Positions 1 through 33,616 of a stretch of DNA of 33,616 nucleotides are shown here, piece by piece. Location: contig NZ_LR732487.1 of NCBI RefSeq assembly GCF_902506425.1, positions 1 through 33,616 on the forward strand, in the 5' to 3' direction. A model generated the notes under the pieces. It worked only from the letters and a program-made list of their open reading frames with translations, had not been told where the DNA came from and ran no database searches. The first letter of the stretch is position 1. Every line of letters starts with the position of its first letter. The stretch is from Novosphingobium sp. 9U (GTDB taxonomy: Bacteria; Pseudomonadota; Alphaproteobacteria; Sphingomonadales; Sphingomonadaceae). Made by a program: the position numbers and the translations under genes.

Positions 1-105
1 GAGGGGGACCGTCCGCGCAGCGGATGGTGGAGGGGGCAGCGCCACGCACCGCCCCCTCCGTCAGCCGCCAGAAGGCGGCTGCCACCTCCCCCGACGGGGA
101 GGATC
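1..105. repeat. Dispersed palindromic intergenic element (copy A, truncated by window start)
   Basis: GC-rich block made of short inverted repeats: GGAGGGGGC is followed about 10 bases later by GCCCCCTCC, and CAGCCGCC pairs with GGCGGCTG around an AGAA loop at 62-81. The segment CCCCTCCGTCAGCCGC (53-68) occurs as its exact 16-base reverse complement in the element at 27776-27791. The first 36 bases resemble the element inside smr (2177-2230). It lies just ahead of ahpF and codes for nothing recognisable. Similar intergenic palindromes are common in sphingomonad genomes; that they form one family is my inference from these matches. Confidence 0.75.
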
Positions 106-131
106 AACCCCTCATAACAGGAACCACACCC

Positions 132-1742
132 ATGCTCGACGCCAACCTGAAGCAACAGCTCTCGCAATATCTCGCCATGCTGCGCGAGCCGATCGAGCTC
201 GTCGCCTCGCTGGGCGCCGATGCCAAGTCGGCCGAGACCCGCGAACTGCTGGAGACGATCTCTAGGCTCAGCGACAAGGTCACCGCTACCTTCGACGGCG
301 ACGATGCGCGCCGCCCCAGCTTCATCATCCGCCGCGCTTCCGACGCCAGCGTCTGGGTCCGCTTCGCCGGCGTCCCGCTCGGCCACGAGTTCACCTCGCT
401 GGTGCTGGCATTGCTGTGGACCGGTGGCCACCCGCCCAAGGTTTCCGACGAGACACTGCAGGCGATCCGCGACCTCGAAGGCGACTTCGACTTCGAGATG
501 TACTTCTCGCTCTCGTGCCACAACTGCCCCGACGTGGTGCAGGCGCTGACCTTGCTCGCCCTGTTCAACCCCCGCGTGAACGCCACCCTGATCGAGGGCG
601 GCACCTTCAAGCAGGAAGTGGAGAGCCGCGGCGTCATGGCCGTGCCCGCCGTGTTCCTGAACGATGCGATGTGGGGCTCGGGCAAGATGAGCGTCGAGGA
701 GATCATCGCCAAGCTCGACACCGGCGCCGAAGCACGCGCCGCCGCCAAGCTCGCCGACAAGGCGCCTTACGAGGTGCTGGTGATCGGTGGTGGCCCCGCC
801 GGCGCGGCCGCGGCGATCTACACCGCGCGCAAGGGCTTTCGCACCGGCATCGCTGCCGAGCGCATGGGCGGCCAGGTGCAGGACACCATGGGCATCGAGA
901 ACTTCATCTCGGTCCCCTACACCGAAGGCCCGAAGCTGGCCGCCTCGCTGGAGCAGCACATCAAGGAGTACGAGATCGACTCCATGAACCTGCTGCGCGC
1001 CGAGAAGCTGATCCCGGCGCAGAAGGTAGGCGGCATGCACGAAGTGGTGTTCAGCAACGGCGCCTCGCTCAAGGCCCGCTCGGTGATCCTCACCACCGGA
1101 GCGCGCTGGCGCAACCTGGGCGTGCCCGGCGAGGCCGAGTACCGCAACAAGGGCGTCGCCTACTGCCCGCACTGCGACGGACCGCTCTACAAGGGCAAGC
1201 GCGTGGCGGTGATCGGCGGCGGCAACTCGGGCGTCGAGGCGGCGATCGACCTCGCCAACATCGTTGCCCACGTGACGCTGGTCGAGTTCGACAGCAAGCT
1301 GCGCGCCGACCAGGTGCTGGTGGACAAGCTGCGCTCGATGCCCAACGTCGACATCCTAGTCTCCGCCCAGACCACCGAGGTCGAGGGTGACGGCGAGAAG
1401 GTCAATGCGCTGGTCTACAAGAACCGTGAGACCGGCGAGGAGCACAAGGTGGCGCTGGAGGGCGTGTTCGTCCAGATCGGCCTGGTCCCGAACACCGAGT
1501 TCCTGAAGGACTCGGGGCTAGAGCTGAACCGCGGCGAGATCGTGATCGACGGCCATGCCGCCACCAACCTGCCCGGCGTGTTCGCTGCGGGCGATGCGAC
1601 GACGGTGCCCTACAAGCAGATCATCATCGCCATGGGCGAAGGCTCCAAGGCGGCGCTGTCAGCATTCGACTACCTGATCCGCAACGAGCCGGTCGAAGAG
1701 ATCGCGCAGGAGTTCCAGCAGGAGGCCGTTGCTGCCGAGTAA
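132..1742 (+). CDS. ahpF: Alkyl hydroperoxide reductase subunit F (NADH:peroxiredoxin oxidoreductase)
   Basis: AhpF is a cytoplasmic flavoprotein that passes electrons from NADH through FAD and two disulfides to the peroxiredoxin AhpC, which reduces peroxides. The 536-residue product has the full family layout. An N-terminal pair of thioredoxin-like folds carries Cys129-His-Asn-Cys132. An FAD-binding loop ([10 protein letters not shown], near residue 217) follows, then the redox pair Cys345-Pro-His-Cys348, an NADH-binding loop ([12 protein letters not shown], near 360) and the closing FAD motif [10 protein letters not shown] (near 482). The cysteine positions equal those of the E. coli enzyme. 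I chose the ATG at 132, not the longer in-frame start at 24, because AGGAA lies 8 bases upstream and the extra residues would be read from the repeat element. No ahpC is seen; it would be expected just upstream, outside the window. Confidence 0.97.
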
Positions 1743-1765
1743 GCCTTCGGGTCGCTAACGAAGGC

Positions 1766-1798
1766 AAGGGCGGTGGTCGAAGGACTGCCGCCCTTTTT
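1766..1798 (+). terminator. Rho-independent terminator of ahpF
   Basis: AAGGGCGG (1766-1773) pairs perfectly with CCGCCCTT (1788-1795), and the descending arm runs into five T residues (1794-1798). It lies 23 bases after the ahpF stop and separates ahpF from the convergent smr gene. Confidence 0.85.
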
Positions 1799-1827
1799 CG
1801 TGTGCGTTCCCGCGTCGTCCCGGGCTT

Positions 1828-2400
1828 TCAGCGCTTCCTTTTCAACACCACGTACAGCGCGCCCGGCCCGCCATGTCGCCGATGCGCTCCGCGGACAGCC
1901 GCAATCGCGCCAGCATGCTCACTCGCGCCGAGCCAATCCACGATCTTCGCCCGGATCGCTCCACGCGCGGTACCGCGGTCCGCAGCCTCGGTAGGGCGAG
2001 GCTTGCCGGTGACGACCAGCACCACCCGCGCGCCCATGGCTCGCGCCTGAGCCAGGCCGTGCATGAGCCGGCCATAAGCCTGATCGAGGCCGGAGCCATG
2101 GAGGTCGAGACTGAAGTCCGGCTCCAGTCCGCCCCGCGCGATCTTGCGTTCCCAGGACGAGTCGAGGCCGACCTTGTCCTCCCCGGCACGGGGAAGGGGA
2201 CCGCGTCGCGCAGCGGCGGGGTGGTGGGGACTCGCGACCTGGACCGGGCTTGGCTTCACAACCGGAGCGGACGGAGGCACCGGCACGTCTAGCACCGCCT
2301 CCACCTTCGCCGCGCGTCGGCGTTCCAGCGGCGTTACCGTCGCCGCGACCTTGCGCCACATCGCGCTTTCATCCGGCGAGAGCCGGCGCGGCGGCCTCAT
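1828..2400 (-). CDS. Smr-domain protein (MutS2-type Smr endonuclease fold)
   Basis: The 190-residue protein has a C-terminal Smr domain, starting at the hallmark DLHG motif (residues 99-102) and continuing through VVLVVTGK and a C-terminal HGGPGALYVVLKR segment. Stand-alone Smr proteins are small nucleases or nucleic-acid binders; the exact target is unknown. The start is fixed by an ATGA overlap with the mltA stop (ATG at 2400-2398). The N-terminal 90 residues are low-complexity, rich in Pro, Arg and Ala. Residues 57-75 (SPHHPAAARRGPLPRAGED) are encoded by a dispersed palindromic DNA element, so that linker looks acquired rather than conserved. It is the last gene of the minus-strand timA-mltA-smr unit, a grouping I know from other alphaproteobacteria. 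Confidence 0.9.
   Translation of the reverse strand: MRPPRRLSPDESAMWRKVAATVTPLERRRAAKVEAVLDVPVPPSAPVVKPSPVQVASPHHPAAARRGPLPRAGEDKVGLDSSWERKIARGGLEPDFSLDLHGSGLDQAYGRLMHGLAQARAMGARVVLVVTGKPRPTEAADRGTARGAIRAKIVDWLGASEHAGAIAAVRGAHRRHGGPGALYVVLKRKR
2177..2230. repeat. Palindromic repeat element lying in frame inside smr (copy B)
   Basis: On the plus strand the block runs from TCCTCCCC through a GGGGACCGCGTCGCGCAGCGG core to GGTGGTGGGGAC. Its core aligns with bases 3-36 of the window (GGGGACCG, then CGCAGCGG, then GGTGG.GGGG). It keeps the smr reading frame open and adds about 18 residues to the linker before the Smr domain. Confidence 0.7.
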
Positions 2401-3626
2401 TTCGCGCCGAGGCGGGTGAGCGTTCCCTTGGGCACGAGGATGAACGCGCGCCCTCTCCCGCTCATGCCGCCGGCGATCCGGCGCGCGTCGTCCCCGGCGC
2501 CCCAGAAGGTGTCGAAGCGATTGGCGCCCTTGATCGCGCCGCCGGTGTCTTGCGCGATCCACAAGCCGTTCGCCTCGGTACGATCCAGGTCGAGCCAGAT
2601 CGGCGCGCCGAGCGGCACGAAGCTGGGATCGGCAGCCACCGAGCTTTCCGCGCGCACCGGCACATTGAGCGAGCCGAGCGGCCCGTCACCCTTCAGCTCG
2701 CGGAAGAACACCCAGCTGCGGTTCTCGCGCATCAGCGCGCGGCCCTCCGGCGGGTTCTCGCGGATGTACCGGACGATGCCCTGCATCGAGCCCGGGTACT
2801 TGCCAGGCCCCTCGCCCACCAGCCCGCGCTGGCGCATCACCGCGCCGATGCCGGTGTAGGGCAAGCCGTTCTGCCCGGCATAGCCGATCCGCATCACGCC
2901 GCCGTCGGGCAACCGCAGCCGCCCCGAGCCCTGGACCTGGAGGAAGAAGAACTCGATTGGATCGCGCACCCAGGCGATCTCCAGCCCTTTGCCGGCCAGC
3001 GCGCCGTTCTCGATCTGGGTGCGGTCGTAGTAGGGCACGAAGGCGCCGCTCTCGTCGTATCGGCCGATCGGCATGCGGCCGTTCGCGAGCGGGGTGGCAT
3101 CGCCCGGTCTGGCGCGCACGAGGTCGGCGGGCATCGCGTAGACCGGCGTGTCGTAGCCGGGCACGTGGGTGCGCGAACCGGCGATCTCAGGCTCGTAGTA
3201 GCCGGTCGCAAAGGCACGGCCATCGCCGACCTGGATTGTCTCGAAGTAGGTGTCGAAGAAGTCTTCCGCCTGGCCATAGGGCCAAGTCGCGAAGGCATCG
3301 CAGGCCGGCTTCCAGTCGGTCGGGCGCGTGAGGCCACTGGCGTCGGTTCGGGTAACAAGCCGCGGGCAGCTCTCATGGAACGATAGCAATGCAGCGGCGG
3401 CATCGGCCTGTCGGATCGAAAGCTCGCCGATCTTCGGACCCTCACGGAGGCTCAGCTCACGCGCGGTCTTGACCGCGGGAACGCTCGGCCCACCAGCTAC
3501 CGGAGGCGGTCGATTGGACACGGCCCCGGGCTCGGGAACGATACGACCGCAGGCTGCGGCTACGAGCGACAGCGCCAGGATGGCTGCGAGCCGGACCCCG
3601 CGTGGAAACCCGGCCGCCAAACGCAA
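2397..3626 (-). CDS. mltA: Membrane-bound lytic murein transglycosylase A (MltA)
   Basis: MltA cleaves the MurNAc-GlcNAc bond of peptidoglycan to give 1,6-anhydro ends, acting from the inner face of the outer membrane. The protein begins with a lipoprotein signal (LALSLVAAAC lipobox). The MltA barrel domain follows (VGDGRAFATGYYEPEI, later GSGRLRLPDGG and YAGQNGLPYTGIG) and the C-terminal 3D domain. AQDTGGAIKG holds Asp360, which by family comparison is the likely catalytic aspartate. The start is uncertain: no ATG precedes the signal peptide in a sensible place. TTG at 3626-3624 gives 409 residues; TTG at 3620 and a CTG at 3632 overlapping the timA stop are alternatives. The gene follows timA directly and overlaps smr by an ATGA. 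Confidence 0.92.
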   Translation of the reverse strand: MRLAAGFPRGVRLAAILALSLVAAACGRIVPEPGAVSNRPPPVAGGPSVPAVKTARELSLREGPKIGELSIRQADAAAALLSFHESCPRLVTRTDASGLTRPTDWKPACDAFATWPYGQAEDFFDTYFETIQVGDGRAFATGYYEPEIAGSRTHVPGYDTPVYAMPADLVRARPGDATPLANGRMPIGRYDESGAFVPYYDRTQIENGALAGKGLEIAWVRDPIEFFFLQVQGSGRLRLPDGGVMRIGYAGQNGLPYTGIGAVMRQRGLVGEGPGKYPGSMQGIVRYIRENPPEGRALMRENRSWVFFRELKGDGPLGSLNVPVRAESSVAADPSFVPLGAPIWLDLDRTEANGLWIAQDTGGAIKGANRFDTFWGAGDDARRIAGGMSGRGRAFILVPKGTLTRLGAK

Positions 3627-3628
3627 GG

Positions 3629-4321
3629 TCAGCCCTCGTCGGTCTCGTCGAGCAGCCAGTCCGGATCGGCCGAGGTCACGTTGCGGCTGAACGTCCACAC
3701 GTCGACCGCCTCGATCGCGTCGTCGAGCGAGCCAGCGATGACGGCACCCTCGGCATCGCGGGTCACGGCAGCGATGTCGCTGCGGAAGCGGACGGTAATG
3801 CGGGCGGTGTTGCCGTCCATGCCAGCCGCGCTGATTGTGCTGTCCTCGATGCGGATCAAGCGATTGTCGAGCGTCTCGCCGGCTTCCACGCGCGCGTCGA
3901 TGGCGGCGGCGAACCCTTCGTAGACGTCGTGGTCGCACAGCTGCCGCAGCTCTGCCTTGTCAGCCTTCCAGAAGGCTTCGAGGATCATGCGGTAAGCACT
4001 GCGAGATCCTTCGAGGAAAGCAAAAGCGTCAAACCGGCGGTCCGCGGCGGCAATCTCACGCAGGCCGCGCTCGGCGGCCGGGCTGGTGGACGGAAGCTCG
4101 CGCTGGCGGGTGTTGGCGGTCGAGGATGCGCCGCCCTCGTCCGACTTGGCATCCGGTTTGGCGGTGGCAGCGACGCGCGGTGCTCCCGCAGCGCCGCGAC
4201 GCGGATCGAAGCGGCCGGCGATCGGCTCTTCCTCGTGCTCGGCGCGGCGGCCCAGCACGGAGTAGAGGCGCAGGCCCAGGAAGGCCGCGATCATCGCCAG
4301 GATCACGATTTCGACCGTCAC
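3629..4321 (-). CDS. timA: Tim44/TimA family membrane-associated protein
   Basis: The 230-residue protein has one N-terminal membrane helix (roughly residues 2-20, rich in Ile, Leu and Ala), a charged Pro/Ala linker to about residue 80, and a C-terminal Tim44-like domain. That domain includes the helix-rich FLEGSRSAYRMILEAFWKAD stretch and the DVWTFSRNVTSADPDWLLDET ending. Bacterial TimA is the counterpart of mitochondrial Tim44 and lies at the inner membrane; its bacterial role is poorly defined. The start is GTG at 4321-4319 with GGAAGGA about 13 bases upstream. It is the first gene of the timA-mltA-smr unit and is divergent from secB, an arrangement conserved in alphaproteobacteria as far as I recall. 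Confidence 0.88.
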   Translation of the reverse strand: MTVEIVILAMIAAFLGLRLYSVLGRRAEHEEEPIAGRFDPRRGAAGAPRVAATAKPDAKSDEGGASSTANTRQRELPSTSPAAERGLREIAAADRRFDAFAFLEGSRSAYRMILEAFWKADKAELRQLCDHDVYEGFAAAIDARVEAGETLDNRLIRIEDSTISAAGMDGNTARITVRFRSDIAAVTRDAEGAVIAGSLDDAIEAVDVWTFSRNVTSADPDWLLDETDEG

Positions 4322-4457
4322 GTTGAACTAACCGTCCTTCCCTCACTGCCCGACAGGTACCATCCGTACGGCCCGGCAGCATAACCTCAGATAGGTAGGC
4401 TTTACAAATGAACAACGCGTGAGTTGCCCGCTAGGGATGAAAACGCGCCGGTCCGAC

Positions 4458-4500
4458 GATCGGTTGCGACCGATCCCGTAACGCGGATTGTCGCCGTTAC
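4458..4500. promoter_or_regulatory. Two adjacent hairpins between timA and secB
   Basis: GATCGGTTGCGACCGATC (4458-4475) is a perfect 7-base-pair inverted repeat with a TGCG loop. Two bases later GTAACG (4478-4483) pairs with CGTTAC (4495-4500). They lie about 100 bases upstream of secB in the 276-base divergent spacer. They could be an operator or leader structure; neither arm is followed by a T run, so a simple terminator is unlikely. No clear sigma-70 boxes could be fixed around them. Confidence 0.4.
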
Positions 4501-4597
4501 GGTGCCACCTGGAACGACTCGCGCCATTGCCGCCTGCGCGGGGCGATGCTAGGCGCGCCGGCACATTCCCGGGACGAAAAGAAAGCACCCTCGAGCC

Positions 4598-5104
4598 ATG
4601 GCCGACGAAGGCAACATCATCTCCGACCTCAACCTGGACGGCGCCAGCGACGACAACGATCCGGCCGCGGGCATCATCTCGCAGTACGTGAAGGACCTCT
4701 CGGTCGAGAACCCGAACGCGCCGCAAAGCTTCCAGTGGCAGGACGCGCCGCAGATCGACGTGCAGTTCAACATCGGCGCCGTGCCGATCGAGGGCGAGGT
4801 CCACGAGGTGGAGCTCAAGATCGTCGTCACCTCGCGCGCCGATGCCGGCGTCGCCTTCGCGGTGGACCTCAGTTACTGCGCGCTGGTCGGCATGCGCAAC
4901 CTGCCCGACAACCAGGCGCACGCATTCCTCTTCGCTGAAGCGCCGCGCATCCTGTTCCCCTTTGCCCGCGCGATCATCGCCGAGGCGGTGCGCGACGCCG
5001 GCTTCGCGCCGCTGCTGCTGGAGCCGATCGACTTCAACGGCCTCTACGTGCAGCAGCTCAGCGCCCAGGGCGGCGTCGGCGCGCCGCCGGCGGGGAATGC
5101 CTGA
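4598..5104 (+). CDS. secB: Protein-export chaperone SecB
   Basis: SecB is a cytoplasmic tetrameric chaperone that keeps preproteins unfolded and delivers them to SecA. The 168-residue product shows the family core from about residue 26: ISQYVKDLSVENPNAP, the beta strands QIDVQFNIGAVP and EVELKIVVTSR, the SecA-interaction region, and the FPFARAIIAEAVRDAGFAPLLLEPIDF helix region. The first 25 residues are an acidic, variable extension. The sequence up to the ATG lacks a textbook Shine-Dalgarno site, although the purine-rich AAAAGAAAG lies about 12 bases upstream. It is divergent from timA, and murJ follows 36 bases downstream. Confidence 0.97.
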   Translation: MADEGNIISDLNLDGASDDNDPAAGIISQYVKDLSVENPNAPQSFQWQDAPQIDVQFNIGAVPIEGEVHEVELKIVVTSRADAGVAFAVDLSYCALVGMRNLPDNQAHAFLFAEAPRILFPFARAIIAEAVRDAGFAPLLLEPIDFNGLYVQQLSAQGGVGAPPAGNA

Positions 5105-5140
5105 TCTAGGCTCTTCCCCCAAGCAGGGAGGAGCTGAGGC

Positions 5141-6736
5141 GTGAGCCTCGTCCGCAACGTCGGCACCATCGGCGGGCTTACCGCCGTCAGCCGCGTCTTC
5201 GGCTTCGTGCGCGACATGCTGCTCGCCCGCGTGCTCGGCGCCGGGCTGGCGGCGGATGCTTTCCAGCTGGCGTTCGTGCTGCCCAACACCTTCCGGCGCC
5301 TGTTCGCGGAAGGTGCGTTCTCCGTCGCCTTCGTTCCGATGTACACGCGCGCGCTGCACGGCCCAGGCGGCGAAGAGGCGGCGGAGCGCTTCGCCAACGA
5401 CGTGCTAGCCGTATTCGTCTGGGTGCTGCTCGGCTTTTCGGCGTTGGCCATGCTGGCGATGCCCGGCCTCGTCTGGCTGCTGGCGAGCGAGTACCTTGAC
5501 GTACCGGGCAAGTTCGACCTCGCGGTGGCGCTCAGCCGCACGGCATTTCCCTATCTCGGCCTTGTCAGCCTGGTGGCGATGCTGTCGGGCGTGCTCAACG
5601 CCCATGCCCGCTTTGCGCCGGGCGCCTTCGTACCGGTCCTGCTCAATCTCGTGCTGATCGCCGGGATCGTCACCGGCTACGTGCTGCGCGGCCCGGGTGG
5701 GAGCGACGTGGTGGTCGCTTGGTCGGTAGCTGTCGCGGTGGCGGCGGCGGGTGCGATCCAGCTCGCCTACATGGCCTGGGCGATGCGCCGCGCCGGGGTG
5801 CGGCTTAGGATCGGCGCGCCCCGGCTGACGCCAGAAGTGCGGCGGCTCGGCCGGCTGATCCTGCCGGCGACCTTCGGGGCAGGCATTTACCAGATCAGCC
5901 AGTTCGTCGACACGTTCTTCGCGACCTCGTTGGCGCAGGGCTCGCTGACGCTGCTCAAGTACGCCGACCGGCTGAACCAGATGCCGCTGGGCATCGTCGG
6001 CATCGCGCTGGGCACTGCGATCCTGCCGATGCTTGCGAGGCACATCCAGGCGAATGACGACGCCGGTGCGCAAGCCTTGCAGGCGAACGCGGTGGAAATG
6101 GCGACGCTGCTCACCCTGCCCGCCGCCGCCGCGCTGGCGGTCTGCGCGCCGGCCTTCGTCACCGCCTTCTTCGTCGGCGGGCGAATGAGCCAGGCCCAGG
6201 GCGACGTCATGGCGGCGATCGTCGCCGCGCTGGTCTGCGGCCTGCCCGCCTACGTGCTGGTCAAGGTGTTCCAGCCCGCCTTCTTCAGCCGCGAGGATAC
6301 GCGCACACCCGTGCGGATCGCCTGCGCGGCGCTGGCGATCAACATCGCCATCAACTTCGTGGTGGTGCCGCGGTTCGGCATCGTCGGACTGGCGGGGGCG
6401 ACGGCGTTCACCTCCAGCCTCAACGTGGTGGCGCTCTATACCGTGCTGCACCGGCGCGGGTGGTTCCGGATGCGGTGGCGGCTCGCCTCACGGATCATCC
6501 GGCAGCTGGCGGCGAGCGGGGTCATGGCGCTGGCGTTGTGGGCGCTGCTGCCGCTGCTGGCGAACTACTACTCCGGCTCCGCGAGCGAGCGGATCGGCGC
6601 GCTGGCGCTGCTGGTGGGCGCGGGTGGCGTGGTGTTCTTCGCCGCGGCCTGGCTCGTCGGCGCGCTCGACAAGGGGCACCTCGCCCAGCTACGGCGCAGC
6701 CGTTCGGCACCAGAGCCGGTCAACCTCTCCGAATAG
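5141..6736 (+). CDS. murJ: Lipid II flippase MurJ
   Basis: MurJ moves lipid-linked peptidoglycan precursor (lipid II) across the inner membrane. The 531-residue protein is hydrophobic throughout, consistent with the family's 14 transmembrane helices. The functionally important charged residues of E. coli MurJ are present at the same positions near the N-terminus: Arg18, Arg24, Asp39 and Arg52 ([27 protein letters not shown]). The start is GTG at 5141, with GGAGGAG about 9 bases upstream. It lies 36 bases after secB and 11 bases before trpS, so the three are probably cotranscribed. Confidence 0.97.
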
Positions 6737-6747
6737 GTCCCTCTCGC

Positions 6748-7767
6748 ATGCGTATCGTCTCCGGCATTCAGCCCACCGGCAACCTGCACCTCGGCAACTA
6801 CCTGGGCGCGATCCGCAATTGGGTGCGCATGCAGGACGAGGCAACGGCGAGCGGCGGCCAGTGCCTCTACTTCCTGGCCGACCTCCATGCGATCTCCATG
6901 CCGCACGTGCCGGCGGACCTTGGCGCCAACACCCGCGAGATGGTCGCCGCGCTGGTCGCTTGCGGTGTCGATCCGGAGCGCTCCATCCTGTTCAACCAGG
7001 CGCAAGTGCCGCAGCACGCAGAGCTGCAGTGGCTGCTGAACGGCACCGCGCGGATGGGCTGGCTGAACCGCATGACCCAGTGGAAGGACAAGGCGGGCAA
7101 GAACCGCGAGGGCGCCAGCGTGGCGCTGTTCACCTATCCGGTGCTGCAGGCGGCCGACGTGCTGCTCTACCAGGCGACCCACGTGCCGGTGGGCGACGAC
7201 CAGAAGCAGCACCTCGAACTCGCCCGTGACATCGCGCAGAAGTTCAACAACGACTTCTGCAGCGAAGAGGCGCCGCTGTTCACGCTGCCCGAGCCGTTCA
7301 TCCCGCCCGAAGCCGCGCGCATCATGTCCTTGCGCGACGGCTCGGCGAAGATGAGCAAGTCCGACCCGTCGGACATGAGCCGCATCAACCTGACCGACGA
7401 TGCCGACACGATCATGCAGAAGGTCAAGAAGGCCAAGACCGACCCCGAGCCGCTGCCTTCCGACAAGGTGGGCCTCGAGGGGCGCCCCGAGGCGAAGAAC
7501 CTGGTGAGCATCTACGCGGCAATGTCGGGCAGCACTGTGGACGCAGTGCTGGGCGAGTTCGGCGGCGAGGGCTTTGGCAAGTTCAAGCCGGCGTTGGGCG
7601 AACTACTGACGCAGAAGCTGGCGCCGATCAACGCCCGCTTCGTCGGGTTGCGGCAGGACCAGACGGCGCTCGACGCGATCCTGCGCAAGGGTGCGGAAAA
7701 GGCGCGGGCGCTGGCGATGCCGACACTCGATGCCACGTATCAGGCGCTCGGGTTGGTGCGGGGCTGA
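6748..7767 (+). CDS. trpS: Tryptophanyl-tRNA synthetase
   Basis: Class I aminoacyl-tRNA synthetase that charges tRNA-Trp. The 339-residue product has the HIGH-type motif in [10 protein letters not shown] (residues 9-18), the tryptophan-pocket segment [16 protein letters not shown] and the KMSKS loop at residues 201-205 ([10 protein letters not shown]). Length matches bacterial TrpS of the E. coli type. A longer in-frame reading upstream would overlap murJ and is unlikely; the ATG at 6748 begins the [11 protein letters not shown] start typical of the family. No good Shine-Dalgarno site is visible in the 11-base gap after murJ, which fits translational coupling to the upstream gene. Confidence 0.97.
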
Positions 7768-7865
7768 GGCTGAGGCCGCACCGTCAGCCGGCGTGCTTCG
7801 ACAAACTCAGCAAAGCGGTGGGGCTGGACGCAGGATCGGGGCGCCTCCTTCGAACATCCCACCTC

Positions 7866-7890
7866 GGAACACCCCACATTTTCATCCGTT
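7866..7890 (+). promoter_or_regulatory. Candidate EcfG (general stress sigma factor) promoter 1
   Basis: GGAAC (7866-7870), 16 bases, then CGTT (7887-7890) matches the alphaproteobacterial EcfG consensus GGAAC-N16/17-CGTT exactly. Transcription would start near 7897 and run into the DUF4136 lipoprotein gene at 8120, leaving a leader of about 220 bases that includes the 12-codon frame at 7901. Confidence 0.6.
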
Positions 7891-7900
7891 GATCGTGCAA

Positions 7901-7939
7901 ATGGCGCTCGTCATCGCGCGTAAGCATTCCTACATCTGA
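7901..7939 (+). other. Possible 12-codon leader peptide
   Basis: ATG at 7901 opens a frame MALVIARKHSYI ending in TGA (7937-7939). It lies a few bases after the predicted start of the EcfG-type transcript, so it would be almost leaderless. There is no independent support for translation; it may be a chance frame. Confidence 0.2.
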
Positions 7940-8119
7940 AAGCGGCGGCAGGCGAAATCGAAGGATGGTGGACATGCCCATGTCCGAAGGCTCAATCTGC
8001 CGTGTAACTGCCTCTATTCAACCGGTATTCAGCCGCGATCGGCTAAGACTCGACTCAATGTCGAGCCCGCCGCGTCGAGAGGATGGCGCCGCTCCGCTCG
8101 ACTCCTGGAGAACAGAACC

Positions 8120-8818
8120 ATGAAAATGAATGGCAACAACCGCTTCGGCCGGCTTCGGGTCGCGGCCGTAGCGGTGCTGCTGGTCGCGCTCGCCGCTTGC
8201 ACGAACACATTCCGCGCAGACGTCTCCCGCTTCCAATCGCAGCTGCCCGCCCCGGCGGGCCAGACCTTTGCCGTGGTGGCGGACGATCCGCAGATGGCCG
8301 GCGGTATCGAGTTCAGCCAGTACGCTCGCCTGGTCGAGGCGCGGCTGGCGCAGAAGGGCTACACGCCCGCTGCCAGCCCCGAGCAGGCGCAGCTGCTGGT
8401 GCGCTTCGACTATGGCGTCGACAAGGGCCGTGAGCGCGTGCGCTCCACCGGCTTTGGCGGCGGTTACGGCGGCTGGGGTCCTTGGTACGGCTACGGCGGC
8501 GGCTTCGGCCGTGGCGGTTACTGGGGCGGACGCGGCTTCGGCGGCTGGGGCGGTGGTCCCTGGCGCTATGGCTGGTACGATCCCTTCTTCGACAACGGCG
8601 TCGAGAGCTACACCGTCTACACCAGTGGCGTGTCTCTGAAGATCGATCGCCGCGCCGACGGTGCCCGCCTGTTCGAGGGCAAGGCGGAGGCGGTTTCGTC
8701 CTCCAACCGCCTGCAGTATCTCGTCCCGAACCTGGTCGAGGCGATGTTCACGAACTTCCCCGGGAACTCGGGAGAGACCATGCGCATTACCGTCGCGCCA
8801 GAGAAGACGAAGAACTAA
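8120..8818 (+). CDS. DUF4136-domain lipoprotein
   Basis: The 232-residue protein starts with a lipoprotein signal ending in the lipobox LAAC (VALLVALAAC-type, Cys near residue 32), so it should be anchored in the envelope. A DUF4136-like domain follows (FAVVADDPQMAGGIEFSQYARLVEARLAQKGYTP, then QLLVRFDYGVD, and a final SLKIDRRADGARLFEGKAEA block). The middle, roughly residues 110-160, is an insertion very rich in Gly, Tyr, Trp and Arg, a feature of many sphingomonad members. The function of the domain is unknown. GGAG lies about 11 bases upstream of the ATG. It stands alone, with a candidate EcfG promoter upstream and a strong terminator downstream, so a stress-related envelope role is plausible but inferred. 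Confidence 0.88.
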   Translation: MKMNGNNRFGRLRVAAVAVLLVALAACTNTFRADVSRFQSQLPAPAGQTFAVVADDPQMAGGIEFSQYARLVEARLAQKGYTPAASPEQAQLLVRFDYGVDKGRERVRSTGFGGGYGGWGPWYGYGGGFGRGGYWGGRGFGGWGGGPWRYGWYDPFFDNGVESYTVYTSGVSLKIDRRADGARLFEGKAEAVSSSNRLQYLVPNLVEAMFTNFPGNSGETMRITVAPEKTKN

Positions 8819-8846
8819 CGGACTCCCCCGAGAGGGAGACACCGAG

Positions 8847-8882
8847 GGACGGGCCCGCTGAAAGGCGGGTCCGTCCTTTTTT
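8847..8882 (+). terminator. Rho-independent terminator of the DUF4136 gene
   Basis: GGACGGGCCCGC (8847-8858) pairs with GCGGGTCCGTCC (8865-8876) with a single G-T wobble and a 6-base loop, followed by six T residues. It closes the lipoprotein transcript. Confidence 0.92.
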
Positions 8883-8983
8883 GTGCCCGTCGCACGCATC
8901 CGTGGTTAACAGCCAGCTGGCACGCAACTGCCTGCGTCCGCTTAAATAATTGTGATATATTGCTTAACTTGCCTTTTGGGGCA

Positions 8984-9008
8984 GGAACATTAGTTATGAA
9001 CACATGTT
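8984..9008 (+). promoter_or_regulatory. Candidate EcfG promoter 2
   Basis: GGAAC (8984-8988), 16 bases, then TGTT (9005-9008), that is GGAAC-N17-GTT, one base away from the full consensus. It lies 40 bases upstream of the esterase start, giving a leader of about 35 bases. The preceding stretch (8941-8970) is unusually AT-rich for this genome. Confidence 0.55.
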
Positions 9009-9048
9009 CATCCGACCAGGGACCGGGGGCACCGGAGTATTGGTCCGC

Positions 9049-10140
9049 ATGAACAATCATCTGATCTTGAGCATGGCGTTGCTGCTTGGCACGTCGACAT
9101 CGGCCTTTGCACAATCAGCCATGTCGCCCAATGCGCCTCCACCGCCGCCACCCGCCGTAGCCGCGACCCAGCCGGCGCAGGCCGCTGCCGACATGCAGGC
9201 GGTGCTCGATGCCCACGCATCGCTCGCGCCCAAGCCGATCGAGACGCTGACACCAGCAAAGGCGCGCCTCCAACCCAGCCCGGCGGACGCCGCCAAGAAG
9301 GTCATGCGCGAGAAGGGCATGTCGACCGCGCCCGATCCCGCCGTCACCACCAAGGACGTCGCTTACGGGGCGGACCCGATGCAGTTCGCGCGCATCTACA
9401 CGCCGGCCGCCACGGTCGGCGCCGGAGCGCCGCTGCCGGTGGTCGTCTACTATCATGGTGGCGGCTGGGTGATCGCCGACGTCAACACGTATGACGCGAC
9501 GCCGCGCCTGCTCTCCAAGCAGCTGAACGCTATCGTCGTCTCGGTCGAGTATCGCCACGCGCCCGAGTTCAAGTTTCCTGCTCAACACGAGGACGCAGCC
9601 GCGGCCTATCGCTGGGTGCTCGCCAACGCAGCCAGCTGGGGCGGCAATCCCGCTAAGGTCGCGCTCGCCGGTGAGAGCGCGGGCGGCAATCTTGCCGTTG
9701 CGACCGCCATCTATGCGCGCGACAACGGGCTGACCAAGCCGCTTCATGTGCTCTCGGTCTATCCGATCGCCAACAGCGACATGCAGCTGCCGTCCAGGAT
9801 GGACTCGGCGAACGCCAAGCCGCTGAACACGCCGATGCTCAAGTGGTTTGGCAATTACTACTCGAAGACGCCTGCCGACATGGCCGATCCGCGCCTCAAC
9901 CTGGTTGCGGCCGATCTGCGCAACCTGCCGCCCACGACCATCATCAACGCGCAGATCGATCCCTTGCGCTCGGATGGCGAGACCCTGGCGACGGCGATGA
10001 AGAAAGCCGGCGACAGCGTCGACCAGAAGACGTTTCCGGGCGTGACGCACGAGTTCTTCGGGCTCGGGAAGGTTGTGCGTGGAGCCTACGACGCCGAGCT
10101 CTATGCCATCGCCAAGCTCAAGAAGGCGCTGCTCAACTAA
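9049..10140 (+). CDS. Secreted alpha/beta-hydrolase of the hormone-sensitive lipase type (esterase)
   Basis: The 363-residue protein has an N-terminal signal peptide (MNNHLILSMALLLGTSTSAFAQ), a Pro/Ala-rich stretch, and then an alpha/beta-hydrolase domain. The oxyanion-hole motif HGGGW begins at His136. The nucleophile Ser210 sits in GESAGG, the acid Asp304 in IDPLRSDG and the base His334 in GVTHEFFG, so the catalytic triad of the GDXG lipase family is complete. The natural ester substrate cannot be told. I prefer the ATG at 9049 to the one at 9004: it begins the signal peptide and GGAG lies 11 bases upstream. The DUF4142 gene follows after 23 bases and is probably cotranscribed from the EcfG-type promoter at 8984. 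Confidence 0.9.
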   Translation: MNNHLILSMALLLGTSTSAFAQSAMSPNAPPPPPPAVAATQPAQAAADMQAVLDAHASLAPKPIETLTPAKARLQPSPADAAKKVMREKGMSTAPDPAVTTKDVAYGADPMQFARIYTPAATVGAGAPLPVVVYYHGGGWVIADVNTYDATPRLLSKQLNAIVVSVEYRHAPEFKFPAQHEDAAAAYRWVLANAASWGGNPAKVALAGESAGGNLAVATAIYARDNGLTKPLHVLSVYPIANSDMQLPSRMDSANAKPLNTPMLKWFGNYYSKTPADMADPRLNLVAADLRNLPPTTIINAQIDPLRSDGETLATAMKKAGDSVDQKTFPGVTHEFFGLGKVVRGAYDAELYAIAKLKKALLN

Positions 10141-10163
10141 GCGCATTCCTCAAGGAGAGTGAC

Positions 10164-10643
10164 ATGAAGATTCTTGCCTATGCCCTGCCGATGACCCTGG
10201 CCTTGTCGGGCACTGCCTATGCCCAGGCGATGACCTCGGCCGAATACGTCGCCGCTGCCGCGGCGGGCGACACGTACGAGATACAGTCGAGCCAGACGGT
10301 GCTGCAGACCACGCAGGATCCCAAGATCCGCTCGTTCGCGCAGATGATGATTCAGGACCACACGAAGAGCACGGCCAAGCTCAAGGCCGCGGCGCTGACC
10401 GCCAAGGTCAAGGCCAAGCCCATGCTGATGCCTGCGCAGGCGGAAATGATCGCGCAGCTCAAAGCCGAGACTGGCGCCGCGCGCGACCAGGCATATGTCG
10501 CGCAGCAGAAGCAGGCGCACAGCCAGGCGCTGACGATCCATCAGAGCTATGGCATGGATGGCAAGAACGTGGCGCTTAAGATGGTGGCCAACGGCGTGGT
10601 GCCGGTGGTGCAGCACCATATCGAAATGCTGAAGACGATGTGA
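10164..10643 (+). CDS. DUF4142 secreted protein (ferritin-like helical domain)
   Basis: The 159-residue protein has a signal peptide (MKILAYALPMTLALSGTAYA) and a four-helix DUF4142 domain: AEYVAAAAAGDTYEIQSSQ, then the family hallmark FAQMMIQDHTKSTAKLKAAA, and a closing helix that ends VQHHIEMLK. Members are periplasmic or exported, widespread in proteobacteria and often found in stress regulons; their biochemical role is not established. A strong AAGGAG lies about 6 bases before the ATG. It follows the esterase closely, so the two probably form one unit. A 12-base inverted repeat follows the stop. Confidence 0.88.
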   Translation: MKILAYALPMTLALSGTAYAQAMTSAEYVAAAAAGDTYEIQSSQTVLQTTQDPKIRSFAQMMIQDHTKSTAKLKAAALTAKVKAKPMLMPAQAEMIAQLKAETGAARDQAYVAQQKQAHSQALTIHQSYGMDGKNVALKMVANGVVPVVQHHIEMLKTM

Positions 10644-10650
10644 TCGAGGC

Positions 10651-10679
10651 CGTCGTCCCGGACTTGATCCGGGACGACG
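10651..10679. repeat. REP-like palindrome (CCCGGACTTGATCCGGG type)
   Basis: A perfect 12-base inverted repeat (CGTCGTCCCGGA / TCCGGGACGACG) around a CTTGA loop. Hairpins with the CCCGGACTTGATCCGGG core are common dispersed elements between genes in alphaproteobacteria. There is no T run, so it is not a standard terminator, although it may protect the 3' end of the DUF4142 transcript. Confidence 0.75.
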
Positions 10680-10737
10680 TAGTCTTCTGCAATCCTAGCC
10701 CATACCGTGGGACAAACGAGCGCCAGTCCTTGATCGA

Positions 10738-11208
10738 CTAGTTCCCCAGCGAGACCACCCCGCCGGTGGAACCGAACCCGCCCTCGCCCCGCTCGGTGTG
10801 GTCCAGCTCGTCCACCTTGAGCCAGCTCGCGCGGGTCACCGGGGCCAGCACGAGCTGCGCCACGCGGTCGCCTCGCCGGATGTCGAAGGCTTCGGCGCCG
10901 TGGTTGATCAGGATGACCTTCAGCTCGCCGCGATAGTCGGAATCGATCGTGCCGGGCGTATTGGGCACGGTGATGCCGTGCTTCAGCGCCAACCCTGAGC
11001 GCGGGCGCACCTGGATCTCGAACCCGGGCGGGATGGCGAAGGCGAGACCCGTCGCCACCGCGTGGCGCGCGCCCGGCGCAAGCATCACGTCCTCGGCGGC
11101 GAGCACGTCCATCCCCGCTGCACCTTCGGTGGCATAGCCAGGCAGCTCCAGCCCCTCGAAGTGCGGCAGGCGCTTGACCCGGACGGGGACGGGATCAGGC
11201 GAGTGCAT
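10738..11208 (-). CDS. dut: Deoxyuridine 5'-triphosphate nucleotidohydrolase (dUTPase)
   Basis: Dut hydrolyses dUTP to dUMP and pyrophosphate, keeping uracil out of DNA and supplying dUMP for thymidylate synthesis. The 156-residue product shows the trimeric dUTPase motifs in order: [37 protein letters not shown] with the catalytic aspartate, [14 protein letters not shown], and the C-terminal P-loop-like [11 protein letters not shown]. The ATG at 11208 lies inside the last codons of coaBC (14-base overlap), so the pair is translationally coupled at the end of the ubiE-ubiB-coaBC-dut cluster. Confidence 0.97.
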
Positions 11209-12430
11209 CGGCAATCCTTTCGACCAGCGCGCGGGCGACCTGGTCCTTGGGCATCTCGGGCAAGCTGTCGACGCCGCCCTCGCGCACGATGTGCACGGTG
11301 TTGGCATCGCCGCCCATGACATCGCCCGAAACATCGTTGGCGACGATCCAGTCGACTTGCTTGCGCAGGCGCTTGGCTTGCGCATGGGGGATGACGTCGT
11401 TGGTCTCGGCCGCGAAGCCGATGACGAGACCAGGCCGGTGCGGGCTGGCTGCGAGCCTGGCGAGGATGTCCGGATTCTCGGTAAGGGAGAGCGGCTCGGG
11501 CGCGGTGCCCGCCTTCTTGATCTTGCGGTCGGCCACCGAGACCGGCCGCCAATCGGCGACAGCGGCGACCATCACCGCGACATCGGCTGGGAGCGCGGCG
11601 TCCACTGCGGCTTCCATCTCGCGCGCACTCTCGACATCGACACGCTCTACGCCGGGCGGCGTTGCCAGGTGGACCGGGCCGGCGACCAGCGTGACCCGCG
11701 CGCCCGCCTCTGCCGCCGCCGCGGCGATAGCGAAACCCTGCTTGCCCGAGGAGCGATTGGCAATGTAGCGCACTGGATCGATCGGCTCGTGCGTCGGGCC
11801 GGCGGTGACGAGCACGTGGCGGCCGTAGAGCGGGCGGTGTGGAGCGGCTTCGAAATCCGGCTGACCCTCAAGCGGCTTGGTCCCGAGCGCCTGCCGGATG
11901 TGCTGCCAGATCGCGGGAGGCTCGGGCAGGCGGCCAGGGCCGAACTCACCGCAGGCCATCGGCCCCTCGTCGGGCTCCACCACCGTCACGCCAGAGGCGC
12001 GTAAGGTGGCGACGTTGCGCTGAGTGGCGGCATGCTGCCACATCCGCACGTTCATCGCCGGCACGGCCAGCACCGGCTTGTCGGTGGCGAGCAGCAGCGT
12101 GGTCGCCAGGTCATCGGCCATCCCGGCCGCCATCTTGGCCATCAGGTCGGCCGTCGCCGGGCAGACCACCACGAGGTCGGCCTGACGCGAGAGCTGGATG
12201 TGGCCCATCTCGGTCTCGTTCTTGAGGTCCCACAAGGTGGTGTAGACCTCGTTCTCGGACAGCGCGGCGAGCGTCATCGGGGTGACGAAGTGGCTGCCGC
12301 CCTCAGTCAGCACGCAAGTCACCGAGCCACCTTCCTTGCGGATCAGGCGCACCAGTTCGCAGGCCTTGTAGGCCGCGATCCCGCCTCCGATCACGAGCAG
12401 GATGCGCGGGGAGGAATGGGTCTCAGGCAT
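11195..12430 (-). CDS. coaBC: Bifunctional phosphopantothenoylcysteine decarboxylase / phosphopantothenate-cysteine ligase
   Basis: Catalyses two steps of coenzyme A synthesis: joining cysteine to 4'-phosphopantothenate (CoaB, CTP-dependent) and FMN-dependent decarboxylation (CoaC). The 411-residue protein has the N-terminal flavoprotein CoaC half ([28 protein letters not shown], and [13 protein letters not shown] with the active-site cysteine) and the C-terminal CoaB half from about residue 190 ([27 protein letters not shown]). I chose the ATG at 12430, not the longer frame from 12493, because [17 protein letters not shown] matches the family's usual start. It is followed by dut with overlap and preceded after 84 bases by the membrane protein gene. 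Confidence 0.97.
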
Positions 12431-12514
12431 GGCGCAGGCTTGTGCAACACGGGGCTGCGGGGTGCAATGGGGTTCCACCGACGCTGCTTGCACCCAACCC
12501 GTCCGGGAAGTGGG

Positions 12515-13684
12515 CTAGCGCAACCGCGCAGCCTGCCACATCGATCCCAGTGCCCGCGGCGCGAAGGCCAGCCCCGCCGTCAACATCGGCGCCACCATCG
12601 CGCCCCAGTAGAAGTTGTCCCAGCGTCCGGCGAACATGAACAGCACGCCATAACCGATCGCGATCAGGAATCCGAACAACCCGGCAGGCGTGCGCCATCC
12701 TGCCCAGCCGAGCGTGGTGAGGATCACCAGCGGCCCGGCGAGCCAGTGCGGCAGCAGGCGCAGGTTGCTCGATCCCCCGACGTTCCCGAGCCAGCCCGAA
12801 AGGCCGCGGAACGCCCACCAGCTCGGCCCTTGCGGGTCGCTCGGCAGCACTTGCGGTGCGATCAGGCTGAGGTGCCAGGCAAGGACGCCCAGGAACACTG
12901 TGACCAGCACGCCCCACGCCGCAGCCTCGCGCCACTCGCGCCGCCAGAGTGCAAAGGCACCCATCAGCAGGACGAACGGTAGCGAATGCTCGCGGATGAA
13001 CAGCGCCAGCGCGGCGACCGCGAAGGTAGCGATCCACCGCCCCGGCCGATCTTCGTCGCGCACTCGGTGGAGGCCGAACGAGAGCATCAGTAGCATGCCC
13101 GCCCACAGCTCGTGCAGGGAGTAGTAGTGCCGGTTCAGCATCAGCGAGGCACCGACAAAGGCCATCGCCGTCGCCACCTTGCGCAACCGACCGACGCCGG
13201 GCTCCTCGCCGAACCGCCGCCACCAGGCCCAGATCGTCGCCAGCATCAGCGCGATGGACGCCGCCACGCCCAGGCGCAGCGTGTTCAGGCCGGCTTCGAT
13301 ATAGGCGAGCGTCGGCAGCCGCACCGACAGGCCGGGGCGAACCGGATAGTCACGCAGGCGGTGCTCCTCGACAATGAAGCCGTAGTAGTTCTGCCCTGCC
13401 TGCACCTTGCGGATCACGGCATCATAGAGGGCGATATCTTGATCGTATTCCTCGGCGCCGAGCACCGGTTTTCCATCATAACGCGTGGTGACGTTGGCGC
13501 GCATGCCGGCCGGATCCTCCAACGGCACCAGCGCCGAAGCGACCAGCAGCGCCAGCAGGACCAGCAGGGCCAAGCGTGCCGGCCACATCGGCCAGTGTGC
13601 GAAGCGATCCCAGGCGGGTGCGGGTTGACGCGGGGCTGCAGCCTCGGCGGCTAGCCCAGCAGTCCCCACAACGACAGCACCCAT
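12515..13684 (-). CDS. Multi-pass membrane protein of unknown function (GT-C glycosyltransferase-like topology)
   Basis: About 389 residues with some nine or ten hydrophobic segments. After a short Ala/Pro-rich start and a first membrane helix (ARLALLVLLALLVASAL) there is an extracytoplasmic loop of about 70 residues. It contains Asp- and Tyr-rich sequence (YDQDIALYDAVIRKVQAGQNYY) and ends in DYPVRPGLSVRLPT. A large first loop with acidic residues, then helices joined by short loops (LNRHYYSLHELWAG, IREHSLPF), resembles GT-C membrane glycosyltransferases. That is a topology argument, not a family match. The start is uncertain: ATG at 13684 overlaps the end of ubiB by 34 bases. It sits between ubiB and coaBC on the same strand, so it is probably in that operon. 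Confidence 0.65.
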   Translation of the reverse strand: MGAVVVGTAGLAAEAAAPRQPAPAWDRFAHWPMWPARLALLVLLALLVASALVPLEDPAGMRANVTTRYDGKPVLGAEEYDQDIALYDAVIRKVQAGQNYYGFIVEEHRLRDYPVRPGLSVRLPTLAYIEAGLNTLRLGVAASIALMLATIWAWWRRFGEEPGVGRLRKVATAMAFVGASLMLNRHYYSLHELWAGMLLMLSFGLHRVRDEDRPGRWIATFAVAALALFIREHSLPFVLLMGAFALWRREWREAAAWGVLVTVFLGVLAWHLSLIAPQVLPSDPQGPSWWAFRGLSGWLGNVGGSSNLRLLPHWLAGPLVILTTLGWAGWRTPAGLFGFLIAIGYGVLFMFAGRWDNFYWGAMVAPMLTAGLAFAPRALGSMWQAARLR

Positions 13685-15219
13685 ACGGCCAGACCTCCGC
13701 CCACAGCGGCGCCAGCGTATCCCAGCCAATGGTTATTTTGCCGTTTACGACGCGCCCAGATCAGCTCGACCGGCGGCAACGGCGCCTGCTCGGGCGCGCC
13801 ACCCTTGGGCGGGTACTTCTCCTCGATCCGGCGGACCAGATCGGGCAGACGCAGCAGCGTGTCGACATCCTTGCGCAGGCGCTCGGCGATCCAGGCTTCG
13901 GGGCCCAGCTCGTCACGAATCCAGTTGCGCACGAACGGCGCGGCGACGTCCCACATGTTGATCGACGGATCGAGCGAAGTCGCCAGCCCCTCGACCATGA
14001 CCATGGTCTTTTGCAGCAGCAACAGATGCGGCTGCGTCTGCATGTCGAAGTCGCGCGTGATCGCGAACAGGCCGTCGAGCATCTGCCCGACCGACAACTC
14101 GCTCACCGGCTTGCCGCGCATCGGCTCGCCCACGGCCCGCAGCGCGGTCGCGAATTCCTCGACTGAGTGGTAGCTCGGCACATACTGCGCCTCGAAGTGG
14201 ATCTCGGCAACGCGGCGGTAGTTGCCGGTGGTCAGGCCATAGAGGATCTCGGCCAGCCACTGGCGCGCCTGACGATCGATCCGGCCCATGATGCCGAAAT
14301 CGATCGCGACGATGGTCGCCGCACCGTCCGCGCTCGGCTGCACGAACAAGTTGCCCTGGTGCATGTCGGCATGGAAGTAGCCGGCGTTGATCGCCTGGGT
14401 CAGGAACGCGAGCACCAGCCGACGCGCCAGCAGCGGCTTGTCGATGCCGGCGGCATCCAGCGCCTCGCGGTCGCTGATCTTGATGCCGTCGATCCACTCG
14501 ACCGTCATCACCTTGCCGTTGGTGCGATCCCAGTCGATATCCGGAACGCGGTAGCCCTCATAACCCTTCATCGCCTCGGCCAGCTCGGAGGCCGAGGCGG
14601 CCTCGCGCCGCAGGTCGAGTTCGCGCAAGGTCCAGCGCTTGAGGTTGGCAATCACCGCACGCGGGCGCAGGCGTGAGGCCTCACCGCCGAGCGCTTCGAG
14701 ATGCGCGGCAGCCCATTCGTACGTCTCGATATCGCGCGAGAAGCGCTCGCGCACACCCGGGCGCAGCACCTTGACTGCGACGGTCCGGCCTTGGGCGCTG
14801 GTCGCCCGATAGACTTGCGCGATCGAGGCCGAGCCGATCGGGGTCGGCTCTACGCTGGCGAATAGCCGCTCCAGCGGCGCGCCGAAGCTGTCCTCGATCT
14901 CGCGCTGGACGCGTTCGAACGGCAGCGGCGGCAGTTGGTCCTGCAGGCTGAGCAGATTGCGCGCGGCTTCCTCACCGACGAGATCGGGCCGGGTGGCGAG
15001 CGTCTGGCCCAGCTTGATCGCAGCCGGGCCGATCTCCTGGAAGGCACGCGCATAGTCCGGCACGCGCGGTTGCCTGGCACCCAGGCGCGCGATGCGGCAC
15101 AGGCGGCGCACGGGAAGCGGCGTGTTGCGCCCTTCCTCGATGATGCGCAGCGCCCCGTGCCGCGCGAGTACGCGGCCCCACTTGAGTAGGCGAAGGATGT
15201 GGGTGGCGGGGCGGGTCAA
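13651..15219 (-). CDS. ubiB: UbiB-family atypical kinase/ATPase for ubiquinone synthesis
   Basis: UbiB is a membrane-anchored member of the atypical protein-kinase-like ADCK family. It is an ATPase required for ubiquinone synthesis, probably helping hydrophobic intermediates reach the Ubi enzymes. The 522-residue product has the family KxGQ motif (AAIKLGQTLATRPDLVG), the Ala-rich nucleotide loop IGSASIAQVYRA, the invariant lysine in VAVKVLRPG, the catalytic-loop FHADMHQGNLFV and the metal-binding AIDFGIMG. It ends in a C-terminal membrane helix pair (YAGAAVGGGLAVWVLSLW). I prefer the TTG at 15219 over the TTG at 15240, because GAGG lies 7 bases upstream and the protein then begins MTRPATHILRLLKWGR. 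ubiE lies upstream on the same strand, separated by a repeat element. Confidence 0.95.
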   Translation of the reverse strand: MTRPATHILRLLKWGRVLARHGALRIIEEGRNTPLPVRRLCRIARLGARQPRVPDYARAFQEIGPAAIKLGQTLATRPDLVGEEAARNLLSLQDQLPPLPFERVQREIEDSFGAPLERLFASVEPTPIGSASIAQVYRATSAQGRTVAVKVLRPGVRERFSRDIETYEWAAAHLEALGGEASRLRPRAVIANLKRWTLRELDLRREAASASELAEAMKGYEGYRVPDIDWDRTNGKVMTVEWIDGIKISDREALDAAGIDKPLLARRLVLAFLTQAINAGYFHADMHQGNLFVQPSADGAATIVAIDFGIMGRIDRQARQWLAEILYGLTTGNYRRVAEIHFEAQYVPSYHSVEEFATALRAVGEPMRGKPVSELSVGQMLDGLFAITRDFDMQTQPHLLLLQKTMVMVEGLATSLDPSINMWDVAAPFVRNWIRDELGPEAWIAERLRKDVDTLLRLPDLVRRIEEKYPPKGGAPEQAPLPPVELIWARRKRQNNHWLGYAGAAVGGGLAVWVLSLWGLLG

Positions 15220-15256
15220 AGAACGACCTCGTGCCGCCAAGCCACGAGCCCGCTAA

Positions 15257-15369
15257 CTCCCCTCCCGCCTGCGGGAGGGGTCGGGGGAGGGCTTGTCAGC
15301 CTTCCACCTGTCGCTTGGGTGAGAGCACACAGGCTTTCACCCAGCCCTTCCCGCAGGCGGGAGGGGGGT
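15257..15369. repeat. Composite palindromic element between ubiE and ubiB (copy D)
   Basis: The left part holds a perfect 10-base inverted repeat, CCCCTCCCGC (15259-15268) and GCGGGAGGGG (15271-15280), followed by TCGGGGGAGGGCTTG. The right part is its mirror: CAGCCCTTCCCGCAGGCGGGAGGGG. The whole 113-base block can therefore fold end to end. Similar CTCCCGCnnGCGGGAG blocks are dispersed in sphingomonad genomes. It lies inside a predicted operon and may act on mRNA stability or termination between ubiE and ubiB. Confidence 0.75.
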
Positions 15370-15400
15370 AAGTGGACTTGCGGCCTTCGGCGCAAGAGAT

Positions 15401-16132
15401 TCAAACTTTCCACCCGCTGTGGATCGCGACCAGCCCGCCCATGATCGGCTCGACCTTGGTGTGCACGAAGCCGGCCTTGTGGATCATCTGGCGGAACAGC
15501 GGCATGCTCGGGAACTTGCGGATCGATTCCACCAGGTACTTGTAGGAGTCTGCATCGCCCGCGATCGCCTGGCCCAGCCGCGGCACCAGGTGGTGCGAGT
15601 AGGCGTCGTAGGCCTCCTTGAAGCCTGGCCACTCGACGGTCGAGAACTCCAGGCAGAAGAACCGTCCGCCGTACTTCAGCACGCGGTGCGCCTCGGCCAG
15701 CGCCTTGTCGATGTGGGTGACATTGCGGATGCCGAAGGCGATCGTGTAGGCGTCGAAGAACTTGTCGCCGAAGCTCAGCTCCTCGGCGTTCTGGCGCGAC
15801 CACACCAGGCCGTCGATGCCGCGCTCCATCGCGCGTTCCACGCCCACGTCGAGCATGTCCTGGTTGATGTCGCTGACGGTCACCCGCGCGCCCTTGGCGG
15901 CCATGCGGAAGGCGATGTCGCCGGTGCCGCCGGCCATGTCGAGGATCTGCTCGCCCTCGCGCGGTTTCACTCGGCGCACGAAGCGATCCTTCCACAAGCG
16001 GTGCATGCCGCCCGACATCGCATCGTTCATCACGTCGTACTTGCGCGCGACGCTGGAGAAGACGGAGCCGACCCGCTCGGTCTTCTCCTCGGGACTGACC
16101 TCTTCGTAGCCGAAGGACACGGTTTCGCTCAT
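15401..16132 (-). CDS. ubiE: Ubiquinone biosynthesis C-methyltransferase UbiE
   Basis: UbiE is the SAM-dependent C-methyltransferase of ubiquinone (and, where present, menaquinone) synthesis. The 243-residue product carries the family signatures VARKYDVMNDAMSGGMHRLWKDRFV near residue 30, the SAM-binding loop ILDMAGGTGDIAFRMA, and DAYTIAFGIRNVTHIDKALAEAHRVLKYGGRF. The MSETVSFGYEEVSPEEK start at 16132 is preferred over a longer frame from 16231 that would run through the repeat-containing spacer. First gene of the ubiE-ubiB-membrane protein-coaBC-dut run, divergent from mutM. Confidence 0.97.
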   Translation of the reverse strand: MSETVSFGYEEVSPEEKTERVGSVFSSVARKYDVMNDAMSGGMHRLWKDRFVRRVKPREGEQILDMAGGTGDIAFRMAAKGARVTVSDINQDMLDVGVERAMERGIDGLVWSRQNAEELSFGDKFFDAYTIAFGIRNVTHIDKALAEAHRVLKYGGRFFCLEFSTVEWPGFKEAYDAYSHHLVPRLGQAIAGDADSYKYLVESIRKFPSMPLFRQMIHKAGFVHTKVEPIMGGLVAIHSGWKV

Positions 16133-16194
16133 GAGGTGAGCCTTAGAGGGTTTGCGGCTCAGCGCAAAGGGTTGCACCAGCCTGTCTCTACTTC

Positions 16195-16253
16195 GCTCGA
16201 CACGAACGGAGAACGAGGGGCCCGCCAACATCCCGATCGTGTCGAGCCCCTCG
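16195..16253. repeat. Inverted-repeat element between ubiE and mutM
   Basis: GCTCGACACGA (16195-16205) pairs exactly with TCGTGTCGAGC (16237-16247), and CGAGGGGC (16214-16221) could instead pair with GCCCCTCG (16246-16253). The two pairings exclude each other at their 3' arms. The surrounding text (ACTTCGCTCGACACGAACGG and GGCTCAGGGTGAACTG) resembles dispersed intergenic sequence of sphingomonads. It lies in the 196-base divergent spacer. Confidence 0.6.
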
Positions 16254-16328
16254 CAGGCTCAGGGTGAACTGCCGATTTCGACCGGCAGTCGAGACACCGC
16301 ACGCAACGTATCCTATATACAAAGCCAA

Positions 16329-17141
16329 ATGCCCGAACTCCCCGAAGTCGAAACCACCGTCCGCGGCCTCGCCCGCTATCTCGAAGGCGAGCGCATCGCC
16401 CGCCTCACGCTCAACCGTGCCGACTTGCGCCGCCCCTTCCCCGAGGGGCTGGTGCAATCGCTGACCGGCGCCAGCGTCACCGGTCTGGGCCGACGCGCGA
16501 AGTATGGGCTGATCCATACCGATCGCGGCACGACCATGGTCTTTCACCTCGGCATGTCGGGCCGCTGGCGGATCGAGCCGGACAGGATCGAGAAGCATGA
16601 CCACCTCGTGCTCGAGACCGGTTCGGGCCACGTTCTGGCCCTCAATGACGCCCGCCGCTTTGGCTCGGTCGATCTGGTTGACACCGACAAACTGGATGCT
16701 TGGCCGCCGTTCGCCGCTATGGGTCCGGAACCCTTAGGCTACGAGCTTACGCCCAAGCATCTGCAACAAGCCTTCGCGGGCCGCATTGCGCCGGTAAAGC
16801 AGCTGCTGCTCGACCAAGGGATCGTCGCGGGCCTGGGGAACATATACGTGTGCGAGGCGCTGCACCGCGCGCGGGTTCGGCCAGACAAGGAGGCCGGCAA
16901 GGTCTCGCTACCCGCCCTCAAGCGCCTGGTGCCCGCGATCCGGGAGGTGCTCACCGAATCAATCGCGGCGGGCGGATCGACCATCCGCGACTATGCCCAG
17001 CCCTCGGGCGAGCTCGGCTACTTCGCCAGTTCCTGGCAGGTCTACGGGCGCGAGGGCCAGGCGTGCGCCTGCAGCGCACCGGTGCAGCGCTTCGCGCAAG
17101 GGGGGCGCAGCACCTTCTGGTGTGCCAAGTGCCAGAAGTGA
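16329..17141 (+). CDS. mutM: Formamidopyrimidine-DNA glycosylase (Fpg/MutM)
   Basis: Bifunctional glycosylase/AP lyase that removes 8-oxoguanine and formamidopyrimidines from DNA. The 270-residue product begins MPELPEVET, supplying the catalytic N-terminal Pro (after Met removal) and Glu. It has the lysine-bearing loop GRRAKYG, the helix-two-turn-helix region QGIVAGLGNIYVCEALHRA, and a C-terminal zinc finger with four cysteines (CACSAP, then CAKC at the end). The start is fixed by the family N-terminus. No Shine-Dalgarno site precedes the ATG (ACAAAGCCAA), and an AT-rich TATCCTATATAC lies at 16309-16320. The mRNA may therefore be short-leadered or leaderless. Confidence 0.97.
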   Translation: MPELPEVETTVRGLARYLEGERIARLTLNRADLRRPFPEGLVQSLTGASVTGLGRRAKYGLIHTDRGTTMVFHLGMSGRWRIEPDRIEKHDHLVLETGSGHVLALNDARRFGSVDLVDTDKLDAWPPFAAMGPEPLGYELTPKHLQQAFAGRIAPVKQLLLDQGIVAGLGNIYVCEALHRARVRPDKEAGKVSLPALKRLVPAIREVLTESIAAGGSTIRDYAQPSGELGYFASSWQVYGREGQACACSAPVQRFAQGGRSTFWCAKCQK

Positions 17142-17171
17142 GCGATGCGCGCACGCCACGCCGCCATTTGC

Positions 17172-17200
17172 TTGACGATTCGCACCCTCGCCGCTAAGGG
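17172..17200 (+). promoter_or_regulatory. Promoter of rpsT
   Basis: TTGACG (17172-17177), a 17-base spacer, and TAAGGG (17195-17200). A TTGAC box followed at 17 bases by GCTAAGGG is the form I associate with ribosomal-protein promoters in sphingomonads. Transcription would start near 17207, giving a leader of about 70 bases before rpsT. Confidence 0.55.
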
Positions 17201-17276
17201 CCGCCCTTCGCGACGACTCCTGGTCGGCGTTCAACCCAATTAGCGAAGGCCGTATCAGGCCGGTACGAGGACAGAC

Positions 17277-17537
17277 ATGGCCAATACGCCGCAAGCCCGC
17301 AAGCGCATCCGCCGCAACGATCGACGCGCCGAGATCAACACCAACCGAGTCAGCCGCATCCGCACCTTCGTGAAGAAGGTCGAAGCGGCTCTGGCCGGCG
17401 GCGACAAGGCCGCTGCGGCCGAAGCGCTGAAGGCTGCTCAGCCCGAGCTGGCCCGCGGCGTGTCGCGCGGCGTAATCCACAAGAACACCGCAGCGCGCAA
17501 GATGTCGCGCCTGTCGAAGCGCGTCGCCGCGCTCTGA
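17277..17537 (+). CDS. rpsT: 30S ribosomal protein S20
   Basis: S20 binds 16S rRNA in the small subunit and is needed for its assembly. The 86-residue, Lys/Arg/Ala-rich helical product begins [21 protein letters not shown] and contains the typical [25 protein letters not shown] ending, so it is full length. GAGGACAG lies 5 to 12 bases before the ATG. It lies between mutM and dnaA, an order common in alphaproteobacteria, and has its own promoter and terminator. Confidence 0.98.
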
Positions 17538-17546
17538 CCTGATTCG

Positions 17547-17562
17547 GGTGTCGTTAGACACC
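17547..17562. promoter_or_regulatory. Small hairpin downstream of rpsT
   Basis: GGTGTC-GTTA-GACACC forms a perfect 6-base-pair hairpin 10 bases after the rpsT stop and ahead of the true terminator. No T run follows. It may stabilise the mRNA 3' end or may have no role. Confidence 0.3.
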
Positions 17563-17583
17563 TGACTAGTACGGATAGAGAAC

Positions 17584-17612
17584 AGAGCCGGGGGGGAACC
17601 TCCGGCTCTTTT
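17584..17612 (+). terminator. Rho-independent terminator of rpsT
   Basis: AGAGCCGG (17584-17591) pairs with CCGGCTCT (17602-17609). The stem can extend inward by two G-C pairs to a GGAA tetraloop, and a short T run (17608-17612) follows. It separates rpsT from dnaA. Confidence 0.85.
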
Positions 17613-17986
17613 CGTTGCACCAATGCCGCAGCGCAGCACTTGGTTTAGCAAAGTCCCGGAATTGCTGCGATTCGACTGACTGCAGCAGCGAAGTACCTGT
17701 TTTCTTTGCGCAAATTTTTATATTAAGGTTTTGCGTCAGTCTTGGCCGTGTCAACGCCAAATAGTTTTTATTTTTGGGGACGCGCTCTTGCCTTGGCCGT
17801 TCAAGCCTACCTAGAACGGACCTCGGCCGCAGCGGAAACGTCGGTCGGGGTCGAATACGAAAGCACGGATCAGCAAGGTTGCAGACAGCGTCTGCCGCCT
17901 ATGGCGAAGTCTTGCCCTTTCTATGGAACCTCGATGCGGATGGTGCGGTACAAGATGGGCAGCTTCAACAGCAGGAGGCGGTTCGG
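17613..17986. other. 374-base leader region of dnaA
   Basis: The stretch around 17700-17775 is the most AT-rich in the window (CAAATTTTTATATTAAGG; AATAGTTTTTATTTTTGGGG) and probably holds the dnaA promoter, although I cannot fix -35 and -10 boxes. I see no cluster of DnaA boxes (TTATNCACA), so it does not look like oriC. An 82-codon open frame (17742-17990) runs through it and overlaps the dnaA start. A long leader is of interest because dnaA translation in Caulobacter is controlled through its 5' leader. Confidence 0.5.
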
Positions 17987-17990
17987 ATGA
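17742..17990 (+). other. Possible upstream open reading frame overlapping dnaA
   Basis: A frame opening at TTG 17742 (or GTG 17748) runs 82 codons and ends in a TGA sharing bases with the dnaA start codon (ATGA, 17987-17990). The predicted peptide (Phe/Tyr/Trp near the start, Arg-rich end) resembles no family I know. Third-position GC content looks lower than in the neighbouring genes, and there is no Shine-Dalgarno site at its start, so it may be a chance frame. The overlap geometry is what translational coupling would need. Confidence 0.2.
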
Positions 17991-19480
17991 CGGGGACCTC
18001 GGGACAGCCGGCGCATTTTGCGGGCAAGAAAGCGAAATTGGTGCGGGTGGAAATGGAAGAGGATCAGGAAGCGGTGAACCTGGCGGCCGATTGGGCCGAC
18101 ATCAGCCAGGGCCTGCGCAAGGATCTCGGCCAGCAGGTCCACGGCCAGTGGATCAAGCCGATCCAGCCGGGCAACTACTGCCCGGAGACGGGCACGCTCG
18201 ATCTCTATCTGCCGACCGAGTTCAGCGCCAACTGGGTGCAGGACCGCTTCGCCGATCGCCTGTCGCTCGCCTGGAAGATCGCCCGCCCCGACGTGCGTCA
18301 CGTCCGCATCCTGGTGCACCCCGGCCGCAAGCAGCTGCCCGAGCTGCGCCTGGGCAGCGGCGGCAACCCGCGTCGCCCCGCCAACGATTCGTCGGCGCAG
18401 TCCGACCCGCTCGCCGCGGCGCTGGAAGGTGAGGCTTTCGCCACGCTCAGCCAGGGCGCCGCGAACATCGACGCCTCGCAGACTTTTTCCAGCTTCGTCA
18501 CCGGCACCAGCAACGTGCTCGCCGCCAATGCCGCCCAGCGCATGGCCGCGACCGAGACGCCGCAGTTCTCGCCGCTCTATCTCAAGGCCGCGACCGGCCA
18601 GGGCAAGACGCACCTGCTGCATGCGATCGGCCACGCCTACCTGGCCGCGCACCCGCATGCGCGGATCTTCTACTGCTCGGCCGAGCGCTTCATGGTCGAG
18701 TTCGTCCAGGCGCTGCGCCAGAACCAGATGATCGAATTCAAGTCGCGGCTGCGCGGCTTCGACCTGCTGCTGGTCGACGACATCCAGTTCATCATCGGCA
18801 AGGCGAGTGCCCAGGAAGAGCTGCTCTACACGATCGATGCGCTGCTGCAGGAAGGCAAGCGCCTGGTCTTCGCCGCCGACCGTGCGCCGCAGGCGCTCGA
18901 CGGGGTCGAGCCGCGCCTCCTGTCCCGCCTGTCGATGGGCCTGGTCGCCGACATCCAGAGCGCCGACATCGAGCTGCGCCGCTCCATCCTTGAGAGCCGC
19001 CTCACCCGCTTCGCCTCGATCAGCGTGCCCGCCGACGTGATCGAGTTCCTGGCCCGCACCATCAACCGCAACGTGCGCGAACTGGTCGGCGGCCTCAACA
19101 AGCTGATCGCCTATGCGCAGCTGACCGGCCAGGCCGTCTCGCTCCAGCTCGCCGAAGAGCAGCTGACCGACATCCTCTCGGCCAACCGCCGTCGGATCAC
19201 CATCGACGAGATCCAGCGGACGGTCTGCCAATTCTACCGCATCGACAAGACCGAGATGAGCTCCAAGCGCCGCGCCCGCGCCGTGGTGCGTCCGCGACAG
19301 GTGGCGATGTACCTTGCCAAGGTGCTCACGCCGCGCTCGTATCCGGAGATCGGCCGCAAGTTCGGCGGGCGCGATCACTCGACCGTGATCCACGCGGTGC
19401 GCCTGATCGAGGAACTGCGCACCCGCGACGCCGACATGGACGGAGACGTGCGCTCGCTTCTGCGCCAGCTGGAGAGCTGA
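17987..19480 (+). CDS. dnaA: Chromosomal replication initiator DnaA
   Basis: DnaA is the AAA+ ATPase that binds DnaA boxes and melts oriC. The 497-residue product has domain I (WADISQGLRKDLGQQVHGQWIKPIQ), a variable linker, and the AAA+ core with a Walker A of unusual wording (AATGQGKTHLLHAIGHAY), Walker B LLVDDIQFI, and the arginine-bearing LLSRLSMGLVADI. Domain IV ends in the DNA-binding signature RSYPEIGRKFGGRDHSTVIHAV. I chose the ATG at 17987 because AGGAGG (17973-17978) lies 8 bases upstream; a longer in-frame reading to 17774 lacks this support. It lies after rpsT, as in many alphaproteobacteria where dnaA is not beside oriC. Confidence 0.97.
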   Translation: MTGTSGQPAHFAGKKAKLVRVEMEEDQEAVNLAADWADISQGLRKDLGQQVHGQWIKPIQPGNYCPETGTLDLYLPTEFSANWVQDRFADRLSLAWKIARPDVRHVRILVHPGRKQLPELRLGSGGNPRRPANDSSAQSDPLAAALEGEAFATLSQGAANIDASQTFSSFVTGTSNVLAANAAQRMAATETPQFSPLYLKAATGQGKTHLLHAIGHAYLAAHPHARIFYCSAERFMVEFVQALRQNQMIEFKSRLRGFDLLLVDDIQFIIGKASAQEELLYTIDALLQEGKRLVFAADRAPQALDGVEPRLLSRLSMGLVADIQSADIELRRSILESRLTRFASISVPADVIEFLARTINRNVRELVGGLNKLIAYAQLTGQAVSLQLAEEQLTDILSANRRRITIDEIQRTVCQFYRIDKTEMSSKRRARAVVRPRQVAMYLAKVLTPRSYPEIGRKFGGRDHSTVIHAVRLIEELRTRDADMDGDVRSLLRQLES

Positions 19481-19667
19481 CGCCTGATCGGGCCTTCAGG
19501 ATTTCCGGCACTTTCGCCCGCCCCGCCGGGATTTTACCAACTGATTCCTTGGCATAATTGAAACTCATCGTCCTGCTGTCGTTCTCTTGTCCAAGGGACT
19601 GAGCTAAGCGCGACTCCCTCAAAAAGGCCCGTAAGGGTCGCACGCAAGTTTGGGAGTTTCGCGCGGC

Positions 19668-20507
19668 ATGCGCTTCTACAAGGCGACGCAGTTCCTGTTT
19701 CCACGCAGCTTCGAGCTGCGGCTGCTGACCATCTGCTTCCTGGCGGTCCATGTCCCACTGATCGCTTGCATCGCGTTCAGCGCGGCGACCTGGCACTGGC
19801 AGGCGGACACGCTGCTGGTGATCCTGCTGGCGACGCTGCTCGGCACGGCGGGGGGCGTCGCCGCGATCCATGCCCTCCTGGCCCCACTCACCGCAGCGAC
19901 GGGCATGTTGCGCTCGATCCAGAAGGGTGAGCGGGTGGACGAGATCCCAGTCGGCGGCGAGGATCTGGTCGGCCGGCTCCTGCGCGGCGTGACCCAGGCG
20001 GCCAACGATGCTGCGGATCGCTCGGAAGAGCTGACCATCGTCGCTGAGCACGACTCCCTCACCAAGATCCTCAACCGCCGCGGCTTCCTGCGCGCGGCCG
20101 AGCGCGCGCTGGTTGGGGATCGGCCCGCGGTGCTGGCCTTGATCGACCTCGATCACTTCAAGACCATCAACGACCATCTCGGCCATGCCGCCGGCGACGA
20201 ACTGCTTCATGCCTTTGCCCAGCGCATGAGCACGGTCATTCGCCAGTCCGACATCTGCGCCCGCTGGGGTGGCGAGGAGTTCGCAGTGCTGCTGCCGGGT
20301 GCCAACCTCAGCCAGGCCCATGACGCCATCGAGCGCCTGCGCAGCTCGATCTCGCGCCATCCCTTGCCCGGTGTCGGCCTGACCTTCTCGTGCGGACTTG
20401 CGGCGACCGCAGGTTCGGCCGAGCTCGACGACACCGCCCGCCGCGCCGACAAGGCGCTCTATTCGGCCAAGCACCACGGCCGCAATCGCATCGAGGCTGC
20501 CGAGTAG
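19668..20507 (+). CDS. Membrane-bound diguanylate cyclase (GGDEF domain)
   Basis: Makes the second messenger cyclic di-GMP from two GTP. The 279-residue protein has two membrane helices (about residues 20-45 and 50-75), a short linker resembling a HAMP segment (LLAPLTAATGMLRSIQKGERVDEIPVGG), then a GGDEF domain. The active site reads GGEEF in RWGGEEFAVLLPG, a functional variant. RQSD five residues earlier is the inhibitory I-site (RxxD), so product inhibition is likely. No extracytoplasmic sensor domain is present. I chose the ATG at 19668; GGGAG lies 11 bases upstream, and a TTG at 19650 is possible. It lies 187 bases after dnaA on the same strand. Confidence 0.92.
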   Translation: MRFYKATQFLFPRSFELRLLTICFLAVHVPLIACIAFSAATWHWQADTLLVILLATLLGTAGGVAAIHALLAPLTAATGMLRSIQKGERVDEIPVGGEDLVGRLLRGVTQAANDAADRSEELTIVAEHDSLTKILNRRGFLRAAERALVGDRPAVLALIDLDHFKTINDHLGHAAGDELLHAFAQRMSTVIRQSDICARWGGEEFAVLLPGANLSQAHDAIERLRSSISRHPLPGVGLTFSCGLAATAGSAELDDTARRADKALYSAKHHGRNRIEAAE

Positions 20508-20578
20508 CGGCCCCGCGCCTCCAAGCTGCTGCGCCCGGCCACCTTTCCAAGCCCCCGGCGCTGTTCTATGCGCCGCGC

Positions 20579-21007
20579 ATGACATCCGCCGCCGCCGCCC
20601 CGCCCGGGATCGCCCTGCCCGCCTCGTTCTGGCAGGCGGCACAGCGCGGCGCTTTGTGCCGGTGCCCACGCTGCGGCGAGGCGCGCCTGTTCACCAAATG
20701 GCTGAAGCCGGCCGCACACTGCCCGGCGTGCGGGCAGGACTGGTCGCACCAGCGCGCCGACGACTTCCCAGCCTACCTCGCGATCCTGGTCACCGGTCAT
20801 GTGCTGGCGCCGATCATGATCGCGCTGGCGCTCGATACCGAGCTCCCCCCTGCAGCGATCCTCGCGCTGTTGGTGCCCAGTTCGGTGGCGATGATGCTGG
20901 GCATGCTCCAGCCGGCGAAAGGAGCGGTGATCGCGGCGCAGTGGTGGCATGGGCTACATGGCTTCACCAAAGAGCGAGCCGGCGAGCGACCAGGGGCCAA
21001 GCCATGA
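20579..21007 (+). CDS. DUF983 small membrane protein with zinc ribbon
   Basis: The 142-residue protein has an N-terminal zinc-ribbon-like pair, CPRCGEARLF and CPACGQDW, followed by two membrane helices (YLAILVTGHVLAPIMIALAL and AAILALLVPSSVAMMLGML). This is the DUF983 layout; the function is unknown. The ATG at 20579 begins MTSAAAAPPG; a longer in-frame reading would overlap the upstream GGDEF gene. Its stop overlaps the start of the ThiF-like gene (ATGA), so the two are translationally coupled. Confidence 0.85.
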   Translation: MTSAAAAPPGIALPASFWQAAQRGALCRCPRCGEARLFTKWLKPAAHCPACGQDWSHQRADDFPAYLAILVTGHVLAPIMIALALDTELPPAAILALLVPSSVAMMLGMLQPAKGAVIAAQWWHGLHGFTKERAGERPGAKP

Positions 21008-21777
21008 GCCTGGCTCCGGATCGCCTCGAGCGCTTTGCCCGTCATATCGTGCTGCCCGAAGTGGGCGGCACCGGCCAAGTCGCGCTGGCAGAGGCGCACG
21101 TGGTGCTTGTCGGCTGCGGTGGGATCGGGAGCCCGGCCCTGCAATACCTCGCCGCAGCCGGCATAGGACGGCTAACGCTGATCGATAGCGACGTCGTCGA
21201 CGTCAGCAACCTGCAGCGCCAGACGATTTTCACGCCGTCGGATGTGGGCCGCGCAAAGGCGGAAATCGCGGCCGAATGGGTGCGGCGGTTTGATCTTGGC
21301 CTCGAGGTCAATGCCATCGTCGAGCGGGTGGGTCAGGGCAACGTGGCGCAGGTCCTCTCCGGCGCTCACCTCGTACTCGACGGCTGTGACAACTTCGCGA
21401 CTCGGCTGCTCGTCTCGGACGCTTGCGTGGCGACGGGCGTGCCGCTGACCAGCGCTGCGATTGGGCGCTTCCAGGGCCAAGTCGCCAACTTCGCGGGACA
21501 CCTTGCGGGCCAGCCCTGCTACCGCTGCTTCGTGGGCGACGCCTTCGATGCCGAGGATTGCGATACGTGCGCAGCCGACGGCGTGCTGGGCGCGATGGCA
21601 GGCATGATCGGCACGTTCGGCGCCATGCAGGCAATCCGGGTGCTGCTCGGCGGGCACGCCGCGCTGGGCGACGATCCGCAGTTCGGCAAGCTGCATCTGG
21701 TCGACGGGCTAGCGCCTTCGATGCGCACGCTCAGCATCGCCAAGGACCCGAGCTGCAAAGGCTGCAGCGGGCGGTGA
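21004..21777 (+). CDS. ThiF/MoeB-family E1-like adenylyltransferase
   Basis: The 257-residue enzyme belongs to the E1-like family that adenylates the C-terminal glycine of small sulfur-carrier proteins (MoaD, ThiS). It has the ATP-binding loop VGCGGIGSPALQYLAAAG, DSDVVDVSNLQRQ, LDGCDNFATR, and the two zinc-binding Cys pairs CYRC and CKGC (the latter near the C-terminus). It has no rhodanese domain, and no MoaD or ThiS gene is nearby, so MoeB and ThiF cannot be told apart; I lean to MoeB-type. It overlaps the DUF983 gene upstream (ATGA) and the DUF1810 gene downstream (GTGA). Confidence 0.9.
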   Translation: MSLAPDRLERFARHIVLPEVGGTGQVALAEAHVVLVGCGGIGSPALQYLAAAGIGRLTLIDSDVVDVSNLQRQTIFTPSDVGRAKAEIAAEWVRRFDLGLEVNAIVERVGQGNVAQVLSGAHLVLDGCDNFATRLLVSDACVATGVPLTSAAIGRFQGQVANFAGHLAGQPCYRCFVGDAFDAEDCDTCAADGVLGAMAGMIGTFGAMQAIRVLLGGHAALGDDPQFGKLHLVDGLAPSMRTLSIAKDPSCKGCSGR

Positions 21778-22184
21778 GCTTCGACCTCGATCGCTTCGTC
21801 GCCGCACAGGAAGGCAGCTACGATGTGGCGCTTGCCGAGATCACGGCCGGAGCGAAGCGCAGCCACTGGATGTGGTACATATTCCCGCAAGTCGCCGGGC
21901 TGGGGCACAGCGCCATGGCGCAGCGTTATGCGATCGGCTCGCTGGCTGAAGCGCAAGCCTACCTGGAGCATCCCCTGCTCGGCCAGCGACTGCGCGAGTG
22001 CGCGGCGGCGCTGGACGGGCTCTCCAACACCAGCGCCGAGCGGGTGTTCGGCGGGATCGATGCATTGAAGTTGCGCTCCTCGCTGACGCTGTTCGAGGCG
22101 GCGGGGGCGGCGTTCGGCTCCACGATCGAGCGCTGGTTTGGTGAACGGGATGCGCGGACCTTGGAGATACTGAGCCAAGCCTAG
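21774..22184 (+). CDS. DUF1810 family protein
   Basis: The 136-residue protein matches the DUF1810 pattern: FDLDRFVAAQEGSYDVALAEI, the hallmark SHWMWYIFPQ, GLGHSAMAQRYAI, HPLLGQRLREC and FGGIDALKLRSSLTLFE. No biochemical role is established. The start is GTG at 21774, sharing bases with the E1-like stop (GTGA), so it should be cotranslated with that enzyme. Its stop lies in a CTAG that also contains the stop of the convergent sirtuin gene. Confidence 0.9.
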   Translation: MSFDLDRFVAAQEGSYDVALAEITAGAKRSHWMWYIFPQVAGLGHSAMAQRYAIGSLAEAQAYLEHPLLGQRLRECAAALDGLSNTSAERVFGGIDALKLRSSLTLFEAAGAAFGSTIERWFGERDARTLEILSQA

Positions 22185-22936
22185 CCTCCTTGAACGGAAG
22201 ATAGGGATCGGACGGTGGGCACAGGAAGCGAGACCAGCATTTCCTCCACCCAGTCCGGCACGATCCGCGTTGCCGGGCCGTGCCGCGCCTCGTCGAACCA
22301 GCCGGTTCCCTGGCTCGGCTCCAGGTTCAGCTCCAGCGTCGCGGCGCCCAGTTCGCGCGCGTTGCGCACGAAGCCGGCCGCGGGATAGACCGCGCCCGAC
22401 GTGCCGATCGACACGAACAGGTCCGCGCTTCGCAAGGCTGCGTAGATCTCGTCCATGCCATAGGGCATCTCGCCGAACCAGACCACGTCGGGCCGCAGCG
22501 CGCGGGCACCGCAAGCGGGGCAAGCCGGCCGGTCGATCAAGGTGCTCGTCCAAGGCGAGCGGGTGTCGCAGGCAGTGCACCAGGCCAGCAGATGCTCGCC
22601 ATGCATGTGCAGCACGCGCCTGGCTCCCGCACGCTCGTGCAAGTCATCGATGTTCTGGGTGACGATCAGCAACTCGCCCGGCCACTCGGCATCGAGCCTG
22701 GCCAGCGCGTGGTGCGCCGCATTGGGCTGCTTGGTCTGGATCGCCTCGCGCCGCATGTCGTAAAAGCGCAGCACCAGGTCGGGATCGCGCGCGAAGGCCT
22801 CCGGAGTGGCGACGTCCTCGACGCGGTGCTGCTCCCACAAGCCACCCTCGGCGCGGAAGGTATCGATCCCGCTCTCGGCGCTGACGCCCGCGCCGGTGAG
22901 GATCACGATGTTGCGGATGGCCTTCATCGCCGCCAT
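22181..22936 (-). CDS. cobB: Sirtuin NAD-dependent protein deacylase (CobB type)
   Basis: Removes acyl groups from protein lysines using NAD, giving nicotinamide and O-acyl-ADP-ribose. The 251-residue product has the NAD-binding GAGVSAESGIDTFR, TQNIDDLHERAG, the HMHGEHLLAWC active-site histidine region and a zinc site (CTAC and CPAC pairs). Tyr59 and Arg62 in FYDMRR form the Y-x-x-R pair that in CobB and SIRT5 recognises succinyl and malonyl groups, so desuccinylase activity is likely. I place the start at ATG 22936; ATG 22927 is possible. It lies head to head with dapB, with 26 bases between start codons. Confidence 0.93.
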   Translation of the reverse strand: MAAMKAIRNIVILTGAGVSAESGIDTFRAEGGLWEQHRVEDVATPEAFARDPDLVLRFYDMRREAIQTKQPNAAHHALARLDAEWPGELLIVTQNIDDLHERAGARRVLHMHGEHLLAWCTACDTRSPWTSTLIDRPACPACGARALRPDVVWFGEMPYGMDEIYAALRSADLFVSIGTSGAVYPAAGFVRNARELGAATLELNLEPSQGTGWFDEARHGPATRIVPDWVEEMLVSLPVPTVRSLSSVQGG

Positions 22937-22962
22937 GAGACACGCGCAAAGGGGAATAGGCA

Positions 22963-23691
22963 ATGAGCAGAATCGGCATCATCGGCAGCGCCGGGCGCAT
23001 GGGCCAGGCGATCGCTGCGGCCATAGCCGAAGCGGACGAGACGCTGGCTGGCGGGATCGACAAGGACGGCGATGTCGCGGCGCTGGCAGCGCAGAGCGAC
23101 GTGCTGGTTGACTTCTCCTCGCCCGGGGCGCTGGAGGGCAATCTCGACGTAGCGGTCGCGGCCGGAGTGCCGGTGGTGATCGGCACGACAGGCCTGGAGG
23201 AGCGGCACCACTTCCTGATCGACCACGCGGCATCCAGCATCCCCGTCCTGCAGACCGGCAACACCTCGCTCGGGGTCACCCTGCTGGCGCATCTGGTGCG
23301 AGAGGCCGCGGGCCGGCTGGGCGAAGATTGGGACATCGAGATCGTCGAGACGCATCACCGTATGAAGGTCGACGCGCCCTCGGGCACGGCACTGTTGCTG
23401 GGCAAGGCCGCGGCCGAGGGTCGCGGCATCGACTTGGCTGCCGATAGCGAGCGCGGGCGCGATGGCATCACCGGAAAGCGCGGCACCGGCACCATCGGTT
23501 TTGCGGCCCTGCGCGGCGGCTCGGTGGCGGGCGATCACTCGGTGCTGTTCCTGGGCGATGGTGAGCGCGTCACGCTCTCGCACCTGGCGGAAAACCGCTC
23601 GATCTTCGCCAAGGGCGCGGTGCGGGCGTGTCAGTGGTTGGTCGGCATGCCGGCGGGGCGGTACACGATGCCCGAGGTGCTGGGGTTGTGA
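22963..23691 (+). CDS. dapB: 4-hydroxy-tetrahydrodipicolinate reductase
   Basis: DapB reduces the cyclic product of DapA to tetrahydrodipicolinate with NAD(P)H, on the way to meso-diaminopimelate and lysine. The 242-residue product has the nucleotide-binding loop IGIIGSAGRMGQAI, the substrate and catalytic signature ETHHRMKVDAPSGTAL, and the C-terminal AENRSIFAKGAVRACQWL. AAAGGGGA lies about 8 bases upstream of the ATG. nth follows on the same strand after 33 bases. dapE of the same pathway is 4 kb away on the opposite strand. Confidence 0.97.
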   Translation: MSRIGIIGSAGRMGQAIAAAIAEADETLAGGIDKDGDVAALAAQSDVLVDFSSPGALEGNLDVAVAAGVPVVIGTTGLEERHHFLIDHAASSIPVLQTGNTSLGVTLLAHLVREAAGRLGEDWDIEIVETHHRMKVDAPSGTALLLGKAAAEGRGIDLAADSERGRDGITGKRGTGTIGFAALRGGSVAGDHSVLFLGDGERVTLSHLAENRSIFAKGAVRACQWLVGMPAGRYTMPEVLGL

Positions 23692-23724
23692 GCTCCGTCT
23701 CTATTGGCGCCGGGACGTAGCTGC

Positions 23725-24384
23725 GTGAACAAGGCCAACGTTTTCGAATTCTTCCGCCGCCTGGCCGAGCTCAACCCAGAGCCCGTCACCGAGCTGGAAT
23801 ACGGCAACGACTACCAGCTGCTGGTCGCCGTGGTGCTCTCAGCGCAATCCACCGACATCGGCGTCAACAAGGCGACGCGAGCACTGTTCCGCGAGGTCAC
23901 CCGGCCCGACCAGATGGTTGCGCTCGGAGAGGAGGGCCTGAAGGAACACATCAAGACGATCGGCCTGTTCAACTCCAAGGCCAAGCACGTCATTGCCCTC
24001 AGCGAGATCCTGGTGCGCGAACATGGCGGCGAAGTGCCGGCCGACCGCGATGCGCTCACCGCCCTGCCCGGCGTCGGGCGCAAGACCGCCAACGTGGTGC
24101 TGAACTCCGCGCACGGTGCGGAGACCTTCGCGGTCGACACGCACATCTTCCGCGTCTGCAATCGCACCGGCCTCGCCAAGGGCAAGACGCCGCTGGCGGT
24201 CGAGCTGGGCCTCGAGAAGAAGGTGCCTGGCCCGTTCCGCGTCGGCGCGCACCACTGGCTGATCCTCCACGGCCGCTACATCTGCAAGGCGCGCACGCCC
24301 GAATGCTGGCGCTGCCCGGTAGTGGACTTGTGCACCTACAAGCCCAAGGTGCTGGAGAAGCCGGGGAAGAAGACAGCACCGTGA
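23725..24384 (+). CDS. nth: Endonuclease III (thymine glycol DNA glycosylase/AP lyase)
   Basis: Removes oxidised pyrimidines and cuts the abasic site. The 219-residue product has the helix-hairpin-helix ALPGVGRKTANVVL with the catalytic lysine, the VDTHIFRV segment with the catalytic aspartate, and the C-terminal 4Fe-4S ligands C-x6-C-x2-C-x5-C (CKARTPECWRCPVVDLC). The start is GTG at 23725 (MNKANVFEFFRRL), with GGGACG about 8 bases upstream. It probably shares a transcript with dapB. A degraded small open frame starts within its stop codon. Confidence 0.97.
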   Translation: MNKANVFEFFRRLAELNPEPVTELEYGNDYQLLVAVVLSAQSTDIGVNKATRALFREVTRPDQMVALGEEGLKEHIKTIGLFNSKAKHVIALSEILVREHGGEVPADRDALTALPGVGRKTANVVLNSAHGAETFAVDTHIFRVCNRTGLAKGKTPLAVELGLEKKVPGPFRVGAHHWLILHGRYICKARTPECWRCPVVDLCTYKPKVLEKPGKKTAP

Positions 24385-24538
24385 GACGCTGGCTGAAGCG
24401 CTTCCGGCTGCGCTACGTCACTACTGCAAGGAACGCTGTTTCATTGGCGCGTCGATCGTGCTGACGGTCCTCTGGGTGCTCTGGTAACTGATCAGCTTGC
24501 TCGGGCCCTTGCTGGAACTGGCGCTGGCCATTTTCTGA
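24381..24538 (+). pseudogene. Decayed small membrane-protein gene after nth
   Basis: A GTG at 24381 shares bases with the nth stop (GTGA) and opens a basic start (MRRWLKRFRLRYVTTARNA) that stops at 24462-24464. From about 24440 the frame one base back reads a hydrophobic segment (FIGASIVLTVLWVLW), then TAA at 24485, then a second hydrophobic segment (LISLLGPLLELALAIF) ending in TGA 24536-24538. A basic start followed by two membrane segments looks like one small inner-membrane protein broken by a one-base loss and an in-frame stop. This is inference; no homologue could be checked. Confidence 0.4.
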
Positions 24539-24565
24539 GTAGCGCCCGCTCGACGTTGCCCGTCG

Positions 24566-25864
24566 CTACTCCTCCCCACTCACCGCCGAGATCACTGTCG
24601 CCGCAACCAGGTCGCCCACGACGTTCAGCGTGGTGCGGCACATGTCGAGGAAACGGTCGACGCCCAGGATCAGGCCGATGCCTTCGGGCGGCACGCCGAC
24701 GCCATGGAGGATCAGGGCGATGACCGGCAGCGATCCGGCCGGCACTCCCGCGGTGCCGACGCCGGCGAGGATGCACACCAGCATGACGAAAGCCTGCTGG
24801 CCCAGGTTCAGGTCCACGCCGAAGAACTGGGCGAGGAACAGCACCGTCACGCCCTCGAACATGGCAGTGCCGTTCTGGTTGGCGGTGGCGCCGATGGTCA
24901 GCACGAAGCGCGCGACCTTGGCCGGCAGCTTCAGCTCGTCTTCGGCAATGCGCAGCGAGGTGGGCAGCGTCGCGTTCGAGCTGGCGGTGGAGAACGCCAT
25001 CACGCTCGCCTCCCGCGTCTCGCGGAAGAACGCGACCGGGCTCTTCCTCGCCACGAACTTGAGCAGCAGCGAAAACACGCCGAACATCTGCAGGCCCAGC
25101 GCCAGCAGCACGACGCCAACATAGGCAGCAAGCTTGAACAGCAGGTCCCAGCCGAACTGCGCGGCCAGGTTGAACATGAAGCAGAAGATCGCGAACGGAG
25201 CGAGCTGGATGACAATGCCGATCAGCTTCATCGCGACTTCAAAGATACCTTCGATCGAGTCCTTCAGCACGTCGGTCTTGGGCGACTGCACCAGCAGGAT
25301 GCCGATACCGAAGAACAGCGCGAAGAACATCACCGCCAGGATGTCGTTCTCGCTCATGGCCGTGATCACATTGGTCGGCACCAGGCTGAGCACGGCTTCC
25401 ACCCCGCTCTTGGCGTCCTTGGAGGCGGCAACGATTCCCGACGCAGCCTTGCCTCCTTGCGCCAGCAGCGCCTGCGCCGCCGCACGATCGACGCCTGCGC
25501 CTGGCCGCAGCACGTTAACCAGCAGCAGCGACAAGGCGACAGCGATGCCGGAGACGATCACCGTGTAGAGCAAGGTCGCGATGCCGACCCGCCGAAGCGC
25601 GCGGATCTCTCCCATTTCGGCAATGCCGATGACGAGCGCGGAGAACAGCAGCGGCAGCACCAGCATGAACAGCAGGCGCAGGAAGACCTGGCCGATCGGA
25701 CCGGTGACATAGGTCACCACAGTCGTGACCCACGGCGCGCCGGCCGCGAACGTATAGACCAGGAGGCCGGAGACCAGCCCGACGACGAAGCCGATCAGGA
25801 TGCGCCATTGGAGGCCGTTCGCATGCGTCTCTACCTTGGGCTGGGGTTGCGCGGCGTCAGTCAT
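24566..25864 (-). CDS. Dicarboxylate/amino acid:cation symporter (SDF/DAACS family)
   Basis: Secondary transporter of the GltP/DctA family that imports acidic amino acids or C4-dicarboxylates with Na+ or H+. The 432-residue protein is hydrophobic throughout and has the family hallmarks: the serine-rich hairpin FSTASSNATLPTSLR, the second hairpin AGVPAGSLPVIALIL, and DRFLDMCRTTLNVVGD, whose Arg normally binds the substrate side-chain carboxylate. The canonical NMDGT ion-binding motif reads NQNGT here (residues 329-333), replacing the sodium-binding Asp with Asn. I chose the ATG at 25864 (MTDAAQPQPK); a longer frame from 26062 would run over the EcfG-type promoter. It is monocistronic. Confidence 0.92.
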   Translation of the reverse strand: MTDAAQPQPKVETHANGLQWRILIGFVVGLVSGLLVYTFAAGAPWVTTVVTYVTGPIGQVFLRLLFMLVLPLLFSALVIGIAEMGEIRALRRVGIATLLYTVIVSGIAVALSLLLVNVLRPGAGVDRAAAQALLAQGGKAASGIVAASKDAKSGVEAVLSLVPTNVITAMSENDILAVMFFALFFGIGILLVQSPKTDVLKDSIEGIFEVAMKLIGIVIQLAPFAIFCFMFNLAAQFGWDLLFKLAAYVGVVLLALGLQMFGVFSLLLKFVARKSPVAFFRETREASVMAFSTASSNATLPTSLRIAEDELKLPAKVARFVLTIGATANQNGTAMFEGVTVLFLAQFFGVDLNLGQQAFVMLVCILAGVGTAGVPAGSLPVIALILHGVGVPPEGIGLILGVDRFLDMCRTTLNVVGDLVAATVISAVSGEE

Positions 25865-26015
25865 GCAGTCAGGCTCTCCGGGCGGCACTTGCGCCGCGCC
25901 GAGCCAAGCAAGGTGGCGGCCACAACGCAAGGCCGCAGTTGCGGGGCATGGACTAACTGGCGAAGAGAGCAGCGCTTCTTCGGTCCATCGCGCCAGGCGC
26001 TCACCCCATCCTTCA

Positions 26016-26040
26016 GGAACTACCCTGGTTATCCCGCGTT
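26016..26040 (+). promoter_or_regulatory. Candidate EcfG promoter 3
   Basis: GGAAC (26016-26020), 16 bases, then CGTT (26037-26040): an exact match to the EcfG consensus with the same spacing as at 7866. Transcription would start near 26047, about 70 bases before the poly-proline lipoprotein gene, and continue into the L,D-transpeptidase gene. Confidence 0.65.
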
Positions 26041-26116
26041 CACTTTTGCACCGACACCTCAAGGCACCCCGGCTCGTCAGGACACCAACGGGCCGTCATC
26101 AAGGGAGGTAAGCACG

Positions 26117-26368
26117 ATGCGCATTCGTTATCTGTTGCTCGCAGGACTGGGAGCCACCACGCTCGCCGCCTGCGCCGAGAAGACCCCGCCACCTCCTCCG
26201 CCGCCCCCGCCGCCCTCGGGCTCGGTGATCGGCAGCACCGCCGCAGACCGCGATGGCGATGGCATCGTCGATGGCTACTATACCTCGGACGGCATCTATC
26301 ACCCCTACGCGCCGCCGGCTCCTCCGCCGCCACCGCCGCCGCCCCGCCGCACGGGGGAAAAGGGCTGA
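26117..26368 (+). CDS. Small poly-proline lipoprotein with a calcium-binding-like loop
   Basis: An 83-residue protein with a lipoprotein signal (MRIRYLLLAGLGATTLAAC; lipobox LAAC, Cys19), a run of ten prolines, a segment DRDGDGIVDGYY and a second run of prolines near the C-terminus. The D-x-D-G-D-G-x-x-D pattern resembles EF-hand or thrombospondin-type calcium loops. Stiff poly-proline stretches can span the peptidoglycan layer. GGGAGG lies 8 to 13 bases upstream. Its stop overlaps a CTG that appears to start the L,D-transpeptidase gene. The function is unknown; coupling suggests a partner or positioning role for that enzyme. Confidence 0.8.
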   Translation: MRIRYLLLAGLGATTLAACAEKTPPPPPPPPPPSGSVIGSTAADRDGDGIVDGYYTSDGIYHPYAPPAPPPPPPPPRRTGEKG

Positions 26369-27732
26369 AACTCCGTTTCGCGACCCTGTTACTGGCACTG
26401 AGCACTCCCGCCGCCACGCTGGCGGCGGGAGCCTTGGTGTCGAGCGAAGCCTTGGCCAAGGCACCCGCGAAACGCGGCGTGGTCAAGGCCAAGCGCGCCG
26501 TTCCCAAGCGGACGGCCAAGCCGAAGCCGGCGTCGGTCGATCCCGCCTTGCTCGCCGCGATCCGCGACGAGGTGAGCGGCGATGTAAAGCGCTTCTACGT
26601 GGAGCGCGGTTATCGCCCACTCTGGGCGCTCGACAATCTCATCGGCCCCGCCGCGGGCACCTTCATCAGCTATCTCGAGACTGCCGACCAGGACGGTCTC
26701 AATCCCTCACGCTATGATCCCGACAAGCTGCGCGAGGCTGTCGCGCGAGCGCGGGGCGGCTCGCCCGCCGAGGTGGCGCAGGCCGAAGTCCTGCTCTCAC
26801 GCGCCTTCGCTCGCTACGTGGCCGACCAGAAGCGATCGAACGTGCGGATCATCTGGGCCGACCCCAGGCTCAAGCCGGACAAGCTCAAGCCCGATGAGGC
26901 GCTGCGCGCTGCGGCCTTCCCCGACTCCTTCAACGACTACGTGGCGCAGATGGGCTGGATGAGCCCGCAATACGTGCGCCTGCGCAAGCTGGCCGGCCAA
27001 GCCCGGAACCTCTCCGACGACACGTGGGACCGACTAGCCGTGAACCTGGACCGCGCACGGCTGCTGCCCGGACCTTACGTGCGCCACATCGAGGTCGATG
27101 CCTCCTCCGGACAGCTGTGGTTCTACGAGGCCGGGCGTCAGGTCGGCACCATGCGCGTGGTCGTCGGGGCCAAGGAGACGCAGACCCCGATGATGGCGGG
27201 CACGGTGCAGTGGGCGATCCTCAACCCCTACTGGAACGTGCCGACGTACCTGGCGCGCAACTCGATCGCCCGCAAAGTGCTGTCGGGGCGCTCGCTTGCG
27301 TCGATGCACATGGAGGCGCTGACCGACTGGAGCGCCGACGCCCGCGTCGTGCCGGAGAGCGCGATCGACTGGCAGGCGGTGGCCGCGGGCACTCAGGAGG
27401 TGCGTTTGCGCGAGCTGCCCGGCTCGGCCAACTCGATGGGACGGGTCAAGTTCCTGTTCCCCAATGAGGAGGGCATCTACCTCCACGACACGCCGCGGCG
27501 CGACTTGCTCGCCAAACCCGATCGACACTTCAGCAACGGCTGCATCCGTCTGGAGAACGCTGGCCTGCTCGGCCGCTGGCTACTGCAGAAGCCGGTGCCC
27601 ACCGCAACGAAGCAGCGCGAACAAGCGGTGCCGCTGCCGGTGCAGGTGCCGGTGTATCTCACCTACCTCACGGCGACCGGCGACAAGACGGGGCTGGCAT
27701 TCCGGCCGGACGTCTATGGGCGTGACAGCTGA
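26365..27732 (+). CDS. L,D-transpeptidase (YkuD catalytic domain, YcbB-like)
   Basis: Exported enzyme that makes 3-3 cross-links in peptidoglycan. An N-terminal all-helical scaffold region is followed by the YkuD domain from about residue 235 (YVRHIEVDASSGQLWFYE). The catalytic segment reads HDTPRRDL and then HFSNGCIRLE with Cys393, as in YcbB-type enzymes. The obvious start codons (TTG 26431, GTG 26434) would leave no signal peptide. Reading from the CTG at 26365, which overlaps the lipoprotein stop (CTGA), gives a proper signal peptide (LKLRFATLLLALSTPAATLAAGA) preceded by GGGGGAAAAGG. I therefore place the start there: 455 residues. Confidence 0.88.
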   Translation: MKLRFATLLLALSTPAATLAAGALVSSEALAKAPAKRGVVKAKRAVPKRTAKPKPASVDPALLAAIRDEVSGDVKRFYVERGYRPLWALDNLIGPAAGTFISYLETADQDGLNPSRYDPDKLREAVARARGGSPAEVAQAEVLLSRAFARYVADQKRSNVRIIWADPRLKPDKLKPDEALRAAAFPDSFNDYVAQMGWMSPQYVRLRKLAGQARNLSDDTWDRLAVNLDRARLLPGPYVRHIEVDASSGQLWFYEAGRQVGTMRVVVGAKETQTPMMAGTVQWAILNPYWNVPTYLARNSIARKVLSGRSLASMHMEALTDWSADARVVPESAIDWQAVAAGTQEVRLRELPGSANSMGRVKFLFPNEEGIYLHDTPRRDLLAKPDRHFSNGCIRLENAGLLGRWLLQKPVPTATKQREQAVPLPVQVPVYLTYLTATGDKTGLAFRPDVYGRDS

Positions 27733-27740
27733 ATTCAACT

Positions 27741-27867
27741 GATCCTCCCCTGCAAGGGGAGGTAGCAGACGCGCAGCGGCTGACGGAGGGGTGTCACCGC
27801 TGGTCGAATGTGCAACGGAGAGGGTTGCACCCCTCCACCGCCTCCGCCCCCCTGGCAAGGGAGGATC
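27741..27867. repeat. Composite palindromic element downstream of the L,D-transpeptidase gene (copy F)
   Basis: A 127-base block bounded by inverted ends (GATCCTCCCCTGC at the left, GCAAGGGAGGATC at the right). Within it CCTCCCCT pairs with AGGGGAGG (27744-27762), and GGAGGGGTG pairs with a distal CACCCCTCC. The segment 27776-27791 is identical to the reverse complement of bases 53-68 in copy A. It fills the convergent space between the L,D-transpeptidase gene and dapE and codes for nothing. Confidence 0.8.
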
Positions 27868-27884
27868 TGACGCTCCGCAAGCGG

Positions 27885-29036
27885 CTACCCCGCCAACGCC
27901 GCCACCGCGATGCGTCGATAGATGCGCGCCAGCATTTCCAGATCGGCCAGCGCCACTGCCTCGTCCAGCTTGTGCATCGTTGCGTTGCACAGGCCGAACT
28001 CGATCACGGGCGACAGGTCCTTGAGGAAGCGCGCGTCGGAGGTTCCGCCGCTGGTCGAAAGCTCCGGAACCAGCCCCGTCTCCGCCTCCACCGCATCGGA
28101 GACCATGGCCGAGAAGTCACCCGGCTGAGTCAGGAACGCTTCGCCCGAGATCAGCGGACGCGCCGTGCCGCCGTGGCGGGCGGCGACTTCGGCCACGCGA
28201 GCAGCGAGGCCGGCGCCTGTGTGCCGGTCGTTGAAGCGGATCGAGATGCGCGCGCTCGCCTTGGCGGGGATCACGTTGTGTGCGGGATTGCCGACCGTCA
28301 GGTCCGTCACTTCGAGGTTCGAGGCCTGGAACCAGTCGGTCCCCTCATCGAGCGGCATCGCTTTCAATTCCGCCAGCATGGCGACGAGGCGGGTGATCGG
28401 ATTGTCCGCCAGGTGCGGGTACGCGACGTGGCCCTGCACGCCTTCGACGTCGAGGAACACGTTGATCGAACCGCGCCGGCCGATCTTGGCCATGTCGCCC
28501 AGGCGGTTCACCGAGGTGGGCTCTCCGACCAGGCACAAGTCCGGAATGGCGCCCAGATCGCGCATGCGTTCGATCAGTGCGAGAGTGCCGAACCGTGCCG
28601 GCCCCTCCTCGTCTCCCGTGATCACGAAGCTGAGCGTTCCGGCCTCGACAGGGATCTCGCGTGCGGCTGCCGTCATCGCCGCGATCGAGCCCTTCATGTC
28701 GACAGCGCCCCGGCCAAAAAGCAGCTCGCCGCGGATCTCGGGCGCGAAGGGCGCGCTGGTCCAGCCTTCCCCGGGCGGCACGACATCGAGGTGGCCGGCG
28801 AAGGCGAAGTGGCGCGAACCTGCGGGGCCGCGGCGGATTGCTAGCAGGTTCTCCACCGGTCCGTCGGGCGCTTCGCCGGCCAGGAAGCGGATGACTTCGA
28901 AGCCAAGCGGGGCGAGCTGGCCTTCCAGGCAATCGAACACCGCGCCCGTCGCGGGGGTCACGCTGGGGCAGGCCATCAGCGCCTGCGCCAGCTGTGCGAC
29001 GGTCTGGACGGGTGGAAGTTCGACGGTCTGGCTCAT
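27885..29036 (-). CDS. dapE: Succinyl-diaminopimelate desuccinylase
   Basis: Metal-dependent hydrolase that releases succinate from N-succinyl-LL-diaminopimelate in the lysine and meso-diaminopimelate pathway. The 383-residue product has the M20 peptidase-family metal motifs FAGHLDVVPPG, GRGAVDMKGS, TGDEEGPARFGT and GEPTS, the dimerisation-domain segment GHVAYPHLADNP, and SGGTSDARF. The ATG at 29036 begins MSQTVELPPVQ; a longer frame from 29270 would run through the cupin gene. It is divergent from the cupin gene, with 51 bases between start codons. Confidence 0.96.
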   Translation of the reverse strand: MSQTVELPPVQTVAQLAQALMACPSVTPATGAVFDCLEGQLAPLGFEVIRFLAGEAPDGPVENLLAIRRGPAGSRHFAFAGHLDVVPPGEGWTSAPFAPEIRGELLFGRGAVDMKGSIAAMTAAAREIPVEAGTLSFVITGDEEGPARFGTLALIERMRDLGAIPDLCLVGEPTSVNRLGDMAKIGRRGSINVFLDVEGVQGHVAYPHLADNPITRLVAMLAELKAMPLDEGTDWFQASNLEVTDLTVGNPAHNVIPAKASARISIRFNDRHTGAGLAARVAEVAARHGGTARPLISGEAFLTQPGDFSAMVSDAVEAETGLVPELSTSGGTSDARFLKDLSPVIEFGLCNATMHKLDEAVALADLEMLARIYRRIAVAALAG

Positions 29037-29047
29037 GCCGGTCCCAT

Positions 29048-29057
29048 CGCATATGCG
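29048..29057. promoter_or_regulatory. Perfect 10-base palindrome between dapE and the cupin gene
   Basis: CGCATATGCG is a perfect palindrome in the middle of the 51-base divergent spacer, a fitting place for a shared operator. Short palindromes also occur by chance, so this rests on position alone. Confidence 0.3.
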
Positions 29058-29087
29058 TGTCGCACCACACAAGTGCGCGAGGACCGG

Positions 29088-29561
29088 ATGCCCAGGCTCG
29101 ACCCCGAAGAGATCGCCGCGACCAATCGCACCGGCTACCCCGCGCCGTTCGACGCAGCTGTGGCGGGCCGGTGGTATCGCCGCCTCGGCCCGGTGGCGGG
29201 ACTGACGTCGCTGGGCGCCAGCCACGTGACGCTGGAGCCCGGCGCCTGGTCCAGTCAGCGCCACTGGCACGACGACGAGGACGAGCTCCTGGTGATGATC
29301 TCAGGCCGCGCAGTGCTGATCGAGGGCCCTGAGGGCGTGCCGCCCACGCGGACCCTGCTCGGCCCCGGCGACACTTGCGTGTGGGCGGCGGGCGACGGCA
29401 TCTCGCACCATCTGGTGAACGAGAGCGACGCTCCGTGTACTTTCGTGGCGGTGAGCGCCGGCAATCCGGACGGAAGCGGCGGCTACCCCGACATCGACCT
29501 CATGTTCGCAGGCGACGATTACCTCCACAAGGATGGGACTTTGTACCCGCCAAAAATGTAA
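29088..29561 (+). CDS. Cupin-domain protein
   Basis: The 157-residue protein has a single cupin barrel with the two metal-binding motifs: HWHDDEDELLVMISGRAVLIEG (His, His, Glu) and GPGDTCVWAAGDGISHHLVN (His). Such small cupins bind a metal and a small ligand, or act as isomerases; the substrate here is not apparent. I chose the ATG at 29088 because GAGGA lies 5 bases upstream; a GTG at 29073 would add five residues. It is divergent from dapE. Confidence 0.88.
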   Translation: MPRLDPEEIAATNRTGYPAPFDAAVAGRWYRRLGPVAGLTSLGASHVTLEPGAWSSQRHWHDDEDELLVMISGRAVLIEGPEGVPPTRTLLGPGDTCVWAAGDGISHHLVNESDAPCTFVAVSAGNPDGSGGYPDIDLMFAGDDYLHKDGTLYPPKM

Positions 29562-29682
29562 GCCAGGCCCTCGGCCGGCATGCTTCGACCGCAACGCCCA
29601 GACCTAGCGCCTGTCCTGTTCAGGTTGACCCTAACTATCTCCGTTCGTGGATAAAGGCGCTTCCGCCTAAGCAGGACGAACT

Positions 29683-30543
29683 CTAAGCCAAAGCCTCATC
29701 CAGCATCCGCGCCAGCCGCAGCCCTGCCTGCTCGATGCGCTGCTGCACCACCGGCAGGCTCGCCTCGATCGCGGGCTCGGGCCAGGTCACCTGCCTGGGC
29801 TCCTCGCCTTTGCCGCCCGTGGCACAAGGCACCGTGCCGCCGAATGCCTGCGGGTAGAGGAAATCGCGCGCAATCTGCCAGCTTTCTCGCAGCCAGTCCT
29901 CGGGCGTGCCGGTCTGCATCCGCGTCCGCTCGGCCGCATCGTATTGGCGCACGAGCGTCGGTCGGGCGGAGGAGATCGCCCGCTCGGTCATCACCGTGTC
30001 CCAGATCGAATGGAGGTTCTTGCCCGGCACGATGCCGTAGCTGGACTTCACCAGGTTGCCGCCCTGGTCGTGGCTGTCGGCACCGTGAAGCGGCTGGTGG
30101 ATGTCGCCGACGAAATGCGTCACGAAGATCAGCGCCTCCAGCCGCTGCGTGTGCGGCAGCGTTCGGTCAGTCAGGATGCGGCGGTTGCGCTCGATCTGCG
30201 CGGTCACGCAGTTGCCATTGGCGCAGTCCGACTTGATGTCGAAGGCGCCGCAGACCGGCTCGTCCTGGTAGTGCCACGGCGAGGTATAGGCCCAGCGCCA
30301 TTGCTCGCCCTTGATGCAATCTGGCCAGACCGCGGCGTCCTCCAGGCTGCGCACCCGGCACTTGGGCGTGCCGAGTTCGCGGTCATCCCGCAGCAGCACC
30401 GCGATCCGCGCGCGCGTGGCCGGCTTGACGTTGTCGAGCGCGATCGCCGCGACGGTGCGGTGTCCGTAGGCGCCCCAGGCCAGCGCCGGTGCGGCCCACA
30501 GGCCCGCCAGCGCGGCGAGCAGCAAGGCAAGCCGCCGGATCAT
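29683..30543 (-). CDS. S1/P1-family zinc nuclease, secreted
   Basis: Single-strand-specific nuclease of the S1/P1 (phospholipase C-like) fold, secreted and dependent on three zinc ions. The 286-residue precursor has a signal peptide (MIRRLALLLAALAGLWAAPALA). Its predicted mature N-terminus is Trp (WGAYGHRTVAAIA), as in P1 nuclease, where that Trp coordinates zinc. Further ligands are in SPWHYQDEP, FVGDIHQPLHGADSHDQGGN and NLHSIWDT. The ATG at 30543 overlaps the stop of the glutathione S-transferase-like gene (ATGA), so the two are coupled. A phosphate- or nucleotide-scavenging role is typical of the family. Confidence 0.92.
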   Translation of the reverse strand: MIRRLALLLAALAGLWAAPALAWGAYGHRTVAAIALDNVKPATRARIAVLLRDDRELGTPKCRVRSLEDAAVWPDCIKGEQWRWAYTSPWHYQDEPVCGAFDIKSDCANGNCVTAQIERNRRILTDRTLPHTQRLEALIFVTHFVGDIHQPLHGADSHDQGGNLVKSSYGIVPGKNLHSIWDTVMTERAISSARPTLVRQYDAAERTRMQTGTPEDWLRESWQIARDFLYPQAFGGTVPCATGGKGEEPRQVTWPEPAIEASLPVVQQRIEQAGLRLARMLDEALA

Positions 30544-31208
30544 TGGCCGACCGGAACCTCGTACTGCTCGATCACCCACTGCTCCGCCTCGGCGGCAGCG
30601 ACCCACTGGCGCATCCATTCGTGCTCCCACACCGCCTGCATGTAGGAGGCGGCGAAGCCCGGAACGCCGATGCCGTACGTGCGGAAACGGCTGACGACCG
30701 GCGCGTAGATCACGTCGGCGGCGCAGAAGGTGCCGAACAGAAACGGCCCGCCCTTCCCGAAGCGCGCCCGCGCCTCGGCCCAGAGCGTCAGGATGCGCAC
30801 GATGTCGGCGCGCACGTCGCCGTCGATCTCGAGGCCGCTGACTTGCGCGCGCACGTTCATCGGGCAGGTGCGCCGCAGCGGCAGGTAGCTGGAGTGCATC
30901 TCCGCCACCATCGAGCGGGCCATCGCGCGCGGCTCGTCATCCTTGGGCCAGAAGCGGTCGCGCCCGACCTTGTCGGCGAGGTATTCAATAATTGCCAGGC
31001 TGTCCCACACCACCGCGTCGCCGTCCCACAGGACGGGCACCTTGCCCGACGATGGCGCGAGTTCCTCGGCGCTGCGCTTGCGCTCCTCCCAGTCCTCTCC
31101 GAGGATGGGGACGGTCAGCTCCTCGAAGCCGAGGCCAGACTGCTTGACGGCGAGCCAGGCGCGAAGGCTCCAGCTCGAGTAGTTCTTGTTCCCGATGATC
31201 AGCTTCAT
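30540..31208 (-). CDS. Glutathione S-transferase-like protein
   Basis: The 222-residue cytoplasmic protein has an N-terminal thioredoxin-like GST domain (MKLIIGNKNYSSWSLRAWLAVKQSG, then GKVPVLWDGDAVVWDSLAIIEYLAD with the cis-Pro and the glutathione-binding Asp-Ser pair) and a C-terminal helical domain with GPFLFGTFCAADVIYAPVVSRFRTYG. The NYSSWSLR start is typical of a bacterial GST subgroup of unknown substrate. GAGGGA lies 9 bases before the ATG. It is followed directly by the S1/P1 nuclease gene. Confidence 0.92.
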   Translation of the reverse strand: MKLIIGNKNYSSWSLRAWLAVKQSGLGFEELTVPILGEDWEERKRSAEELAPSSGKVPVLWDGDAVVWDSLAIIEYLADKVGRDRFWPKDDEPRAMARSMVAEMHSSYLPLRRTCPMNVRAQVSGLEIDGDVRADIVRILTLWAEARARFGKGGPFLFGTFCAADVIYAPVVSRFRTYGIGVPGFAASYMQAVWEHEWMRQWVAAAEAEQWVIEQYEVPVGQ

Positions 31209-31346
31209 GGGCGGCGTCCCTCTTGCTGCAGGCCCGCGCCTAGAGGTTCAGCCACGGTGTGTCGAGGATGAACGGCCCAGCAGGTCGAGAGCACGCAGGG
31301 AACCGGCTCGCGCTTGCGCAGGTTGTTCGCGGCAAGGGAGAAATCG

Positions 31347-31967
31347 ATGTCCAGGACCTTCCTCGTGGCGGTGGCTGTCTTGATAGCGCTGGCGGGCTGC
31401 GACGGTTCCGCCGAGGGTGCCAAGATCGCACCCTCACCTAGCGCGTCGAGCGAGCCGCAGAGCGCGGAGGCCGCCGCTGCAAGCGCACCCACTGCCGCCC
31501 CGCCTGCCGCTGCGCCGGTTGCTCCGCCCCCGCAGCCCCCCGCTCCTCCTGTCATGCCTGCGCCTCCGCCTCCTCCACCGCCGGTGCTCACGCCAGAGGC
31601 GGAGAAGGGTGAGAAAGGCGCACGCAATGTGCTTCTCACTTGGGCGCGAGCGCTGGAGAACCACCAGTTCGGCACCGCATGGGAGCAGTTCGGCCATCCA
31701 CCCTCCAGCCGCGCCGCCTTCGCGCGCTGGTGGCAGCGGTATCGCACGATCATGGTGACCTTGGGCGAGGGCGTGGTCGAGGGCGGCGCAGGATCGCTCT
31801 ACTACGAAGTGCCCGCGACAGTGAGCGGCGAGACGGTGCAAGGCCGGCCCTACCGGCTTCAAGGCAACGTGGTGGTACGCCGGGTCAACGACGTCGACGG
31901 CGCGACCCCGGCACAGTTGCGCTGGCACATCGACAGCGCGGATCTGAAGGACGTGGGTGCTCGTTAG
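31347..31967 (+). CDS. Lipoprotein with Pro/Ala-rich linker, unknown function
   Basis: The 206-residue protein has a lipoprotein signal (MSRTFLVAVAVLIALAGC; lipobox ALAGC, Cys18), a Pro/Ala/Ser-rich linker of about 65 residues with a run of prolines, and a C-terminal domain of about 110 residues (NVLLTWARALENHQFGTAWEQF, later a beta-rich SLYYEVPATVSGETVQGRPYRLQGNVVVRRV). The last part is compatible with a small NTF2-like fold, which is only a guess. GGGAG lies 8 bases upstream. It is divergent from the GST gene and convergent with the dehydrogenase gene, 18 bases between stops. Confidence 0.82.
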   Translation: MSRTFLVAVAVLIALAGCDGSAEGAKIAPSPSASSEPQSAEAAAASAPTAAPPAAAPVAPPPQPPAPPVMPAPPPPPPPVLTPEAEKGEKGARNVLLTWARALENHQFGTAWEQFGHPPSSRAAFARWWQRYRTIMVTLGEGVVEGGAGSLYYEVPATVSGETVQGRPYRLQGNVVVRRVNDVDGATPAQLRWHIDSADLKDVGAR

Positions 31968-31985
31968 CGGTCGGGGAGCTCGCGC

Positions 31986-32858
31986 CTACAATCCCGCGTC
32001 GGCGGCGACGATCCTGGCGATCCCCGACCAGTCGATATCCTCGCCTTCGCGAGCAATCGTCGAGAGCAGATGATCGTGCACGACGCCGAGCACGGGCATC
32101 GGCACCCGTGCTTCCTCGGCTGCGTTCTTGACAAGTCGCATGTCCTTGAGCCCAAGCGGCGCTGCAAAGCCGGCGGGTCGGAAGGCCTCCTCAACCAGCA
32201 TCTTGCCGTAGTTGCGATGGACCAAGCCGCCGAACAGCGTCTCTGTGAGCACTTCGTTCAGCGTCGCGCGCTCGATCCCGTTCTTGACGCCGAGCGTCAT
32301 TGCCTCGGCCATGCTCTCGATCGAGGCCATGATCATGAAGTTGCCGCACAGCTTGACCACGTTTGCCTGGGCAGGCTCTTCGCCGACGGTAAAGGTGCGC
32401 TGGCCGATGGCATCGAACAGCGGCTGGACCTGCGCGATGTCCTCGGACGCGCCTGCCGCCACGACGAACAGCTTGCGGGCGGCTGCGGCGTCCGGCCGGC
32501 CGAAGACCGGAGCGGAAACGAAGCGCCCACCTGCATTCCGGTGCGCCTCGTCGAGCCGCTTCGCCAGCGTGGGGCTGATGGTGCTGAGCGACACGTGCAG
32601 CACAGGCTCTGCGGCCGAGAGCAAACCACCCTCACCGAAGCTCACGGCCTCCAGCGCGGCATCGTCGGCCAGCATCGTGAAGACCACGCCTCCCGGCGCC
32701 GTGTCCGCCGGGCAACGTGCAAGCCGCGCGCCTTGCGACACCAGATCGTCGGCCTTGTCGGGACTGCGGTTCCAGAGGCTCACCTGATGGCCGGCCGAGA
32801 CCAGATTGGCGGCGATCGCATGGCCCATTTGGCCCAGCCCAACAAACCCGACGTCCAT
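31986..32858 (-). CDS. NAD(P)-dependent beta-hydroxyacid dehydrogenase family protein
   Basis: The 290-residue enzyme belongs to the 3-hydroxyisobutyrate dehydrogenase / tartronate semialdehyde reductase / imine reductase superfamily. It has the Rossmann loop VGFVGLGQMGHAIAANL, a substrate-binding segment VSAPVFGRPDAA where the family usually has DAPVSGG, and the lysine of VVKLCGNFMIMASIESMAEA at the expected catalytic place. The changed substrate motif (APVFGRP) is typical of a subgroup of uncertain substrate. The ATG at 32858 has AAGGA 9 bases upstream; a TTG at 32864 is an alternative. engB lies 67 bases upstream with a hairpin in between. Confidence 0.88.
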   Translation of the reverse strand: MDVGFVGLGQMGHAIAANLVSAGHQVSLWNRSPDKADDLVSQGARLARCPADTAPGGVVFTMLADDAALEAVSFGEGGLLSAAEPVLHVSLSTISPTLAKRLDEAHRNAGGRFVSAPVFGRPDAAAARKLFVVAAGASEDIAQVQPLFDAIGQRTFTVGEEPAQANVVKLCGNFMIMASIESMAEAMTLGVKNGIERATLNEVLTETLFGGLVHRNYGKMLVEEAFRPAGFAAPLGLKDMRLVKNAAEEARVPMPVLGVVHDHLLSTIAREGEDIDWSGIARIVAADAGL

Positions 32859-32878
32859 CGACAAGCATCCTTTCCGGT

Positions 32879-32908
32879 AAACCCGCGCCGCAGATGTGGC
32901 GCGGGTTT
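32879..32908. terminator. Hairpin between engB and the dehydrogenase gene
   Basis: AAACCCGCGCC (32879-32889) pairs exactly with GGCGCGGGTTT (32898-32908), an 11-base-pair stem with an 8-base loop. On the minus strand it ends in only three T residues, so it is a possible but weak terminator for engB. Confidence 0.5.
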
Positions 32909-32925
32909 GCCGGCTTTCCAGAGGC

Positions 32926-33564
32926 TCAGGTGGTTATATCGTCCAGCACCGCGGCGCGCAGTTCGGCGATGCCGAGGCCCTTCTCCGACGAGGTCACGTG
33001 CACCACAGGAAACGCCGCCGAGTGCTTGCGCGCCTCTGCCTGCGTGGCGGCGGTGACGGCTTCCAATTCGCTGGCCTTGATCTTGTCCGCCTTGGTCAGG
33101 ACAATGCGATAGCCGACGGCGGCCTGGTCCAGCATCTCCATCATCTCGCCGTCGACCGGTTTCACACCGTGGCGCGCGTCGATCAGCAGCAGCGTGCGCT
33201 TGAGCACCACGCGCCCGCGCAGATAGTCGCGCACCAGCCGGCGCCATTGCTCCACCACGGATGGCGGCGCCTTGGCGAAGCCGTAGCCCGGCATGTCGAC
33301 CAGGCGGAACACGCGCGGTTCGCCGACATCGAAGAAGTTCAGCTCCTGCGTGCGGCCCGGCGTCACCGACGTGCGCGCGATCGCCTTGCGGTTGGTCAGC
33401 GCGTTCAGCAGCGAGGACTTGCCCACGTTCGAGCGGCCGCTCAGCGCGATCTCGGGCGAGACCGGATCTGGCAGGAACTGCAGCTGCGGCGCGCTCTTGA
33501 GGAACGTCACCGGCCCGGCGAACAGCTTGCGGGCGGGCTCGAGGTTGTCGGGTTCGTCGGTCAT
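32926..33564 (-). CDS. engB: Ribosome biogenesis GTP-binding protein EngB (YsxC/YihA)
   Basis: Essential GTPase needed for assembly of the large ribosomal subunit. The 212-residue product has all G motifs in order: GRSNVGKSSLLNAL (G1), TSVTPGRTQ (G2), DMPGYGFAK (G3), TKADK (G4) and TSSEKG (G5). GAAGG lies 7 bases before the ATG at 33564. It lies just inside the window end, with a perfect inverted repeat immediately upstream. In alphaproteobacteria engB often follows yidC; that gene would lie beyond the window and cannot be seen. Confidence 0.97.
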   Translation of the reverse strand: MTDEPDNLEPARKLFAGPVTFLKSAPQLQFLPDPVSPEIALSGRSNVGKSSLLNALTNRKAIARTSVTPGRTQELNFFDVGEPRVFRLVDMPGYGFAKAPPSVVEQWRRLVRDYLRGRVVLKRTLLLIDARHGVKPVDGEMMEMLDQAAVGYRIVLTKADKIKASELEAVTAATQAEARKHSAAFPVVHVTSSEKGLGIAELRAAVLDDITT

Positions 33565-33580
33565 GATGCGCCTTCAATCT

Positions 33581-33616
33581 TCTGTGCTCCTCCCCCTCAA
33601 GGGGGAGGAGCACAGA
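33581..33616. repeat. Perfect inverted repeat at the window end (copy G)
   Basis: TCTGTGCTCCTCCCCCT (33581-33597) and AGGGGGAGGAGCACAGA (33600-33616) are exact reverse complements of 17 bases around a 2-base loop. The CCTCCCCCT/AGGGGGAGG core resembles the ends of the other palindromic elements here. The element may continue past the window. It lies directly upstream of engB. Confidence 0.75.

Follow-up and report, generated by a model that had tools for sequence, protein, structure and literature searches.

The window analysed here is a 33,616 bp stretch of the Novosphingobium sp. 9U genome. Within 18 kb, it includes three motifs that resemble promoters recognised by EcfG, the general stress response sigma factor, each ahead of a gene or gene pair. 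The features are as follows.

7866..7890, + strand: predicted EcfG-type promoter 1, GGAAC-N16-CGTT, 229 bases ahead of the DUF4136 gene
8017..8032, + strand: TTCAA-N6-TTCAG element upstream of the DUF4136 gene, single-copy and widely conserved
8120..8818, + strand: DUF4136 lipoprotein gene (Pfam PF13590, 82.3 bits); lipobox ALAAC, by eye
8984..9008, + strand: predicted EcfG-type promoter 2, GGAAC-N16-TGTT, 40 bases ahead of the esterase gene; its boxes are those of the nepR-ecfG promoter
9049..10140, + strand: secreted alpha/beta-hydrolase of the esterase/lipase family (Pfam PF07859, 207.7 bits, searched from 9052); signal peptide by eye
10164..10643, + strand: secreted DUF4142 protein (Pfam PF13628, 99.7 bits)
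26016..26040, + strand: predicted EcfG-type promoter 3, GGAAC-N16-CGTT, 76 bases ahead of the lipoprotein/L,D-transpeptidase unit
26117..26368, + strand: proline-rich lipoprotein (translation); EF-hand-like loop DRDGDGIVDG, by eye
26365..27732, + strand: L,D-transpeptidase with YkuD and scaffold domains (Pfam PF03734 and PF20142 on 26434-27732)

All three motifs lie exactly where the sequence-only reading had placed them, and our own gene calls put each between genes and in the same direction as the gene downstream, at the distances listed, which run from motif to ATG. At every site, the -35 box GGAAC and a -10 box that is either CGTT or the accepted variant TGTT are 16 bases apart, within the 16–17 bases of this promoter class. 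The domains proposed earlier (DUF4136, alpha/beta-hydrolase, DUF4142 and YkuD) were all found by Pfam, signal peptides and lipoboxes could be read by eye in the translations, and the description of the targets as secreted or envelope proteins holds for the three units in the window. Two further matches, missing from the earlier description, are both within the gene at 23725-24384: GGAAC-N16-TGTT at 23866-23890 (- strand) and an N18 form at 23943-23969 (+ strand). An Rfam search of the window at gathering thresholds returned nothing.

The earlier chance figure for a fixed nine-base pattern, 0.26, was reproduced as 2 x 33616/4^9. The strict motif, GGAAC-N16-CGTT, has two matches in the window against a shuffle mean of 0.19, and two were reached in 1 of 100 shuffles. 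Measured against the genome's own density, two strict sites are only mildly unusual (0.32 expected; P = 0.04, uncorrected); for intergenic sites that face the right way, the expectation is 0.19 (P = 0.016, uncorrected). Genome-wide, the strict motif was found 44 times, fewer than the 76 of the reversed control, and the enrichment is in its placement only. By a simple gene caller, used in place of standard annotation, 31 of the 44 strict sites are intergenic, compared with 4 of 30 reversed-motif sites (p = 1.2e-6), and 26 of the 44 are ahead of a gene in the right direction (again 4/30 for the reversed motif; p = 9e-5). It is therefore very improbable that all three window sites match the motif by chance in a GC-rich genome: the single shuffle and the unenriched raw count can be cited in favour of chance, but it is opposed by the enrichment in placement, by conservation through a change of spacer length and by EcfG-like sites at all three units in Novosphingobium silvae, described below.

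The 26 strict sites that are intergenic and face the right way include the two in the window and are spread across the genome. Sites 2 and 3 are separated by 17 kb of mostly housekeeping genes (dUTPase, ubiE, S20, DnaA and DapB families) with no strict site, and the local concentration of sites does not clearly exceed the genome's own density. As housekeeping genes intervene and the candidates are dispersed, the proposal that the three promoters mark a local regulon is not supported, and we consider it likely, from sequence, that the three units are scattered members of a genome-wide EcfG regulon that happen to fall within 18 kb. Among the genes downstream of other strict sites, judged by eye from translations, are one for a YeaQ/YmgE-like membrane protein beside the general stress response locus, and others for PRC-barrel-like proteins and glycine-zipper lipoproteins.

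None of the 35 genes called in the window matches a sigma factor, NepR or PhyR in Pfam, as the earlier reading had said. However, the 4.6 Mb genome does contain nepR, a neighbouring ECF sigma factor gene and phyR, all outside the window, on contigs C48 and C1. The sigma factor gene that follows nepR has Pfam sigma-70 regions 2 and 4, and no EcfG-specific model passed its cut-off on it; its identity as ecfG is therefore taken from the nepR context. A second ECF-like gene, a paralogue, adjoins phyR. The genome's own nepR-ecfG promoter is GGAAC-N16-TGTT.

In its boxes, their spacing, the presence of the regulators in the genome and envelope genes as targets, this arrangement is like the systems of Sphingopyxis granuli TFA and Sphingomonas melonis Fr1. 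For the S. granuli EcfG (ECF15), the motif GGAAC-N16-CGTT and 79 putative operons have been described, and the regulon is reported to include envelope genes (PMC7083833). S. melonis EcfG promoters have been given as GGAAC-N17-20-GTT (PMC6599016). The main texts of these two papers do not name DUF4136, DUF4142, a transpeptidase, an esterase or a lipoprotein, and a literature search linking EcfG or the general stress response with either of the two DUFs gave, judging from the listings, no apparently related paper.

Upstream regions were scored with a matrix made from 25 of the 26 promoters listed in Table 1 for S. melonis with a motif score of at least 10, one starred gene being dropped. A sample of 130 upstream regions from the Novosphingobium genome gave five matches of at least 10 on the right strand and six on the wrong strand. 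As forward and reverse matches were alike, weak matrix matches were left uninterpreted.

In the sister species Novosphingobium chloroacetimidivorans, sites 1 and 3 are both kept as GGAAC-N17-CGTT, site 1 at the same place, and both boxes have thus been retained despite the change in spacer from 16 to 17. In N. silvae, all three units have an EcfG-like site scoring at least 12.5; out of a sample of 118 upstream regions from this species, five have a site of at least 12.4 on the right strand and one on the wrong strand. Outside these closest relatives, sites 1 and 3 are mostly absent, which suggests that EcfG control of these units is lineage-specific. Together with intergenic enrichment and the presence of PhyR, NepR and EcfG in the genome, the boxes kept in the sister species and the N. 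silvae sites support the part of the sequence-only reading that called the motifs EcfG-type promoters; its local regulon was the part left without support. We conclude from the sequence comparisons that sites 1 and 3 are very probably EcfG promoters and that site 2 probably is.

Site 1 is not the only candidate control element of the DUF4136 gene. It lies 229 bases from the ATG, whereas in S. melonis the enrichment of sites falls in the first 100 bases (PMC6599016), and the TTCAA-N6-TTCAG element at 8017-8032, which is nearer to the start, is more widely conserved. TTCAA-N6-TTCA was found in 86 of 108 DUF4136 upstream regions and in none of the reversed or reverse-complement controls. As the full element occurs once in the whole genome, it was ruled out as the mark of a regulon. 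It is probably a main control element of the gene, older than site 1 and independent of EcfG, and EcfG may drive merely a second promoter. A stronger version, that the element sets DUF4136 transcription from a start nearer to the gene and site 1 is minor or vestigial and not the working promoter, is possible but doubtful. The element consists of direct repeats at an 11-base distance, like those of an OmpR-type response regulator, and a strict EcfG site is found in just 3 of 30 genus and 3 of 78 named DUF4136 loci. Sites scoring at least 13 are absent from 27 of the 30 genus upstream regions (the three with one include that of the genome itself) and from 72 of the 78 in named genomes, where such sites were found six times on the right strand and once on the wrong strand. 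However, the boxes of site 1 have survived a spacer indel in the sister species, the N. silvae DUF4136 gene is preceded by a perfect EcfG-type site at -176 from the start of the match, and the two promoters could both work.

Site 2 has the boxes of the nepR-ecfG autoregulated promoter, GGAAC-N16-TGTT. The DUF4142 gene starts 23 bases after the esterase gene, the order is the same in N. silvae (by eye), and the two genes are probably one operon. It is rather unlikely, although arguable, that EcfG promoters are limited to sites 1 and 3, with the TGTT of site 2 present by chance and the esterase under a different promoter. GGAAC-N16-TGTT is found mostly within genes (17 of 29 in the genome, one of them in this window), and an inverted repeat, GAACA-CA-TGTTC, at 8998-9009 inside site 2, is possibly a repressor or activator site. 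The top match in the 320 bases at the esterase gene is not site 2 (13.4) but another, within the DUF4136 gene (14.5). Against this, the 12 of 29 intergenic GGAAC-N16-TGTT sites still exceed the 4 of 30 for the reversed motif (p = 0.02), and TGTT serves as the -10 box both at this genome's nepR-ecfG promoter and at 13 of the 27 interlocked loci in the genus that are described below. It is also accepted in S. granuli, where the templates that EcfG transcribed in vitro included the TGTT promoter of yiaD (PMC7083833). All three esterase orthologs have EcfG-like sites (scores 13.4 for site 2, 12.5 and 14.2), and the two other close orthologs have them in the GCAAC form at a similar distance. A recent insertion of the esterase-DUF4142 pair found no support: N. 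chloroacetimidivorans keeps two pieces, at the same place, that match the DUF4142 gene and its end, which suggests that this species has lost the pair.

Downstream of site 3, the proline-rich lipoprotein had no Pfam match. The product of 26365..27732 matches an NCBIfam L,D-transpeptidase model below the model's cut-off, and its signal peptide is complete only with a CTG start at 26365, which overlaps the preceding stop codon. N. silvae has GGAAC-N17-CTTT 35 bases ahead of the lipoprotein ATG. Among 21 transpeptidase upstream regions, a site scoring at least 13 was present in four, including that of the genome itself and one (G036) with the site elsewhere, and absent from 17.

From these features we infer a course in which the binding, the transcription, its stress dependence and the roles of the proteins are all predicted. 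Stress would lead to phosphorylated PhyR, which would sequester NepR from EcfG. The freed EcfG would bind GGAAC at -35 and CGTT or TGTT at -10, and would switch on the DUF4136 lipoprotein, the secreted esterase with the DUF4142 protein, and the EF-hand-like lipoprotein with the L,D-transpeptidase.

The source of EcfG has a promoter arrangement of its own, which is more novel than the window sites. The region that separates nepR-ecfG from a divergent CHASE/HWE kinase gene contains a pair of EcfG-type promoters on opposite strands, interlocked as GGAAC-N17-GTTCC, where each -10 box (NGTT) runs into the -35 box of the other. In contrast, the opposite strand carries no GGAAC at any of the three window sites. 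The interlocked pair was found in 56 of 60 loci of the family with a strong NepR match and in none of 20 with a weak one. That EcfG promoters are generally palindromic or bidirectional was not supported: CC follows just 2 of the 26 right-way strict sites. Among 41 GGAAC-Nk-GTTCC sites over nine spacings in N. chloroacetimidivorans (by eye), k = 17 accounts for six and is not specially common. The interlock is a feature of nepR-ecfG, plus a few other single cases.

If one polymerase at a time can occupy an interlocked site, EcfG would divide its own output between the two sides. On balance, we favour a reading in which, in much of the family, the regulon would be fired from an interlocked opposite-strand EcfG promoter switch, with output split between the anti-sigma and sigma factors on one side and, on the other, a kinase or phosphotransferase that would act on PhyR. 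The present assignments would place three envelope units whose roles are loosely known at best in the Novosphingobium general stress response, and the 26 right-way strict sites are a testable target list for this genome. If the switch is real, whether a sigma factor shares a promoter with its upstream regulator becomes directly testable.

The sequence-only reading of the Novosphingobium sp. 9U window had reported three EcfG-type promoters, and the coordinates of all three proved exact. By our gene calls, each lies between genes and in the same direction as the gene ahead, as it had claimed. These sites and the other matches and candidates in the window are:

7866-7890 (+), site 1, GGAAC-N16-CGTT, 229 bases from motif end to the ATG of the DUF4136 lipoprotein gene at 8120
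8984-9008 (+), site 2, GGAAC-N16-TGTT, 40 bases from motif end to the ATG of the esterase gene at 9049
26016-26040 (+), site 3, GGAAC-N16-CGTT, 76 bases from motif end to the ATG of a lipoprotein gene at 26117
23866-23890 (-), an additional TGTT-form match, within gene 23725-24384
Weaker candidate, GCAAC-N17-CGTT, approximately 120 bases ahead of the Tim44-like gene 3629-4321 (-)
Weaker candidate, GGAAC-N17-GGTT, approximately 259 bases ahead of gene 31584-31967 (+)

The strict motif, GGAAC-N16-CGTT, has two matches in the window versus a mean of 0.19 in shuffled sequence (1/100 shuffles gave two). Gene 23725-24384, whose TGTT-form match is absent from the earlier reading, also contains an N18 form. 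Matrix scores at the level of the two weaker candidates are not specific. An MltA-family gene comes after the Tim44-like gene on the same strand, and an mltA gene is among the S. granuli EcfG targets reported in PMC7083833.

Pfam searches of the 35 called genes in the window returned no sigma factor, NepR or PhyR match, in agreement with the earlier reading. In the 4.64 Mb genome (75 contigs, the window being contig 19), nepR is on contig 48, where the next gene downstream has ECF sigma-70 regions and the divergent neighbour of nepR encodes CHASE and HWE histidine-kinase domains. On contig 1, phyR and another ECF-like gene diverge from each other. Thus, the general-stress machinery, whose PhyR-NepR-EcfG mechanism is established (summarised in PMC6599016, PMC7083833 and PMC5898713), is present outside the window, as had been supposed.

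Genome-wide, raw counts gave no excess of the strict motif (44 copies, including sites 1 and 3) over the same motif read backwards (76 copies), but placement did set the strict motif apart. With genes called from codon usage (training set, 254 kb of the same genome) and the first 30 of the 76 reversed-motif sites as control, 31/44 strict sites were intergenic versus 4/30 control sites (Fisher p = 1.2e-6), and 26/44 versus 4/30 were followed by a gene in the right orientation (p = 9e-5). The remaining 18 strict sites comprise 13 within genes, four facing the wrong way and one without a called gene after it. For GGAAC-N16-TGTT, 12/29 sites were intergenic (p = 0.02 versus control), 11 of them facing a gene, and one of the 12 is the nepR-ecfG promoter itself (C48:1930-1954). 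The core operon thus makes use of the TGTT form, but most copies of that form fall within genes, which leaves site 2 less secure than sites 1 and 3.

The genome-wide density predicts 0.32 strict sites in a stretch as long as the window, and two correspond to P = 0.04, uncorrected. Sites 2 and 3 are separated by 17 kb of mostly housekeeping genes (dUTPase, flavoprotein/DFP, ubiE, MutM-type glycosylase, S20, DnaA, DapB and endonuclease III families), and the S. granuli EcfG regulon is described as scattered over 79 putative operons (PMC7083833). On these grounds we reject the proposal of a local regulon, and retain from it the three sites as putative members of the general-stress regulon.

The nepR-ecfG promoter is part of a symmetrical sequence, GGAAC-N17-GTTCC (C48:1930-1956), between nepR-ecfG and the divergent kinase gene. 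In Novosphingobium (59 genomes, 39 with a NepR match), it was found upstream of nepR in 27/30 of the best 30 of 41 NepR matches (loci L294-L323), and no other GGAAC-GTTCC spacing from 10 to 25 occurred in those 30 regions. Across the family (149 genomes, 133 with a NepR match), 29/30 best NepR matches (loci L357-L386) carried it, with a single match at one other spacing between 8 and 27. Together, 56/60 strong-NepR loci carry the sequence, as do strain 9U and its closest named relative found, N. chloroacetimidivorans (DUF4136 protein 95% identical), which are outside the 60. It was present in 0/20 weak-NepR loci, drawn from the weaker family matches as consecutive rows following that of strain 9U, with second matches per genome skipped, some with in-frame stops; 13/20 carry a one-directional site that ends in GTTTC.

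Such a sequence could alternatively be an inverted repeat bound by a dimeric regulator. Its strands read GGAAC-N16-(C/T/G)GTT toward nepR and GGAAC-N16-(G/T/A/C)GTT the opposite way, so that each -10 overlaps the opposite -35, and we read it as two putative interlocked, oppositely directed EcfG-type promoters. An opposite-strand reading frame starts near the site in at least 18/29 family loci under a strict rule, and by eye the N-termini of these frames resemble that of the CHASE/HWE kinase of strain 9U. In S. melonis, nepR and the neighbouring phyT are both reported as EcfG-dependent (PMC6599016). A literature search found no description of the interlocked arrangement, including in the available text of PMC7083833 and PMC5898713. 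Elsewhere in the genome there are further single sites interlocked on both strands (C1:579868-579894, C1:2036849-2036875 and C15:30974-31000), and there was no general excess of this spacing.

A second element, TTCAA-N6-TTCA, lies approximately 100 to 150 bases upstream of the DUF4136 gene in 86/108 upstream regions from relatives (30 genus and 78 named loci, some genomes being in both sets), and was not found in reversed or reverse-complemented controls of these regions. The window copy, TTCAA-N6-TTCAG (8017-8032), is the only one in the genome, and has the look of direct repeats that a response regulator might bind. As this element is kept more widely than site 1, site 1 is probably an added stress promoter.

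The secreted or envelope character claimed for the downstream genes was confirmed by eye in the translations: lipoboxes in the DUF4136 protein and an 83-residue lipoprotein, and signal peptides in the esterase, DUF4142 protein and L,D-transpeptidase, with family assignments from Pfam. The signal peptide of the transpeptidase (26365-27732) is complete only from a CTG start that overlaps the lipoprotein stop, and this junction sequence is identical in N. chloroacetimidivorans. There is an EF-hand-like loop in the 83-residue lipoprotein. Of eight transpeptidase loci examined, those of N. silvae and L103, L105 and L106 also have a similar lipoprotein ahead of the ortholog. Reported EcfG targets in S. 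granuli include an EF-hand gene and envelope genes (PMC7083833). Beyond family names, the inferred role that best suits these units is stress-time remodelling of the outer membrane and peptidoglycan.

N. chloroacetimidivorans retains sites 1 and 3 in the corresponding positions, each with its two boxes unchanged and a 17-base instead of a 16-base spacer; EcfG sites with either length are published for sphingomonads (PMC6599016 Table 1). Its genome lacks the esterase-DUF4142 pair at the place corresponding to 8819-10737, where two short pieces match the DUF4142 gene and its end; the pair was apparently lost, leaving a scar. In N. silvae, the DUF4136 gene is preceded by GGAAC-N16-CGTT, the lipoprotein-transpeptidase unit by GGAAC-N17-CTTT (35 bases upstream of the lipoprotein ATG) and the esterase by GCAAC-N17-AGTT. 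The lipoprotein-transpeptidase site lies at nearly equal distances in N. silvae and N. chloroacetimidivorans (-387 and -388 from match start). The last of the three close esterase orthologs (G016) is preceded by GCAAC-N17-CGTT; in S. granuli, the two commonest -35 boxes reported are GGAAC and GCAAC (PMC7083833). On the same scoring matrix, values of at least 12.4 occurred in 5/118 sampled N. silvae upstream regions on the right strand and 1/118 on the wrong strand, a low background that makes sites ahead of all three units unlikely by chance, though the stretches searched covered 320 to 560 bases, against 300 in the background sample. Counting against site 2, a match within the DUF4136 gene in the same stretch of strain 9U scores 14.5 versus 13.4.

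Among more distant relatives the sites fade, scores of at least 13 being found in 3/30 genus DUF4136 regions and 4/21 transpeptidase regions (wrong strand 0 in both), and in 6/78 DUF4136 regions of named genomes versus 1/78 on the wrong strand (80 loci minus two whose flanks were too short). Control of the three units by EcfG therefore looks like a trait of this species' close relatives and not of the genus.
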